NCBI GenBank assembly: GCA_918797485.1
Contig: CAKKNE010000005.1
Span: forward strand, 2,976,001 to 3,040,000
Length of the DNA stretch: 64,000 nt
Source: Pelagomonas calceolata
Lineage: Eukaryota; Sar; Pelagophyceae; Pelagomonadales; Pelagomonadaceae
Direction of reading: 5' to 3'
This document shows, in pieces, positions 1 through 64,000 of the stretch (position 1 is the first letter of the stretch; every line of letters starts with the position of its first letter). The notes under the pieces are model-generated. The model was not told the origin of the DNA. It made no database searches and saw nothing but the letters and a program-made list of their open reading frames with translations. The translations under genes were made by a program, and so were the position numbers.

Positions 1-915
1 GTCGCCCCCGGCACGGAGGTGGGCAGGGTCGCGCCCTGGGTCTGCCGGCGGTTCGGATTTCGAGGCTCGGGCCGGACCATATCGCAACCACCACCCTCTG
101 TGTTTGTCGGAGCCGGCGACAACCCGTCGACGGCGGCCGGTTTAGGTCTCGCGGCGCCGGGCGACGTCGCTTTGTCTTTAGGTACGTCTGATACCTTCAT
201 GGCCGTGTCTCGGGAAGCCAGCCCGCGCTTAGAGGGCCACGTGTTTGCGAGCTGCACTCAACCGGGCGAGTTCCTGGCCCTACTGTGCTACGCGAACGGC
301 GGTCCGAGTCGAGAACGTATCAAGAGGGACCTGCTGGGCCCCAAGGCCTCGTGGGATGAATTTGGGAGAGCTTTGAAACGGGCCCCGCCCGGGAACGGCG
401 GTATCCTCGGCCTCGAGCTGGCCAACGCGGAGATCACGCCCGTCATATCCCGGACGGGCCGGTTCTTCGTGGATCAAGGCGATCGCGTTTTGAGATTAGG
501 CGACGGTCAGGCCGACCCCTCGTCGATCGCCTGCCGCGCGGTCGTGGAAGGGAGGTTCCTCTCGATGCGCGGGCGCGGCGCGGCGTTGGGCGTGGATGCT
601 AGTGAAGGCCGCGTCCTGGCGGCCGGCGGCGCCGCGAAGTCGCCGGAGATCGTCCAGGTCGCCGCCGACGTGCTGGGCGCGCCGGTCTACGCCGCGGACG
701 TGCCCGACGCGGCCGCGCTCGGGGCGGCGTTCCGCGCGGCCCACGGCGCCGCGGGCGCGGGCGCGTCTTTCGATGCGTTCCTGTCGTCGCACGGCGCCGG
801 CGCGTCGTCCCTCGACGTCGTCGCGCGGCCGCGCCACGCGGAGCTATACACGCCCGACGTCGTGGCGCGGTATTTGAGGCTTGAAGATGACGTGGCGCGG
901 GGTAAATGGGGGTAG
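1..915 (+). CDS. Xylulokinase (FGGY kinase), 3' part
   Basis: C-terminal 304 residues of a gene that begins before the window; the frame is open from base 1. FGGY carbohydrate kinases of this type phosphorylate D-xylulose to xylulose 5-phosphate, feeding the pentose phosphate pathway. Seen: the family stretch RFGF followed by GAGDNPSTAAGLG, then LSLGTSDTFMA, the phosphate and sugar loop of the second actin-like domain, and the nucleotide-binding AAGGAAKSPEIVQVAADVLG with the later AALGAAFRAAHG helix. The upstream residues APGTEVGRVAPW also fit the family, so the frame is probably exonic back to the window edge. Stop TAG at 913. A decayed copy of the palindromic promoter element follows at once and belongs to the next gene. 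Assignment to xylulokinase rather than another FGGY sugar kinase is by similarity of these loops. Confidence 0.85.
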   Translation, partial: VAPGTEVGRVAPWVCRRFGFRGSGRTISQPPPSVFVGAGDNPSTAAGLGLAAPGDVALSLGTSDTFMAVSREASPRLEGHVFASCTQPGEFLALLCYANGGPSRERIKRDLLGPKASWDEFGRALKRAPPGNGGILGLELANAEITPVISRTGRFFVDQGDRVLRLGDGQADPSSIACRAVVEGRFLSMRGRGAALGVDASEGRVLAAGGAAKSPEIVQVAADVLGAPVYAADVPDAAALGAAFRAAHGAAGAGASFDAFLSSHGAGASSLDVVARPRHAELYTPDVVARYLRLEDDVARGKWG

Positions 916-933
916 TTGATTTGTCTTTTTTTT

Positions 934-954
934 CTAGTGTCTTAGTGCCGCTAC
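934..954 (-). promoter_or_regulatory. Decayed copy of the palindromic promoter element
   Basis: CTAGTGTCTTAGTGCCGCTAC resembles the reverse complement of the GCTAGCG/GTAAGACACTAGC element found at eight other places, with the outer bases changed. It ends 115 bases before the ATG of the dihydroxy-acid dehydratase gene. Assignment is by eye and weaker than for the intact copies. Confidence 0.4.
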
Positions 955-1069
955 CTAAACTTTGCCGTCAAAGTGCAAGCAGCTTTGTTACCGCGCACGA
1001 GTGCACTGGCTGCGGATTAGTGGGTTTGAACGGCTGCATTTTATACCACAATTCGGTGTACGCGTCGAA

Positions 1070-2860
1070 ATGCGCAGCGTCGCACGCCTCCGACGCGCCA
1101 GAGCACCACATGTGAGGAGGCGCTTCAGAGACGGCGCGGGCGTCGACGCCTACGTCCAGCCCCAGGCCGTCGATGCGAGCAAGCCGAACCGGTATAGTGC
1201 GACGCTGACGGCCCACGCGAGAAGGGGCGGCGCCCAGGCCATGCTCGTGCCGTGCGGCGTCGACAGCGAGAAGCTCGCGCAGCCGCAGATTGGTGTGGCA
1301 TCTATATGGTGGGAGGGCAATCCTTGTAATATGCACTTGTTGGATCTGTCAGAACTTGTGAAGACTTCCCTGGAGCAGCAGGATCTCGTAGCGCTACGGT
1401 ACAACGCGGTGGGCGTCTCCGACGCGATCTCCATGGGCACGGGGGGGATGCGCTACTCGTTGCAGTCCAGGGACCTCATAGCGGACAGTGTGGAGACCGT
1501 CGCCGCCGCACAATTTTATGATGGTGTCGTCACGATCGCGGGCTGTGATAAAAATATGCCGGGTTGTGTGATGGGCATGGGTAGGTTGAATAGGCCCTCA
1601 CTGATGATTTATGGCGGGAGTATCAGGAGGGGTAAGTTACCCTCGGACGGGCGGAAGATCAACATCGTCGACGCGTTCGAAGGTTATGGTAAGCTTGTGG
1701 CTGGTACGATCACACCGCAGGAACGCGCCGAAACTATTCAATGCGCCTGTCCCGGGGCCGGTGCGTGTGGCGGCATGTACACGGCGAACACCATGGGGAC
1801 ACTCACGGAGGCCATGGGGCTGTCGTTACCTTACTCCGCGTGTACGCCGGCCGACGCGAAGGCCGCAGAATGTGCCGCCGTCGGTGCTGTGATCAAGCAT
1901 ATGGTCGAGATCGATCTCAAACCGAGAGACATCCTCACGAAAAAATCGTTGCACAACGCCATCGCCGTCGCTTCCTGTGTGGGTGGCTCGACGAACGCGG
2001 TACTCCACTTACTAGCTATAGCTAGGGCGTTCGGCGTCGACGATTTCGGGTATGAAGATTTCGAGACAGTAAGACGAAAAGCCCCAGTCCTGTGCGACAT
2101 GAAGCCCTGGGGGGCCAATCTCATGGAAGACTTGCACGATGTGGGTGGGGTGCCCGGGGTGTTGAAACGCATGCTGAGCGACGGGATTCTGCCGCATCCC
2201 GAAGCCTTGACGGTGTCGGGCCAGTCACTAGGTGATGTCTTGGACCAGTGTGCGCCGCTGCACGCAGATCAAAATATCATGAGGGCTTTAAACGATCCGA
2301 TCAAGGCCGAGGGCCACTTGACGGTGTTGCATGGTTCTCTAGCTCCAGACGGCGCCGTGGGGAAAATAACGGGCAAGGAGGGCATGGTCTTCGAGGGCCC
2401 CGCACTGGTCTACGACTCCGAGCCGGAGATGTTGGATGGACTCGACGCGGGCGAGATCACGCCCGGCGTCGTGATTGTCATAAGGTATAGCGGTCCGAAG
2501 GGCGGGCCGGGCATGCCCGAGATGCTTACACCTACCTCCGCTTTGGTGGGGGCTGGTTTATCTACCTCTGTGGCGCTGCTGACGGATGGACGGTTCTCGG
2601 GCGGCACGCACGGTTTCTGTATTGGTCATGTCGCACCAGAAGCGGTGGAAGGAGGACCCATCGCCTTCGTGAAGACGGGCGACCGTTTAATAATAGACGC
2701 GGCGAACCGGCGCATCGACCACGACATCTCCGACGCCGAGCTCGCGCGGCGGAAGGAGGGGTGGGCGCCGCCGCCGCCGCGCGTGACGCGCGGCGTGCTG
2801 GCGAACTACTACAAGTCCGTCGCGTCGCCGAAGCACGGGTGCGTGACGGATATGATTTAA
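1070..2860 (+). CDS. ilvD: Dihydroxy-acid dehydratase
   Basis: Fe-S enzyme of branched-chain amino acid synthesis; it dehydrates 2,3-dihydroxy acids to 2-oxo acids for valine, isoleucine and pantothenate. The three cluster-ligand cysteine motifs are visible: [16 protein letters not shown] and [16 protein letters not shown], followed by the [15 protein letters not shown] segment and, near the end, [19 protein letters not shown]. The frame is open from 962, but the first ATG is at 1070 and gives [19 protein letters not shown], an arginine-rich amphipathic N-terminus typical of organelle import, so I start there (596 aa, normal family length). Plastid versus mitochondrion cannot be told from sequence. 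The gene is convergent with the ammonium-transporter chimera, only 50 bases apart. Confidence 0.93.
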
Positions 2861-2910
2861 TTATTTGTCTTAGGAACGATGGGGCGACGGGGACGAAGGG
2901 AGGTGCCGCT

Positions 2911-3969
2911 TCACGCGAGGACCCGCTCGGTCAACGCCTTGCACCGCAGCGGGCACTGGATGACGACGCGGCGCCGCGACCGCGTCAGGGTCTGGCCCTG
3001 GAAAACGGCCAGTCGCCCCATGCACTCCTCGCACATCGCGTGGCCGCAGACGAGCGTCACCGTCGTGGAGTCGAAGCAGATCGCGCAGGGGACGCCCGCG
3101 TCCTCTTCGCGGCGGCGCTTGCGCGGCGCCCTCTTCTTCGGAACTAACTTGCCGTCGACAACCGGGTTCGCGCGGCGCTGACGTTGGACGGCCGGAGGAA
3201 GAGCCTGGATCGCCGCGTTGACTGCAAGCGCCGCCAACTCCTGGTCGTCGAAGAGGCCGAGGTAGCATTTATTGCCGTTCGCGTCCTGATAGCCCGCCTC
3301 CCACTTCCCCGCATGCTTATTCCAGCACACGCCCCAAAACTTGGACGTCGCCTCCTTAGGTCCGTCGGACGGCTTCGGTACTCCGACCATGTGCACGACC
3401 CCGCTCCCCGCGAAGTCGACGACACCTATCCCGATCAACGGGTCGTGCAAATCGTTCGAGAGCCAGCCGTCCCGGCTCCAGGACCAGTGGGCCACGACGG
3501 GGTAGACGAACGCTGTCAGAGCGGCGCTATAACCCGCGTAGGCTCGCAGGTGGCATCGTTCCGCGACAGCACCGGAGACGATGGTCGCGGCGGTCGCGGC
3601 GAAGGCGAACTGGAAGAACCAGTTCTCGTAGCCTGTGGTATTTTCGACGCCGCCCGACAGAAAAAAATACTTCGTCCCGATGAAGGCGTTGCCCCGCGAC
3701 CGTCGGGACGGGTCCCCGTACGCAAACGCGTAGCCCGTCGCCCAGAAGCCCATGGCGCCGACGCACGTATCTACTAAATTCTTCAGCAGGATGTTCTGCG
3801 CGTTCTTGGCTCTTACGGAGCCAGCACACAACATGGCGAAGCCGCACTGCATGAGGAAGACGAGGACGCCGTTGAAGATCATCCAGTGGACATTTTGAGA
3901 ACTGGCGCCGCCGTAGTGTTCGTCCAAGTAGACGATCTGCGCGTCGTCGAAGGCGGGCGGGTCGCTCAT
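2911..3969 (-). CDS. Chimeric protein: truncated ammonium transporter + AP2 domain + RING finger
   Basis: 352 aa in one open frame. Residues about 15-200 are the first five membrane helices of an Amt/Rh ammonium transporter, including GFWATGYAFAYGD, the signature FFQFAFAATAATIVSGAVAE and VDFAGSGVVHMVG, which holds the first pore histidine. The Amt homology stops right after that motif; the other six helices and the second pore histidine are absent. It is followed by an AP2/ERF-like DNA-binding domain (SKFWGVCWNKHAGKWEAGYQ, then CYLGLFDDQELAALAVNAAI), a basic linker (KKRAPRKRRR) and a C-terminal RING finger (CAIC, CGHAMCEEC, CPLRC). The 3969 ATG is preferred over an upstream GTG. A half transporter should not conduct. 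Either a rearrangement placed an Amt 5' end in front of an AP2-RING gene, or an unseen splice or assembly join is involved. GGAGTACCG at the junction could act as a splice donor. Confidence 0.75.
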   Translation of the reverse strand: MSDPPAFDDAQIVYLDEHYGGASSQNVHWMIFNGVLVFLMQCGFAMLCAGSVRAKNAQNILLKNLVDTCVGAMGFWATGYAFAYGDPSRRSRGNAFIGTKYFFLSGGVENTTGYENWFFQFAFAATAATIVSGAVAERCHLRAYAGYSAALTAFVYPVVAHWSWSRDGWLSNDLHDPLIGIGVVDFAGSGVVHMVGVPKPSDGPKEATSKFWGVCWNKHAGKWEAGYQDANGNKCYLGLFDDQELAALAVNAAIQALPPAVQRQRRANPVVDGKLVPKKRAPRKRRREEDAGVPCAICFDSTTVTLVCGHAMCEECMGRLAVFQGQTLTRSRRRVVIQCPLRCKALTERVLA

Positions 3970-3989
3970 TGTTTTTGCCACACGGTTAT

Positions 3990-4108
3990 TTATTGTTCTG
4001 GCGCGTCGGCGGCGGCGCGTCGGTGTACTTTCCGGTGTGGAATTACCTGATTGTTTTGGCGCGTCGGCGGCGTCGCGTCGGTACTTTCCGGTGTGGAATT
4101 ACCTGTTA
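3990..4108 (+). repeat. Tandem duplication, about 60-base unit, in divergent promoter
   Basis: Two adjacent copies, about 3992-4050 and 4051-4108, share GGCGCGTCGGCGGCG and then ACTTTCCGGTGTGGAATTAC. A shortened third piece (GGCGCGTCTTGGCGGCG) lies near 4165. The duplication sits between the divergent transporter chimera and SDR genes, in a 444-base region that also holds the palindromic element. Confidence 0.8.
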
Positions 4109-4297
4109 ATCACCGGAGGGTCACCTGTATGAGCTGATTTTAGCTAATCTGGCCGCCGCGATTCTGGCGCGTCTTGGCGGCGCCGCGCCGACCGCTCGCG
4201 TAACCCTTTCACTGGTGGCTTGCCCGCAAGACACCTCGGGCGCCCCGCGGTCGCAGAGTGTGGTTAATTGACTTCAAGTGCCGAGAGGCAAAGCGAT

Positions 4298-4321
4298 GCT
4301 AGCGGCCTGTAAGACACTAGC
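4298..4321 (+). promoter_or_regulatory. Palindromic promoter element, copy 1
   Basis: Intact copy: GCTAGCG, spacer GCCT, GTAAGACACTAGC. The ends form an inverted repeat (GCTAGYG/CRCTAGC). It lies 92 bases before the SDR ATG at 4414 and 328 bases from the start of the divergent transporter chimera. Role inferred from its repeated position before gene starts. Confidence 0.7.
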
Positions 4322-4413
4322 ACGCACTCTCAACTTTGGGGAGCCGGATTAGCATTGTTTTGCGCACGAGAGCAAGCAACGGACTGCACAATTCGTACAA
4401 CTGAACCTCCAAC

Positions 4414-5373
4414 ATGATGCGCGCAACATTACGTGCAACTCGTGCCCTCAGAGGTGCCAGGCATCACACACCCTTGGCTCATGGACAACAAGCATCCGCG
4501 GCAAAACGCCTTCTGGCGGGCGCAGGACTCGCCACCGGCGCTGCGGCCTGCTACGCGACCGCGCAAAGCACGGCGACGTGCGAGTCCGCCGCCGCCGCGA
4601 AGACGCGTTTCGACGAAAAAGGATTCGGCTCGCCGTCTTTTAAAGGCGATGTGGTCATCGTGACGGGCGGCACGACGGGCATCGGCGCGGCCTGCTGCGC
4701 GCACCTCGCGAAGGCGGGCGGCGTCGTCTACAACATTGATTTCAAAAAGCCTGCATCAGACGTGGCGGGCGTCACGCACCTGCAATGCGATGTCAGTGAT
4801 GTGGCGCAAGTGAAACGCGCGGTCGGGGCCGTCGTAAAGGCGCACGGGCGCGTCGACGTCCTGGTGTCGAACGCGGGCGTCTGGCACGGCGGCGACTTCG
4901 AGAAGACGTCGGAACGGGACTTCGATAAGGTGATTGGCGTGAACCTGAAGGGTACGTTCTTTGGTATCCAGGCCGCGGTGCCCGCCATGCTCGACCACGG
5001 CGGCTCCATCGTGATCATCGGCAGCGACCAGTCGTTGATAGGGAAGCCGGAGCAGCATTTGTACGGGTGCACGAAGGGCGCCATCGCGCAGCTGTCCAAG
5101 TCGCTCGCGGCGCACTACGCGCCGAAAGGCGTCCGCTTCAACTGCATCTGCCCCGGCACGATCGACACGCCGCTCATGCACGGCGCGGTCCAGGACTTCG
5201 TGAAGCAGAAGGGCGCGAACGCCCAGGAATTATACACGTGGCTCGAGACGGCGCAGCCGCTGCCGCGGCTGGGCCGGCCCGAGGAGGTCGCCGCGCTCGT
5301 CGCGTGCGTGGCCAAGATCCCCTTCTGTGTCGGGTCGATGATTTCTGTGGATGGGGGCTACACGGCGCAGTAG
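4414..5373 (+). CDS. Short-chain dehydrogenase/reductase, organelle-targeted
   Basis: 319 aa. The classical SDR fold begins near residue 78: VVIVTGGTTGIGAA is the TGxxxGxG nucleotide-binding loop, CDVSD and VLVSNAGVWHGG (NAG motif) follow. The catalytic set is a serine in IIGSDQS and YGCTK (YxxxK). NPG/SDR C-terminal signature: CPGTIDTPLM. The first 75 residues (MMRATLRATRALRGARHH, alanine-rich helix, AACYATAQSTATCES) look like a mitochondrial presequence plus a possible membrane-anchor segment. SDRs of this class oxidise or reduce alcohols, sugars or acyl groups with NAD(P)H; the substrate cannot be read from sequence. The closest general pattern is the 3-oxoacyl-ACP-reductase/glucose-dehydrogenase-like classical subgroup. 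Confidence 0.88.
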   Translation: MMRATLRATRALRGARHHTPLAHGQQASAAKRLLAGAGLATGAAACYATAQSTATCESAAAAKTRFDEKGFGSPSFKGDVVIVTGGTTGIGAACCAHLAKAGGVVYNIDFKKPASDVAGVTHLQCDVSDVAQVKRAVGAVVKAHGRVDVLVSNAGVWHGGDFEKTSERDFDKVIGVNLKGTFFGIQAAVPAMLDHGGSIVIIGSDQSLIGKPEQHLYGCTKGAIAQLSKSLAAHYAPKGVRFNCICPGTIDTPLMHGAVQDFVKQKGANAQELYTWLETAQPLPRLGRPEEVAALVACVAKIPFCVGSMISVDGGYTAQ

Positions 5374-5536
5374 TAGTAGTATTAAGAACGATAATTCGTG
5401 CTCAACCGGTACGTGATGGCTCAAACGTTGCCCCTCACGGTGCAGTAGTAGAGTAGTGTTACTAGTAAGGACGATTCGATTCGTGGGCGGGGTCGTGGTC
5501 GGTACCGAAGCCTCAGGTCCGAAGGTGCGTCATGGC

Positions 5537-5995
5537 TCAGACGTTGTCCTCGGGCACGACTACGATTGTGTCCGGATCCCTCACGGGAATGACCTTGGTC
5601 TTCGGCGTCTTCGGCGTCCCGACGGAGCCGCCGGTGATCTGCTCGTCGAGGCCGCGGTGGCCGCGCATGCTCGCCCTTCGGAGCGAATGCGGCGAGTGCG
5701 GGCTGTGCGCGTGCCAGGCCTGCGTCCGCGCGCGCACGGCGCTCTGGAGGATGAAGTGGCCGAGCGCCCGGAATAAACAAGCGACGACGAGCATGCCGAC
5801 GGCTATTGCGATGAACGTGACGACGTAATCGCCCGTCGTCGGCCCGCCATCGTCGTCGTAATCCCAACTGCTGTCTCGCGGCTTATATGTTGGTCGTGGC
5901 GTCGGCTGTTGAGCCAAGGTCAGCTGAGAAGTGGCTAAAACAAAGCTCGCGAGTCGAGCGGCGCCGTGACTTCGTGGTGGCCGTATCCTCGTCAT
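5537..5995 (-). CDS. Hypothetical single-pass membrane protein with signal peptide
   Basis: 152 aa, family not recognised. An N-terminal hydrophobic stretch (ARLASFVLATSQLTLAQQ) looks like a signal peptide with cleavage near AQQ. A short acidic ectodomain follows (DSSWDYDDDGG), then one transmembrane helix (YVVTFIAIAVGMLVVACLF) and a basic, histidine/serine-rich cytoplasmic tail (HAHSPHSPHSLRR) ending KTKVIPVRDPDTIVVVPED. The architecture suggests a type I membrane protein of the secretory pathway. The layout of signal, ectodomain, TM and charged tail is too ordered for a chance frame, but no homologue is known to me. Confidence 0.6.
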   Translation of the reverse strand: MTRIRPPRSHGAARLASFVLATSQLTLAQQPTPRPTYKPRDSSWDYDDDGGPTTGDYVVTFIAIAVGMLVVACLFRALGHFILQSAVRARTQAWHAHSPHSPHSLRRASMRGHRGLDEQITGGSVGTPKTPKTKVIPVRDPDTIVVVPEDNV

Positions 5996-6380
5996 TCCAG
6001 AAATTATTATTACTGATCAGGCGAGTCCGCCGTCTCTCGGGCGTCGCGCTGAGTGGATTTCCCGCTGCGGAGCCGCTGCTCGGGCCCATTTTCACCATAT
6101 TCGGGCCGGGAGGCGTGCGCGAAACTCTCGTCGGGGAAGCCCGGCAGGAATACTCTGTCCTTGGCAGACGCCAAAAACCCGTCTGCGCTCTCCTTTGAGA
6201 ACCTGGCCCAACTGGCCAAGCAACCCATCGACGGCGTCCTCGCCCTAAGGGCTGCCCAGCGACGACGGTTGTGCCCCCCGCGATACCTGCTCTCGTCGGA
6301 GGCAGATCTGTGGAGCTGTCGTACGAGTTACAGCTTGGTTCTGCTGGGGGTGGTGCATTTGCTCGAGCCGAGGAGGCGGC
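5996..6380. other. Gene-free region
   Basis: 385 bases between the divergent one-TM protein and mini-RING genes; presumably a shared promoter. The copies of the palindromic element seen elsewhere are absent. No other feature recognised. Confidence 0.5.
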
Positions 6381-6593
6381 ATGGCGACAGCAGTGGTCAA
6401 AGCAGAGCAGGCAGAGATCACAACCTGCAAATGCGGCAAGCCCGTGACGTTCGAAGCCGTGCCCTGCGGCTGCCGATTGGCGTGCGACAAGTGCGCGATG
6501 AAGCTCGCGTCCGGCGGCAAGTGCCGCCACTGCAAGGAGTGGTACGGCGGCTTGCGCCGCATTGTAAGCGGCGCGCCGTCGCAGGAGCGATAG
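6381..6593 (+). CDS. Small RING-like zinc-finger protein
   Basis: 70 aa, nearly all one zinc-binding module. Cysteines are arranged CKCG, CGC, CDKC, CRHC (residues about 16-52), a compact C3HC4/RING-like pattern with the histidine in CRHC. A short basic tail ends SQER. RING-type modules usually bind E2 ubiquitin-conjugating enzymes or act in protein-protein contacts; with no other domain, a role as a subunit or adaptor is only a guess. Start ATG at 6381. Confidence 0.6.
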   Translation: MATAVVKAEQAEITTCKCGKPVTFEAVPCGCRLACDKCAMKLASGGKCRHCKEWYGGLRRIVSGAPSQER

Positions 6594-7087
6594 CGTCGGC
6601 TTTCGCGCGTGTGCTTTGTGTTTCCAACCGCGTTCGTCCGTGCTCGATGACTTTTACCACGCCCTCGCCGCGACGGAGTAAGTCGATCATACTTTTAATA
6701 CCGGCATTATACTTCACCTCGATCCGTGCGGTCGCTGAAATTTTTTTATTATATCTAGTGCCCGTTTTAGATACCTTTTAGTACTACCGTGACTAGGCAG
6801 TCAGTAGTAGCAAAAGATATGTAAAACGGGGCTCGGGAATTTTTTTAATACGGCCACTATACTTCACCTCGATCGTGCGGTCGCTGATATTTTTTTGCTT
6901 TATTCTAGTGCCAGTTTAAAATCCCCTGCCCTAGTACTAACTAGTAACCGCGGACCGAGGAATTTTTTGACCATGCTCCAGAATCGCCCGGCACGCTGCG
7001 CCGGGTCGGCGGAGTTAAAACTACGTTGAGGCGAGACTTATACGCCCCGGGGAAAACAAAGAGGGGAGACGGGCGGCGCGTCGGCTT
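6594..7087. other. Convergent 3' region with duplicated AT-rich block
   Basis: 494 bases between the 3' ends of the mini-RING and HSP90 genes. No coding signal seen. It holds the diverged duplication listed separately and AT-rich runs unlike the surrounding GC-rich DNA. Confidence 0.5.
6691..6938 (+). repeat. Diverged direct repeat, about 97-base unit
   Basis: Copy 1 (about 6691-6787) and copy 2 (about 6841-6938) both read TACTTCACCTCGAT, GTGCGGTCGCTGA, a T-run, CTAGTGCC, GTTT and then TAGTACTA, about 151 bases apart. They differ by small indels and substitutions, so the duplication is not recent. AT-rich and non-coding; no terminal inverted repeats recognised. Confidence 0.7.
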
Positions 7088-9217
7088 TTAATCGACCTGC
7101 TCCATGGTCGACTCCTCGTCGAGGCCGTCCTCCTCGAGGGGCGGGAGGTCGTCCATGTCCGCGTCGAGGTCGTCCTCGTCGTCGTCGATCGAGAGACCGA
7201 GCTTGATGAGGCGGTGGATACGCGACGCGAAGGTCGACGGCTCGTCGAGCGAGAAGCCCGACGTCAAGAGCGACGTGTCGTAGAGCAGCCAGATGAGGTC
7301 CTTGACCGTCTTGTCCGACTGGTCGGCCTCGGCCTTGTCGCGGAGCGACTTGACGATGGGGTTCAGGGGGTTGATCTCCATGGTCTTCTTCGACGACATG
7401 TAGGCCGACGACGACGAGTCGCGCAGGGCCTGGGCCTTCATGATGCGCTCCATGTTCGCGGACCAGCCGTACTCGCCCGTGACGAGGACGCACGGCGAGT
7501 CGGCGAGGCGCGTCGAGACGACGACCTTGTCGACCTTGTCGTCGAGGACCTCCTTCATGAGCTTGCAGAGGCCCTCGGTGGCGGCCTTGGCCTCCTCGAG
7601 CTCCTTCTTCTCCTCCTCGGTCTCCTCCATCTTGAGGCCCTCCTTCGTGGCCGAGAGGAGCTTCTTGCCCTCGTACTCCTTGAGCTGCTGGACGCAGTAC
7701 TCGTCCATGGGGTCGGTCATGAAGACGACCTCGTAGCCCTTCTTCTTGAGCTTCTCGAGGAAGGGCGACGTCTCGACGGCGCGCTTCGACTCGCCGGTCA
7801 CGTAGTAGATGCCCGGCTGGTTGTCCGACATGCGCGCGACGTAGTCGTCGAGCGACGTCTGCTCCTCGCCCGACTTCGTCGTGTGGTATCTCAACAACTT
7901 GGCGATCTTCGCGCGGTTCGTCGAGTCCTCGTGGACGCCGAGCTTCAAATTCTTGTTGAAGGCCTCGTAGAACTTCTTGTACTTGTCCTCGTCCTCCGCG
8001 ATCTCGTTGAAGAGCTCGATGGACTTCTTGACCAAATTCTTCTTGATGACCTTGAGGATCTTGTTCTGCTGCAGCGTCTCGCGCGAGATGTTGAGCGGGA
8101 GGTCCTCGGAATCAACAATACCCTTGACAAACGTCAGGAACTCGGGCATGAGGTCCTCGCAGTTGTCCATGATGAAGACGCGGCGCACGTACAGCTTGAT
8201 GTTGTTGAACTTCTTCTTGTTGCCGCCCTCGAACATGTCGAAGGGCGCGCGGCGCGGCACGAAGAGCACCGAGCGGAACTCGAGCTGGCCCTCGACCGAG
8301 AAGTGCTTGACCGCGGCGTGGTCCTCCCAGTCGTTCGTGAGCGACTTGTAGAAGGCGGCGTACTCCTCCTGCGTCACCTCGTCGGGCTTGCGCATCCAGA
8401 TGGGCTTCTGGCCGTTGAGGTGGTCCCACTCGTGCGTCACCTCCTTGATCTTCTTCGTCTTCTTCTCCTTCTTCGTCTCGGCCTCGTCGACGTCCTCGAC
8501 CTTCGGGGCGTCGTCGTCCTCGTCGCCCTCCTCCTCGTCGTCATCGTCGTCGTCCGTGACCTCCTTCTCCTGCGTCTTCTCGACGTAGAGCTTGATCGGG
8601 AAGCCGACGAACTCCGAGTGCTTCTTCACGAGGTCCTTGAGGCGGCGCTCCTCGAGGTACTCGGCCATGTCCTCCTTCATCGTGAGGACGATGCGCGTGC
8701 CGCGGCCGATGCGCTTGGCCTCGGGCGCGTCCGGCGACACCGTGAACGAGCCGCCGGCCGCGGACTCCCACGTGTACTGCTCGTCGTCGTTCGACTTGGA
8801 CGTGACGACGACCTTCTCCGCGACGAGGTACGCGGAGTAGAAGCCGACGCCGAACTGGCCGATCATGGAGATGTCCGCGCCGGCCTGGAGCGCCTCCATG
8901 AAGGCCTTCGTGCCGGACTTGGCGATCGTGCCGAGGTTGTTGATGAGGTCGGCCTTGGTCATGCCGATGCCCGTGTCGACGATGGTCAAGGTGTTGTTGG
9001 CCTTGTCGGGCACGATGTGGATCTCGAGGTTCGGCTCGGCGTCGAGGACCGACGCGTCCGTGAGCGACTGGTAGCGGATCTTGTCGAGCGCATCGGAGGC
9101 GTTCGAGATGAGCTCGCGGAGGAAGATCTCCTTGTTCGAGTAGAACGTGTTGATGATCAGCGAGAGGAGCTGGTTGATGTCGGCCGAGAAGGCGAAGGTC
9201 TCGACCTCGGCGGCCAT
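7088..9217 (-). CDS. HSP90: Heat shock protein 90, cytosolic type
   Basis: 709 aa ATP-dependent chaperone that matures kinases, receptors and other clients. The N-terminal GHKL ATPase shows the family blocks [39 protein letters not shown] and [14 protein letters not shown]. An acidic linker (a run of Asp/Glu near residues 225-250) precedes the middle domain with SLTNDWEDH and [12 protein letters not shown], then [13 protein letters not shown]. The protein ends MEQVD, a variant of the MEEVD tail that docks TPR co-chaperones in cytosolic and nuclear HSP90. No signal peptide or transit peptide. I looked for arrays of GAA/TTC heat-shock elements just upstream and saw no convincing one. Confidence 0.97.
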
Positions 9218-9888
9218 TTTTGTAAGTTTTTTTGTCTGCGGGGGGGGGTGGGGTGAGTCGGTCGGCGGTTAGCTGGGCGCGACGCGATGTTGTGTGTTTG
9301 TCACAGCGTGCACGCAGCGAGCCCGCGCCGCCTTTGTGAAACGGCTGCGGCTCTTAGAGGTGCCTTAACTTTGAATCGCAGCGTCGAGCGGCGGGATTTG
9401 TTTGGCGCCACAGCAGATGGTGGTGAAACGGGTCCCCCGAGGCCGCGCGGATCGCGGAATTTGCCGCGGCGGCGCCGCACGGGTGCGGGCGAAGTGCTGC
9501 AGGCTTGGTTACGTTGGAGATGGACTCTGCGGGCGTACCACTGGCTACAAAGGCGAGTGCGCGATAGAGATGTCGAAATCGAGAGAGCAAAATCATACTA
9601 GCATAATCAGGATCCAAAACCATCATTTCCTTCGTCTCAGGGCGTCCGGAGCGCTACGCAAAGCACCCCTGCGCCAAAGAAAGGTGGCCGCGGCGCGCTC
9701 CGCAGTGGCTGCCCCTCCAGCGCCAGGCTCCGCAAAATAGCAGGCTGCAGAAGAGGCACAAACGCGCCCAGGCGCCACCAGCGATCCGCACCGCATCGCT
9801 CTGGGACCCTCTGCAGCGCGGGCAGCGAAGCCGTCTCCTCGGGTAGCCCACAGGGTGTTGCACAGAGCGCATTGCTGTGCAACACAAC
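9218..9888. other. Divergent promoter region, HSP90 / ankyrin-FN3
   Basis: 671 bases between two divergent starts. It contains a G-run just upstream of HSP90 and an AT-rich patch near 9590-9640. No palindromic element, no clear heat-shock element and no credible ORF. Confidence 0.5.
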
Positions 9889-12800
9889 ATGGAGCCCCCC
9901 GCCGCAGACCCACCGGAAGAAGAAGCAGCGACACCAACTCTGCTAGAAAAGTTCCGCGGCCGCAACACCATGCTTAGCGTCCTCGGGGAGCACAAGGCGC
10001 AAGAGGCGAAACGCGAGGCCAAGCGCCAGCGCGAGATGGAGAGGAGACGAAAGCTCGCGCGGAGGATAGCCATCTACCTGCGGGTCGGCGTCTGCGATTA
10101 TCGAGGAGACGCACTGTCGCGCGACGCGAGTTCGAGATTGATAAAGGCGGCCCAACAAATAGCGGGAGACCGCAAAGTCCTCGGACGCGCGCTGCGCGCG
10201 GCGACGGAGTTCATGAAGGACGAGCTGCTGTACGAAGAAGAGCTGAGCGAACAGGGCGGGCTGGACGAGTCCTTCGTGCGCTCCGCGGACTCCTACGAGC
10301 GTTTACCACAAAAGCCGTTCGTGCCGCACCGCCGGACTTTACGACCCGTGACGCTCATTCGCTTGATCGGCAAAGAAGTGGAGCACTTGGATAATCCGGA
10401 GGCTGCTTTAGACTCATTGCTGTACCAGGCTTCAAGATTGTTAAACGACTTTTCGGATGAAGGCACGCCGCGCGCTTCCATTGAAGAGACGCCGTGCCCG
10501 TCGCCGGACCGCCAGTCGCGGGAACGCTTGGACTCGAGATGTTTCGACTCCGAGCGCATCTTCCGGAAACGGTGCGTGTGCAGTGTCGCGAGGTGCCTTC
10601 CAACTAGCGTCGACGGCGTCGGCACGTCGCGTCGATGGCGGGATGGCATTAGCGCGTCGCTGGCGTGATGGCGTCAGCGTGTCGCTGGCGCGATGGCGTC
10701 GGCGCGTCGATGGCGTGATGGCGGCGGCGCGTCGCGTCGACGGCGTGAGGTGGACCCAATCGATCGAGCCACGAGAGTTACCCCACGCAGGGAGGCGTAC
10801 CTGCGCAAGCAGCGGGGCAGCATGCTCGAGGAGGACGAGCAGATCCAGGATTCCGACATCGCGATCAGACAGAAGAGCGCCCAACTCGATAGTATAAGAG
10901 TGGACGAGGACGACGAGTTGTCTGATTCGCCCTTCAAGCACGTCGAACGAAGGGAGACGATCAAGGAGCGGCGGAAACGCGAAGGGCCTCGCAAGAAGAA
11001 ATTATCTAAACATATAGCGAAGGAAAGCGCTTTCTTGATGGAGCTCGACGCCCTGGAAGCGAAGGAACTCATCGACGCGGCCTGCAGCAACAAGACGAAG
11101 AAAGTGTTAGCTATAATTAAGAAATCGGCCGATGGGACGCCGGGCGCGCCGTCGCTAGATGAATTATTTAACACCTTGCACCCGCAGACGGGCTATGCCG
11201 CCTTGCACGCCGCCGTGGAGTTCAATAGAACTACATGTGTGAGAGCGATGTTGAAGCATGGCGCCGACATCAATTCACCGTTATCTCCAATGAAACGAAC
11301 ACCACTACACATAGCAGCATTGCAGTGCAACCCTCCACTCGTACAATTGTTGAAGGACGAGGGCGCGGACCACATGCTTATTGACGAACAATTCAAGCGA
11401 GCCTACGAGTTGGTACCGGAGGAGCGCTCGTCGTCAGATCCGCTCATAAGTGTCATGATGGAGTCCCTGAAAGATGGCCCGGATCGAGTAGAGTCGGTCC
11501 AACTCCGACAGACTTCACAAAGGTCCTTCGAGGTGCACTGGGACATCCTCGGGGATTCGATCGCGTCCACCGCAGCCTCGACGAGGTTCTTCCGCGTGAA
11601 CTGGGAGCAGCCCGTCGAGCGGAAGGAGACGGAAGAATACGGCAACGTAGTCGCCTGCTATGCACCCCCGGACGAGTGTTGTGCCTTATTTACGGAAAAA
11701 CAGGAAGGTGTTAAGCTCAGACACGTCAAGCGTTGTGAGCGCGTGCAGAACGAGTTCACGGAGGAGCGCATGACGACGTTCGAGGAGGAGGTGAAGGGCG
11801 TCTCTATCATAAAGCAGTTGTGGCCCTCCACTAGGTATCAAGCCTATGTTCGAGCGTCGAACGCCGCGGGCCTAGGACCGCCCTCGCCCATGGCGTTTAC
11901 CTACACGAAGCCGGACGTGCCCGATCAACCCGGAGCGCCCTTTCTATGTCATGTAACTGCGTCGTCAGTGGTCGCGGCGTGGCTGCCACCGAGATACGAC
12001 AACGGTAGGGAAGTAGAAGCTTATGAATTACAAAGGTATGTGATTGGTGGTACTAGAGCGGAGAAATTCCGACGAGCGCTAGCCATCGACAACAATCCCA
12101 AAAGAGCTGCTGCGTTAGTCAAGGAGTGGACTAGTCAGAGGAGGCCGGACGGCGAGACGAGCGATGATCCCAATGACTGGACCATTGGGAGACGAGAGTG
12201 GCTCTCGTGTAGATACTCGTTGCGAGAGCGGGCTATTTTTTCTTTTTCTGGCTTGACCTTGGGCGAGAAGGTCTGTCTCAGAGTAAGGTGCCAGTCGGAT
12301 CTAGGGTGGTCGAAGTGGTCGCGGATCTCTTCGGTCTTCGAGACTGGTTCCTCAATTTATGTCTCGGACGTCGACTCGAGATCTGTAACAGTAAGATGGG
12401 ACGCCAACGCCGTTCTCGCTATAAAATGGGAGCTCCAGGTCCAGTTGCAGAAAACCTCAGGTGCATTGCCGCCCTGGGAGACCGTGGCGGATGATCTGGA
12501 AACCACTTCCCGTAAAGTTGATGAAGGTTTATTACCGGGCTGCGCCTACCGGTTTCGCGTGAGACCCCTCGATGCGTTCGGCTGGCGCGACTGGGACTTC
12601 GCCATTATCACAGATACCGTACGACTTTTAGAAGATGTGCCCGACGCGCCCTCTCAACCAGTAGGTGATCTGCACAAAGCCACCGAAAAAACAGTTTACG
12701 TGGAGTGGGCGCCGAACCACGACAACGGGCAGCCGATAACATCGTATGAATTACAACACATCCCCTGCACGGATGACGGCGAGGACTCGTTTGACGAAGC

Positions 12801-13266
12801 TAAAAGTGTCGAATTAATAGCGGTGCACAAAGCATACCGATTGGAGGGGTGCCCTCCCCTATCGCGGTACGTGTTTCGGGTCCGCGCCAAAAATAAACAC
12901 GGCTGGTCGGACTGGTCCCGCATTTCAAAGGCGTGCTCGACCTCGACCATTCTCCCGCCGGGCGTGCCCTCCTTGATGGAGGCGGGCGCGACGTGGCTGG
13001 ATGTGCACTGGAGCCCGGCGCCGAACGGCGGGGTCGTCAAGTACGAAGTGCAATACAGGGAGGCGACGGCGCCGGTCTGGCGCGGCGGGGCTGTACATGA
13101 GTGGCTTCCTTTAATCGGGCGCGACGAGCTGCGCGACGACCGCGTCGTGCTGCCTGATTTGCGTCCGCAGAAAGCCTACGAGTGTCGGGTCCGGGCCCTC
13201 ACGCTCGAGGGGTACTCCGTGTTCACGGACGCGTCCGAGGCGATGGTGACGGGGCGGCGGTATTAA
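9889..13266 (+). CDS. Ankyrin-repeat and fibronectin type III protein
   Basis: Spliced CDS 9889-10571 plus 10791-13266 gives 1052 aa. The splice joins IFRKR to EAYLRKQ in frame; without it exon 1 runs into low-complexity repeat translation. The N-terminal third is charged and helical (EAKRQREMERRRKLARRIA, LLYEEELSEQGG). Two ankyrin repeats follow (YAALHAAVEF, MLKHGADINSP, TPLHIAALQCNPPLVQLL). The C-terminal half is a string of FN3 modules with the WAP/YELQ-type signatures: PDQPGAPFLCHVTASSVVAA, DAPSQPVGDLHKATEKTVY, PPGVPSLMEAGATWLDVHW. No signal peptide, so probably an intracellular scaffold. ATG at 9889 preferred over the GTG at 9877. Function unknown beyond protein binding. Confidence 0.85.
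10572..10790 (+). other. Intron of introner-element type (ankyrin-FN3 gene)
   Basis: 219 bases, donor GTGCGTGTGC, acceptor CCCCACGCAG. The interior is a run of variants of GCGTCGATGGCG and GGCGTGATGGCG, the palindromic core shared by the other introns here. Boundaries set by frame and by the charged-helix continuity across the junction. Confidence 0.75.
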
Positions 13267-13275
13267 TGTTGATTT

Positions 13276-13641
13276 GTGCTTAATAGTAGCCCGTGTGGAA
13301 GGCGAAGGCGACGACGTACGCGCCAGGGCAACAACCGCATCACGGACACGCCGTTCTGGCGCTGGGCCGGCGCCATCACGGAGTTCGCGTGTTTTTGTGC
13401 CATGCTCGGGTTGACGATCGAGTTCTACTCGACGTGCTGGTCCTACTTTCCGAACGCGGGGAACCGAATGTTCTTCCCGGTCAAGGACTTCACGGAGGAA
13501 CAAAGGATTGCGGGGACCTACCCGTACACGAGTGCAATATGCATCTCGATCAGCGCCGTGCTCTCGCTCGCGATCGCAGTCATCCACTTCCGGATGCCCT
13601 GCTGGGAGGCGGAGACGAAGGATCCGGAGTGGTTCTACTAG
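13276..13641 (+). CDS. Small membrane protein, N-terminus unresolved
   Basis: Open frame of 121 codons without a usable ATG at its start. From GNNRITDTPFWRWAGAITEF onward it looks like real protein: a first hydrophobic helix (AITEFACFCAMLGLTIEFY), a polar loop with MFFPVKDFTEEQRIAGTYPY, a second helix (TSAICISISAVLSLAIAVIHF) and a C-terminal DPEWFY. The bases before GGCAACAAC read CGCGCCAG, a plausible splice acceptor, so the true start may lie in a short upstream exon; but the stop of the ankyrin-FN3 gene is only 10 bases upstream, leaving little room. Alternatives are a non-AUG start or an N-terminal loss. Family not recognised. Confidence 0.45.
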   Translation: MLNSSPCGRRRRRRTRQGNNRITDTPFWRWAGAITEFACFCAMLGLTIEFYSTCWSYFPNAGNRMFFPVKDFTEEQRIAGTYPYTSAICISISAVLSLAIAVIHFRMPCWEAETKDPEWFY

Positions 13642-13684
13642 TAGGTACCGGCGGCGATGGCGTATAAATTCACATACTAGCTTC

Positions 13685-15820
13685 TTAGGCCCGCTTGTTC
13701 AGGCTCGCGTACGAGCATATCGTGAGCGCGCGGAGCTCGCCCATCGAGGAGACCGCGATGAGGCCGGCGTCCTCGTCGCCGTAGTCCGTATCCCCGCCCA
13801 CGGCGATGACGGTCCTGAACCGTCGCCACGCCGCCTCCGGCATCGCCGTGAAGGTCGCGTCGGCGACGACGAGCGCGGCCGCCTTCCCGGGCGGCGCGTC
13901 GACGGGCGTGGCTTCGAAGACGACGCCCTCGTAGTCGTAGGCGTCCGTCTCGTCCGCGCCGCCGCCCATCAGCAGGTCCGTTGCGGACGCCTCGGGGTCG
14001 CCGAGGACGTTAAGTGGAAAACCGCCCTGCTCAACCACAACTAACGCGTAGATCCAAAAGTTGCCATCGGCGGCGAGCGCGGGGTCGAGGACGACGGATT
14101 CAAACTGGTGCAGCACCGTGATCGTCGAGTCACCCTTGAGCGCTCGGCGCGGCGGCGCGGCGGCTCTTCTCCGCGGGCGCGGCGGCACGAGGAACGCCGC
14201 TGGGGCGCATGGCGCGACGGCGACAGTGATATCGGCCTCCTTGGAACAGAGCGGACGGCGATATCCGGGAGGGCGCTTCTCCTGGGCCGCACGGAGGGCC
14301 TCGAGGGGGATGCGGGCGCGCTTGCAGAACTTTTCGTCCACTATGGTGGCATAGGAGAGGACAAGGGAGGCATCGACACCGGCGGCGCGGCAGACTTCGA
14401 GTCGGGGCCGGTACCGTGTTTTAAGGCTGCGGCCCAGACGAGATGGAGCGGATACTATTGAAGCGCGCACTTCGGACGGAGAGAGACCTAGTTCCTCCTC
14501 GAAGAAGCACAACTTTGGCTCCATGTTGTTCTCGACGCTCAGTCCCAGCAGTGGCGGAAACGCCACAACCACCTTCCTCAGCCCCGCGTCGTCCAGGTCG
14601 AGGCGCGTCTGCAGCCACTCGAGCTTTGACTCTAGAATGTCAATGCTCGTACTCAGTACCGACACACATCCTGCCACCTTCCTCAGCTGCTCGCCATCTA
14701 GGTCGAGGCGCGTTTGGAGCCAATGAAGCTTCGGCTCCAGGTTGGCCTCGACGCTATAGTTAAACAGTGACGGAAGCGTCAGAACCATCTTCCTCAGCTG
14801 CACGTCGTCCAGGTCGAAGCGCGTCTGCAGCCAGTCAAGCTTCGGCGCCACGTTGTCCTCGACGCTCAAGCCCAGCAGTTGCGGACGCCCCAGAACCACC
14901 TTCCTCAGCCCCGCGTCGTCTAGGTCGAGGCGCCTCCGCAGCCACTCCAGCTTCAACGCCATGTTGTCCTCGACGCTGTAGCCCAGCAGTGACGGAACCG
15001 CCAGAACCATCTTCCTTAGCCCCGATTCATCCAGGTCGAGACGTGTCTGCAACCACTCGAGCGTCGGTGCAAGATTGTCCTCGATGCTCAAGCCCAGCAG
15101 TTGCGGGCGCGTCAGAACCATCTTCCTCAGCTGCACGTCGTCCAGGTCGAAGCGCGTCTGCAGCCAGTCAAGCTTCGGCGCCACGTTGTCCTCGACGCTC
15201 AAGCCCAGCAGTTGCGGACGCCCCAGAACCACCTTCCTCAGCCCCGCGTCGTCTAGGTCGAGGCGCCTCCGCAGCCACTCCAGCTTCAACGCCATGTTGT
15301 CCTCGACGCTGTAGCCCAGCAGTGACGGAACCGCCAGAACCATCTTCCTTAGCCCCGATTCATCCAGGTCGAGACGTGTCTGCAACCACTCGAGCGTCGG
15401 TGCAAGATTGTCCTCGATGCTCAAGCCCAGCAGTTGCGGGCGCGTCATAACCAGCTTCCTCAACTGCGCGTCGCCCAGGTCGAGGCGCTTCTGCAGCCAA
15501 TCGAATTTCGGCTCCAAGGTCGCTTCGACGCTCAAGCCCAGAATATGCGGAAACGTCAGAAACATCTTCTTCAGCTCCGCGTCGCTCAGGTCGAGCGAGG
15601 ACTGTAGCCAATCGCACACGCAATCGATTTGCGTGCGAGTCATGCTCTCGGCAATATTCGGCAACAGCGCTCCCTCGGCCTTGGTCGCCTCCGCCGCCGT
15701 GCAGCCCAGGGCCTGGACGCAGTAATCGTAAGCAGCCCCTCTACACGCCACAGCACCTGATGGCCTAGAGCCCGGCGCCACCAGCGCGGCGGCGCCCGCC
15801 ACGAGCAATAACATCATCAT
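13685..15820 (-). CDS. mTERF-repeat protein, organellar, with unknown C-terminal domain
   Basis: 711 aa. The N-terminus (MMMLLLVAGAAALVAPGSRP) is a signal-peptide-like start followed by ALVAP, as in stramenopile plastid presequences. Residues about 55-455 are a tandem array of 37-residue mTERF units of the form LEWLQTRLDLDDAGLRKVV, then GRPQLLGLSVEDN. mTERF proteins bind organelle nucleic acid and affect transcription, splicing or ribosome assembly. Two three-unit blocks are identical or nearly so in DNA. The last 190 residues differ: a second AAFLVPPRPRRRAAAPPRR segment resembles another plastid-targeting start, then an uncharacterised domain ending YASLNKRA. So this may be a fusion of two genes, or two genes with an unrecognised boundary. 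The start codon overlaps the stop of the 92-aa ORF upstream. Confidence 0.8.
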   Translation of the reverse strand: MMMLLLVAGAAALVAPGSRPSGAVACRGAAYDYCVQALGCTAAEATKAEGALLPNIAESMTRTQIDCVCDWLQSSLDLSDAELKKMFLTFPHILGLSVEATLEPKFDWLQKRLDLGDAQLRKLVMTRPQLLGLSIEDNLAPTLEWLQTRLDLDESGLRKMVLAVPSLLGYSVEDNMALKLEWLRRRLDLDDAGLRKVVLGRPQLLGLSVEDNVAPKLDWLQTRFDLDDVQLRKMVLTRPQLLGLSIEDNLAPTLEWLQTRLDLDESGLRKMVLAVPSLLGYSVEDNMALKLEWLRRRLDLDDAGLRKVVLGRPQLLGLSVEDNVAPKLDWLQTRFDLDDVQLRKMVLTLPSLFNYSVEANLEPKLHWLQTRLDLDGEQLRKVAGCVSVLSTSIDILESKLEWLQTRLDLDDAGLRKVVVAFPPLLGLSVENNMEPKLCFFEEELGLSPSEVRASIVSAPSRLGRSLKTRYRPRLEVCRAAGVDASLVLSYATIVDEKFCKRARIPLEALRAAQEKRPPGYRRPLCSKEADITVAVAPCAPAAFLVPPRPRRRAAAPPRRALKGDSTITVLHQFESVVLDPALAADGNFWIYALVVVEQGGFPLNVLGDPEASATDLLMGGGADETDAYDYEGVVFEATPVDAPPGKAAALVVADATFTAMPEAAWRRFRTVIAVGGDTDYGDEDAGLIAVSSMGELRALTICSYASLNKRA
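14781..15446 (-). repeat. 333-base tandem duplication inside mTERF array
   Basis: Bases 14781-15113 and 15114-15446 are two copies of a block encoding three 37-residue mTERF units. They match base for base over nearly all of their length by eye; differences gather at the far end of the second copy (near 15446). Array growth by whole-unit duplication is therefore recent. Confidence 0.85.
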
Positions 15821-16095
15821 CGTTTCCCGTCGGCGATGGCCTGCTCGGCCTCCCTTAACTTCGCGCGGAGCTCGCGCAGCAGGGTCTCCTCGCGCTCGAT
15901 CGCGGCCTCCGACTCGCCGTCGCTCCGCATCTGCCGCACGAGGCCCGCCTGCTCGACGACGTCGGCGGCCAAGAACCGGCGCACGGCTGCGCGCGTCGGG
16001 TACTCCTCTTCCTCCTCGGGCTCGGCGGCTTTGCGAGGTGTGTGCTCGATCTCAGTGGTCTCCTTGACCAGCGCGCCCACCGTGGCGTTGTACAT
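15817..16095 (-). CDS. Small coiled-coil protein overlapping mTERF start
   Basis: 92 aa from the ATG at 16095 (a GTG lies just upstream). Acidic patch EEEEEYPTRAAVRRFLAAD, then a helix with heptad-like charge pattern (ESEAAIEREETLLRELRAKL) ending AIADGKR. No membrane segment or known domain. Its stop TGA overlaps the mTERF start as ATGA, an arrangement common in bacteria but unusual between nuclear genes. It could be an upstream ORF on the mTERF transcript, a separate gene with overlapping UTRs, or a mis-set frame. The palindromic element lies 76 bases upstream of its ATG, which favours a real transcript start here. Confidence 0.5.
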   Translation of the reverse strand: MYNATVGALVKETTEIEHTPRKAAEPEEEEEYPTRAAVRRFLAADVVEQAGLVRQMRSDGESEAAIEREETLLRELRAKLREAEQAIADGKR

Positions 16096-16171
16096 GTGCA
16101 CTCTGCCAGTGTTTTTTAGACTCCTCGGTGCAAAGCTGCCAAATTACTAGTAGCGCCACGCAAAAGTGGCA

Positions 16172-16193
16172 GCTAGCGCTGTAAGACACTAGC
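16172..16193 (+). promoter_or_regulatory. Palindromic promoter element, copy 2
   Basis: GCTAGCG, spacer CT, GTAAGACACTAGC; the spacer is two bases shorter than in copy 1. It sits between divergent genes, 76 bases from the small coiled-coil ORF and 277 bases before the LRR protein ATG. Confidence 0.7.
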
Positions 16194-16470
16194 AAAATTC
16201 AAGCCGTCGGTGGGGACTCGTAACAAGAAGAGTCGGCCGCCCAGAGATACCTCGCGAGGGTTCCATCGGTGCGGGGAGGATGGGCAAAAAGCAGATAAAA
16301 GCAGAGGCAGCCTCGCGCTGCGCGCTGCCGACGCGAGCCGGAGCGGAGCGAGACACCGACAGAGGCACAACTACTGCTCATTCGCACCGCCACCCGTACG
16401 TGTAAAGGCTGCCCGGCACCCTAAAGCCAACAACAGTAGACAGCACAACACCACAAAGAGCCAACAAAAG

Positions 16471-18075
16471 ATGAAGCGCTTCAAACGCAAGCAGAAGAAG
16501 CTCAAGGAGAAGCAGACCGCTAGATTAATAGCGGAGTCTCCGTTAACCTGCGCCCTGGACATCTGGCAGGCGAGGAAGGAGGCCCGAGCCAAGGCCGAGT
16601 ACGCGTTATCTCACGAGGATTTTCTGATGGCCGAGGCGGACCTGGTGCACCACTTGAATAGGTTAAAGGCGTCGACTGGTTTGGACGAGAAGAAGTCGGA
16701 GCTCGTGGAGGAACAGAAGGAGACCTCGGCATTGCGGGAGTTCTTCGAGGGAGTAAACGGGTTCGGCTGGTTGCGGCGCGACGGCTGGATCGGTCGGGCG
16801 CAAGCGAAGAAGAAGCGGGCCGTGCCCTTTTTTGCGTTGGACTGCCAGTACTGGGAGGGCGTATCCATAAAAAGGTGGGAGCGGCGCGTCGGCGGGTTGG
16901 ACTTACCTCGTAATAACTTGGAAGGAGAGTTACCTACGGACGCGTTAACTAAACTCATATCGTTAGATACTCTCATACTGCCGGGCAACGACGTCTTCGG
17001 CACTTTATCTGGACTAGGTCAGCTGACGGCGCTGACAGACCTCGACCTCGCCGAGAACCGCTTTACGGGCGAAATCCCTTCTGAGTTGGGCGAGGTCAAC
17101 CAACTGACGAGGGTTGATTTGTCAAATAATGGGTTAGACGGTCAACTCCCAGCTTCGCTACAAAACCTGTCGCAGTTAAGGGTGTTACAACTGAGAGCGA
17201 ACGCGCTGGAAGGCGTTATACCGGAGGAGTACGCAACCCTGACGCAGCTCGAGGACCTCGATTTAGCTGAAAATAGATTTGTCGGTGGACTAGACTGGGC
17301 GTCGTCGTTAGTCAAATTAACATCATTGGACTGCTCGCGAAACTTTTTTTCTGGTGTTTTGCCAATACTACCAGAGACGTTGATAACGTTAGATCTCGGC
17401 GTGAACGGTTTGCAGGGGCCCTTCTCGAATGAGTTTTGCGAGAGGCATACTTCGTTACAAACTTGCATTTTAAGAGAGAACAGACTAGGCGGCGCCTTAC
17501 CGGAAAAGCTCGGCCTCCTGATCAACCTGAAACAGCTGGATCTCTCGCACAACCGCTTCATCAAATTCTTGCCGGAGTCCTGCACCCAACTTAGTGAATT
17601 AAGATGCTGCGACTTCCAGGGCAATGCCCTGGAAATGATCCACTATCCCCAGGGTCTTGAAGATATGGAGCATTTACAGTACTGGTTCGGCGCCGACGGG
17701 TTTTACTCCCAAAATTTACAGCGACCGAAGCGCTACGAGAAGTCGAAGTTCAAGGCCATGATGCGCTTCCAGAAGCTCTACGCGGGCGAGCCCGTCCTCA
17801 AAGCGCAGGCGCCCGTGGACCCGAACGCCGAAGACCCTAGGACCATGGGGCAATTACCACCGCACCCGCCCTTGCACATGACGAAGTTCGGGAAATTCGA
17901 GCGAGGCGAGGAGGTGCCGGACAACGTGTTACCAGGATCGCACTCGTCGCTGCCGCCCGAGGGCGTTTTTGTCGACGCCGAGGGCACGGTCTTCCCGCCG
18001 GGCTACGTGCATCTGGGGTTGCCGGGGACGTCGCACGAGATCGGGCCGCGCGACCACGAGGGCCGGACCCACTAA
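16471..18075 (+). CDS. Leucine-rich repeat protein, plant-type repeats
   Basis: 534 aa from the ATG at 16471. The frame is open upstream, but that stretch is AC-rich and reads like a 5' UTR (CAACACCACAAAGAGCC). The N-terminus is very basic (MKRFKRKQKKLKEKQ), then a helical region to about residue 140. From about 150 to 400 run some eight LRRs of the plant type with GxIP/GxLP turns: LDLAENRFTGEIPSELGEV, VDLSNNGLDGQLPASLQNL, LQLRANALEGVIPEEYATL. The C-terminal 130 residues are proline-rich with no known domain. No signal peptide or TM helix, so it is an intracellular LRR protein and not a receptor. Binding partner unknown. Confidence 0.85.
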   Translation: MKRFKRKQKKLKEKQTARLIAESPLTCALDIWQARKEARAKAEYALSHEDFLMAEADLVHHLNRLKASTGLDEKKSELVEEQKETSALREFFEGVNGFGWLRRDGWIGRAQAKKKRAVPFFALDCQYWEGVSIKRWERRVGGLDLPRNNLEGELPTDALTKLISLDTLILPGNDVFGTLSGLGQLTALTDLDLAENRFTGEIPSELGEVNQLTRVDLSNNGLDGQLPASLQNLSQLRVLQLRANALEGVIPEEYATLTQLEDLDLAENRFVGGLDWASSLVKLTSLDCSRNFFSGVLPILPETLITLDLGVNGLQGPFSNEFCERHTSLQTCILRENRLGGALPEKLGLLINLKQLDLSHNRFIKFLPESCTQLSELRCCDFQGNALEMIHYPQGLEDMEHLQYWFGADGFYSQNLQRPKRYEKSKFKAMMRFQKLYAGEPVLKAQAPVDPNAEDPRTMGQLPPHPPLHMTKFGKFERGEEVPDNVLPGSHSSLPPEGVFVDAEGTVFPPGYVHLGLPGTSHEIGPRDHEGRTH

Positions 18076-18580
18076 GTGTTGTATGTGTCTTAGTTCTCTC
18101 TCGCGGCGACGGCGTCAGCCGAGTGTACCCGTCGCGGCGGCGCCAGGCGTCGTAGGCCGTCCGTCCACAGCTGCCCCAGGGCCCCGGCGGGCGCTCGATG
18201 ACCGCTGAAGGCGCTCACCAATTCCCCCAATTCCAACGGCTAGCTCCCATCCCGGTAGCCGAGTGCGGGCTGCCTTAACGCGAGGCCAGGATCGGCGCCG
18301 CTGCGGCCCGGATCGCCCTTCGACGACCCCCACGGGGAAGCCCTCCAGCCGCACCCCGCGGCCAGGCCGCTTTCCGCTGCCGAAGCGCCCCAGAAACGCC
18401 GTCGTTGGAGCGGCTCCAGCGGCGAAGGCAGAACGCCCGCGCGGCGACGCGCGCGCCCCGGGACCCTCGGACGGGCCTTAAACCACGCCAGCCCCGCTCC
18501 TCGGGCCGCTCCTGGCACGAAGCGCCGCGGGACTCCTCGACGAGGAGGCCAACCCCGCCGCCGCCTCGTAAAGCACCGCC
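18076..18580. other. GC-rich gene-free region upstream of CK1
   Basis: 505 bases between the LRR stop and the casein kinase ATG, proline/arginine-like GC-rich sequence in every frame. No palindromic element and no convincing ORF. Confidence 0.5.
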
Positions 18581-20512
18581 ATGTCGAGCGCCGTGGGCAT
18601 CCCGCCGGATACGGTCATCGGCCAGAAGTACCGCATAAATAGGAAGATCGGCAGCGGCTCCTTTGGAGAGATCTACTCCGGGACCGTCATCTACCAGGAC
18701 AGCAACCAGCAAGTCGCGATCAAGTTCGAGAAGAGAAGCGCCAGGTGTCCGCAGTTGCGCCACGAGTTTAAAGTGTATCGGGAATTGCAGGGATGTACCG
18801 GTATTGGTAGGGTCATGTACTTTGGCACCTATAGAGATTGTAATGTGATGGTCATGGAGTTACTGGGACCTTCGTTGGAGGACCTGTTCAACCAATGCGG
18901 TCGAAGGTTTTCTCTCAAGACAACTTTACAATTGGCCGACCAACTTTTAGAGAGAGCAGAAACTTTACATGAAAATCACTTGATCCACAGAGACATAAAA
19001 CCGGCGAATTTCGTCGTGAGCCCCGGCGATACGGCGGCCATGGTCTTTTGCATCGATTTCGGCCTGTCGAAACGCTATCGACATCCTCATACGTTACAAC
19101 ATATCCCGTATCGCGAGGGTCGGTCGCTGACGGGGACGCCTAGATATGCCTCGGTAGCGAACCACCAGGGCGTCGAGACTTCGCGAAGAGACGACTTGGA
19201 GTCGATCGGCTATATCCTCGTCTACTTCTTGCTTGGTAAACTCCCCTGGCAAGGTTTGAAAGTCCCACATGGCGTCGCCGGCACCGCCTCGCAGAAACAC
19301 CGATTGATCCTGGACAAGAAGACGACGACGCCTCTACCTGAGTTGTGTCGGGGCTGCCCCGTCGAGTTCCAGGAGTTCATCCAGTACTGCCGGGAGCTCC
19401 AATTCGACGCGAAGCCGAATATGACGTACGTCCGAAATCTGTTCCGGGATTTGTACCGGCGGCACGGCTTCGAGAACCCGAAGCAGTGGGACTGGGACAC
19501 GGCCCGAGCGCCGTCGAGGCCCCTGTCCACGAAGAAGGACGACAACCGGCCGTCTACCTCGCAAGCCGTGCGGCCGGGCACCGCTGGAGCGGTGGCAAGA
19601 CCTGGCACGGCGAACACCTTGGCCTTCAACGGCCGCGCAAGAAACCAGGAGAACGAGGAGCCCCAGAAGAAGCATCATGTTACCATACCTAGACCCCAGT
19701 CGGCGCAGCCCGTGCCGATCCAAAAAGATCAACCCAAAAGACCGGGCACGGCCGGCGCCGTCGCGCAGCACAAGACTGAGACGGAGGAGAAGGGTGGCGG
19801 GTCTCATGGCACCGGTGGACGGACGGGCCAGTCGCCCGCGTCCCAAGCGACGGCACCCGTGATTCGCGGTTCTGGATCGCAGCCCTCGAATCCTAGTAGG
19901 GAGGATCGGAGGACCTACAACCGCCAGGTCCAGAACCAGCAGCCTCCTAGACAACGAAGTGCGAGGGCCGGCGACGCGCAGCTCTTCGCGCGCGAGACGT
20001 CGTCGAGACCAAAAACGGCGCCGAATCAGCCCGCCGTCGCGAAGCAGGCGGCGTTCTGGGGGGCCGCGTCCGGCGCGGCCCAGCCCCAGAAGAGCTCGTG
20101 GCGTTCTGAAAGGCAGCGGCCGCGGTCGCAAGCTGCTGCTGAGAGACCTGCGTACTCTGGGTATGTGATGGACACGAATCCTGGTGGCTACGACTACCGG
20201 CAGCAGCGCGGCTCGTCCCTGTACCAGCAGAACGCCATCCTCCAGGGCGCGTCGGGCCTGATGCGGCACCGGCGCTCGTCGGCGAGGGAACGCGCCGCGC
20301 AGCAGGCGGGCTCGTTCCGGCCGTCGTCGGGCGGTTATGGTTATGGCTCCTACGGCAATTTCGGTGGGCAGCAGCAGCCGAGCATCTGGGGCCATCAGCC
20401 GCCGCGCGGGTCGAGTGGTTACCAGCCGCGCGCTGGCGCGGCGCGGCCGACGTCCGCGGCGCGCAAAGCGACTCGTTCTCAGTCGCGGTCGCGGTCACGG
20501 GGGCGCTACTAA
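18581..20512 (+). CDS. Casein kinase 1 family Ser/Thr kinase
   Basis: 643 aa. Kinase domain about residues 10-300: glycine loop KIGSGSFGEIYSGT, VAIKFE with the ATP lysine, catalytic HRDIKPANF, CIDFGLSKRY (DFG), and the CK1 hallmark LTGTPRYASVANHQGVETSR in place of the APE motif, followed by RRDDLESIGY and LLGKLPWQGLK. The last 330 residues are low-complexity, rich in Arg, Ser, Gln and Pro with repeated RPGTAGAVA-type units and a QSRSRSRGRY end. CK1 kinases act on primed acidic sites in signalling, circadian, vesicle and DNA-repair pathways. The long tail, common in CK1 delta/epsilon and plant CKLs, probably controls location or autoinhibition. Confidence 0.95.
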   Translation: MSSAVGIPPDTVIGQKYRINRKIGSGSFGEIYSGTVIYQDSNQQVAIKFEKRSARCPQLRHEFKVYRELQGCTGIGRVMYFGTYRDCNVMVMELLGPSLEDLFNQCGRRFSLKTTLQLADQLLERAETLHENHLIHRDIKPANFVVSPGDTAAMVFCIDFGLSKRYRHPHTLQHIPYREGRSLTGTPRYASVANHQGVETSRRDDLESIGYILVYFLLGKLPWQGLKVPHGVAGTASQKHRLILDKKTTTPLPELCRGCPVEFQEFIQYCRELQFDAKPNMTYVRNLFRDLYRRHGFENPKQWDWDTARAPSRPLSTKKDDNRPSTSQAVRPGTAGAVARPGTANTLAFNGRARNQENEEPQKKHHVTIPRPQSAQPVPIQKDQPKRPGTAGAVAQHKTETEEKGGGSHGTGGRTGQSPASQATAPVIRGSGSQPSNPSREDRRTYNRQVQNQQPPRQRSARAGDAQLFARETSSRPKTAPNQPAVAKQAAFWGAASGAAQPQKSSWRSERQRPRSQAAAERPAYSGYVMDTNPGGYDYRQQRGSSLYQQNAILQGASGLMRHRRSSARERAAQQAGSFRPSSGGYGYGSYGNFGGQQQPSIWGHQPPRGSSGYQPRAGAARPTSAARKATRSQSRSRSRGRY

Positions 20513-20631
20513 GGCCATGGACATATATAGACTCTAAGGTTACGAAGCGATTCATCGGGGATGTACATTGGCGTGGTCCCGCGAGGGAGGGTCAAGAATT
20601 GGGGCCGCGTCAGCGGCGGATCGGAATATGT

Positions 20632-22665
20632 TCAGTTGTGGGGCGCGTGCGGCTGCGTCGGCGCGTAGGACCCGTAGAGCATGTTCCGCTGCAGCGAGAT
20701 GTCGACGGTGGGCACTTCGCCCTCCCCAGCCTCTGGGATGCCGATGTGGACGCGATTCCCCTCGCGCGTCCACATCTCCCGCAGGCCGCCGCGCGGCATC
20801 GTCGGCCGCGCGGGCACCGGCGCGGAGAGGAATCTATAGTTGCCGCCTGCGGTGGTCGGCGCACCGAATACGCCCGTTTCCACGAGGAAGCGCAGCCGCC
20901 TCCGAGACGTGCGCAGCGTCTCCGTCGTGCCCAGCTCGGGCACGAAGACGCGAATTTCCAGGAACCCGTCCTCGAGATCGTCAACATCAGCCGCGACGGG
21001 ACTACGTTTATACACGTCAAGCGCTTTTGCGTCCGCGCCGAGCGCCGCGACGTGCAGGTCCTCGAAGTGCGGCCCGGTCCGCCAACCCCCAAACACGACG
21101 AAGAGCGGGCGCCACGGATACAAGGAACAGGCCGCGTGGAACTTGCGCGGGAGTGGGGCGGCGCCGCTGTGATTCCCCACCTCCGTCAACGGCACGACGG
21201 CGCCCTTGACCTCCGCCAGCAGCTGCATCTGCGTGTTCATCAGACCTAGTATATTTTCGCCTTTCTTCTCGGCCGCCTCCTTGCACTGCTGGAGGGCCCG
21301 CGCGCGCGCGGCTCTAGCTGCCACGACGCGTTTGCCCGCTTCCACGACCTCCTTCACGTTTAGCAACCATAGTCCGCCCATGGGCCGATGCCCGCCACCG
21401 TACAGCGCCACCGTGTGCGGCGCTACTAGTGATGCGGTGTGGTGTCTACCCGGCACATAACTACTACTCAACGCGACGAGCTGGCCGTAGCGCGGCCGTA
21501 CGCGAGACGTACCCCGTCGATACAGCGACCGCACGTCGACGGCCTGGGCGTTGCCGAACTCCTCGCACTGGTTGGGATCTTCGAGTATAGTGCCCCGCCC
21601 GCCACCGACAAAGACGACGTACGCCTGGTTGTCGTATTCCACCAGGGTAGCGGTATGGCCGTGCCGCGCCACCGCGCCCGTCGCCTCGCGCGGCTCCAGC
21701 CGGTAGTTCAGGCCGCCGCTCCTTTCATCGGTAAGCCACGTCCACGTCGCCACATCCAACAGCTGGAGGTGGTGCAGCGTCGTGCGCGTGTCCGCCGCGT
21801 GCCCCCCGAAAAACAAGACAGCACCTTCCGGAAAATCATCATGTCCAAAACATCTAGCAGGAATATACGTAGCGGTATGCGCACACCGATGCATTGGGCT
21901 GCTGTAAGTGGTGGTTGCGCGCGCCGTGTAGGCCGCGGCGGGCGCCTCGCGCGGCCCGGGCCGGACCCAGTGCACCCGCGGGTCTTCATCTGGATCGTCA
22001 TCATCTAAGACGCCGACGGCCCAGTCGTTCTGCTCGCCCGTGTAGCCGCCGCCCCCACCACCGTAGGCCACGATCAGGTGCCCCCGTCCTCCTTTGAGGA
22101 AGTTCTCCGGCGCTAGTTTGGCCGCATGGCTCGCCGACGGCTCGCAGGATCCCCCCGTGAGCCACAGCGGCGTGAGCGTTTGGGCTCCGGATCGGCGCGC
22201 GGGCCTTCCCGTCGCGGGGCAGACCTTGAAAACGGGCTTCGCACCCGCACCTCGACACAAATCGTTCAAATTCGACACGGACGTGCATCTTAAATCGGTC
22301 ATGGGACCGATCTTCGTCCAGCCCCCGTAGTTGTACAATCTTTCCCCTTTGACAGAGGCGAACATCTGCGGCGCCGCGACGCGGTCCCCGAGACAATGCG
22401 AGCGCAGCGGGCCGGCCACCCACTTCAGGAGAGATGGTGGTCGATGGCATCTTTTATAAACTTCCAACCAATCCTCCTCGTCTTCTGCGGGCCAAAAACT
22501 AACACTGAGATCATTCCGGGCCTTGGCGCGCCACCAGCCCTCGTTCTGCAGCTTGCGCCACCTTACCACAGCTTCGCTCGCCGTGCGGCAGGCCTTCCCA
22601 TCCAAAAACTTGAGGACGTGGCGGTGCACATCGTCTGAATCGATGGCTTGCTCGAGGGAACCCAT
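20632..22665 (-). CDS. Kelch-repeat protein with F-box-like N-terminus
   Basis: 677 aa. Residues 1-60 (DDVHRHVLKFLDGKACRTAS, WRKLQNEGWWRAKA) look like a weak F-box. Kelch blades follow with their double-glycine signatures: LFFGGHAADTRTTLHHLQLL with WTWL, VVFVGGGRGTI, VALYGGGHRPMGGLWLLNV and FVVFGGWRTGPHFEDLHV. A glycine run (AYGGGGGGYTG) and a C-terminal stretch containing GIPEAGEGEVPTVDISLQRN complete it. If the F-box is real, the protein would be a substrate-selecting subunit of an SCF ubiquitin ligase, as plant F-box/kelch proteins are; otherwise it is a general protein-binding propeller. Confidence 0.8.
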   Translation of the reverse strand: MGSLEQAIDSDDVHRHVLKFLDGKACRTASEAVVRWRKLQNEGWWRAKARNDLSVSFWPAEDEEDWLEVYKRCHRPPSLLKWVAGPLRSHCLGDRVAAPQMFASVKGERLYNYGGWTKIGPMTDLRCTSVSNLNDLCRGAGAKPVFKVCPATGRPARRSGAQTLTPLWLTGGSCEPSASHAAKLAPENFLKGGRGHLIVAYGGGGGGYTGEQNDWAVGVLDDDDPDEDPRVHWVRPGPREAPAAAYTARATTTYSSPMHRCAHTATYIPARCFGHDDFPEGAVLFFGGHAADTRTTLHHLQLLDVATWTWLTDERSGGLNYRLEPREATGAVARHGHTATLVEYDNQAYVVFVGGGRGTILEDPNQCEEFGNAQAVDVRSLYRRGTSRVRPRYGQLVALSSSYVPGRHHTASLVAPHTVALYGGGHRPMGGLWLLNVKEVVEAGKRVVAARAARARALQQCKEAAEKKGENILGLMNTQMQLLAEVKGAVVPLTEVGNHSGAAPLPRKFHAACSLYPWRPLFVVFGGWRTGPHFEDLHVAALGADAKALDVYKRSPVAADVDDLEDGFLEIRVFVPELGTTETLRTSRRRLRFLVETGVFGAPTTAGGNYRFLSAPVPARPTMPRGGLREMWTREGNRVHIGIPEAGEGEVPTVDISLQRNMLYGSYAPTQPHAPHN

Positions 22666-23138
22666 TTAGAGGGGCGGGGGCGGCGCGCTGCGTCGCCGGC
22701 TGCGTCGCCTGGTTGGGGCCTATCCCACGGTGACCCGTTGGGCTGCCCCTTTGCTGCTTTTGGGGGCCGAATTGCGACGGCAATGCCCTTGCTCTGCCCC
22801 GAACGAGAAGCATATTGGAGCCAGTCGAACGCCTCTCGATCAAGCCGCCTCGCACCCTTCAGACGCATCCGGGGGGCCAAGATGGCTCTTGATTTGAGCT
22901 CGAAAAACCCGTTTTTTCGACGAGCTGGCCGGCCGGACGAAGGAAAAAAAACGGCGTTAGCGCTGCGTTTTGGCCACAGGCGAACCTGCTCGCATTCGTT
23001 CGGGACGTGCACGTTTCGAGCCTGCAACAGCTAAGGCTGTCGAATCATAACTGTGCTAAACAACAACACTGCAGCACAGTGGTGCTTTTGTGAGCCATTG
23101 ACGCCACCGCCGCGCGTTCACCAACCACTACAGACAGC
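22666..23138. other. Gene-free region between kelch and proteasome-like genes
   Basis: 473 bases between divergent starts. Frames on both strands are open for over 100 codons, but they show no motif, start context or bias I can support. No palindromic element seen. Confidence 0.45.
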
Positions 23139-23939
23139 ATGTTCATTCGCTGCGGCTGCCTCCTGCTGCTCGCACCGCTCACAACAGCCGTCCGACGGGG
23201 CCACTCTCATACACCGTTCGACCAGGACCCGTTCGTCTTCGATCCAAAAGGAAGACTGCTACAGCTCGACTACGCGGACGCGGCCGCGGCGAAGGGCGCG
23301 CCCTGCGTCGGTGTTTGTGCTAATAACATAGCGGTGCTCGCCGCGGTCAACGACAAGATCGCGGACGTCGACGCGCGGCACGCGATGACTTTTGCCGGCG
23401 TCCGCGCCGACGGTTATGCATTAGTGGACTTTGTAAGAGTCCACGCCGCGCGCGAGCGCCTGCGCCTGCCGGACGAGGCGCCGGCAACGCGGGCGCTCGC
23501 GCTCGCGCTCGCTGACGAGTGCCACACCGTATGTATAGGGGGCGGGCGCCGGGCCTACGGCTGCCGGTGCCTGCTGGCCGGTTTAAATCCGGACGGCGAG
23601 GCCTGCCTCTGGTCCGTGGGGCCCGGCGGCGACGCGCGTCATCATAAATCCGGCGTCGCGGCCGTCGGCGCCGGCGCGGCGGCCGTCGTCGAGGCGCTGC
23701 GGTCCTTCGCGCCGACGGACGCGGAGGCGGCCATTGAGGCGGCCGCGGCGGCCGTGCTCGACGCCGCAGATGATGGCCAAGTGGCGTCCGTCGTCGCGCT
23801 TTCACTAAACGCGCGCGGCCAGGCTTGTTTACGATGGGGCGCAGACCTTGGCCCTGAGGACCTCCAATCCGACGCCTGGCGCATTGCATGCCGGGAGGCG
23901 TTGGCGCCATCATCAAACGAAGACCTCGTCGTGTACTAG
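23139..23939 (+). CDS. Proteasome alpha-subunit-like protein with signal peptide
   Basis: 266 aa. After MFIRCGCLLLLAPLTTAVRR (signal peptide) it follows the 20S alpha-subunit pattern: FDPKGRLLQLDYADAA corresponds to FSPDGRLxQVEYAxEA, then GVCANNIAVLAAVNDKIAD (strand S1-S2), AGVRADGYALVDFVRVHAA (helix H1) and YGCRCLLAGLNPDGEACLW, then GAGAAAVVEALRSF (helix H3). Alpha subunits form the outer rings of the 20S core and lack a catalytic threonine. Cytosolic subunits carry no signal peptide, so this divergent copy is predicted to enter the secretory route, and in a complex-plastid alga possibly the plastid periphery. It could be a repurposed Ntn-fold protein rather than a working ring subunit. Confidence 0.7.
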   Translation: MFIRCGCLLLLAPLTTAVRRGHSHTPFDQDPFVFDPKGRLLQLDYADAAAAKGAPCVGVCANNIAVLAAVNDKIADVDARHAMTFAGVRADGYALVDFVRVHAARERLRLPDEAPATRALALALADECHTVCIGGGRRAYGCRCLLAGLNPDGEACLWSVGPGGDARHHKSGVAAVGAGAAAVVEALRSFAPTDAEAAIEAAAAAVLDAADDGQVASVVALSLNARGQACLRWGADLGPEDLQSDAWRIACREALAPSSNEDLVVY

Positions 23940-23953
23940 TAACAATGTTGTGC

Positions 23954-24322
23954 TTACTCCTTCCGCCAGAGCGCCTTGAGCGTGCCCGTGATGCCCGGGC
24001 CCTCGACGTTCAGCTTCGTCAGGCCGAGCATCGTGAAACCCGTGACGCCGACCATGACGGCGCGCGCCGGGCCGACGGCGGCCTTGGAGAAGAGCTTGGG
24101 CACGTAGTCCGTAATGACATAATTCATGCCGATGTGGCCGTGGAGCGGGAACATGATTGCCAAACCCATGTCCACGGGGAAGGACAGGAACGTGTTGTCT
24201 GTGGCCAGCGCCACGGGCGTCGCGCCGAGCAGCGCGAGGTTCACGCGGTGGTAGACCTTGACCGCGAGGCCGACCTCGGCGTCGGCGGCGATGAACTTGC
24301 CTAGGGCTCCGCCCATGGACAT
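23954..24322 (-). CDS. sdhD: Succinate dehydrogenase membrane anchor subunit D
   Basis: 122 aa, nuclear-encoded small cytochrome b subunit (CybS) of complex II in the mitochondrial inner membrane; it anchors SdhA/B and helps bind haem and ubiquinone. Seen: KVYHRVNLALLGATPVAL (first helix with His), a second helix FPVDMGLAIMFPLHGHIGMN carrying the HxH that includes the haem-ligand position, the quinone-site DYVPKLF, and a third helix AVMVGVTGFTMLGLT. Length fits the family minus a long presequence. It is convergent with the proteasome-like gene, 14 bases apart. Confidence 0.8.
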   Translation of the reverse strand: MSMGGALGKFIAADAEVGLAVKVYHRVNLALLGATPVALATDNTFLSFPVDMGLAIMFPLHGHIGMNYVITDYVPKLFSKAAVGPARAVMVGVTGFTMLGLTKLNVEGPGITGTLKALWRKE

Positions 24323-24550
24323 GTTTTCGCTGTCGTTTTACGCGTTACAGCGGCGGTTTTTTAGCGCTGAGACGATTTTTGTTGCCTGGCTTGGAGACAG
24401 CTGTTTTTGGCGTCTCGAGCGCGGTTTGACGCGCCGCGCGAAGCTGCGGTGGCTGAGAGTAGTTATAGTGGGCTCCTGTACGTCCTCACGCGTTCAGATT
24501 CCGCTCCTGTAAGCCGCACGCGGCGTTCTTCTTTCTTCGAGGAAGACACC

Positions 24551-24574
24551 GCTAGTGTCTTACAGGCCGCTAGC
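24551..24574 (-). promoter_or_regulatory. Palindromic promoter element, copy 3
   Basis: Reverse orientation: GCTAGTGTCTTAC, AGGC, CGCTAGC. It is nearly midway between divergent genes, 228 bases from the SdhD start and 243 bases from the start of the 288-aa membrane protein. Confidence 0.7.
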
Positions 24575-24697
24575 TAAGGCGACCGCAAATGCTGTGTGCG
24601 CTGCACGTTTGCTCTTTCACGCCGTCGACATACATTTTAAGCATCCATTCAAAGCCTGCGTAGCGCTGTGGAAGCATAAGCTGCGTAGCGCCTCTCA

Positions 24698-24785
24698 GCT
24701 TCAAAAGGCAAAACCAACAGCATTACAGCACCAGCCCCGACGCCGTCGCCGCGCTTCAAAAGGCAAAACCAACCGCATTACAGCA
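24698..24785 (+). repeat. 55-base-period direct repeat in 5' leader
   Basis: A 33-base unit, GCTTCAAAAGGCAAAACC then AACNGCATTACAGCA, occurs at 24698-24730 and 24753-24785 with one mismatch. The spacer (GACGCCGTCGCCGC) also recurs as GACGCCGTCGACGC. It lies just before the membrane protein ATG at 24818, so is probably 5' UTR. Confidence 0.75.
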
Positions 24786-24817
24786 AACCCAGACGCCGTC
24801 GACGCTAAAACAAGAAA

Positions 24818-25761
24818 ATGCCGAGCGCCTTGGAATTAGCCGGCAGCGCCCACCGCGCGACGAGCCCAGCCTTCAAGCTCCACGCCATGTTAGCATGTCT
24901 ACAAATCGCGCTCGTGACCTGGATTTGTAGGGCCGCGGACATCTGGCGCAGCAAGCGCACGTCCGAACAGTTCCCGGGCCACCTGGGGCCTTCCGTCTTC
25001 ATCGCGGCCATCGGCGTCAGCGCGCTGACGGCGGAGTGGCCGTGGCGGACGCGGGCCGCGATCGAGGGCAAGCTCTCGATGTGGGGCGGCGGCTCCTACG
25101 TCGCGGGCGAGGCTGTGAATAGATTGCTCGAGGGCGTGCACTCTCAAAGTGCTCTCAAACATTATTTGAGACACGGGCTGCACGCGTGGATGTCGCTCTT
25201 CGTTTTTTGTTTGGGATTGGCCTTCCTCCAGGCGTCCAAGCTCGAGGGCGCGGCGGGAGCGCGGCTGGCCCGCGCGCCGCACGCGTGGTTCGCGAGCGCG
25301 TTGGTTTTCGGCGTCCCTTGTCCTATCAGTACGCCATTGCCGCGACTCGAGTATCACACAGGTGGGGCTGGTTCATCTGGGCGCACAAGCAGCCGAACAA
25401 CTTCGGCGTGGCGATGCACGCCTGCACGTCGATCTGGATCGCCATGGGCGCGCTGCTGCGCGTGTTTGGGGAGCGGAACCGGCCGCCGCGCGAGGCCGGC
25501 GCGTGCTACGTCTTCGCGGCCTACGCGTTCTTCGGCGGGCAGATGGGCCTGACGCTCACGGCCGAGGCGTCGCACGTCGACGTGGGCGCCTACGTCGTGA
25601 TCTGGCACATCCTGCCCTGCTGCTGGCTCCTGGCGTACGTCCGGCTCTTCCTCGCGCGCGCGCCGGCGGACGGCTACGGCGCCGTGGCTACTTTGGACGA
25701 CGAGGCGCCGGGGATTGATCCGGACGACCGACCCGCGTCCCGGGGATCGATCATGCTCTAG
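24818..25761 (+). CDS. Polytopic membrane protein of unknown family
   Basis: Spliced CDS 24818-25284 plus 25362-25761 gives 288 aa (RAPHA joined to WGWFIWAHKQPNNFG). About six hydrophobic helices: MLACLQIALVTWICRAAD, GPSVFIAAIGVSALTAEW, HAWMSLFVFCLGLAFLQAS, AMHACTSIWIAMGALLRVF, CYVFAAYAFFGGQMGLTLT and VVIWHILPCCWLLAYVRLF. Histidines and tryptophans cluster near the helix ends (YLRHGLHAWM, EASHVDV, IWHILP), possibly metal or haem ligands. The hydrophilic C-tail ends in PASRGSIML. An alternative is that no intron exists and the frame change near 25310 is a one-base shift, since the other frame (SYQYAIAATRVSHR) also reads well. No family recognised. Confidence 0.6.
25285..25361 (+). other. Candidate short introner-type intron (membrane protein gene)
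   Basis: 77 bases, donor GTGGTTCGCG, acceptor GTATCACACAG. The interior ACGCCATTGCCGCGAC matches the shared core ACGCCATCGACGCGAC at 14 of 16 bases. Donor-side GTGG and acceptor-side GTGG suggest a decayed target duplication. Competes with a simple frameshift explanation. Confidence 0.5.
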
Positions 25762-25834
25762 GTATCTTAATCTGAATTCGATCATGATCTAATTACTCGC
25801 GGCCGCGGCGACCGCGTCGAGGGGCGCCAGGACC

Positions 25835-26473
25835 TTATCGAGCTCTATAGACCTTCCTTGACACCTTCGTAGGGTCCTCCAACGGGTTGCTCCACGTCGT
25901 GCGCTTCGCGTTGTGGTCGACGAAGAACTCCCGGCCCGTTTTCGACTCGACACGCGACTCCCAGCCCGTGGGGAGCGATCGGCCCGGCGACATCACGCCG
26001 TCGCGTTTCTCCGTCGGCGCGTGGTTGTCGACGTCGCCGTACTTCGGTGGAGCAATCCGCTTCTGGTGCGCGGCCGGGTCGAGCAAGTTCTCGATCAGCT
26101 GGGCCTTCGGCACCGAGTTCCTGGTGCCCACGCAGCGGCAGAGCTCCTTGAGCTGCGAGACGGTCAGCGCGCCGAGGCGTTCGCGCGTCGCCCCCGTCAG
26201 CAGCTTGAGAACACGTTCCTTCGTCGGGCGGGCCACCTTTGGCGGCGGGGCGAACGGGTCGGCGCCGTCGTCGTCGCGGTGCCACCGGCGCAGCGCGTCC
26301 GCGGCCTTCGTCAGCGCCTGGCCCCAGGGCGTGAGCAGCACAGCACCGCGCTCGGCCCGCTTCTCGGCCCTCAACGATTGCAGCTTCTGCGGCGCGGGCG
26401 CGTCGTCGCGGGGGCGCTTGCTGCCCGAGTGTTGGGCAGCCGTGTTGGCTTTGCTGCTGAAGACGCCGCCCAT
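25835..26473 (-). CDS. SAP-like and WW-domain protein
   Basis: 212 aa. MGGVFSSK could be an N-myristoylation site (Gly2, Ser6). A basic stretch (KRPRDD) may be a nuclear signal. Residues about 103-132 (ERLGALTVSQLKELCRCVGT, SVPKAQLIENLL) resemble a SAP/LEM-type helix-loop-helix used to bind DNA or chromatin. Residues about 166-198 are a WW domain (LPTGWESRVESKTGREFFVD, TTWSNP) that binds proline-rich ligands. The pairing suggests an adaptor in transcription or RNA processing, but the possible lipid anchor argues for membrane contact; the sequence does not decide between them. Confidence 0.75.
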   Translation of the reverse strand: MGGVFSSKANTAAQHSGSKRPRDDAPAPQKLQSLRAEKRAERGAVLLTPWGQALTKAADALRRWHRDDDGADPFAPPPKVARPTKERVLKLLTGATRERLGALTVSQLKELCRCVGTRNSVPKAQLIENLLDPAAHQKRIAPPKYGDVDNHAPTEKRDGVMSPGRSLPTGWESRVESKTGREFFVDHNAKRTTWSNPLEDPTKVSRKVYRAR

Positions 26474-26665
26474 CGTGCACCGTCCCTGTGACCGCGCCTG
26501 TTCGATGGCGTGAGCCGGGACGCACTATGGGCAGCCAAAAACTTCGGCTGCCATCCAGCAAAAAATTCACAACGTCAATTGTGAGAGGCTTCGAATCCCC
26601 CATGGATGCTTCCATTACGACCCCGTGCCCATGCTTAGACGTATGGCAAGCCAGAAGGGCGGTTT

Positions 26666-26687
26666 CTAGTGTGTTAGATGCCCTAGC
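26666..26687 (-). promoter_or_regulatory. Decayed copy of the palindromic promoter element
   Basis: CTAGTGTGTTAGATGCCCTAGC keeps the outer CTAG ends and the TAGTGT-TTA half of the element. It lies between divergent starts at 26473 and 26827 (139 bases before the latter). Confidence 0.4.
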
Positions 26688-26826
26688 TCGGCTGGGTTTG
26701 CCCTCTCCAAAAGCCTTTGCACAGCTTGCTCGCGGCGCTGGACCTCCAGTGCCTGCCTGCCAATACTAGACGTGCTTTCGACACCCAAATTTGCTGTAGC
26801 AAGCGGTGAAACTCACGACAAAAATA

Positions 26827-27039
26827 ATGGCCAGCATTGGGGCTCGCCTCTCAGCTTGTGCGCTGGGTTTTGCTGCAGGCAGTGTAGCCTCCTGGAAGCT
26901 CCTGAACGACGAGATCAAGCGGACGACCGCTGTGCAAGTCGCCGCGCTCTCCGCAGCTGTGCCGGCGCCGCCGCCGCCGCCGCCGATCATCGAGACACCT
27001 GCTCCGGAACCCGCGCCTGCGGAATCATCGTCGTCCTGA
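26827..27039 (+). CDS. Small single-TM protein with Pro-rich tail
   Basis: 70 aa from the ATG at 26827. One hydrophobic segment, ARLSACALGFAAGSVASWKL, flanked by charged residues, then a proline run (APPPPPPII) and an acidic serine tail. No family known. The stop is one base before the ATG of the F-box gene on the same strand, so the two may share a transcript or this ORF may be an upstream ORF or a misplaced 5' exon. Confidence 0.45.
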   Translation: MASIGARLSACALGFAAGSVASWKLLNDEIKRTTAVQVAALSAAVPAPPPPPPIIETPAPEPAPAESSSS

Positions 27040-27040
27040 G

Positions 27041-27917
27041 ATGAAGACCCGCACTCAGCGCAAATATCTCGACCGAATGCCGCCCGAGATCGTGCGCGCG
27101 GTGCTGTCTTGCGTGCGGCCGGCCGACGCTGCCGCTGGCGCGCTGCGCGAAGCATTGGCGCGAGGCCTATCTGTCGAACGAAGCTGTGTGGAAGCAGTGG
27201 TACCTCGCGGACTTTGGGCCGTTCCCGTGGGCCGGAGCGCCGGATTGGCTCGAGGGCTACCGTTGGCTCGAACGGTACCGAAGCGCGTGGACTCTGCGAA
27301 TCGAACCGGGCGTGGGCGCACTGGGCCTCGCCATTGGAGCGGACTTCTCCGCGTACAGTCCTCGCGGTCATCCGGACAGTGGAGAAATGTCTGAGTTGGA
27401 AGAAGAAGAGGAGTTCCATCGGCGAGGCCGCCTCACCGTACGCAATATGGGAGATGAGCGCGACTCGGACGATTCATCGGACGCCGATGATTCGTCCGAC
27501 GACGCGCTCGACCTCAAGTACTGCTTGCATTACGACGATGCTGAAGACTATGATGGAGGTGCTGTGGATCCCAACGAGATCAACGTGGGCGTCTACCTGT
27601 CAGAAAACGAAGACAATCGCATAGACACCGTCGTCGCGTATTGCAATCATGGCTCCCTCTTCGACCCGGCGCGCCCATGGCTCAATCGCGCTGGGTTACG
27701 CCCGGGTTCCACGCTCCGACAGATGCTCGCAGCGTTCAGGTTGACCATAGACGACGTCGAGTGCCACGGAAACAATTACACCGGGCCGATCTGCTCCCTT
27801 GATAGTGTCGATGGGCTTCGATTCGGGCTTGACAATGAGGAGAATTGGGAAGATGACGACGTGGCGGAGAGCTGGAATGACTTCGAGATACTTATGTTCT
27901 TCGTACATGACGACTAG
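27041..27917 (+). CDS. F-box protein with a frame break near its N-terminus
   Basis: The first 25 codons read MPPEIVRAVLSCVRPADAA, a good F-box start. The F-box continues in another frame as ARCAKHWREAYLSNEAVWKQ then WYLADFGPFPW, so a one-base shift near 27125-27135 (in a GCC/GCT-rich run) separates the halves. It could be a sequencing error or a real lesion; no intron signals fit. The remaining 230 residues are acidic (SDDSSDADDSSDDALDLKY) and end in an uncharacterised region with NNYTGPICSLDSVDG and FEILMFFVHDD. F-box proteins recruit substrates to SCF ubiquitin ligases. Confidence 0.55.
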
Positions 27918-27943
27918 GAGTAACTTTTATGATCGCATGCGTC

Positions 27944-28103
27944 TCCGCCGATGTTACGGTGCTAGGACTAGTGGGCGGAGCCCCTGCCCAGGGCTGGGGG
28001 GGAGACACCGCGCGTCGCCGATTCATCGGCGGCGGGCGCGGGCCGCTTCTTTCATAACAGCGTACCTCCTTCTAAGCAGAACCGCCTCGGCAAACCCCCC
28101 CCG
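27944..28103 (+). mobile_element. Dispersed ~152-base repeat, copy A (MITE-like)
   Basis: Bases about 27949-28102, from CGATGTTACGGTGCTAGG to GGCAAACCCC and a C-run, match copy B at 44872-45025 in opposite orientation almost base for base. An 11-base direct repeat TCGCATGCGTC flanks this copy (27933-27943 and 28104-28114), a possible target-site duplication. It contains a small palindrome (GCCGATTCATCGGC). Too short to code for anything. Confidence 0.75.
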
Positions 28104-28248
28104 TCGCATGCGTCGGCGTGTTGTTTCCCATTACGTTCCTTGTAGATTTCGGCGTACAAGCCCAACATTGGCAGCATGAGATCCTCCCTATCAAAGGCGG
28201 CATCAATCGCTGGTGTATTATTATTATTCTCGAGGCCTTCGGAACTCA

Positions 28249-28272
28249 GCTAGCGTCCAGTAAGACACTAGC
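28249..28272 (+). promoter_or_regulatory. Palindromic promoter element, copy 4
   Basis: GCTAGCG, spacer TCCA, GTAAGACACTAGC. It lies 211 bases before the ATG of the three-repeat protein; the upstream neighbour is the F-box 3' end, so only one gene can be served. Confidence 0.7.
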
Positions 28273-28483
28273 AAGCAGCCAAGGAGACGAAGTTGGCCCA
28301 AAACGACCGATAACTGCGCCCAAATTGGTTACTCTGCGTCGCGGCTGACACAGCCCTTCATACCCGTATTGTCCAAGCCAGGTCGCTACGGTCGCGCCGG
28401 TCGGGCAAGTGCTAGCCGATTGCTGCTCAAGTGCTGCTCGTCCTGGCCAATCCTCAAGCGCTGTCAGCCTCTAACGACTAGCG

Positions 28484-30529
28484 ATGGAGGCCACGGGCAG
28501 CAGCCGCAGAAGGTCTCGCGCGGCGCCGAAGCCCGCGCCGCCGCCCGACGATCCGCCGAAATGGCTGAAGAGGAACGGTACCGACTTTCCCGGGCTTGTT
28601 GTGGCCCACGTCATCCGATTACTAGAAGAGATGGAGGGCAAGACACAACAAACACCACGGAGAACTAGAGCCAAGTCGTATCTAGAGATACTAAAAAACG
28701 AGGATCCCGCCGCGCGGAGCTGCGACAACTTATCAAAAACACAAATAGTTAAAAAGCTGGAGGACTGCGTCGAGGCCTTTTGGGAGACCTACGACGACGC
28801 CATGGACAAATTTCAAGCGCAAGATCAAGTCGCGCCGCCGAAACCCAAGGACCCGCCGCAAGGGCTGCTGCGGCAGGGCAACACCTTCGCCAGTCTTGGG
28901 CAAAGAGCCTTCCAGACTTTATTAGCAAACGAGGCCAACAAACAGAAAACGGCCGCGTCGTATTCACAGACGCTCAAGAGCTCGGACCCCGACGCGCGCA
29001 GCAGCGACGGTCTATCAAAAACAGAAATAGAAAAAAAGCTGACGAACTGCGTCAAAGCCTACTGGAAGACCTACGACGACGCCATGGACAAATTTCAAGC
29101 GCAAGATCAAGTCGCGGCGCCGAAGCCCGCGGCGCCGAAGCCCGCGGCGCCGAAGCCGGCGGAGCCGCCCGACTGGCTGGAGCGCGAGGGCACCGACTTT
29201 CCCGGGCTTGAGAAGCAGCAGGTCATCCGTTTACTAGAAGAGATTGAGGGCACGACACAACAAAAGCCACGGAGAAACAGAGCCGAGTCGTATCTAGAGA
29301 TACTCAAAAACGAGGATCCCGCCGCGCGGAGCTGCGATGGCTTCTCAAAAACGCAAATAGTTAAAAAGCTGAACGACTGCGTCGAGGCCTTCTGGGAGAC
29401 CTACGACGACGCCATGGACAAATTTCAGGCGCCAGATGTCGAAGAGCGGCGGTTGATCGGTACGCCTTCGAACACGCGCGACGACGAGGAAGCGGCGACC
29501 GATCTGCTCGCGCGGCTGCAGCAGCGCCTGGCCGACTCCGAATGTGCCATAGACGGGGACGACCGTTTTGCTAGGGTACGCGAGAAATCGGCCCAGCAAC
29601 TTCTGTCAGTTGCTAGGGTACGCGAGAAATCGGCCCAGCAACTTCTGTCAGAGTTATGTTCATCATCAGATCGCGTCGACCGCCTACTAGAGGGTGGTAG
29701 ACTTGCGTCGACCGGAAGAGAAGATAAAGAAAGGGGAGAGGTCTTGGCGCTTGTCGCTCCTTTTGGAAATAGCCTGTACTCAAGGTGGAACCTGGATTTC
29801 AAGGAGCACCACGGGGTCGATCCTACAGCAGATGATGTCAAGGCGTGGCTCGAAGGCAAGGTCGAGGCGCTGGACTACGTCGACGCGGCGACGCGCGGGA
29901 CGTGGAGCAAGGCCATCGACGAGGTGAAGGTGGCGACGACGAAACTAGCGACGCCGACCCCTGAGAACCCTATGGTGGGCCGGGGAGGTGACTGCGACGG
30001 CTGCCAGAATATCCTCGCTGCGTTGGGGCGCGGCCGAACGTGCATCCCCGAGCACGCTTCTAGAGCTAGGTTCGCGTGCACGTGCACGAATCGCCCTATT
30101 CCTGAGAGTGTGGCGCTCGAGCCTGAACAAGTGTTGCTGCGCGCGTCCGACGCGGCGACCGATAAGCTAAAGGAACTCGCCGTGGAACATCTGCAAGCGC
30201 TGAAGCACGACAGTAAATTGGAGGAGTATCTGCGAGCGCGGGCGGTATTTGTAGTCGCGCAAGAGAGGATGAGGAGTTCTTGGAAAGGCCGTCGTGGACA
30301 TGAACTACACCCAAATCAAAATGCCGAGAATGCGGCTCGTGGACACGCTGCAGTTAGGAGGGCCGCGCTCGGTCGCGAGAGGTATTCCCTGGCCGAGCGG
30401 AACCTCGACCCCTTCAGCCGCCGCTGTCGCGTCGTGACGCGGAAGCTGAAGAGCACGGTCCGGATCCGGGACTACACGCGGTTCGTCGACGAGACGGACT
30501 ACACTCGGCTCAAAGATAAGACCGACTGA
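28484..30529 (+). CDS. Novel three-repeat protein, function unknown
   Basis: 681 aa, no family recognised. Three repeats of about 95 residues lie at about 25-113, 120-205 and 225-318. Each has a DF/SL start, LLEEIEGTTQQ or an equivalent, RAESYLEILKNEDPAARS, CDGFSKTQIVKKLNDC and a strongly kept end, EAFWETYDDAMDKFQ. Repeats 1 and 3 are also near-identical in DNA; repeat 2 is diverged. Lys/Pro-rich linkers (PKPAAPKPAAPKPA) separate them. A 14-residue unit (ARVREKSAQQLLSV) is duplicated once. The C-terminal half holds a cysteine cluster (CDGCQNI, CIPEHAS, CTCTN) that may bind metal, and a charged tail with DYTRFVDETDYTRLKDKTD. The repeat looks like a helical protein-binding module. Confidence 0.75.
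   Translation: MEATGSSRRRSRAAPKPAPPPDDPPKWLKRNGTDFPGLVVAHVIRLLEEMEGKTQQTPRRTRAKSYLEILKNEDPAARSCDNLSKTQIVKKLEDCVEAFWETYDDAMDKFQAQDQVAPPKPKDPPQGLLRQGNTFASLGQRAFQTLLANEANKQKTAASYSQTLKSSDPDARSSDGLSKTEIEKKLTNCVKAYWKTYDDAMDKFQAQDQVAAPKPAAPKPAAPKPAEPPDWLEREGTDFPGLEKQQVIRLLEEIEGTTQQKPRRNRAESYLEILKNEDPAARSCDGFSKTQIVKKLNDCVEAFWETYDDAMDKFQAPDVEERRLIGTPSNTRDDEEAATDLLARLQQRLADSECAIDGDDRFARVREKSAQQLLSVARVREKSAQQLLSELCSSSDRVDRLLEGGRLASTGREDKERGEVLALVAPFGNSLYSRWNLDFKEHHGVDPTADDVKAWLEGKVEALDYVDAATRGTWSKAIDEVKVATTKLATPTPENPMVGRGGDCDGCQNILAALGRGRTCIPEHASRARFACTCTNRPIPESVALEPEQVLLRASDAATDKLKELAVEHLQALKHDSKLEEYLRARAVFVVAQERMRSSWKGRRGHELHPNQNAENAARGHAAVRRAALGRERYSLAERNLDPFSRRCRVVTRKLKSTVRIRDYTRFVDETDYTRLKDKTD
29568..29651 (+). 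repeat. Perfect 42-base tandem duplication in coding sequence
   Basis: Two identical 42-base units (29568-29609 and 29610-29651) add 14 codons in frame to the three-repeat protein. Identity indicates a recent event. Confidence 0.9.
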
Positions 30530-30604
30530 CAACGCTCTGCGGGGCGGGCCAGCCGCTCTCTAGTAGGCTTGTTATAAGTTCTTGTTACTGTCTCCGGAGG
30601 AGGA

Positions 30605-30985
30605 CTAGATGGCCCCCTTTCCGCCAGTGATCCCGGAGCACGAGAGCCGGTGAGTGATATAATCGGCGTTCGCACATTCCGGGCCGCAGTACCGACGAAT
30701 GCGACACGTGTTGCAGACGGGGAACGGCCGCTCGGAGAGCTCGCCCTGCAGGCCGCAGACGTCGCAGCGCCGCCGCGCGAGACGCGCCGCCTCCGCCGCG
30801 TCCGCGTCTGCGCGCGGGAGCGGAACGATTCGCGAAGGCGGCGGCGGCGCGCGCGTCGAAACAGGCGGCGGCGGCACGTCGACCCGGCCGGGCGCTTGGC
30901 GCGGAGCCGTGGCCGCAGGCCCTTCCGCGGCCTCGGGCGGCGGCGAATGCACCGCGCGTCGCCTCGCGAGGAGCAAAATTGACAT
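30605..30985 (-). CDS. MYND zinc-finger protein
   Basis: 126 aa from the ATG at 30985; the frame is open further upstream, but only a GTG is available there. The C-terminal 45 residues are a MYND finger: CDVC, CNTC, YCGPEC and THRLSC supply the eight zinc ligands in the CxxC-CxxC-CxxC-HxxxC order. The N-terminal half is proline/alanine-rich and probably disordered. MYND fingers bind proline-rich peptides in transcriptional corepressors and chromatin factors. With no second domain, this is likely a small adaptor. Confidence 0.75.
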   Translation of the reverse strand: MSILLLARRRAVHSPPPEAAEGPAATAPRQAPGRVDVPPPPVSTRAPPPPSRIVPLPRADADAAEAARLARRRCDVCGLQGELSERPFPVCNTCRIRRYCGPECANADYITHRLSCSGITGGKGAI

Positions 30986-31335
30986 GTAAAACCTGTTTTG
31001 CCAAGGCGTTTTCAGCCGGACCAACAGACGGTACGCCTCTCGCGGAGTTCGATCCACGAGGCGTCTTCGCTGAATTTTGCGTCAGATAGATCACTCTATT
31101 TTTTCGTCAAAACGGGTTTTCCAGCGCGATTGTGCCTTTACGCCCTGACCACGCATTGACAATCGCCCGAGCCACGAGACTAGTCTCGTAAGGCCCACGC
31201 GTCAGCACTCCAACGCTCCGAACCCTTTGCATCGACTCCCAGTGACGAGTCAAAAACCATCTCCCTGAGCACTGTGCAAATTGGCGGACCGCAATCCATT
31301 CAAGGGGCTCTGGTCGATAAAATAGACATACGACG
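30986..31335. other. Gene-free region
   Basis: 350 bases between the divergent MYND and 31336 genes; lower in GC than its surroundings. No element or ORF I can support. Confidence 0.45.
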
Positions 31336-31797
31336 ATGCTCCTACGCGCGCTCTCGCTGACCGGGCGCGCGCTGCGCCGGCCGGCAGCAAGCCCACAGAG
31401 GCGTCTCGCCCAGGGGTTGGGCAAGCAGACCGGGCCGCGCATCGGCGCAGCATATCTGGCCTTTGATCGGGTGCGCAAGGAGGTAGTGAGCCAGACTCCC
31501 AAGACCGTCGCCATGGTGACGAGTTCGATTCCCGCGATCGCGTTCGCGTCCGACGGTGCGGAAGGAGCAACTGACATAGGCCACCCCCCTCGCAACCCGC
31601 TACCAACTGTAACTACGCGCGTCTCTCAAAGCTCGGGCTCTCCACGGACGTACTACGGAGACTACTACGACCCAAGTGCTGTTCGGGGACCTCGTCGCTG
31701 CCGTGGAATACGCCACAGACCAGGAATCGAGAGGCGCCGAGTCTACCAGCGCGCCCGATTTCAAGCCAGGCACCAAGAAGAGAGAGTACTACCGTAA
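31336..31797 (+). CDS. Possible mitochondrial protein, exon structure unresolved
   Basis: The first 85 residues look real: MLLRALSLTGRALRRPAASP is a good mitochondrial presequence, and LAFDRVRKEVVSQTPKTVAM resembles folded protein. After about 31600 the frame turns to arginine/serine-rich noise while other frames read better (YARLSKLGLSTDVLRRLL, then LVAAVEYATDQESRGAEST and FKPGTKKREYYRNLLRRG). This suggests one or two short introns or frame shifts between 31570 and 31680 that I cannot place. Probable CDS end is about 31830. Family unknown. Confidence 0.35.
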   Translation: MLLRALSLTGRALRRPAASPQRRLAQGLGKQTGPRIGAAYLAFDRVRKEVVSQTPKTVAMVTSSIPAIAFASDGAEGATDIGHPPRNPLPTVTTRVSQSSGSPRTYYGDYYDPSAVRGPRRCRGIRHRPGIERRRVYQRARFQARHQEERVLP

Positions 31798-31880
31798 CTT
31801 GTTACGTCGGGGAAGGGGAGAGGGAACAAAATGACGCCGTGCTCGTCGGGGGGAGGGGGGGTGCACGGGGAGGGGCCTCA

Positions 31881-34800
31881 TCACATGACCACGGACGCGA
31901 GCGCCCGCGCGCGCGCCGACGGCGCCAGGTCCGCGACCAGCGCCTTCACCTCGGACTGGACGGCCGCGACCGCGGCCTCGTTCACGGCCGCGTCGACGGC
32001 GACGCGGGCCGCCGTGCCCGCGCTCCACGTCACGAAGGCCGTGTCGTCGTCGTAGGCGCTCCCGGCCAGCGCCCGGAGCTTTGATGATACCGCGTCCTCG
32101 GAGAGGCCGCGGAAGCGCGCCCGCAGCGCGTCCTCGGCGAGGCGCCGCTTCAGCCGCTTCGCCAGGTAAGCGCGTGACCGCGGCCACGACAGGACGTCGC
32201 GGATGACGCCCTTGGCCTTCATGCGGCCCGCCCGGTCGTGCAAGTCGGCGAACTCGTGGGCCACGCCCAGGTACGTCGGCGCGAGGGCCTCCTCGCGCTT
32301 CGCGATGGCCTCGGCGTTCTCGTCGGCGTTCATGTCCATGGCCTTGAGCTTTGAATCCAAACGGTGCATGGCCTTGACGCGGTCCGCCGTCCGGAACTTG
32401 ATCTCGCAGATGCCCGGCGGCTCGAGGATGCCGCCTCTACTATCAACATCGGCGTACATCTCCATCTTCGCGGCGTTGATCGTCGGGTCCACGACGACCC
32501 AGGCCCCTCCTCTAAGTTCGCCGTGCGGCGGCACGTAGACGAACACCGGCTGGCTGCAATCGACGAGCGCGTCGACGATCATGGCGCCGAACTTGAGGAC
32601 CTCGCCGTACATGTCGCGCGTGCCGCCGCTGAACCCGCGCCAGTTCGCGAAGATGATCGTCGGTAAATTCTCGCCCGAAAAGTCGCGGATGGCGGTAGCC
32701 GTCTTGTAGGCCGAGTCCGGGAACCAGACCTGCCCCGCCTGCGGCATGATCACCTCCGTCGAGTCGGGGTTCGCCGGGTCCGCGGGCACGCGCTGCTCTG
32801 ATAGTCTAGTTTCGACGGCTACCACACCAACCGGGGCGCCGCCCAACCTACCTCTACCAACAACCACCGACTTGCCCCAGCCCGCGAGGTACTCCTTGAA
32901 CGAGCCCACGTCGAGGAAACCCGGTAAGAATCTTCCATCAGTAGTGGCACCGGCCAGCATGTGCCGCGGGTCGTAGGGCGCCTTCGTGGGCACGAACTCC
33001 ACGGGCCGATCAATCGGGTCGGCGCAACTCAGAATTGCGGGCGGCGCGCCCTTGACTCTCGGGACAAAGGACAACCAGCGCATGATCTCCGCGACGCCTT
33101 CCACGTCGGACTCCACCGTTAAATGAGAAACACCGTTCGGGTGCATGACTTGCGGGCCTCCTAATTGATCCTGCGACGTGTACACCTCCCTCCCCAAAAG
33201 CTTGTTCAAGGCTTGGTAGCCCGTCAGAATGATGGGGCCCTGTTTCATCTGGATGACGCGCCGCGTCAACCTATTGAGGTAGGCCCCAATACCAACGCTT
33301 CTTCCGGTAACGTACGACAGCGTGAAGGCGTCCGCGTAGGCTCGAGAAGTTTCTCCAGCTATGGTACCGCTACCCCTCAAATTCTCGACGCCGATGCCAT
33401 CTTTTTCTCCAACCACAGCATCTAACACGAAGCGCTCGCCGACCAATTTCCCCTGCACACTACCGGAAGGTAGCGCCTGGTAGTCGGCAGCCGTCAAATA
33501 CAGGTAATGGTAGCCGGCCTGGGGGTTCTTCTCGTCGACCCAGGCCACCCGGAACTTCGGCTTCAGTTCATCCGCCAAACCGATGCGAGCACCAGAGTTG
33601 CACGCGACGTAAATGCGAGGTAGGCCCTGGGCCCGGGCGTACTGCGACACCTTCGCGTAGAACGCGTCCTCCTTGACACCAAACGAACCGGACTGGTACG
33701 TCACGTCGTTGGCTACCACCACAAATTCTCTTCCTTCCGGATACTCCTTGGTAGACGCAGCACAACGCCACGCGACCATGCCGCAGTCATTTTGACCCGG
33801 TTCTCGCGCTTGCGTCTCTAAGGCATCTCCCTGCAACACCAATTCGTCGGCGACGAAGGCGTCGCCGCCCTCCTTGGTCACTTCTCTTGCAAATAAACCA
33901 ACAAAATCATAGCAAAAGGTCGAGCCGGCCCTACGAGCGGTGGCGCGTCTCTTCGCTAACGGCGACGGCGAGAAGACGTCGGCCTGCTCCTTGGAGACCG
34001 ATTTAAAGGTGGGCCAGTCCGTCGAGGTCGGCGCGGCCATGCTTAAATCTTGCGATCCCACTCGCACGGACAAGGCATCAACATGTAACGAAGCTAACCG
34101 AGCAGCCACCGCAAAGGCCGCCGCATCTAAAGCTTTCAAACCGTTCTCGGGCTCCACGTGGCCCCAGCCGCCCGGGAAGCGGATAACAACCGAGGAAGAG
34201 GACGTCACGGGCACCTTCGCGTCCCTCCTCGCTAAAGCTAGCGCCTCCAGCACGTTCTCTAACGCGGCCTGCACGGTCTTGGCTCCCCCCAAAAACGCGT
34301 CCGACGCCGCCGAGAAGAAGACGAAGACGACGGGCGGCTCGCCGCCTCTCCCGGGCTTCGTCAATTTGGAAGGAGTTTCGACAGATAGGTTACCTAAGAA
34401 TGCAGTAGCTGCTGCCGAACCCGTCTCCAACTCGATGAGAGCGTAGCCCCGCGTGAGTGACGCTTTGTCGAACAACCGCGTATCTAAGGTGCGAGGCGTG
34501 GGAGCTTCATCATTCGCAACTAACGAGACCCGCAAAGCCAACAAAGCTAAGTCGCCGTAGGCATCTCCGGGAAGAGCGGCGAGCTGCGCTAAAGCACTCA
34601 CCAGAGTCATCGGCGCCGGGTCGACACCAGACGCCCGCCTGTTCGCATAAATCTGCAATAACTCCTTCAGGATCTGCTGGCAGAGCACCGTGCGCTGTTT
34701 GAGCTGCGAGTGGGCTCTCGCGACGTCGATGGCCTTCGTCAGGTCCTCCTTGTGTTCGGCGACGAGCTCTTGGACCACGGCGTCCATCGGCCGTCCCGCG

Positions 34801-37522
34801 TACCGCGACTCTACCACTAGATACCGCTGGAGGAGTTGCGCCGCCTCATCCACAACAACGTTGACGTTGTCGTCCGTCAAATCCTTCGCTAGGGTCGTAG
34901 GATCGCCTCTCTCGAAGCCATCTAACAGTAAAGCACATTTGTCCGCTGCCGTTTCGTCCTCCTCGACGATGTCCAGGATGTCATCAAACGCTCCTTGGTA
35001 CGGTTCGACCTTGGCCACCTTCGACGGGTCGCTTAGTTCCAGTTTAGCTAACAAATCACCAGCGGAAATAATGCTACCAGGCGGCTTCAGGTGATTAAAT
35101 TTACCGGCCTCGCCCGTCTTCAGGGCCATGATCATCTTCATGGCTTCCACTTCGACGTAGGGAGCGCCCGCATCTAAATGAGTGCCGTCCTCCTGGAGGT
35201 AGCGTACGACTTTACCCGTCACATCAGTACGTAGCTCGGACGGGTCAAAAATAGTAGGCATGAGACACGTGACGCCGTCGCAGATGATTCTTAAACCGAG
35301 AGGTTCCTCTAGACCGTGGACCTTGCGAGTAGCACCCCCAAAGGCGCACAACAATGAACCATCGGGCTGCTCCCGGACCTTCGCCGTGATGCTCTGATCA
35401 TTCAAGCGCAACGAGAAGACTTCCGGGCCGCTCTTCTGAACCAAGAAGTCATATTTCAAACCCTCGTACGTAATGGTCTGGGAGAAGGCCGTCAAATCTT
35501 TCACGAGAACCGTTGATAATTGGCCCTTCGCCAAAGACGCTTCTAATTCCTCCCGTTTCGACTTGACGAACTGGTGGGACCGGTACAACACCGCCGCGAG
35601 TACTAAGCGAGGCGTGTTCGTCGGCACCGCTATACTCTTAGCTCGTAATATACCATCGAGCCACCCCGTATGTATATCGTTGGCCTTGAAGGCGTCCGTC
35701 TCGAGCAATTCCACGAGGTACTCGACGGGGTTTCGAATTTTACCTCGGATCTCCACAGACTTCAGCGCCAGTACTAGATGGCGCCGCGCGATCTCGCGCG
35801 TCGCACCCGAAGCAAAGATATGCCCGAATTGCGAGTCGGCGAACTCGTGGATGCCTCCATTCGCACCGACCGAAAAGTAGCCCCAGACGTTGCGCGTCGA
35901 CTGGAACTTGACCCTTTCTATGGACCCGGACGTCGGCTTGAACCCTTCATCAGGGTTTTCCGCCGTGATGCGCGCGGCGATGACGTGCTTCGTTATTTTA
36001 GGATATCTAACCTCATGGAAATCAATCGTTGAACTTCCATGGACATCTTCCAACCCATAAAACCGTCGGATGTGCGGAATGCGGTGCAACGGAATGCCCA
36101 TGGCCACCTGCAGCTGCGTCGCGGGCATGTTGATGTCCGTGATGCCCTCCGTGCAGGGGTGCTCGACTTGGAGTCTCGGGTTCAGTTCCAGGAAATAGTA
36201 TTTTTTCGTGGCCGCGTGGTAGAGGTACTCGACCGTACCGGCACCTGAATAGCCGATGGACTGCGTCAAGCGCATCGCCGCGAGCTCCATCTCGCGAAAC
36301 ACGCCCGGGTCGGCGATGGCCGCCGGAGCCTCCTCGAAGATCTTCTGGAAGCGCCTTTGTGTGCTACAATCTCTCCCGTTCAATGCCACGGCCTGGCCGT
36401 GCTTGTCGCCGACGATCTGCACCTCCAGATGCCGCGCGTTACTACAGAGCTGCATGAGGAACATGGGCGAGCCTGCGCGTGGTTCGAGCGTGAGTTTGTT
36501 GTTGCGAGCAGGCGCCGCGTCGCGTCGATGGCGTCGAAGGGGACGCCGCCGCGCACCCGGCACTTCGTTCGTCACCTGAACGAAGTTGTTCCTAAGTTCC
36601 GCGGCGTCTTTGCTCATGCGGATGCCCTTGCCGCCGCCGCCTTCGGAAGCTTTCAACATGACGGGGTAGCCGATGCGCTCCGCCGCCGCTATGCATTCTT
36701 CCTCCGTCGTGACCATGGCCTTGCCTGCGTGGATCGATACAGTCGCGAAACCGCGTCCGTTCGTTCGCGAGACGCGTGGACTCTCATGCGGCCGCGTCGA
36801 CGCCGTCGAGGCGAGGCGGCATCGCGTCGACGCCGTCGCGGCGACACCGTTACGTTAAAGGTCCTTTTCTGCTCCGAGCACCGACGGAAGAGCTCGGGCG
36901 GGATCGCGCCCGTCTCAATCACGACCTTCGGGTCACAAGTAATACCATCACCAGACCAAGGGATCGACGACACGCGCGCCGTCTGTGCTAGAATGGACGC
37001 GGCGATCTTGTCGCCCAGAGCCCGCATCGGACCGCCCGAGGGGCCGATGAACGTGATGTTGCGTTTCGCTAAGCCGTCGGGCAATTCCGGGTACTCCGAC
37101 GCGTGGCCCCAGCCGGGCCAGACCGCGTCGACGGCTTCTCGTTCGGCGACGTCGATGATCAGCTCGACGTTCGCGTAGTTGTTCTTGTTCGATCCCGAAG
37201 GGACTTCTACGACTCTATCAGCTAATCGTACAAATTCCGCATTAGCGTCCAAATCTTGACCCGAAGCCATGGCCACGAAGGTCAGGGCCTTGGCGTCTCC
37301 TAGTACATCAAAAGCGAACTCGCGGAGCGAAAGCATGGCCTTCGTGGCCGCCATGCCGTTGTTCGCGATGAGGATGGTGTGGATGGGACTTGAACCGCCG
37401 TGGGCTTCGACGTACTCGCGCATGCGCGCGCGCGCCTGCTGCGACGCGGGTTCGATCGGCCGCTTCTTGCGGTCGATCATCGCCGTCATGGACGACGTGC
37501 GCTGGAGGCCGGAGGACTTCAT
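31881..37522 (-). CDS. ACC: Acetyl-CoA carboxylase, multidomain (homomeric)
   Basis: Spliced CDS 37522-36880, 36724-36557 and 36472-31881 gives 1800 aa. It carboxylates acetyl-CoA to malonyl-CoA, the first step of fatty acid synthesis. Order: biotin carboxylase (ILIANNGMAATKAM, WPGWGHASEYPELP, KASEGGGGKGIR, LEVQIVGDKHGQAV, ELNPRLQVEHPCTE), biotin carrier near residue 710 with VEAMKM, a short central region, then carboxyltransferase from about residue 1110 (ACNSGARIGLADE, QDQLGGPQVMHPNGVSHLT, WRGFSGGTRDM, GGAWVVVDPTIN). The central region is about 300 residues instead of the roughly 700 of fungal and animal enzymes. MKSSGLQRTSSM at the start is not a transit peptide, so the cytosolic form is likely. 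Two introner-type introns interrupt the carboxylase domain. Confidence 0.93.
36473..36556 (-). other. Introner-type intron in ACC (84 bases)
   Basis: In frame and stop-free, so easily misread as 28 extra residues between EVPG and SPMFLM. Donor GTGCGCGGCG, acceptor CGAACCACGCGCAG. It contains CGACGCCATCGACGCGACG, the shared core. Family alignment (VTNEVPGSPMFLMQL) supports removal. Confidence 0.85.
36725..36879 (-). other. Introner-type intron in ACC (155 bases), possible GC donor
   Basis: Acceptor GATCCACGCAG. The donor that restores ELFRRC-KAMVTTEEE in frame is GCTCGGAGC, a GC-AG intron. A GTAACG donor 29 bases downstream leaves extra residues unlike the family. The interior repeats GACGGCGTCGACGCG. 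Confidence 0.65.
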
Positions 37523-37850
37523 CGTGATGGTTGTGGTATTCTGTTTCCGAGCGCTGTGGCACTGGTGCTGCGCGCCGTCGCTGCTTTAGCTTTGCAAAGG
37601 CGACCACAGGCGAGGGGACTTTTTTGCGCGTCGCACGCAAAAGCAGCCGGTGCTGTCACGCGTACGTGCGCTTCTTGTAGTTGCAAAGCACTTGACTGAG
37701 TGCTGCGAGCGCTGCTTGCAAATTCGGTTCGATTGCGGCCTCGGCTTGCGGCAATACGTCTGCTGAAATGATAGAAAGACGACTTTGTCGATCCGCGCCA
37801 TACGCCTGCAGAAGGACCACCAGCATTGCTCCCGACCTTTGCAAAGATGC
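37523..37850. other. Gene-free region upstream of ACC
   Basis: 328 bases between the ACC start and the 3' end of the thylakoid gene, both on the minus strand; the ACC promoter should be here. No palindromic element seen. Confidence 0.45.
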
Positions 37851-38338
37851 TTAGTCCCCCTCCTTAAATTTTTCGGCTAGTGGTCCGATGCCTGCCTTGG
37901 ACAAGGCCAAGATTACGAGCGCTATTCCGGACTCGATTAAAATGGCTTTCGGGTACTTGTCCATGAACACGGCGTTGACGTCCTCGCGATCGTCCTGCGC
38001 GGGGGGTGACGCCGTCGCGTCGACGCGCATCGACGACCGACAAGAATTCTCCGAGTCGAGTCGCTACCGCCTTCACGCCATCGCCGCGACTCGTCGGAAT
38101 GCGGACGCCGGTCTCGCACCTTCCAGGTGATTGCTCGCGCCGTCGACGGTGCCGCAGCGACGCCGATCAATGCAGCGGCAGCGTTAAAGCGCCGACGCCT
38201 CTCGGCAGCAACAACCTGGCTTCTTTGCGCATCGATCGGGACGCGTTGGCTGCTGTACGCTGCCGCAGTGGCCAGCAGTAGGAATGCCAAAGCTGCTTTG
38301 GCAGCCATCGAAGCTGTAAGCGCTACGAATTTTGTCAT
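37851..38338 (-). CDS. Small thylakoid protein, Tat-like import signal
   Basis: Spliced CDS 38338-38120 plus 37994-37851 gives 120 aa. A signal-peptide-like start (MTKFVALTASMAAKAALAFL) is followed by a plastid transit region and a second signal, ERRRRFNAAAALIGVAAAP then STARA. Its twin arginines and AxA cleavage site are typical of Tat-routed thylakoid proteins. The mature part is about 50 residues, DDREDVNAVFMDKYPKAI then LIESGIALVILALSKAGI, with one hydrophobic helix near its C-terminus. This looks like a small nuclear-encoded photosystem or cytochrome-complex subunit, or an assembly factor; I cannot name it. The palindromic element lies 86 bases upstream. Confidence 0.75.
37995..38119 (-). 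other. Introner-type intron in thylakoid protein gene
   Basis: 125 bases, phase 0, donor GTGCGAGACC, acceptor CCCCCGCGCAG. It holds GCGATGGCGTGAAGGCGG and GTCGATGCGCGTCGACGCG, variants of the shared core. It separates the import signals from the mature protein almost exactly (ITWK/DDRED). Confidence 0.8.
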
Positions 38339-38424
38339 TGCGTGGCCGCACCGCTCGTCGCTCTAATCTGCACAGCTCCCTGCTAACAGCACTTGCAGTA
38401 CGAGCTAGAGCCGCGGCGCATACA

Positions 38425-38449
38425 GCTAGCGGCGTGTAAAGACACTAGC
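38425..38449 (+). promoter_or_regulatory. Palindromic promoter element, copy 5
   Basis: GCTAGCG, spacer GCGT, GTAAAGACACTAGC; one extra A in the second half. It is 86 bases upstream of the thylakoid protein ATG, on whose other side is the gene-free repeat region. Confidence 0.7.
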
Positions 38450-38789
38450 AAGCAAAAACTCGGGGACGCGCATGCAGTTGTTTGAGTAGCCTTCCGTTCG
38501 CTAATGGTCCAAAGAGATCAATGGGACACGTACTGCGGGCCGAAAAACTAAATTTTTTAATTCGCGGCCGAGGGCGCCCTACGGTCTATGGCGGCCGCGC
38601 AGGTGGAATCCTGTCAATCCCTGCCCAAGAGGTGTCCCTGGGGTCGCCTAGGGTCGGTACTATACACGCGCAAACGCCTACACCGCATGCGCCGCCGCTT
38701 CAAGCATTTTTGGTCGATTTCTCTCAGCAGCCCGCAGAGGAATGGCAACTTATAGCTATGGTTTGCTTCTAGGGCTCTCGGAGAGCACT

Positions 38790-39960
38790 AGGCTGCCGCA
38801 TCGACGGTGTATGCGGTCTAGGCGACTACCCACTACCAGACCCACCCCGAGAGGCTTCCAGGAGCCGATCTGCATCCGAAAAAAGTAAATAATTTGGGCC
38901 CGATGGCGCCCCGTTCCCGTAAAAAACGTCAATTACCCGAAGCCCCCCAGGAATCGTAATAGCGGTCTCGTCGGACCCCATACTACCCCACCGATAGTCA
39001 ACTACAAGTATATGACATCTACACCACGAGAAGGGTACTTTGGGCTGCCCACGCTCGGGACGTGAACATCTGCATCTGGAGCTCGCGCAAGTCGGTCGGT
39101 CATGGAACAAATGATCGCGTCATGATCCATGGTGATGGTACACGGGCTGATAGTCGCAGATCCGGGTCTGGTGCCCCGATTTCATAAGATAGTGGACTCG
39201 CGAGACCGACGACCCGCGCCGAGCATCTTGGGGTCTCGGAGCAATGTAGTACATGTCCAGCCCGCTTAGATGGCCCGTCCCCCAACTAAAGCGCCTGAAA
39301 CGCAAATTTACTTTATAAACCACCGGTCTGGGGCCTTTCCGGTGCTCCGTCAACGTACCGTCGCCCGCGGAGAACGGGCAAGTCGGTCGATTGTGAATAG
39401 AACAACGGCATTATGGTCCATCTGGATGGTTTCGTCGCGGATACCCGTAGTTCTAGTTCTTATGCTCGTTTCGCATAAATGTGGGGTCGCGGATTCGTCG
39501 TTTCGCGCGGCTCTAACGGAGCACCCGAGGCACCTAGTTGATCGTACATCCGGCCTAGATGGACTCTACCACTAACAAACGGAAGGAAACGAACATAAAC
39601 TCGGGAGTTGTCTAGTATAATTCTTTTCCCGCCCTCCGAGCGCGGGCCGTTGGCTGCAGTTCCGTCGATTATGTATGAAAACTGGGCTGGAGTTGATATG
39701 ATGTACTATTTGGACGGTAGATGGCGGCGTCAATCGCTGGTGTAATTTGGCGAGGCGTAAGATTCATCCGCGAATGTCGCGGTGGGGCGGTGTCTTCCGG
39801 GAGCAGTTAGGGTATGTTCCCCGGCCGCTACTGTAGAATATTTGGTCTCGGCGAACGACTAGGATGTATTCTGAATTTGGGGGGTCGCTCATTTTGCCAA
39901 CGAGGCGTATCTTCGAACTGGCACTAAAAAAAAGGTCTTTATCTAGGTAGTAGGATACTA
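38790..39960 (+). repeat. Gene-free block of decayed ~280-290-base tandem repeats
   Basis: No credible gene between 38450 and 39972. Blocks starting near 39088, 39379 and 39659 share the order AGTCGGTCGRTTRTG, GAACAA, ATGRTCCAT, TGGATGG, GTCGCRGAT, TTTCGCATAAATG-like, TAGATGG, CAAACG-like, at about 60-70% similarity by eye. A less certain block precedes them. The composition is closer to 50% GC than the flanks. It could be an old satellite or a dead element; I saw no terminal repeats or protein remains. Confidence 0.5.
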
Positions 39961-39972
39961 GGATAAAAAAAG

Positions 39973-41217
39973 TCAGGTAGCAGGACTATTACTCCTCGCA
40001 GCCTTCGGCGAAGGCCCCGCACCATCATCTCCCTCGCGCGCACGCTTCGCCGCCGTCGCCGCGCAGCGCCGGAGCATGTCCAACAGCGCGGCCCGCACGG
40101 ACCCGGCCGCACGCGCCGTCGCCCAGACGCCGCACCGTCCTATGCTCTCCTCCAAGCGGAAGACGCCGTCCTCCAGAGAACACTCCGCGGGCACGAGGAG
40201 GGACATGTGTCCGTCGTCCGCCAGCGCGCCGAGGAGCGGCGCGACGTCGAAAATCGTCACGGACCCGCGGTTCCCCGTCAGCGCGTCCCAGAGGCGGTAG
40301 AGGGCGGCGAGCCGCGGCGACGCGGCCGCCGCGACCTCCTCCATAGATATAGTGAGCACCGCCTTGCAGAAGTCCGTCGTGTACAGCGTCCTCGTGCACG
40401 TGAGCTCCGAATCCTTTCCGAGGACGAAGGTCGCCGCTTGCAGGTCGGCTCCGACGTTGAACTGGTTCGCGAAGAGGTTGTTCCGGCTATCCCACGCGCA
40501 GGCCATGGCCCTCACGTTTAAGACCTTGTCCCGGAACGCGTCGTCGTCGCAGAGCTCCGCGAGCGCCGTGAACGGGCCCCCGACGAGGCACTCGACCTTA
40601 CCATCCAGGTCCTCGACGAGACTCGAGAGCGGCAGGAGGTCGTCGACGCGCGCCTCCAGCAGAGCTCGTAGCGCGGGACCCCGGTCGGCCTCCGCGTCCA
40701 AGTCGGCCACGACCTTGCGATACGCCTCGATGGTGAGGACGCCCTGATCAGACTCGCCGAGGTCGCTCCTTCCAAAAAGAAACTCGTGGACGTGCTCGGC
40801 GTGGGCGACCGGCGCGTCCGGGGCGACGCCGCCGTCGTATATTTTTAGGTCGGAGCAGCCCTGCGACGCGGCCACGCTCCGCAGGTGCGCCGCCGTGGCG
40901 CGCAGCGCCAGGACGGAATCGCTCGCCACGTCCACTTCGTCGGCCGCCCGGGCGCACGTGCGCACCGAAAAGGGCCGCGACGCCACGCCAAAGTTCGCCG
41001 GCCGGCCGGTCAGCACGACGCGCGTGCACCCTCTCAACAGATTCGCCGCGACGACGAGCACGAAGTTGTCCGGGTCCGGGCAGTCAACAAAGACGATCGG
41101 TTCGCCCCGCGGCAGGTCCCGGTGGCGCCTGGCCCCGCCCTTTGCCAAGCCCTTTATTCCGCCTCTTTTGCCGCTTTTGCGGGAGGGGACGGACATATTA
41201 TGCGCTTTAGCGGACAT
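39973..41217 (-). CDS. Nucleoside-hydrolase-like protein, altered metal site
   Basis: 414 aa. The fold of inosine-uridine nucleoside hydrolases is suggested by an opening strand with FVDCPDPDNFVLVVAANLL, the central KVECLVGGPFTALAEL (family VTLVAIGPLTNIA), and NQFNVGADLQAATFVLG (family EFNxxxDPEAA). The calcium-binding DTDPGxDD of active enzymes is changed to DCPDPDN, so catalysis may be lost or use another ligand. A basic N-terminus (KSGKRGGIKGLAKGGARRHR) and C-terminus (AAKRAREG) could direct nuclear entry. Active homologues salvage nucleosides by cleaving ribose from base. Confidence 0.6.
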   Translation of the reverse strand: MSAKAHNMSVPSRKSGKRGGIKGLAKGGARRHRDLPRGEPIVFVDCPDPDNFVLVVAANLLRGCTRVVLTGRPANFGVASRPFSVRTCARAADEVDVASDSVLALRATAAHLRSVAASQGCSDLKIYDGGVAPDAPVAHAEHVHEFLFGRSDLGESDQGVLTIEAYRKVVADLDAEADRGPALRALLEARVDDLLPLSSLVEDLDGKVECLVGGPFTALAELCDDDAFRDKVLNVRAMACAWDSRNNLFANQFNVGADLQAATFVLGKDSELTCTRTLYTTDFCKAVLTISMEEVAAAASPRLAALYRLWDALTGNRGSVTIFDVAPLLGALADDGHMSLLVPAECSLEDGVFRLEESIGRCGVWATARAAGSVRAALLDMLRRCAATAAKRAREGDDGAGPSPKAARSNSPAT

Positions 41218-41596
41218 AATGTGTGCTTGTGAGCCAGCAATCCTCCGGGCTGCACCCGCCGCCTCCGTCGCCTATCAGCGCCAGCGATCGTCCACAGCAC
41301 AATCCGAGCGCCGCACGCCGTCGGGCAGCCTCGTCTTCCTTGCGCAGTCGCCTAGCGGCGCGGGGCAGCGTTCCTCTTTGTGCTCTTGGACTGCCCAGGC
41401 CAGAGAGTTGGCCAGAGCAGAGTGGCAAATCGCACTAAAAGATTAATTCGCGAGGAGCCGTAGAGAGGTGGTATCCGGCGCGTGGACCAGTTCGCGCGCG
41501 CGATTCGCAGAGCGGTGCCATTTACACTTTGAGAGCCGGGTCTCAGGATGGGGAGCATGGCAATGGGCTGCCCACGCGCCAGTGCCCGTCGCATTG
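41218..41596. other. Gene-free region
   Basis: 379 bases between divergent genes. The frame of the following gene is open from 41468, but the first ATG with a sensible N-terminus is at 41597. No regulatory element recognised. Confidence 0.45.
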
Positions 41597-42064
41597 ATGA
41601 CGCGATTCTTCCATGATGTAGTTCCCTGGTGGCATCTCATCAGTCCAGCCTTTGTCATATTTGTCGTGCTGCCACTGCTCTACTGGATAACGACGAAGCG
41701 CGGCGCGTGGTCGGGCTGGCATGAACTAGCAGAAAGTCACGGCGTCGACGCGTGGCCGGGCGACGCAAGCGATCTGGGCGCACCGCGCTACTGCCGGATC
41801 CGACGACGGGACGGCTGCGCGCCGCAGAAATTCGACCGGCAGCTGCGCGTCGCCGCGGCGCCGACGGCGCTGTGTCTGCGCGTCGAATGCTGCGCCACGG
41901 GCATGATGAGGCCACTCGCGGTGCCGTGGCGCGCGGTGCGCGATGATGGGTTCCAATCTACGTGCGGCATCCCGCTCGGGCAGCTCGCGCTCGGCGACGA
42001 CGTGTTCGTGACGCTCGACTGGGCGATTCATGCCGGGGTGCTGGCGGCGAAGGGTGCTGTGTAA
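41597..42064 (+). CDS. Hypothetical single-TM protein
   Basis: 155 aa from ATG 41597 (MTRFFHDVVPWWHLISPAFV). One N-terminal helix, ISPAFVIFVVLPLLYWITT, is followed by a soluble domain of about 120 residues: WHELAESHGVDAW, YCRIRRRDGCAPQKF, LRVECCATGMMRPLAVPWRA and VTLDWAIHAGVLAAKGA. This pattern (anchor, then a compact beta-rich domain with paired cysteines) recurs in many algal and bacterial unknowns. I do not recognise the family. Confidence 0.6.
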   Translation: MTRFFHDVVPWWHLISPAFVIFVVLPLLYWITTKRGAWSGWHELAESHGVDAWPGDASDLGAPRYCRIRRRDGCAPQKFDRQLRVAAAPTALCLRVECCATGMMRPLAVPWRAVRDDGFQSTCGIPLGQLALGDDVFVTLDWAIHAGVLAAKGAV

Positions 42065-42117
42065 GAACTAGTGTGTTCTGTTTGTTAAGTTACCGAGAAA
42101 AACAACAGGGGGATCCA

Positions 42118-43161
42118 CTAGGGCTTCTTCGCCGCCGAGGCCGGCGCCTCGGCCTCCTTGTCCTTGTCCGAGCCCTCCTTCTTGTCCTCCTCTTTTTTCT
42201 CGTCGTCTTTCTTCGACTCCTCGGCCTTGGCCTCCTCCTCCTCCTCTAATCTCTTATTCTGGATCTTGTTGTTCACGAGTTCATGCAACGCGATGATGCA
42301 TCGGACCAGAGATGCGCAGTAGACGGCCAAATGATAATCATTGGTCTTCACGAGCATCGACTCGACCAATGCATCTTGATTTAAGTTCGGCATCAGGTTA
42401 AATATGGCCTGGCAGTTGTACAAGATCTGGTTATTCGCCGGGATCTTTTCCGCCACGACGGCCTCGAGGTAGGCCTTCATCTCGGCCAGTCTTGACCTTA
42501 ACGCGGTCAGACCCGTCATCTTGTGCTTGATCTGCGATGCTAAGGTGGACACCGTGGGGTCGTTGACATCTCGCAACAAATGCTCCACACCGACCTCCTC
42601 GGCCTCGTAAGCTCCGATCATGCTACTGACGTGCTTGAACGTCCGCCTAATTTCCTTGCGGGCGGCTTTCGAATCGCTCTCGACCTCTTCCACACTCACA
42701 TAAGCCGTCGTCGGGATGGCCTCGTTCTCGGGCCGCACGTCGATGATCACGAAGACCGGCTGCGGGCAGTAGGCTCGGACTAATTCGTCAATTTTAATGT
42801 CGTTCTCCTTGATCTTTGGACCTGTCGAGTAAAACCCGACGATGATCTCGCGCGCGTTGACCTTCTTGTACATGCGGTACATGGTCTCGAGGTAGTTGTG
42901 GTCGAGGTACCATATGGAGTTATTTTTCGCGTCCTCCTCGAACGGTACCGCGAAGCTGTTCGTCACGTCCACGCTACCTCTACTCCTCGTCCCTAAGAGC
43001 ACGCCAACGACGCGCTTCTTCGTGTCTTTTGCTACTCGCGTGTAGTGGTCCACCGTCGACAGTAGCACGAGCGGATGTACCACTACGGTCACCTGGGGCC
43101 CGTCGGTCTCGCCGGACTCGACCTTGTCCGAGACCGTGATGGCGCCTTCTCTCCCGGCCAT
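42118..43161 (-). CDS. RPN8: 26S proteasome lid subunit RPN8 (PSMD7)
   Basis: 347 aa. The MPN domain runs over residues about 20-150: VVVHPLVLLSTVDHYTRVA, RVVGVLLGTRSRGSVDVTNS, GFYSTGPKIKENDIKIDELV and VFVIIDVRPENEAIPTTAYV. It lacks the JAMM zinc ligands, as in all RPN8, which pairs with the active deubiquitinase RPN11. The C-terminal helical part (NNQILYNCQAIFNLMPNLNQ, VKTNDYHLAVYCASLVRCII) forms the lid helix bundle. A Lys/Glu-rich tail ends AKKP. The family GWYHTGPKL reads GFYSTGPKI here, a mild change at a non-catalytic position. Confidence 0.95.
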   Translation of the reverse strand: MAGREGAITVSDKVESGETDGPQVTVVVHPLVLLSTVDHYTRVAKDTKKRVVGVLLGTRSRGSVDVTNSFAVPFEEDAKNNSIWYLDHNYLETMYRMYKKVNAREIIVGFYSTGPKIKENDIKIDELVRAYCPQPVFVIIDVRPENEAIPTTAYVSVEEVESDSKAARKEIRRTFKHVSSMIGAYEAEEVGVEHLLRDVNDPTVSTLASQIKHKMTGLTALRSRLAEMKAYLEAVVAEKIPANNQILYNCQAIFNLMPNLNQDALVESMLVKTNDYHLAVYCASLVRCIIALHELVNNKIQNKRLEEEEEAKAEESKKDDEKKEEDKKEGSDKDKEAEAPASAAKKP

Positions 43162-43586
43162 CGTGCTGCGCGCGGCGGCGGCGCGGCGACTCGCCTACTG
43201 CTCAGTACCGCGCTGGCAAGGGCGGCGCTCGCGCCCACACCTCGCCGTCGTCGTTGAGTGCTTGCAGAGACGCCTTTTGCGTTGCGCAGGCGTGCCGTTG
43301 GCAAGCTAGGCGCACAGAGACTCGAAGGCCGCGCCTGCTGGAATTCCTAGTGTGTATATAACATAGCCCCGCAAGGCAGCACGAGCGCGAAGCGGCGTAG
43401 ACCGCACGCCTGCACCGCACGCGTCGCGAACAGGTCGCCAGCAGTGACAGATCAACGACCCTGTCTAATCAGTTAGTGCCGCACGCCGCCAGCGCGCGCA
43501 CAGAGGCCAATCTCAACAAGGGCTTGTGCAGACGTCGCAGCGCGCGGAGCCGTACAGATTGTAACGCAGCGCGCGCAGCCGTACCG
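43162..43586. other. Divergent promoter region RPN8 / MOCS2A with TATA-like site
   Basis: 425 bases. CCTAGTGTGTATATAACAT near 43346-43364 combines a half of the palindromic element (CTAGTGTG) with a TATATAA-like box, 230 bases before the MOCS2A ATG and 185 bases from RPN8. No ORF supported. Confidence 0.4.
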
Positions 43587-43850
43587 ATGCCGAGCACCAT
43601 AAAAGTGAAGGTCGTCTTCTTCGCGTCGGCCAAGGCCGCCGCCGGCGTCGACGAGTGGCAGGCGGAGCTGCCCGAGGGCAGCAAGACGACGGCGCTGCGG
43701 CAGGCCATCGCGGCGCGGTTCAAGCTGCTGGGCGAGCACGCGCTCGAGCTGCCGCTGGCCATCAACCAGCAGTATGTGAGCGTCGACGCCGATCCCGTCC
43801 TCGAACACCGGGACGAGGTCGCCTTGATTCCGCCGATCTCGGGCGGCTAG
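43587..43850 (+). CDS. MOCS2A: Molybdopterin synthase small subunit (MoaD/MOCS2A)
   Basis: 87 aa ubiquitin-fold sulfur carrier. It begins MPSTIKVKVVFFASAKAAAG, the beta-grasp opening typical of MoaD, and contains LALAINQQYV-type LPLAINQQYVSVDADPVL, then RDEVALIPPISGG. The exposed C-terminal Gly-Gly is the thiocarboxylation site that donates sulfur to precursor Z in molybdenum-cofactor synthesis. The ORF is open upstream, but ATG 43587 gives the exact family length. The large subunit is not in this window. Confidence 0.92.
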   Translation: MPSTIKVKVVFFASAKAAAGVDEWQAELPEGSKTTALRQAIAARFKLLGEHALELPLAINQQYVSVDADPVLEHRDEVALIPPISGG

Positions 43851-43897
43851 CTGTTTTAGTGGTATAAGATGTACATAGTAGTAGTCACAACACATCC

Positions 43898-44503
43898 TTA
43901 CGCGGCCTTCTTTTTTGCTTTCTTGGCCTTCTTGCGGAGCTTGCGCGCCTTCCTTTCTTCAGGCGTCTCGTCGTCACGCGCTCGCTTCTTCTTCTTCTTT
44001 TTCTTCTCTGCCGGCGGCGCAGCGACTGGCGCAGGCACCGGAGCGACTGGCGCGGGCGCGGCCTCGGCGCGCGCGGCGTCGCGCCGCGCGACCAGATACG
44101 CCCAGAGCGCGTCGACGGCGGCGGCGTCGCCGCCTCGTAAATTGAGCGAGTTCTTCACCCAGTTGCAGAACTTCTTCTGGTTCCGCGGGATGTTCTCGAA
44201 GCCTTGGAGGCGCGGCAGCAGCTTGGCCGCGGCGGGCGGCGCGTCCCTGCGGTCGGCGCAGGCCGCCTGCACGAGCTCCGCCCACGCGTCTTGAGCCGTT
44301 TTTTTCTTCGGCGCCTTGTACAAGTTACCCTCGTAGCGCTCCGCCTCGCTCATGCACGTCGCGTGCTGCAAGTAGGAGTCGTCGTGGAACGTCGCGCCGC
44401 AGTCGACGCATGTTATGGCCGAGCAGCTGCATCTGCACAGGTGCTGCGCGACCTTCAAGCGCTTCAGCGTCTCGTTGCAATCTTCACACACGAAGAAGAC
44501 CAT
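43898..44503 (-). CDS. LYAR: LYAR-type nucleolar zinc-finger protein
   Basis: 201 aa. The N-terminus MVFFVCEDCNETLKRLKVAQ then CSAITCVDCGATFHDDSYLQ HATC matches the two C2HC fingers of LYAR (cell growth-regulating nucleolar protein), including the conserved CVDCG-F-DD-Y-H-C spacing. The middle holds a small conserved helix region (FENIPRNQKKFCNWVKNSLN), and the end is a lysine-rich nucleolar signal (EKKKKKKKRARDDETPEERK). LYAR proteins act in rRNA synthesis and pre-rRNA processing. The palindromic element is 293 bases upstream of the ATG. Confidence 0.9.
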   Translation of the reverse strand: MVFFVCEDCNETLKRLKVAQHLCRCSCSAITCVDCGATFHDDSYLQHATCMSEAERYEGNLYKAPKKKTAQDAWAELVQAACADRRDAPPAAAKLLPRLQGFENIPRNQKKFCNWVKNSLNLRGGDAAAVDALWAYLVARRDAARAEAAPAPVAPVPAPVAAPPAEKKKKKKKRARDDETPEERKARKLRKKAKKAKKKAA

Positions 44504-44796
44504 CGCGTCGCGTCGCCGGTGCAGTTTCAGCTAGGTGCTGCGCTCGCTTTCAAAAGCAACGCGTCGACGGCGTGCAGTTGCAGCTAAACGCTGCACTCGC
44601 TCTAAGAGGATGCAAGGCTTGCGCGAGCGAGTCGCTTGCAGCTAAGTGTCTCGCTCTCTGGTGTGTTTAGGCAACCAATGCGGCAGCGATGCGTGTGATG
44701 ATGTAACTGCGAGTGGAGTAGCGATGCTGCAACACAAGTAACAAATACAGCAGGCACGCACGGACGCCAAAAATGGCACTGCCGCATGGCAATAAA

Positions 44797-44820
44797 GCTA
44801 GCGGCCTGTAAGACACTAGC
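44797..44820 (+). promoter_or_regulatory. Palindromic promoter element, copy 6
   Basis: Identical to copy 1 (spacer GCCT). It lies 293 bases upstream of LYAR; the other side is the 3' end of the VPS13-like gene, so LYAR is the only start it can serve. Confidence 0.7.
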
Positions 44821-44871
44821 AGCGAGCTCCCAGGCCCTGGAGTTGATTGAACGGGCGAACGTTGCACATTG

Positions 44872-45025
44872 TTCGGGGGGGTTTGCCGAGGCGGTTCTGC
44901 TTAGAAGGAGGTACGCTGTTATGAAAGAAGCGGCCCGCGCCCGCCGCCGATGAATCGGCGACGCGCGGTGTCTCCCCCCCAGCCCTGGCAGGGGCTCCGC
45001 CCACTAGTCCTAGCACCGTAACATC
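44872..45025 (-). mobile_element. Dispersed ~152-base repeat, copy B
   Basis: Reverse complement of copy A at 27949-28102, differing only by one base in the C-run and very few others. It lies 48 bases from palindromic element copy 6. The end motif CCTAGCACCGTAACA is repeated again at 45056-45070, just outside the copy. Confidence 0.75.
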
Positions 45026-45098
45026 GAGTAGCCCTGGAGGGGCTCCTAGGAGGCTCCTAGCACCGTAACAAGAAGCCAGAAAACCACAAAACACCAAG

Positions 45099-48000
45099 TT
45101 AAAAGCTAGGCACCGCCTCAAGAGCGCGGCGAGCAAGAATATCCCCGACCGCGTCCGCGAGCGCGTCCCCGTGCGCCTCGGACGCGAACGGCACGACGTG
45201 CCGCCGCGGCGGCTCGGCCACGGAGCCCGACGTCGGCGCCGCGGCCGCGATGAGCACGACCGCCTCACCTGATTTCTCGCGCTTGCAGCCGAGGACTAGG
45301 GAAGCGGGCGCCACGAAGTCGACGCCGGTCTCGCGGAGCAAGGCCACGGCGCCCTCGGCCACGACGAGCTCCGATGAGTTTCCCAGAGAAACTCTCTCCA
45401 AAAAAGCGTCCGCGCCGGGTGGAAGATCACCAAGCAGCTCGTCGCACGCCTGGAGGAGCATCGATAAAGCCCGCGCATCATTATAAGAATACGCCCGCAA
45501 CACGCGCTCCCTTCCATAAAGCGCCCGAGCCGGTCGTTTTTGCAATGAAACGGAATCGCGCAACAAATCCAACACCCGTCGATCCTCGTCGCCGTCCTCA
45601 TCCACATCGTCCGTCGTATCCCGAATACCTCTGAGAACATCGGTCGCAGCATCGGCCACACCTACCACAGGTTTGACGACCATACCTATAGCGCCCTTCG
45701 CCGCGCCCTTGGCCGCACCGACCGCGCCGCCGGCCTCGGCGCCGCGGACTGGCGCCTGGACTAGAGTGGTGACGCCATCCACAATCCCGCCGACAAACGA
45801 ATCGAAGCCGCTCGCGAGGCCGTCGACGGCCGCGATGTCCTCTTCTCGAGTGTCAATAACGCCCGCGGCGTCGCCGTCTCTTCTGGCATCGTCCTTGGCC
45901 CTTTGGGCCGCGAGGTAGGCATCATCTAAAGCTAGGTGGGAGGCGGCCCTCGAAATGTTTCCCGTGATTTGTGCTAGACTTCCAGCTGTGCCGCCCACCG
46001 CGTGCTTCGCCAACGAGCGCGCGCCTCGTTCGAAGCCGACCGCAAAGGCCTCGAGCGGCTCGTCCGATGATTGAGCGTTCAACAAGCCTTGTATGGGTTC
46101 GCGCACCGCGTCCTCGAGGCCTCTTTGTATACCTCTGGCGAGGCCCAGCGGGTTGCCCAACGCCCGTAGACTCCCGGCAATTTCCAACGCGTTCTTCGAG
46201 AAGGCCTTCTTGTAGTGCTGGGCGGCTATGGTTGTCAACGCCTTGGTATCTTGACAGCCCTCGACCTCAAAGGGCGGCAGCGTCACTCTAGATCTTTCAA
46301 CCGCCGCGAAGACGTCGAGTAACTTTCGTAGGGTCGACGATGTATCAATAGCCGGCAAACAGGCGGCGAGCTCGGGCGCGACGGTGTCGCCCGTCGACGA
46401 CCACCTTACGGACAATCGGGCCTTTAACCGCGACGCGGCGACGCGGCCGATTTGACGTGACGATTGTGAAGACGACGATAGTTGCAGCGCCTGGAACAAA
46501 GCCAGCGCCCGGACGACGGTGGCCTCGTCGATATTCAAATCTAGAGATCGCGTCACGTGCAGCGCACCGCCCAAACTATCATCATTGCCATCTATGGACA
46601 AAGCCACGAAGGGCGCGTTCGACTCCTCCTCGTCTCTTTTGGGCGTGGGCCGCAACACGACGGGGAACGCCGCGTCGCCGTGCGCGTCGACTTGGATCGA
46701 TGTACACGCCAGCCTCAGGTTCAAACCGCTCTCGTAGGTCGCGAACAAACCGTCCACCGTCACAACAAAGGCCTCGCGCTGCGGCTCCTCGGGCCCGCCC
46801 TCGATGAACGATATGGCGGTGGAGGGCGACGACAGCGCCAGCTTCTGGGTTCCTGCGTTTCCCTCTCCACGAAGAGGCGCGCAGGCCTCCCTTGCGGTAG
46901 TCACCAGGGACGACGAGACGTTCACGCGCAGCTCTTCTGTAAAAGTCACGGCGGCGCCCTCTGTGGCCAAAACTAAGGTAGCGCCGCAGGGCTCGAGCAC
47001 GGGCTCCCAGGCGTTCGATCTAAACCCGTCTATTCCTAGGCCAGTAACGTCGATCTTCGTCGCGGAGACCGCTATCGTATCCAGGGACACTTTCAATAAT
47101 GGTGTAGAATCATTTCGCGTCAAAATGAGAGAAGCGCCGCCATGCAAAGCGAGCTCGATGGATAGCGGTGACGCCTCCTTAGGAACAACAGGGGCTAATA
47201 ACGTCAATGACAACGGCCGCTCCGCCGCGCCGATCAACCGGGCCGCGTCCGCTACCGTATGATTGGTAATTTTCGTGCCAGCGACCTCCAATAAAGTATC
47301 ACCTTTGCGCACGCCCAGGACCCGGGCCTCGTCGCCGCCGACCTCCTCCACAATAATTCGGGCCCCCCTCCGCACCAACACTAAGCCTAGTTTGGCGCCG
47401 GCGAAGGTCCGCACGCGCGGCATTGCCTCTTCGTCGCGTGTACCGAGGGCGGCGTACAACGATAGAACGTCGTCTAACATAGGGAACGCGCCCTCCTTCA
47501 ACTGCGACGCGGCACGGCACTCTTCTGAACCACCGCCCGCCATGAGAACGGATACCACACTCTTGATTGCTTTCGCGAAGTGGGGCGGCAGCTCGTATTG
47601 TAAAGGCGCGTGGACGGAGATCCGCGGTATGCTTGCATCGATTTGTACCGAGGTCGTAAATGACGTCGCACCCACAGACACGGCGGCGTCGTTGATTTTC
47701 AGCGCGCCCGCCTCCCACGCGAGGGACGCGTCTCGAATATCGACGGCCGTCCCGCCGACATCAATGGAAACGGTGGTGCGCGGCAGGGTCCGCAACTGCA
47801 CGTCCAAGGGGTCGGCCTTTAATGGGACGTCCGCGACCAACACGGCGTCCCAGCCTGCATCGGATTCCCAGGCGAGCACCGCCGTCGGCCGCGCCGGGTT
47901 GCCGTCGTCCGGTTCTAGTTTAACTTGGCACGTCGCCGTGCCGCCACTCATGGAGCGTCCTATCAAAGCCGTGCCCCGGCCGTCGCGCCGCAGGTTTATC

Positions 48001-51000
48001 TTACCGAAGCGGCAGGCGACCGCGCCCGCTCTCAAGTCGACCGGCGCCGCCTCGGCAGTCAACACCCCGGTGTTTGTTTCAAACGTGACGTCGATTGACG
48101 AAGGGGCCGCAAGTATCAAAGCACCGTGCGTCGCCTCGACCGTCTGCAGGTGTGCGTCGACCTTGGTACCTGAATAGGCCGCGGTCAGCGAGCCTTTCAA
48201 CACAGAAGCACCGTGCGCCACGTCGAGGTCGCCGACGGCCAGCGTCAAAGGTTCCTGCGACGCGTCGCCGCTTTTTGGAGCGAGCGCCGCGAGGTTCGTT
48301 AGCGCCTCCTTCGCATCATTCAATCGCGCGGCGTCGACGCGACATAACGCGTCGCAGGCCACGGCCACGCGCCCGCGGAACGACGACAGCGTGAGCGCGG
48401 CGCACGCTATCACGCTATCATCGTCGACGGTCAAGGACACATCTTTCACATTCGCGGACGTGCTGTCGGCGTCTCTTGTCAATCGGCAGGCGCCCGTTTG
48501 TATGATCGTCTCGGGGGACGCCTGCACGACCAGCGCCCCGAGGGCCAATCTTAAACTCCCTGCTTCATTTGAGGACGGCGCGTGCGTGGCCATCGCGTCC
48601 ACTAATGACGCTATGGCCCCGGGCTCTAGGACAGAAACACGAGGCACGTCCAACACCCAGGCGCCGTCGTCCTGCGCGTCGGCCCGGAAGCCCTGTTCTA
48701 ATGAACCGGCGACGCTTTTCGGGGCCGCGTTCAGTGCTAGTCGCCCGAGGATGCCGCGCGCGTCATTTTGTACGGAAGAGACCTCGACGGACGCGGCGCG
48801 CGCGGCCTCGAGCCACGCCTTTTGAGGGGAAGCGCGCCGGCGGCCGTAGGCGAGACTCTTTATTGATACCTCGCGGTCTCCAACAATACCCGTGATGCTA
48901 TCGACGCGCGCCTCGAGCAGTAATAATGAAGAAGGCGTCTCATCAGAAACGTCGTCGTCGTACCCGAGCGCCCGGTACACACACCCGAAGGCGTCCCTGA
49001 CGCCGTCCGCAAAAACATCATCAGAAGGTGCCTTGATGGCCTTGGCGCCCTCTATAATAATATGGCGTCGCGTCCCGTCCGGCGAGAGATGGATCGACGC
49101 CTTGGCCACGGTTTCCAGTGTCAGCGATCCACAAACAGCGTTTACGTCAACCGCGGTCCACGCGCCTCTATGAGAGGCCTCGCGCGAGTCGTAGTCGTAG
49201 GTTACGGACGCGCCGCGCAGTTCTAATGAAGTCGTCCTCTTGCGCGACGGCGGTAAGGCGACGCGGCCCTTCTCCAGCGCTAGGCGAAAGCCATAGGGCC
49301 GGTCGTCTTCCACGGTAGGAGGAAAATCATTGGAAGGGCCGTCCCGCGCATCGCGGACGTACTCGTAGCGAAAGAAATCCCGGAAGGCCCACCAGGCCTC
49401 GGCGCGCCAGATTATAGATGTATGTCTAGCCGTCAACGACGTGAGCGACGCCCTTATACCGTTCAGGTCGGCGTCGCCGTGTCCTACACTAAACTCGAAG
49501 GCATCTGCACCAGTGCTCTCGGGCGACGCGATGGTCTTCCTAGCTCGGTCGTAGACCGTGGCGGCCGCGCACTTAACTGCAAATGTGGTAAAGGCGCCGT
49601 GGGGTCGTATCACTTCCAATCGCACGCCCGTCGACGCGATCCGCCCGACGTCCTCGAGTCTCAAGTCGGCGGCGCCCGCCTCGACTTCGACCCTCAAACT
49701 CTTGTCGGAAGGCACGACGGGGTCGTCGCCGCCAGACAACGTGCGCCACACCACTGTCCTTATTAAATCGTGGTCGTACCTCGTTAACGCTACCGTCGCG
49801 CGGACGGCCGGCGCCCTTGCTTTAACAATCAAGCCGTCGTCCGACGCCCAATCGACCGTACATGAAAGTTCGCCACCCAGGTCGGCGAGCTGCTTCACGG
49901 AAGAATTGTCAAATGTCTCGAGCCGCGGCCGTTTGGCGGCGACGGCCCATCTTCCCAACCCGTCGACGGCGCACTCGACGGTGGAGGCGGATAAACGAGC
50001 CATTCTCAACCCCGCGCGGGAACCAGGCGCGCCGACCGTCGCGCGCTGCGCCTTTAGGGCGAAGACCGTGTCCTCAGAAGTAGTTGATGACGAAGGCAGC
50101 GCCTCGGCCCACGCCTCTAACACAACACCCCAGGCCGCGCCCTGATAACATACGTCGCAGGCCTCGCATTGGACGCGGTACGCTTCATTAATTTCCAGGG
50201 ACACGGTCGACGCGTTTATGAGGTCCTTTTCGTACGGACCCGCCCTTATGTTAAGTGAAGCCAATGATGCCTCGTTCGTCGCGTAGCGTAAATTGTCGCC
50301 TTCGCACGTCACGGCGCCATTTGCAACTCTATAAGCGACCGTCGCGGTCGTCGCCGTCACGGCGACGTCACCAACACTGGACGAGGATGATGCAAACGCG
50401 TCCGCACACCCTCTCATATCAACTAGCGCCGCCTCGTCGAGGTCCGCCTTTACGACAGCCAAAGCGACCTCCAATTTTTCCGGAGACGACCGCACGATCA
50501 GAGCATCCCCACCTTCGCTGAATGCCTTGAGGGCTGGGGCGTCCGACGTCGCGCGCGGGCCCCTCGAGAATATTTCACATTGTCCGCAGCGCGCCGCGAC
50601 CTTATCATTGTCGGCGACGGCCGCCAGATTCATAAGGAAAAGATGGACGCAGAAGGCCCTTCGGTCCGACGCGTCGGCGCCGTCAAATAAAGTGCACTCG
50701 AGGCGCTTGACGTCGAGTCGTAATTTGCCCTTCGTCGTTGTGTTTGTGGGCATGAGGCCCTCGACGATCTTTGACTGAGAGGGCGTGCACCTTATTATCG
50801 CAGAGGCCGCGTGGATCGCGGTTTGGGATGGCGTCGCGTCGAGCCGCGCGTCCTCGACCCTCAAAACCGTGTCGTCGTCTATGTCAATTTCGAGCGAAGC
50901 TGAGGCCTTCGTCGTATTATTGGACGTGGCGAGGCGGCCGCCCTCTTCGACAACTAACGCGACCACCGACCCGTCGTCGTTCGCTAACCCGACGCGCGTC

Positions 51001-52091
51001 CTCGCCTTCGCCTCGAGTTCTATGTCTAACGCACTTGAGGTGTCGCCACTACCGAAGTAGTCCATCCAAGCGCGGGGCAGCACCTCGTCGAGCGGCTTTG
51101 AAACTTCGACCTTCAAGGAGCGCCGGCCATTTTCAATGGACAGCGCTATACTAAGAGCGTCCTCGGCGGCCGTCGCGGCCGTGAGGGCGCCGTCGCCACT
51201 TTCCACGGCGCCGTCGCGCAACATCGCGGTCAAAGTCGCGCGGAACGCCTGGGGCTCGCGCCCTCGTACGGAGGCGCCGTCGGCCTCTCCCGAAATTTCG
51301 AGTGACGTCGCATGTGAGATGCCCACGCAGCCGCTTCCGCTCAGGCGGTCGGCCGCCAGTACTTGTTCGCCCGCGCGGCGCTTCGCGTCGACGCCCTCGG
51401 CCGCGAGAGCGACGGATCCGCGCGTGCCGGCCGCGCCGGCGGCCGCGGCGCGGAGGGCGCTCGCGACGGCGTCGCGCGGCGTCGCGGCGGCGACGCGCGG
51501 CGGCGAGAGCGAGACGTCCACGGTAGCGCTCGCGACCGTCGCGACGTACTGCTTCCGCGCGACGCGGCACCTCCTCAGCACGATGCGCGCGTCGCTGAGG
51601 AGTAATGCCAGTAAGCGCAGGACGAGCCACGACAGCACCGCCGAGACGGCGTCAGCTTTCGTCGTCGGCGGTGGCGACGCCGACATTTCCGCATCTAAAT
51701 CCAGAGAAGCGTCGTCCAACGTGAGCTCGACGACGGGCGTCCGCGGCGATAATAACGCGGCCCAGCGGATGATCAGCAACGCCGCGTCGGCCTCGAGGAT
51801 AGGCTCGCGCACGTGCGTCGCTCTAACTTCCAGCCGTCCCGCATACACCTTGGTCGCTAAACGCTCGTGCCACGGCGTCGTCGGCGCGGCCGTCTCGGTC
51901 GTCTTCGGCGTCTTGGATGGGCGCGCGGGCGGTGTCGACGGTGTGCGAACCGCGGGCGGCGGCGTCATTGCTGTTGTTGCTGCCTCCGCCACGCGGCGGA
52001 GCGGTGTCATTGCGGCATTGCTGCTGCGCACGGGCGGCGGTGTTTTGCTGCGCCTTTTTTGGGCGTCAGCTGTGCCGCTTGAATTTTGCAT
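45099..52091 (-). CDS. VPS13-like bridge-type lipid-transfer protein with PDZ domain
   Basis: 2330 aa from the ATG at 52091; the frame continues upstream without ATG. The N-terminal part (KVYAGRLEVRATHVREPI, LELTL-type strands) and the long beta-rich middle fit the repeating groove of VPS13/chorein proteins, which move lipids between membranes at contact sites. The C-terminal region about 1950-2170 is the most diagnostic: LRALGNPLGLARGIQRGLED, GFERGARSLAKHAVGGTAGS, ITGNISRAASHLALDD, then FVGGIVDGVTTLVQAPVRGA, VKPVVGVADAATDVLRGI, matching the VPS13 C-terminal amphipathic helices. Unusual is a PDZ domain near residues 1560-1640 (AKLGLVLVRRGARIIVEEVG, GVRKGDTLLEVAGTKI). It is shorter than typical VPS13 (about 3100). 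No intron seen. Confidence 0.8.
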   Translation of the reverse strand: MQNSSGTADAQKRRSKTPPPVRSSNAAMTPLRRVAEAATTAMTPPPAVRTPSTPPARPSKTPKTTETAAPTTPWHERLATKVYAGRLEVRATHVREPILEADAALLIIRWAALLSPRTPVVELTLDDASLDLDAEMSASPPPTTKADAVSAVLSWLVLRLLALLLSDARIVLRRCRVARKQYVATVASATVDVSLSPPRVAAATPRDAVASALRAAAAGAAGTRGSVALAAEGVDAKRRAGEQVLAADRLSGSGCVGISHATSLEISGEADGASVRGREPQAFRATLTAMLRDGAVESGDGALTAATAAEDALSIALSIENGRRSLKVEVSKPLDEVLPRAWMDYFGSGDTSSALDIELEAKARTRVGLANDDGSVVALVVEEGGRLATSNNTTKASASLEIDIDDDTVLRVEDARLDATPSQTAIHAASAIIRCTPSQSKIVEGLMPTNTTTKGKLRLDVKRLECTLFDGADASDRRAFCVHLFLMNLAAVADNDKVAARCGQCEIFSRGPRATSDAPALKAFSEGGDALIVRSSPEKLEVALAVVKADLDEAALVDMRGCADAFASSSSSVGDVAVTATTATVAYRVANGAVTCEGDNLRYATNEASLASLNIRAGPYEKDLINASTVSLEINEAYRVQCEACDVCYQGAAWGVVLEAWAEALPSSSTTSEDTVFALKAQRATVGAPGSRAGLRMARLSASTVECAVDGLGRWAVAAKRPRLETFDNSSVKQLADLGGELSCTVDWASDDGLIVKARAPAVRATVALTRYDHDLIRTVVWRTLSGGDDPVVPSDKSLRVEVEAGAADLRLEDVGRIASTGVRLEVIRPHGAFTTFAVKCAAATVYDRARKTIASPESTGADAFEFSVGHGDADLNGIRASLTSLTARHTSIIWRAEAWWAFRDFFRYEYVRDARDGPSNDFPPTVEDDRPYGFRLALEKGRVALPPSRKRTTSLELRGASVTYDYDSREASHRGAWTAVDVNAVCGSLTLETVAKASIHLSPDGTRRHIIIEGAKAIKAPSDDVFADGVRDAFGCVYRALGYDDDVSDETPSSLLLLEARVDSITGIVGDREVSIKSLAYGRRRASPQKAWLEAARAASVEVSSVQNDARGILGRLALNAAPKSVAGSLEQGFRADAQDDGAWVLDVPRVSVLEPGAIASLVDAMATHAPSSNEAGSLRLALGALVVQASPETIIQTGACRLTRDADSTSANVKDVSLTVDDDSVIACAALTLSSFRGRVAVACDALCRVDAARLNDAKEALTNLAALAPKSGDASQEPLTLAVGDLDVAHGASVLKGSLTAAYSGTKVDAHLQTVEATHGALILAAPSSIDVTFETNTGVLTAEAAPVDLRAGAVACRFGKINLRRDGRGTALIGRSMSGGTATCQVKLEPDDGNPARPTAVLAWESDAGWDAVLVADVPLKADPLDVQLRTLPRTTVSIDVGGTAVDIRDASLAWEAGALKINDAAVSVGATSFTTSVQIDASIPRISVHAPLQYELPPHFAKAIKSVVSVLMAGGGSEECRAASQLKEGAFPMLDDVLSLYAALGTRDEEAMPRVRTFAGAKLGLVLVRRGARIIVEEVGGDEARVLGVRKGDTLLEVAGTKITNHTVADAARLIGAAERPLSLTLLAPVVPKEASPLSIELALHGGASLILTRNDSTPLLKVSLDTIAVSATKIDVTGLGIDGFRSNAWEPVLEPCGATLVLATEGAAVTFTEELRVNVSSSLVTTAREACAPLRGEGNAGTQKLALSSPSTAISFIEGGPEEPQREAFVVTVDGLFATYESGLNLRLACTSIQVDAHGDAAFPVVLRPTPKRDEEESNAPFVALSIDGNDDSLGGALHVTRSLDLNIDEATVVRALALFQALQLSSSSQSSRQIGRVAASRLKARLSVRWSSTGDTVAPELAACLPAIDTSSTLRKLLDVFAAVERSRVTLPPFEVEGCQDTKALTTIAAQHYKKAFSKNALEIAGSLRALGNPLGLARGIQRGLEDAVREPIQGLLNAQSSDEPLEAFAVGFERGARSLAKHAVGGTAGSLAQITGNISRAASHLALDDAYLAAQRAKDDARRDGDAAGVIDTREEDIAAVDGLASGFDSFVGGIVDGVTTLVQAPVRGAEAGGAVGAAKGAAKGAIGMVVKPVVGVADAATDVLRGIRDTTDDVDEDGDEDRRVLDLLRDSVSLQKRPARALYGRERVLRAYSYNDARALSMLLQACDELLGDLPPGADAFLERVSLGNSSELVVAEGAVALLRETGVDFVAPASLVLGCKREKSGEAVVLIAAAAPTSGSVAEPPRRHVVPFASEAHGDALADAVGDILARRALEAVPSF

Positions 52092-52441
52092 AGCTGCCAA
52101 GGAGTTCAGTTGCGCATTTCTTTTCACGTCAGCGCTCGCAGCACGAACCAGGGCACACCACTGCTGGTCTGTTCTTGATCGATTCTTGAGCCGTGCGCCA
52201 GTTGTGGCTGCAAACGCCGACGCCAAATTTGCAGCTAAAGCCGGTAAGGCTCTAGAATCAGGTCGGTCGAGACCCGTTCTAAAGCCTTACAACGCATCCC
52301 TGCGCGCGGTCGAATGCTCTGACGCTTCATTGGAGCAGCATGAAATTGAGGCATAAGCTGCACAAGAGGAGCCAAAGCAGGCTGAAAAAAAAGGACAAAA
52401 GCACGCGACAAGCATTTAACTGGTAATTTCTTAACTTGAGA
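52092..52441. other. Gene-free divergent promoter region
   Basis: 350 bases between the VPS13-like and phospholipase-like starts. No palindromic element or ORF supported. Confidence 0.45.
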
Positions 52442-53822
52442 ATGGATCTTGAAAGCCTCGAGACTCAAACCCTTCTCAACAAGCGGCCGAAGCACCAGAG
52501 CTTTGCACTGAAGCTAGCAGTTTTGCTATGCGGCCTGGGACTGTTTGTGGGGGTAGCCGTGCCGAGCACGAATCGCGGCGACCTCCAAGGAAAAGCTACC
52601 CTTAAGGAGAAGGAAGTTACGGCCGCCGCGGGGGTTTCATCGACGTCGCGCCCGGCATCGACTATGAGCATGGACTGGCGCGCGGCGGCCGTCGCGGCGC
52701 CCGCATGGTCGACGGAGGCTCCAGCGAAAGATGATTCTCACGACGACACGAGTCGCACGCCCTTCGGCGTCGCGTGTCGTGGCGGGGGATTTCGGCAGAT
52801 GACGATGGCGATGGGCATCGCGCGAGGCATCGGCGCGGAGAACTGGCCGAAGGTTACGCATCTGGGCGGCACATCCGGAGGCTACTGGTTCGCCTCGCAG
52901 TTCACTTATAGCAAAGAGTTCTACGACAACGTCCTCAACGAGAGCAAGCCCCTCGACGGCGTCCTGGCGGCCTGGGGCGAGGACTTCGCACAGGTGCAGC
53001 TCGCGGCGGTTTCGACCGGCGCCGCCTGGACCAAGTGGCCCGGGTGGGATCAGACGCTCCCGGATGTTTGCAAGCCGCTCGTCGGCGTCATGGGCCTCCT
53101 GTTCGGCACGCTCGGCAAACTGAGCCTGCCGATCGTGCGCTGGATGGCGTACGTCGGCAACATGATGGCCCCGGCGATCGAAGACATTGGCACCGCCAAG
53201 TTTGGTTCCCGCGCGGCGACCGGCCTCCATGCAGAAGGGCTTCGCCGGTACCGGTTGGAACGGGATCATGAAGCTTTTGCTCGTGACGAATAGCAACTAC
53301 TCGACGACGCCGCTCTTCGCGGGCGGCCCGGAGAAGTACGGGCCGTTCATCCCCGCGAACACGATTGCCGTCCGAAACGAAGGAGGAGGCTATTATGTGC
53401 CGGGACAGCAGATCTTCGCCGAAGCCTACCCGGGCGGCGAAGGCCGCGAGGCTCGCTGGCCCGTGTACGCTACCGCGCCGTTCCCGACCAACCTCGAGCG
53501 CGTCCTCGACAAAGGACCGCCGCCGCGCGCGGAGTTTGTGGCCTCCGCGGAATACGAAGACGTGAACTCGACTTACTGGCGCGGCCTCGTGACGTCCGTC
53601 GAGAATGAATGGTACGGCACCCAGGCGGGATCAGTGGTCGACGTGTTGATTCTCCAGTCGAACTACCCCTCGGACATCGTCAAGACCGTCGTCGAGGCTG
53701 ATAACGCGAACTGGTTCTTCACGAACGTCTACGGGCCGCTCGCAGCGTCGCAAGCCGCCGGCGCCGCGCCGATCATCAAAGCTTGGCTCGCGGGGGAGGA
53801 GCTCCCCGCGACGTTTCCCTGA
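52442..53822 (+). CDS. cPLA2/patatin-like acyl hydrolase, with a frame break
   Basis: Type II membrane start: a short basic N-terminus, then the helix FALKLAVLLCGLGLFVGVAV. The hydrolase core shows CRGGGFRQMTMAMGI (oxyanion GGGxR) and THLGGTSGGYWFASQF, the GTSGG nucleophile elbow with the catalytic serine of cPLA2-type lipases. The frame reads on to GSRAATG near 53225, then sensible protein continues in another frame from MQKGFAGTGWNGIMKLLLVT to NNTI-like PANTIAVRNEGGGYYVPGQQ and the end at 53820. One extra base near 53228-53233 (in GGCCTCC) would explain it, either a sequencing slip or a lesion. Members cleave acyl chains from phospholipids or galactolipids. Confidence 0.65.
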
Positions 53823-53900
53823 CTCAAGCCTGAGCACCTAAGCACCACGGCGCGATCAAGAAGAGCGCCGCCGCCGCACAACTAAGCACAAGTTTTTATC

Positions 53901-56387
53901 TTACTCCTCCCACCACTCCCCACCAAGGAACGGCCGCAGCGCCTCCGAAGAAGAAAACGCCGTCCGCGCGGCGGACACGAAGTCGTGCCTGCTCAGCCGC
54001 GGTTTTGACGCGACCAGATTCGCCTTTCGCCGAGCCCTAAGATACCCAGCAAAGGCCGCGCCGACGGCGCCGCGCAAGTCGGACCGGAGCCGTTCTGCGG
54101 ACGAAGGCCGCAGCGCGCGAACCGCGGAGTCGGCGGCGACCGCCGCGGCCGTAAACAGATCGCGCAGGTTCTCGCGCGCGCCGTCCAACGTCTGCAGCTC
54201 CGCGTCCAAAAGTAGAGGAGCCGCCCGCGCGCGAAGGGCAGCCCGCACGCGCCCCGCGACGTTCGCCGCTCTCGGCGACGGCCGCCCGAGCCGCGCCGCA
54301 AGCCTCCGCCGGCGCTGGGCGCTGGGCGCACGGCGCGCGCGGCCCGTCGCCGCGTCGACGTCGAGGCCCAGGAACCGCAACCTGGGCGCCGGCGCCGCGG
54401 CGAGCAGCGGGTGCGGCACGGTCGCGTGGGTCTTGGCCGCCGTGACCAGGATGTTGCGCCGCGGGCCCGCCTCGGCGTAGGCGTCGAGGAAGCCGCCGAC
54501 GTCCTCGCCCAGCACGAGCGTGTCGTCGACCACGCGGCACGCGACGCACGACGACTGCAGGAACCGCCCGAGGCAGTCGCGCTCAAAGGCGCCGTAGTAC
54601 AGGTCGCATAGGAGTGAAGACGCGCACGACCCCTGCGGCACGCCGACGACCTGCTTGTAGAACCGCGGCCGGCCCCGGCATTTCGCGACCGTGTGATGAT
54701 CTAAACAGTGCGCCTGGAGCGCGCCGACGAGCGTCGCCCGCGTCACCAGACGCGTCCGCCGCGCGTGCAGGCCGCCTTTGCTATCATCAATCGACGCGCG
54801 CCGGCCGCCGTGGATCCGGTACGAGTCGTGCGCCAGCGCGGCGGCGCAGATGTCGACAAGGCGCCGCTGGTCCATGCGGTCGAAGCAACCGGACGCGTCC
54901 AGCGCCAAGCCCTCGTAGTTCCGATCCCGGGCCTGGCGCAGCGCGCGCCAGAGCGCGTCGGCCCCGCCGCCCGCGCAGCCCAACAGCTCGGGCCGCCGCC
55001 GCGCCTCGACCTGTGTGGAAATCAACCAGTGTGTCGCGTGCACGCCATCGAGCAGGCGTCGCGTCGATGGCGTGGAAGTTTAGATTCAGCCGTAAGCGGA
55101 GAAGCGCCGCGACATTTGATTTCCACACAGGCCTTCGACCCTCAGCGCGAGCACCGCGTCGTGCAGGCACGCCGCTCCCGGCGCTCGCTGCCCGGCACCG
55201 CGCCGCCCGAGCGCCTGGATCAACCGCACGCCGCCCGCCGGCTTCGGCACGCCGCGGACCTTCGCGCTGCGCGGCGGCCGCGGCGCCTCCCGCGGGACCC
55301 GCTGCAGGTGCTCCGACCCCTCGAGAGCGTTCGCTTCGGCGGCGTACCACGCGACTCTGGAACGGTACTCCGGGACTCCGGCTACCGAGGGAAAGGCCGC
55401 GAGGCGCGCCCTGAGCAGCGGTAACGCGAGGTCCGTCAGCACCCAAAGACAGAAGGTCTCGAGGAGCTCGCGCGCCGCCCGCAAATCCGACGCGGGCCGC
55501 CGCGCTCGATCGGCGTGGGTCCACGTAATGTGGGACTCGGCGAGCACCTCGCGGAGCCGCCTTCCATTTATCCGGCCGCCGACGTCGCCCGCTCGGAGGA
55601 ACGCGTCGATGGCGCGGTAGTAGCGGCGCTCGTTGCGCTTGCTGCCGAAGAACGCGCGTGGGACGATCGGCCGGCAGGCGCCGACGACGAAGCGCGCAGC
55701 GCACGTCGCGTCGACCACCTCCTCTGCCGAAATAGTCTTCTTATAGATCTCGCCGATGCGCGGGGACGAGTAGTTCCGCGCGAGCTTGGCCAATAAGGGC
55801 CAGGCGTGCTTCTTGAGGCGGACGCGCAGACGCCTTCTTTTACTGACGTCGCCCCAGATCGCCTCGGCGAGTTTCAACGGAGACGGATTCCGGGAGAGGA
55901 CGTGCGCCTTGGGCAAGGCTTGGGTGTAGGTCGCGACGAAGGCGGACGACCGGTACAAAGCGTCGGCGCCGATGGAAGAATCGCGCGGTAATGCGGAGGT
56001 GACCGAGTAGGCGTCCCGCGCTTCGCAGGATTTCGTCGACAAATACGCTTGAAGACCCGGCGCGAAGAAGCGCCGCTTCAGTTCGTCGCATCGGACCCTC
56101 TCAATCTTGTCCGCGTTGAGCGACCGGCCGCGCCAGTCCGAGGCCCGGCCCGTATAGCTTATCACTTCATTCAGCAATTTTCCGAGTTCCACCACCTTGT
56201 CGTAGCCCCAGACGGCCAGCGTCGTCGGCTGCAGCGTCGCGTCGACGACCTCGCACTCGCGCTTCGCGACGACCGCTCCGGTCCATGTGCGCACGTCCTT
56301 GCGCGGGCCGACCCACCGCACGACGGCGATTCCTGCGACGCGCGCGCCGGCGTCCGCGGCCTGCAGCGCCGTGCCCAGCGTGTCCAT
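53901..56387 (-). CDS. TERT: Telomerase reverse transcriptase
   Basis: Spliced CDS 56387-55140 plus 55010-53901 gives 785 aa. RNA-binding region, T/QFP motifs: VPRAFFGSKRNERRYYRAID and LREVLAESHITW, then VAWYAAEA (motif 1) and VRGVPKPAGGVRLI (motif 2). RT domain: motif A LALDASGCFDRMDQRRL (Asp 454), B' VVGVPQGSCASSLLCDLYYG, C RVVDDTLVLG (Asp 578-579), D VTAAKTHATVP and E LRFLGLDVDA. Motif order and the VPQGS and VDD forms are those of TERT rather than a retroelement. It is short for the family: the N-terminal TEN region is brief or lost. A decayed palindromic element lies 196 bases upstream. One introner element splits it between motif 2 and motif A. Confidence 0.92.
55011..55139 (-). mobile_element. 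Introner element forming the TERT intron
   Basis: The element body (55011-55130) starts CTGTGTGGAAATCAA and ends TTGATTTCCACACAG, perfect 15-base inverted ends apart from small interior changes. Flanks are GCCTCGAC (55003-55010) and a near copy, CCTTCGAC (55132-55139). On the coding strand, the upstream flank GTCGAAGG supplies the GT donor and the element end CACAG the acceptor, both in phase 0, so LRVEARRRPE is restored. It contains CACGCCATCGACGCGACG. Confidence 0.9.
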
Positions 56388-56583
56388 CTCAACTCGTGAC
56401 GAGCTTGGGCAGGGACATGATGATGACCACCATGATGAGGAATTCCGCTATTTGCACGGCGGTGACATGCATTTTTGATCGATGCGACGTTGCCTAGGCA
56501 CGGTAGGCACTGCCTTGCTTAGGCACAGCCCTATTGCGGTAGTCCTTTTGAAGCACAGCGGTTTTTAGCACGAGAGCGCGACA

Positions 56584-56607
56584 GCTAGCGGCCCGTAAGG
56601 CACTAGA
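56584..56607 (+). promoter_or_regulatory. Palindromic promoter element, copy 7
   Basis: GCTAGCG, spacer GCCC, GTAAGGCACTAGA; two substitutions from copy 1. It is 196 bases upstream of the TERT ATG; the other side is the NAD synthetase 3' end. Confidence 0.65.
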
Positions 56608-56621
56608 AAACAAGGTGTCCG

Positions 56622-56645
56622 GCACTAGTCCTAGCACCGTAACAA
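56622..56645 (-). repeat. Short fragment of the dispersed repeat
   Basis: CACTAGTCCTAGCACCGTAA followed by CA equals the outer end of repeat copies A and B. Only this end is present, 15 bases from palindromic element copy 7. Confidence 0.6.
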
Positions 56646-56709
56646 TAGATCGTGAAGAACCAGCGAAGATCTCAGGAAAAACGAAGATTACTCCAAAGAA
56701 GAGGAAAAA

Positions 56710-58827
56710 TCACGCGCCGGCAAGCGCCCCCAACCCCCGCCGCACGTCCGCGTCGTCGCACGTGTCCCGCGCCCACGCGACGCACCGCGCCCAGGCCCGC
56801 TCCCAGGGGGCCCACGACGAATCACTGGGAGCGCGCCAGTCGCCGCGCGGGCTCAGCGAGCCGCCGTCGCCGACTTTCGGCGCGTTCGGCACGCACGTCC
56901 GCTTGAATTGGGAGGTGAGGAAGAACCGTCTCAAGAACGTCCGCTGGTGCTTCAGGATCTCGACCAAACCAAAGGCGCGGTCCTCGAGGACATTGGAAGA
57001 CGGCGTCGCCTCACGAAAAGCGTGCATCGCGAGGAAGGCACTTTTAGCCGGGGCGAAGCCGCGCCGCGTCGTTTGGTAGAGCTGGAAGTCGTGCAGGTCG
57101 TAGGGTCCCAGCGTCGCCTCCGTCGACTGGATCTCGGCGCCCGGTATCAACTCGGGCGAGATCTCCACCGACAGTATCTTTGACAAAACGTCGTTCGCCT
57201 CGGGACCAACGAAGTCCGAGTCGATGACCCACTGGATCACGCACTGAATTAAGGACTTCGGCACGGACGCGTTCACTCCATAATGACTCATGTGGTCGCC
57301 GACCCCATACGTGCACCAGCCTAACGCGAGTTCCGACAGATCACCCGTGCCCACCACAAAGGCATTTTGGTGGTTCGCCAACCGAAACAAATGGTTTGTT
57401 CTTTCACCAGCCTGCACGTTCTCAAAGGTCACGTCGTAGACCGGTTCTCCTTTTGCATAGGGGTGGCCCAGGTCCCGCAGCATGACCTCGCACGACGGTC
57501 TTATATCGAGTTCGTGCGCCGTGACGCCCAAGCGCCGCATCAGTTCCGTAGCGTAGGACTTTGTGGCTTCGCCCGTCGCGAAGCCCGGCATCGTGTAGGC
57601 GAGGCAGTTTGAGCGAGGGAGTTTCAGCTTATCTAGGGCTTGCACACAAACCAACAGAGCATGCGTCGAATCCAGCCCACCAGAGACGCCAATCACCAGC
57701 TTCTTAAGACCAGAAGAACGCATGCGCTGCACCAATCCTGAAACTTGAATATTGTAGCACTCGTAGCAGCGCTGATCTAATTCATCCTTGGCCGCGGGCA
57801 CGTAGGGTCTTTTTGCTACAACGCGATACTGCAATGGAGTCTGGGCTGATTGACGAGAGAACTCCACGACGCGCACTTTACGAACGACGTCCGCGTAGTC
57901 CGCGGCGTTCTGCGACCACGTCGCGTCCCGACTTCGATCTTGTTCGATTCTATCTAGATCGACGTCCGCATATGTTATTGTAGCGTCCTCCGCAAACCTA
58001 GGTGATTGCGCCAGAAAATCGCCGCACTCATAGATTATAGACTGGCCGTCCCAGGCCACGTCGTTGGTAGACTCGCCTTGGCCGGCCGAGCAGTACGCGT
58101 AACAGCAGTAGTTCTTCGCCGCCATGGACTGGACGAGTTGACTCCGGTACGCGGCCTTGCCTATCGTGATGTTGGACGCGGAGAGGTTGCACACGACGGT
58201 CGCGCCGCGCCAGCATTGCGCACACGACGGCGGCGCGGGCACCCAGACGTCCTGGCAGACCTCGCATCCAATACACAACGACGATTGCTCGGCGCAGCGA
58301 AAAATGAGATCGGGCGTGAACGGCACGGTCTCGCCCAGGAACGACACTTCCGAAGACACGCGCAGCCGCGCCGGCGCGAACTGCCGCGCTTCGTAGAATT
58401 CGCGGAAGTTCGGCAGGTACGACTTCGGGATAATGCCGAGGCAGCGGCCTGCTTGTAGCGCGATGGCGCAGTTGAACAAGCGTCCGTCGAAGCGCAAAGG
58501 GGCTCCTACTAGTAATAAACAGTCCTTCGCGGCCCGTTTCAGGGAAGCGAGGGCCTCGAGGCATTCGTCCTGTAAGGCGTCCTGCTGGAGCAGGTCATCC
58601 AATGCGTAGCCGCTCACGCAGAGCTCCGGGAAGCAGCAGACCGCGGATTGCTGCGCACAAGCTTCTTTGTAGAGCGTCTCGATCCGCGCCGCGTTCTCGC
58701 GCGGGTCGCAGAGCGCGACGCGGGGCACGGCGGTGGCGACGCGGACGAAGCCGTGTCTGTGCATATCAAAGAAAGACTTCTTGGCCTTGTCCGGTGGCTT
58801 CGGCGGCGTGCCGGCGACGTAGGCCAT
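56710..58827 (-). CDS. nadE: Glutamine-dependent NAD+ synthetase, bacterial-type
   Basis: 705 aa. It amidates nicotinic acid adenine dinucleotide to NAD+. The N-terminal nitrilase/glutaminase domain has the Glu-Lys-Cys sites: CCFPELCVSGYAL, GIIPKSYLPNFREFYEARQF and GCEVCQDVWVP. The C-terminal synthetase starts VIGVSGGLDSTHALL (SGGxDS pyrophosphate loop) and continues YTMPGFATGEATKS, VVGTGDLSELALGWCTYGVG and HMSHYGVNASVPKSLIQ. These last segments follow the form of the two-domain enzyme of Mycobacterium-type bacteria rather than that of yeast or human Qns1/NADSYN1 (which read ANVDESLRGY there). This suggests a bacterial origin, though family-wide trees are needed. A short basic tail follows. 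No targeting peptide. Confidence 0.92.
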   Translation of the reverse strand: MAYVAGTPPKPPDKAKKSFFDMHRHGFVRVATAVPRVALCDPRENAARIETLYKEACAQQSAVCCFPELCVSGYALDDLLQQDALQDECLEALASLKRAAKDCLLLVGAPLRFDGRLFNCAIALQAGRCLGIIPKSYLPNFREFYEARQFAPARLRVSSEVSFLGETVPFTPDLIFRCAEQSSLCIGCEVCQDVWVPAPPSCAQCWRGATVVCNLSASNITIGKAAYRSQLVQSMAAKNYCCYAYCSAGQGESTNDVAWDGQSIIYECGDFLAQSPRFAEDATITYADVDLDRIEQDRSRDATWSQNAADYADVVRKVRVVEFSRQSAQTPLQYRVVAKRPYVPAAKDELDQRCYECYNIQVSGLVQRMRSSGLKKLVIGVSGGLDSTHALLVCVQALDKLKLPRSNCLAYTMPGFATGEATKSYATELMRRLGVTAHELDIRPSCEVMLRDLGHPYAKGEPVYDVTFENVQAGERTNHLFRLANHQNAFVVGTGDLSELALGWCTYGVGDHMSHYGVNASVPKSLIQCVIQWVIDSDFVGPEANDVLSKILSVEISPELIPGAEIQSTEATLGPYDLHDFQLYQTTRRGFAPAKSAFLAMHAFREATPSSNVLEDRAFGLVEILKHQRTFLRRFFLTSQFKRTCVPNAPKVGDGGSLSPRGDWRAPSDSSWAPWERAWARCVAWARDTCDDADVRRGLGALAGA

Positions 58828-59110
58828 GGTGTATTTGCTGCTGTGGTGCCGCTAAACAGCGCTGCTTGTTTCTTCAGGTCCTCCGTGCGACGCCTGAGCA
58901 GCACCCAGAGCTGCTTTTTGCTGCAGAGCAAGAGAGTTGAACAGGACAACAAACGCGCGGTGCACGGCACGACGCAAGAATCTATCCCGTGCAGAAGTCG
59001 CACCTGTGCAACCAGAGTCGAATACGAAACGTGCGTCGTGCAGCGCGCAGCATAAGTTTGCCAGCAGCTCTTGTGCTCAGTGTGCAGCGCAGCAGTGTGA
59101 CGCGGAAGCG

Positions 59111-60391
59111 ATGTTCGCGCTGCGACGGAGCACGACGCGGTGTGTCGCGCTGCTCCAGGTCGCGGCGGCGCTGAGCCGCGGCCGGCGGCGCCGGCCGAGC
59201 GGCCCGCGGCTGCCGCCCAAGGTCCTGCGGCGACCCGACGGCGGCGTCCCGGCCGTCGCGCGCTGCCACCCCGAGCTCTACGACGAACTGCTCAAAGAGA
59301 AGGTCGCGACGCTCGAGGCGTCGCTCCGAAGCGCCACGAGCTACGCGCCGCTACCGACCGTCGAGGTGCACGAGTCGGAGCGGGAGCACTTTCGTATGCG
59401 CGCGGCGTTTCAGGTCTGGCACGTCGGCGACGAGCCGGACTGCTCGCGGCATTTAGTGATGTACGAGCATGGTAACAGGGACCCGCACGAGATCGACCGC
59501 TTCCCGATGGGCTCGCGAAAGATAAACGAGCTCATGCCCGTGGTGCGGGAGGCGATCCAGCCGGCGGTCTTGGGACGGAAGATCATCGACGTGCGGTTCC
59601 TGACGACGCAGACCGACGACGCGCTCATTGCCTTAGCCTACAATAGAGATCTCAAAGGCTGCAAGGAGTTCACGACCGAGGAGTGGGAACAGGCGGCCCA
59701 GGACCTGCACCAAAAAACGGGTGCCACAATTGTGGGGCGGTCGCGCAAGTTCAAAGTCGTCGTCGGGAGCAACGACGACACCGTGACGGAGAAACTGGAG
59801 GTAAACGGCCGCGCATTAACGTACGCGCAGCAGGAGGGGGCCTTCACGCAGCCGAACGCCGGCGTCTGCGAGAAGATGCTGGCCTGGGCCCACGACGCAA
59901 CACTAGGAAGTGAGGGCGACCTCTGCGAGCTGTATTGCGGCGGCGGCACCTTCACCGTCGCTTTGGCGCCGAACTTCGAGCGAGTCGTCGCGACGGAGCT
60001 GTCCAAGGCGTCCGTGGCGCTGGCCGAGCGCAACCTCGCGACGAATTCCATAAACAATGTGCGCGTGGCGAGGGTCCCGGCGGAAGAGGTCGCGGGCGCG
60101 CTCAAGACGGGCACGACGCCGCGGCGGCTGCAGAACCTCGACGTCGACCTTTCCCAGATGGGCCGGGGCTCGTTATTTGTGGATCCGCCGCGCGCTGGTT
60201 TGGATGAGACGTGCTCGCAGATCGCCGCGGGCTTCGACCGGATCATCTACGTGTCGTGCAACCCCGAGACGCTCGCGCGCGACGTGCGGTTGCTCGCGCC
60301 GACGCATTCCATAAAACGCGTCGCCGCCTTCGACCAGTTCCCGTACACGGACCACCTTGAGAGCGGCGTCGTGCTCGAGCGGCGGGCCTAA
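59111..60391 (+). CDS. trmA: TrmA-type tRNA (uracil-5)-methyltransferase
   Basis: 426 aa from ATG 59111; the frame is open to 58937 without a good start. The first 40 residues (MFALRRSTTRCVALLQVAAA, arginine-rich) look like a mitochondrial presequence. TrmA pattern: HPELYDELLKEKVATLE, FRMRAAFQVWH, YEHGNRDPHEIDRFPMGSRK, RFLTTQTDDALIALAY, then GAFTQPNAGVCEKMLAWA, SAM loop LCELYCGGGTFTVALAPNFE, SLFVDPPRAGLDE and the catalytic-cysteine motif IIYVSCNPETLARDV. TrmA makes m5U54 in the T-loop of tRNA. The bacterial-like sequence with an organelle signal suggests an organellar tRNA-modifying enzyme. Confidence 0.93.
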   Translation: MFALRRSTTRCVALLQVAAALSRGRRRRPSGPRLPPKVLRRPDGGVPAVARCHPELYDELLKEKVATLEASLRSATSYAPLPTVEVHESEREHFRMRAAFQVWHVGDEPDCSRHLVMYEHGNRDPHEIDRFPMGSRKINELMPVVREAIQPAVLGRKIIDVRFLTTQTDDALIALAYNRDLKGCKEFTTEEWEQAAQDLHQKTGATIVGRSRKFKVVVGSNDDTVTEKLEVNGRALTYAQQEGAFTQPNAGVCEKMLAWAHDATLGSEGDLCELYCGGGTFTVALAPNFERVVATELSKASVALAERNLATNSINNVRVARVPAEEVAGALKTGTTPRRLQNLDVDLSQMGRGSLFVDPPRAGLDETCSQIAAGFDRIIYVSCNPETLARDVRLLAPTHSIKRVAAFDQFPYTDHLESGVVLERRA

Positions 60392-60472
60392 GTCGCGGCT
60401 ATGGCTGCGCGCGGCGCCAGGCGGACGCGCCGGCGCGTCGTCGCGAAGGAGCAAGTTTAATAGTGTGTTATT

Positions 60473-60731
60473 TTATTTAACTCCGTCGCAGGACGGCCTC
60501 TTCGCGCGCGGCCCGGCCGACGCCTCGCTCGCGCAGCGCACGGTCCGGGCGGCCTGCGCAACGTCGAGCGTCGAGCGCTGTTGTCTCGGTCCGCGGTCGA
60601 GGAATATCCTGCCATAGTATCCCTTCGTATAGCGCGCAAAGAACCAGAGACCACCGCCTTTCCGCAAACTGATCAGCGTCCCGGAGAAGAGTTCGACGGC
60701 GACGGCGCGTTGTTTTGCGAATATAAGGTGC
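60473..60731 (-). pseudogene. Possible 3' exon or gene remnant
   Basis: Reads HLIFAKQRAVAVELFSGTLI then GGGLWFFARYTKGYYGRIFL in one frame, looking like genuine protein, ending KRPSCDGVK. It begins at a splice-acceptor-like TTTCGCACAG next to a decayed introner element. No matching 5' exon with a start codon was found upstream: 60843-61247 is stop-rich. Best read as the leftover of a gene or as a last exon whose other exons are unrecognised. Confidence 0.3.
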
Positions 60732-60826
60732 CTGTGCGAAACCCACCGCGTCAAGCCCCACGCCATCGACGCGTCGATGTCTCTGTAACTGCGTCTGCGC
60801 GATGGCGTATTGGTTGATTTTCGGCC
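60732..60826 (-). mobile_element. Decayed introner element outside a recognisable gene
   Basis: Ends CTGTGCGAAACCCA and TTGATTTTCGG are worn versions of the CTGTGTGGAAATCAA inverted ends, and the interior has CACGCCATCGACGCGTCGATG. About 95 bases. It sits where the gene remnant begins. Confidence 0.55.
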
Positions 60827-61247
60827 CTGGTGAATGCGTCATGGCCGCCCCATTATTAGTCTCTTCTCCCGTTTAGATAGCGGTATATGTGCTTTATTAC
60901 GGCCCATCTTTAGATCGTGATCTGTTGCATCAGGGCGTAGCGCACTTGTAAACCGCAACCGCTATGTGTGTAGCTAGTTATTCGGGTTTTGGGGAACCTT
61001 TATGCATAGTAGCGCACCTGGAAAACCCGTTTTGTAGACGCCCCAAGACTAGCATATAGACACCCGCGTGCGGAGTGCTCCCCAATTCCCCTCAAGAGAC
61101 CTCAACGGCTAGAAATGGTGAGACTACCCGAACTTTTTTTTAGAAATCCCGCACGCGGGTGCTAGTATAGAATAGTCCAGGTGGGCCCGGGAGGAGCGGG
61201 AGGGGTAGGGGACCCAACGAGTCGACCTAAATAGCCCGAGCCCGATC
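60827..61247. other. Gene-free, AT-richer region
   Basis: 421 bases between the remnant and the 3' end of the Tudor-AP2 gene, stop-rich in all frames, with the inverted repeat listed separately and T/A runs. Confidence 0.5.
61049..61176 (+). repeat. Inverted repeat (hairpin) near AP2 gene 3' end
   Basis: CACCCGCGTGCGG at 61061-61073 is exactly complementary to CCGCACGCGGGTG at 61149-61161, 75 bases apart. Outer sequences (GACTAGCATATAGA and CTAGTATAGAATAGTC) are also partly complementary. This could be a small MITE-like element or a 3' hairpin. Confidence 0.6.
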
Positions 61248-62947
61248 TTACCGCGACTCGTCGCTATCGTCCTTCTCCGGCACGGGCAGGGGCGGCGGCG
61301 GCGGCGGCGGCAGCGACCGCGCCAGGAACACGGCGAGCAGCTTGTCGTTGTACCGCCGCGACTCCTCGAGCTGGCCCCGGACGTGCGCCAACTGAGCGAG
61401 CGCGTCGTCGCGCTCGAGGCGCAGGCGGTCGACCTCCCGGGCCACGCGCGGCGCGCGCGGCGAGGGCGCCGGGGCGCGCGGCGCCGGCGCGGCGGCCGGC
61501 CGCGCGCGGCGCTGGTTCTTCTCGGCCTTGACCTCGCCGTCCCGCGGGAAATTCACCGGCCGGCCCTGCTCGCGCGCCTTGGCGTCGTAGGCCTGGGCCG
61601 CCGCGATGGGGTCGGAGAAGGACCCGAGATGGACCTTCTCGCCGGCGACGGTTATGCTGCTCTTCCACGTCGGCTTTCGTGCACCAGGGGCCTGTGTGGA
61701 AATCAAGCAGTGAGTGAGGTTATCCTGAGAATTATTGCGGAGACCTTCATGAACCTCCACGCCATCGAGCTGCAGCAGTTGCGGGGACAACGTCGCGTCG
61801 ATGGCGTAGAATCTCCACGCCATCGAGCAGATCAGTTACGGGGCGACGTCGGGTCGATGGCGTGGGGCGTCCGAAATTTGATTTCCACACAGCCCGGCGC
61901 CCGCCAGATGCCAACGAATCCGTCGTCGTCCTCCTCCGGCAGCGGCGAGCCGAACAGAATGTGCTGCGGCGGCGATTGAGGGGCCGTCCGCGCGCGCTTC
62001 CGCTGCTTCTTGGCCTGCTGCTCGCCGGCGCGCGGGAAGTTCACGGGGCGGCCGTGGGCGCGGGCCTTGTCGTCGTAGGCCCGCGCCGCGGCCTCGGGCG
62101 AGTCGTAGGTGCCCAGGTGCATGCGCTCGCCGTTCACCTTGATGCCGGCCTCCCAGTTCGCCGTCTTGCTCTTGCGGTAGATGCCCACGAAGTCGTCCTC
62201 GCCTGCAGCTTCCACGGCCGGCGGCGGCCGCGGCGGCTCGGGCGGCATCTCGACAAATTCCCGGATGATGGGCCGGATCAGCTCCGCGGCGACGCCCGAC
62301 TCGCGGTCGCCGTCATCATAAACCACGTCGTAGCCGATCAACGCCGACCCGCCCGTGATGCGGCCGCCGTACCACTGCTTGCCGAAGCCGAAGCGCGCCT
62401 CGACGCGGTCGCCGTCCTCGAACGACTGCGCCGGTGCGGGCGCCGGCGCCGGCGCCGGCGCCGCGGCGGGCGTCGCGAGGGTCACTTCGAGCGACGGCGC
62501 GGGCCCGACCCTCGTGATTTTGACGTCGGGGTCCGGGAAGCGCACGGCCTCGCTCTGGCCGTCGTCGTAGAGCACCATGGCGCGTTGCTTGTCCAGCAAT
62601 CCCGTGATGGTGCCCCCGTAGTCCTGGCCGTCGCTGAAGCGCACGGTGATGCGGCTCCCGGGCGGCGGCGGCGGCGGCGTCGGCTCCGTCTCCATCGCCG
62701 CGGGCTCGGGCGGCGGCGGTGCCGCCGCGGGCTCGGCCGGCGCTGGCACCGCCGCGGGCTCGGCCGGCGCTGGTGCAGCGGTCTCCATCGCCGCGGGCTC
62801 GGCCGGCGCTGGAGGCGCAGCGTTTGTTTCTTCGGAGCGGGCGCGCTTGACGGCGCGGCGGGGCCCGGACGGAGCCTGCCACAACGACTTCGGGCCCATG
62901 GCGTCCGGTCGGGAGGGTCCGAGTCCCTTGGGAGCCTCTTCGGCCAT
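61248..62947 (-). CDS. Tudor-like and double-AP2 DNA-binding protein
   Basis: Spliced CDS 62947-61901 plus 61691-61248 gives 496 aa. Residues 97-150 (GSRITVRFSDGQDYGGTITG, VLYDDGQSEAVRF) and 177-227 (GDRVEARFGFGKQWYGGRIT, YDVVYDDGDRESGV) are two Tudor/Agenet-type barrels that read histone marks. Residues 252-305 are an AP2 domain (FVGIYRKSKTANWEAGIKVN, LGTYDSPEAAARAYD, GRPVNFP). A second AP2 domain (FVGIWR | APGARKPTWKSSITVAGE, LGSFSDPIAAAQAYD) is split by an introner element. A coiled-coil-like Arg/Leu tail and proline run end the protein. The Pro-Glu-Ala N-terminus is low-complexity. A chromatin-linked transcription factor is the natural reading. ATG 62947 is used; the frame extends upstream from a GTG. 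Confidence 0.85.
61692..61900 (-). mobile_element. Introner element splitting an AP2 domain
   Basis: Element body 61692-61892 (201 bases) with ends CTGTGTGGAAATCAA and TTGATTTCCACACAG; flanks CCAGGGGC and CCCGGCGC match at 6 of 8. Coding-strand donor lies in the flank as GCGCCGGG, acceptor CCACACAG, both phase 0, giving GIWRAPGARKPTW: a GC-AG intron. Inside, the core CACGCCATCGA with its complement occurs about twice, as if the element had grown by duplication. Confidence 0.88.
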
Positions 62948-63258
62948 TCTTTCGCTGTTTTCCGACGGCTTCGGCTCCTCTTGTGGTTCGCCGCTATTCT
63001 TTGTGATGATTGTGGTCGCCGGCAGTGGCGCTCTGGGTGCCTGAGCCGGGGTTTGAGAACTTGCGCTCTCGCGGCTTGACACTGTGCCTGTTGGAAAAAA
63101 CGCGTGTTTCACTAGCTTACTGGGGGCTGTGCAAAGCTGAAATGCGCTCGCTTCTCAGCGCTGCTCTGCCGTAGGTTAGCTTGCTAGTGTCTTACAGCCG
63201 CTAGCAATTTCCCTCGCGCCGGAGCCCTGGAACCGGCAGACAGTTGAAAAACCGCTAC
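62948..63258. other. Promoter region of Tudor-AP2 gene
   Basis: 311 bases between two minus-strand AP2 genes. It holds palindromic element copy 8. The frame of the Tudor-AP2 gene stays open to 63112 without an ATG. Confidence 0.5.
63183..63205 (-). promoter_or_regulatory. Palindromic promoter element, copy 8
   Basis: Reverse orientation: GCTAGTGTCTTAC, AGC, CGCTAGC. It is 235 bases upstream of the Tudor-AP2 ATG; the other neighbour is a 3' end. Confidence 0.7.
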
Positions 63259-64000
63259 TTAGTACTGCTGCTCCTTGAGGACCTGCGCGAGCATGTCGTT
63301 TCGCGCGGCCAACTGCTTCCGGGCCGCGTCCCGCTCCCGGAGCGCCTCGTCGCGTTCGCGTCGGAGCGTCGCGACTTCTGCGCGCGCGGCGTCGCGCTCC
63401 CGGCCCCTCTGGCGCAGGCGCGCTCCGGCGTCCTGCAGCTGCTCCAGGAGGTTGTCGTCGGGATCGCGATCGCGGAAACGCCAGTGCCCCCGCCGCGGCG
63501 CGGGCGCCTCAGGCTCCGGCGGTCGCGGTCGTGGCGGCGCGGGCGCTCGAGGCTCCGGCGGTCGCGGGCGCGGCAGCGCGGGCGCCTCCGGCACTGGTGC
63601 TCGCGGTCGCGGCGGCGCGGGCGCCTGAGACGCTGGAGGTCGCGGCGGCGCCGCGGCAGGAGCCGGAGAGTTGGTCGTGCGGGCGCGTTTCGCGGGCGGC
63701 GGTCCCGTCGAGCTCCTTCTCGTCTTCGGCACCGCCTGCTCTTCCCCCTCGCGCGGGAAATTCACCGGCCGATTCAACTCCCGTGCTCGCTTGTCGTAGG
63801 CTGCGGCGGCTTCTACGGGCGAGTAGTAGTTGCCCAAATACTCCGTCTCGCCGTCGACGCCGATGTTCGCGGACCACGACGTGTTTTCCCGACGAGCATC
63901 AATGCTCACACCGACGTACTTTTTATGTACCGTCTGGGGCGTGCAACTCAGCGCAGCCGGCGGCCCCGTGAACTCAACACCGTCGAAGCATTGCTCCTCC
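63259..64000 (-). CDS. AP2-domain protein, 5' end beyond window
   Basis: 246 residues visible, open to the window edge (codons from 63999). An AP2 domain begins KKYVGVSIDARRENTSWSAN and continues IGVDGETEYLGNYYSPVEAA, AAYDKRARELNRPVNFP, very like those of the neighbouring Tudor-AP2 gene, so the two are probably tandem paralogues. A long Pro/Arg-rich run of PPEPRAPAPPRPR-type repeats follows, then a C-terminal coiled coil (ERDAARAEVATLRRERDEAL) that may allow dimer formation. A DNA-binding regulator is likely. A Met inside the AP2 domain (63909) is not a sensible start. Confidence 0.8.
   Translation of the reverse strand, partial: EEQCFDGVEFTGPPAALSCTPQTVHKKYVGVSIDARRENTSWSANIGVDGETEYLGNYYSPVEAAAAYDKRARELNRPVNFPREGEEQAVPKTRRSSTGPPPAKRARTTNSPAPAAAPPRPPASQAPAPPRPRAPVPEAPALPRPRPPEPRAPAPPRPRPPEPEAPAPRRGHWRFRDRDPDDNLLEQLQDAGARLRQRGRERDAARAEVATLRRERDEALRERDAARKQLAARNDMLAQVLKEQQY

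What the first reader, a model, noticed from the sequence alone, without database searches (positions are those of the whole stretch)
4298..63205. Recurrent ~24-base palindromic element upstream of gene starts
GCTAGCG, 2-4 spacer bases, GTAAGACACTAGC is found at 4298, 16172, 24551, 28249, 38425, 44797, 56584 and 63183, with decayed copies at 934 and 26666. All lie 75-330 bases upstream of at least one ATG; none is inside a gene or between two 3' ends. Both orientations occur, as expected for a near-palindrome with ends GCTAGYG/CRCTAGC about ten bases apart. Genes served differ widely (SDR, SdhD, LYAR, TERT, thylakoid protein, AP2). This could be a core promoter module, a dimeric factor site or an insulator. 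I know of no description of it.
Basis: partly seen in the sequence, partly recalled or inferred. Interest (0 to 1): 0.82.

Follow-up and report, generated by a model that had tools for sequence, protein, structure and literature searches.

The report
Widespread promoter motif in marine alga
An asymmetric stretch of about 26 DNA letters sits between genes, a few hundred letters before their starts, thousands of times in the genome of a tiny ocean alga; it is very probably the docking site of an unknown protein that opens gene promoters, often two back-to-back promoters at once.

Summary
All ten places are present, and the motif is genome-wide: GCTAGCG-N2-6-GTAAGACACTAGC occurs 1,291 times, its backward control 0 times; the 13-base core with at most 1 mismatch occurs 3,251 times, control 12. 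The genome (32.4 Mb, 8 contigs) fits Pelagomonas calceolata (inference). In 264 contiguous kb, 45 of 47 copies lie in spacers holding at least one gene start, 19% of that DNA (p = 6e-30; 36 of 47 with my gene caller's first setting). 44 of 116 such spacers carry one. The conserved block is about 26 bp and the flanks share nothing more, so it is not a transposon tip. Orientation to the gene is random (14 same, 19 opposite) and copies avoid the last 75 bp before the ATG, arguing against RNA and core-promoter elements. Symmetric versions are rare (37 and 18 sites), so the palindromic look misleads. Best reading: a proximal-promoter site for one unidentified abundant DNA-binding factor, working like yeast general regulatory factors, often in divergent spacers. 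Binding, chromatin opening and effect on transcription are inferred. I saw no published description in the held library.

The parts
933..955 (-). decayed copy of the element
   Evidence: core CTAAGACACTAGA (2 mismatches), left arm GGTAGCG; tandem spacer, about 130 bp before the ATG at 1070 of a dihydroxy-acid dehydratase gene; in a called intron with the first gene-caller setting
4298..4321 (+). exact element, spacer 4
   Evidence: divergent spacer, about 100 bp from the ATG at 4414 of a short-chain dehydrogenase gene and about 346 bp from the start at 3969 of an ammonium-transporter-domain gene; in a called intron with the first setting
16172..16193 (+). exact element, spacer 2
   Evidence: divergent spacer, 92 and 283 bp from the two called starts; LRR gene at 16471 on one side, small ORF 15817-16095 and then an mTERF gene on the other
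24551..24574 (-). exact element, spacer 4
   Evidence: divergent spacer, 235 and 260 bp from two called starts; CybS (SdhD-type) gene 23954-24322 on one side
26665..26687 (-). decayed copy of the element
   Evidence: core CTAACACACTAGA (3 mismatches), left arm GCTAGGG; divergent spacer, 198 bp from a WW-domain gene's start
28249..28272 (+). exact element, spacer 4
   Evidence: tandem spacer, 217 bp before the called ATG at 28484
38425..38449 (+). near-exact element with one extra A (GTAAAGACACTAGC)
   Evidence: tandem spacer of 1.9 kb, 413 bp from a small called ORF at 37851-38030
44797..44820 (+). exact element, spacer 4
   Evidence: tandem spacer, 311 bp before the ATG of the LYAR-type zinc-finger gene 43898-44503
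56584..56607 (+). near-exact element (GTAAGGCACTAGA)
   Evidence: tandem spacer, about 130 bp from the called start at 56472; telomerase RNA-binding domain found in the adjoining ORF 55089-56387
63183..63205 (-). exact element, spacer 3
   Evidence: tandem spacer, 242 bp before the ATG of the gene 61832-62947 (AP2 hit below the Pfam curated cut-off)

Best explanation
The element is a proximal-promoter binding site for one abundant sequence-specific DNA-binding factor of this alga. It reads GCTAGCGKCCTGTAAGACACTAGCAA, with usually 2-5 bases of flexible spacing between a short left arm and a longer, stronger right arm. The factor binds double-stranded DNA without regard to gene direction. It keeps the middle of the spacer open so that RNA polymerase II can start outward on one side (tandem genes) or both sides (divergent pairs), as yeast general regulatory factors such as Abf1 and Reb1 are thought to do. 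Shown here: sequence, copy number, confinement to 5' spacers in the stretches tested, indifference to orientation, usually one copy per spacer, asymmetry, sharp boundaries. Inferred: that a protein binds, that it is a single factor, that it opens chromatin, and that it raises transcription in both directions.
For: 1,291 composite copies against 0 in the backward control. 3,251 cores with at most 1 mismatch against 12. 45 of 47 copies in 264 kb are in 5' spacers (19.4% of the DNA; p = 6e-30) and 1 in coding sequence, although 72% of the DNA is called coding. 44 of 116 5' spacers carry it, 20 of 46 divergent and 24 of 70 tandem. Its pieces are the top enriched words in promoters without prior input. 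No orientation preference in tandem spacers, 14 same and 19 opposite. In divergent spacers copies sit nearer the middle than uniform placement gives (n = 21, p = 0.012), and 2 of 45 lie within 75 bp of an ATG against 11.8 expected. Exact copies in 30 loci taken from contig 1: 20 divergent, 8 tandem, 1 convergent, 1 intron; divergent bias p = 0.003 against 46:70 spacers. Information ends at about 26-28 bp apart from a weak A-rich tail. AT content of the spacers peaks at the element, in part from its own letters. Genes served are mixed. In two wild relatives at 96% and 89% identity the 24-mer is unchanged, with small indels within 4 bp of its left edge.
Against: No TSS, chromatin or binding data were available, and no candidate factor was identified. 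Genes with and without the element do not differ in Pfam coverage (23 of 30 against 20 of 30), GC3, codon score or length, so no link to expression is shown. Divergent spacers with and without it have the same length. With the first intron setting of my gene caller 9 of 47 copies fell in called introns; a stricter setting, chosen after seeing this, removed them. The caller was not checked against the published annotation. Two copies are called convergent. Three of the 30 loci hold a second copy in the same spacer (L032, L045, L051). Looser copies do not favour divergent spacers (17 tandem, 13 divergent). The two wild relatives were found by the motif itself, so their conservation is partly built in.
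Confidence: 0.62

Rival explanations
1. Insulator or boundary element: the site is bound by a factor that keeps neighbouring promoters, or an upstream gene's 3' end and the next promoter, from interfering with each other.
For: It sits near the middle of divergent spacers. In tandem spacers it is found in the longer ones, median 464 bp against 261 bp. Usually one copy per spacer: 34 of 35 with the first gene calls.
Against: 44 of 116 5' spacers have it and the rest do without. No regular spacing along the chromosome: CV 0.94 against 0.68-1.09 for a random choice of 5' spacers. On sequence alone nothing separates it from a bidirectional activator site.
Confidence: 0.15
2. Core promoter element that positions the start site, like INR, FPR or DPEP of Phytophthora.
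For: Confined to 5' spacers and very abundant.
Against: No orientation bias, which is typical of core elements (PMC3599244, passages seen). Distance to the ATG varies widely, 37-715 bp, median 220 over all flanking ATGs and 198 for the nearest. No aligned companion sequence within 150 bp.
Confidence: 0.06
3. Tip or remnant of a dispersed transposon, or an introner-type element.
For: P. calceolata has an intron-length peak near 210 bp, as for introner elements (PMC9481584, passages). The arms look like short inverted repeats.
Against: Flanks of 78 copies share nothing of note beyond about 28 bp. 45 of 47 are in 5' spacers and 1 in coding sequence.
Confidence: 0.02
4. An RNA element in 5' leaders: a hairpin formed by the two arms, or a donor splice site (GTAAG).
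For: The minus strand of the exact copy at 4298 folds better than shuffles (z = -2.0; 7 of 200 shuffles fold as well). GTAAG resembles a 5' splice site (general knowledge).
Against: Orientation to the gene is random. For the copy at 44797 (folded without its first base) neither strand stands out from shuffles: z = 0.67 plus, -0.87 minus.
Confidence: 0.02
5. Replication origin or other chromosome-maintenance site that happens to lie in open promoters.
For: Thousands of copies on both strands; origins often lie in promoters (general knowledge).
Against: Spacing is no more regular than a random choice of promoters. 1 of 47 copies is in a 3'-3' spacer, though these are only 1.5% of the DNA.
Confidence: 0.05

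Closest known systems
Yeast general regulatory factor sites (Abf1, Reb1, Rap1, Cbf1)
   Same: Abundant sequence-specific promoter sites tied to many kinds of gene; the set in use changes between lineages (PMC2897762, passages seen). That they act in either orientation and in shared divergent promoters is recalled.
   Different: Longer (about 26 bp) and two-armed with flexible spacing; 44 of 116 5' spacers served here; factor unknown; nucleosome depletion not shown.
Phytophthora core promoter elements INR, FPR, DPEP
   Same: Stramenopile promoter motifs present in a fraction of genes.
   Different: Those are 7-base patterns near the start site with an orientation bias of 1.8- to 5.9-fold (PMC3599244, passages); this element is long, orientation-free and farther upstream. 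The same paper mentions unnamed motifs 75-300 nt upstream of the start site without orientation bias, called probable enhancers or proximal elements.
Animal promoter and insulator motifs (Drosophila Motif 1/DRE, ZNF143, CTCF)
   Same: Long, information-rich sites in many promoters (recalled, not tested).
   Different: No sequence similarity known to me; no homologue searched for in this genome.
Introner elements of Aureococcus and Pelagomonas
   Same: Repeated in the same lineage.
   Different: Introners are about 210-bp introns inside genes (PMC9481584, passages); this is 26 bp in spacers with unique flanks.

Membership tests
General-regulatory-factor-type proximal promoter site | Enriched in promoter spacers and depleted from coding sequence | tested here: met
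   45 of 47 in 5' spacers, 1 in coding sequence
General-regulatory-factor-type proximal promoter site | Placed without regard to orientation and present in divergent spacers | tested here: met
   14 same, 19 opposite in tandem spacers; 20 of 46 divergent spacers carry it. Action in both directions not shown.
General-regulatory-factor-type proximal promoter site | Broad, functionally mixed gene set | tested here: met
   Metabolism, proteasome, eIF3, telomerase, ankyrin, phosphatase genes and others
General-regulatory-factor-type proximal promoter site | Nucleosome depletion at the site in vivo | not testable with these tools
   No MNase or ATAC data; only an AT peak, partly the element's own letters
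General-regulatory-factor-type proximal promoter site | Bound by an identified factor | not tested
   No binding data; no candidate searched for
Core promoter element (INR/FPR/DPEP type) | Orientation bias relative to the gene | tested here: not met
   14 same, 19 opposite, p = 0.49
Core promoter element (INR/FPR/DPEP type) | Narrow distance to the start site | tested here: inconclusive
   ATG distances broad, 37-715 bp; start sites themselves not known
Transposon tip / MITE / introner | Similarity extending beyond the motif | tested here: not met
   No columns of note beyond about 28 bp in 78 copies, looked at to 150 bp each side
Symmetric homodimer (palindromic) site | Symmetric versions as common as the asymmetric one | tested here: not met
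   37 and 18 symmetric sites with arms 7-13 bp apart, the second pattern with a control of 7, against 1,291 asymmetric composites (that pattern fixes 20 bases, these fix 14)
RNA hairpin or splice signal in 5' leader | Fixed strand relative to the gene | tested here: not met
   14 same, 19 opposite

The most novel reading that the evidence does not exclude
One still unknown factor of pelagophyte algae recognises this asymmetric 26-bp two-armed site and is the main organiser of promoters in the genome: an independent invention of a CTCF- or Abf1-like architectural protein that sets bidirectional promoters, with a second, strand-fixed element (the motif under Noticed in passing) marking spacers between tandem genes.
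Probability: 0.25. Interest if true: 0.78.

Novelty: new member of a known kind. Interest (0 to 1): 0.58.

Why it matters
If the reading is right, about two fifths of promoter spacers (44 of 116 in the 264 kb tested) of an alga described as one of the most abundant eukaryotes in the oceans (PMC9481584, abstract) share one long motif. I found little on promoter logic of photosynthetic stramenopiles in what I searched, so a motif of this strength gives a direct handle: the binding protein can be fished out with a 26-bp probe, and promoters for genetic tools can be built around it. It would also add a case of lineage-specific general promoter factors, whose turnover is described in yeasts (PMC2897762, passages).

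Tried and rejected
Transposon tip: rejected by the flank profile. RNA element or splice donor: rejected by orientation; folds are mixed. Origin-like regular spacing: not found. Link to gene class or codon bias: none found. Pol III or small-RNA genes as targets: no tRNA found by ARAGORN (bacterial setting) in the window or L001-L020; Rfam gave nothing in the window or in the 11 loci, and one U6 in the 19 loci (L014), with no kept element copy within 3 kb of it. CpG/TpG phasing around copies: no clear period. Element direction towards the nearer gene in divergent spacers: 25 towards, 17 away, not pursued. Relatives: 0 contigs in IMG/VR (the tool may leave out records near this genome). Two contigs in prokaryote genomes, both apparently stray P. 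calceolata-like DNA in Tara Oceans bins (96% and 89% identical to G000 in the best pieces), with one match of an 11-base core in each whole bin (backward control 0 and 1). Other pelagophytes could not be reached, so conservation across the class is untested. Paper searches by sequence held 304, 21 and 32 papers; I saw titles and abstract starts of the first 20, 10 and 10, none on a promoter motif of this kind.

Rows dropped: of 75 core hits with at most 3 mismatches in 264 kb, 50 had at most 4 mismatches in all and 47 were kept (three with 2+2 mismatches dropped, not classified). The orientation count and the profile used the tighter rule of at most 3 mismatches in all. The 30 extra loci are 30 of the 100 places listed, all on contig 1, picked by position before any gene calling on them. 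Pfam was run on 30 of 43 listed single-exon genes with the element and on 30 of 64 without.

Mended on re-check: the Pfam count without the element is 20 of 30 (I first wrote 21), and the copy at 4298 is in a divergent spacer.
Full report
Source. The window is G000:C5:2976001-3040000 of a genome with 32,445,274 bases in 8 contigs. The published Pelagomonas calceolata RCC100 assembly has six nuclear contigs (32.4 Mb), a plastid and a mitochondrial contig, 63% GC and 16,667 genes (PMC9481584, abstract and passages).

Observation. Every listed copy is present. Six of the eight main copies have the exact core; 38425 has an extra A and 56584 two changes. In the window 9 core matches with at most 2 mismatches stand against 0.53 expected. 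Genome-wide the exact core occurs 872 + 869 times, reversed control 0; the composite with 2-6 spacer bases 658 + 633 times, control 0; the core with at most 1 mismatch 1,590 + 1,661 times, control 6 + 6. In 264 kb of contiguous DNA (L001-L020 plus the window) I kept 47 copies, about one per 5.6 kb; scaled to the genome this would be roughly 5,800 (inference). The same scan with 30 letter-permuted motifs gave a mean of 0.6 and a maximum of 3; the reversed and the complemented motif gave 2 each.

Anatomy. A profile of 78 copies gives GCTAGCG-KCCT-GTAAGACACTAGCAA: a strong right arm, a left arm blurred in this alignment by spacer changes, then a weak A-rich tail. Spacer lengths are 4 (45 of 78), 3 (18), 5 (8), 2 (5), 1 (1), 0 (1). 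Columns beyond about 28 bp carry nothing of note out to 150 bp on either side. The arms are related as inverted repeats, but symmetric versions are rare: 37 distinct sites with two GTG/CAC arms (control 1) and 18 with two GCG/CGC arms (control 7), some of them fitting other patterns, against 1,291 asymmetric ones. So the site has a direction, even though it is used in either direction.

Position. I wrote a codon-model gene caller, trained on the 264 kb (146 genes; the published density would give about 136). It was not checked against the published annotation. With its first intron setting 36 of 47 copies fell in 5' spacers (p = 1.3e-20), 9 in called introns, 1 convergent, 1 in coding sequence. 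After seeing this I tested stricter intron penalties; with -15, 2 intron calls remain, with -20 none. With penalty -20 (163 genes) 45 of 47 are in 5' spacers, which are 19.4% of the DNA (p = 6e-30): 24 tandem, 21 divergent; 1 is convergent, 1 coding. The coding one is a weak match (3 + 1 mismatches); the convergent one sits beside a doubtful 61-codon ORF. Of 116 5' spacers 44 carry a copy. The median distance to the nearest ATG is 198 bp; 2 copies are within 75 bp against 11.8 expected. Thirty loci around exact copies, picked by position from the 100 places listed on contig 1, gave 20 divergent, 8 tandem, 1 convergent, 1 intron (with the first setting 19, 6, 1, 4). Exact copies thus favour divergent spacers (Fisher p = 0.003 for these loci; p = 0.007 with the 15 exact copies of the 264 kb that lie in 5' spacers added). 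The looser copies do not (13 divergent, 17 tandem). In tandem spacers 14 copies point with the gene and 19 against.

Unbiased check. Counting all 7-, 8- and 10-mers in 91 promoter spacers against 20 dinucleotide shuffles ranks pieces of this element first.

Genes served. In the window these include dihydroxy-acid dehydratase, an ammonium transporter, a short-chain dehydrogenase, an LRR protein, CybS, a WW protein, LYAR, an AP2-like protein below the curated cut-off, and a telomerase RNA-binding-domain gene. Elsewhere: proteasome subunit, SET, tubulin-tyrosine ligase, eIF3, GHMP kinase, ankyrin genes, phosphatase, AATF (TRAUB domain), GRASP. Proteins with a Pfam hit at 1e-5: 23 of 30 with the element, 20 of 30 without. 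GC3, codon score and length do not differ. So no gene class stands out.

Natural variants. Two contigs in prokaryotic bins from Tara Oceans hold a copy. The stretches around them match G000 at 96% and 89% in the best pieces. In both pairs the 24-mer is identical, while a 3-base and a 2-base indel lie within 4 bp of its left edge. This is weak evidence of constraint, because the wild copies were found by the motif.

Mechanism. Random orientation, sharp ends, unique flanks, one copy per spacer as a rule, a central place in divergent spacers and an AT peak in the spacer, partly its own letters, fit a double-stranded DNA site for a factor that opens promoters, as general regulatory factors do in yeasts (PMC2897762, passages). 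[quoted passage not shown] this element fits the second class. That a factor binds and opens chromatin is inference.

Literature. Searches for Pelagomonas, pelagophyte or Aureococcus with motif, promoter or cis-regulatory terms, for stramenopile core promoters, and for pieces of the sequence (lists seen in part) showed me no description. The library holds only open-licence papers, and apart from passages of three papers I saw only listings.

Noticed in passing
window 27953-27973 (-), 45002-45022 (+), 56623-56643 (+); 288 copies genome-wide with at most 1 mismatch, control 0: A second motif, CACTAGTCCTAGCACCGTAAC, often preceded by CAGGGGCTCCGCC. Of 16 copies seen, 13 (in 12 spacers) have both neighbouring genes called; all 13 lie between tandem genes, antisense to them, 45-196 bp past the upstream stop codon. 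Of the other three, L057 is in the sense of its one called neighbour. 7 of 8 copies in the 264 kb lie within about 310 bp of an element copy, but only 1, a weak one, of 6 loci fetched for the motif. It may be a terminator or tandem-spacer mark; some copies belong to a longer dispersed repeat.
   Followed up: partly
264-kb stretch C5:2776001-3040000, e.g. window 39041 and 41564: A palindrome TGGGCWGCCCA, whose pieces are enriched in promoter spacers.
   Followed up: no
genome-wide, e.g. G000:C2:4166475-4166496 and C6:3778029-3778050: A rarer relative of the element with a TCG centre, about CTAGTGTGTCGNNACACTAG, appears among the symmetric sites.
   Followed up: no
L021 (CAJWEZ010000013.1) and L022 (CAJWOS010000634.1): Contigs of two bins named as Spirochaeta and proteobacterium hold Pelagomonas-like DNA beside bacterial-looking genes, so they look chimeric or contaminated.
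   Followed up: partly
L014:1443-1518 (C5:2907443-2907518): A U6 spliceosomal RNA gene; no kept element copy lies within 3 kb of it.
   Followed up: no
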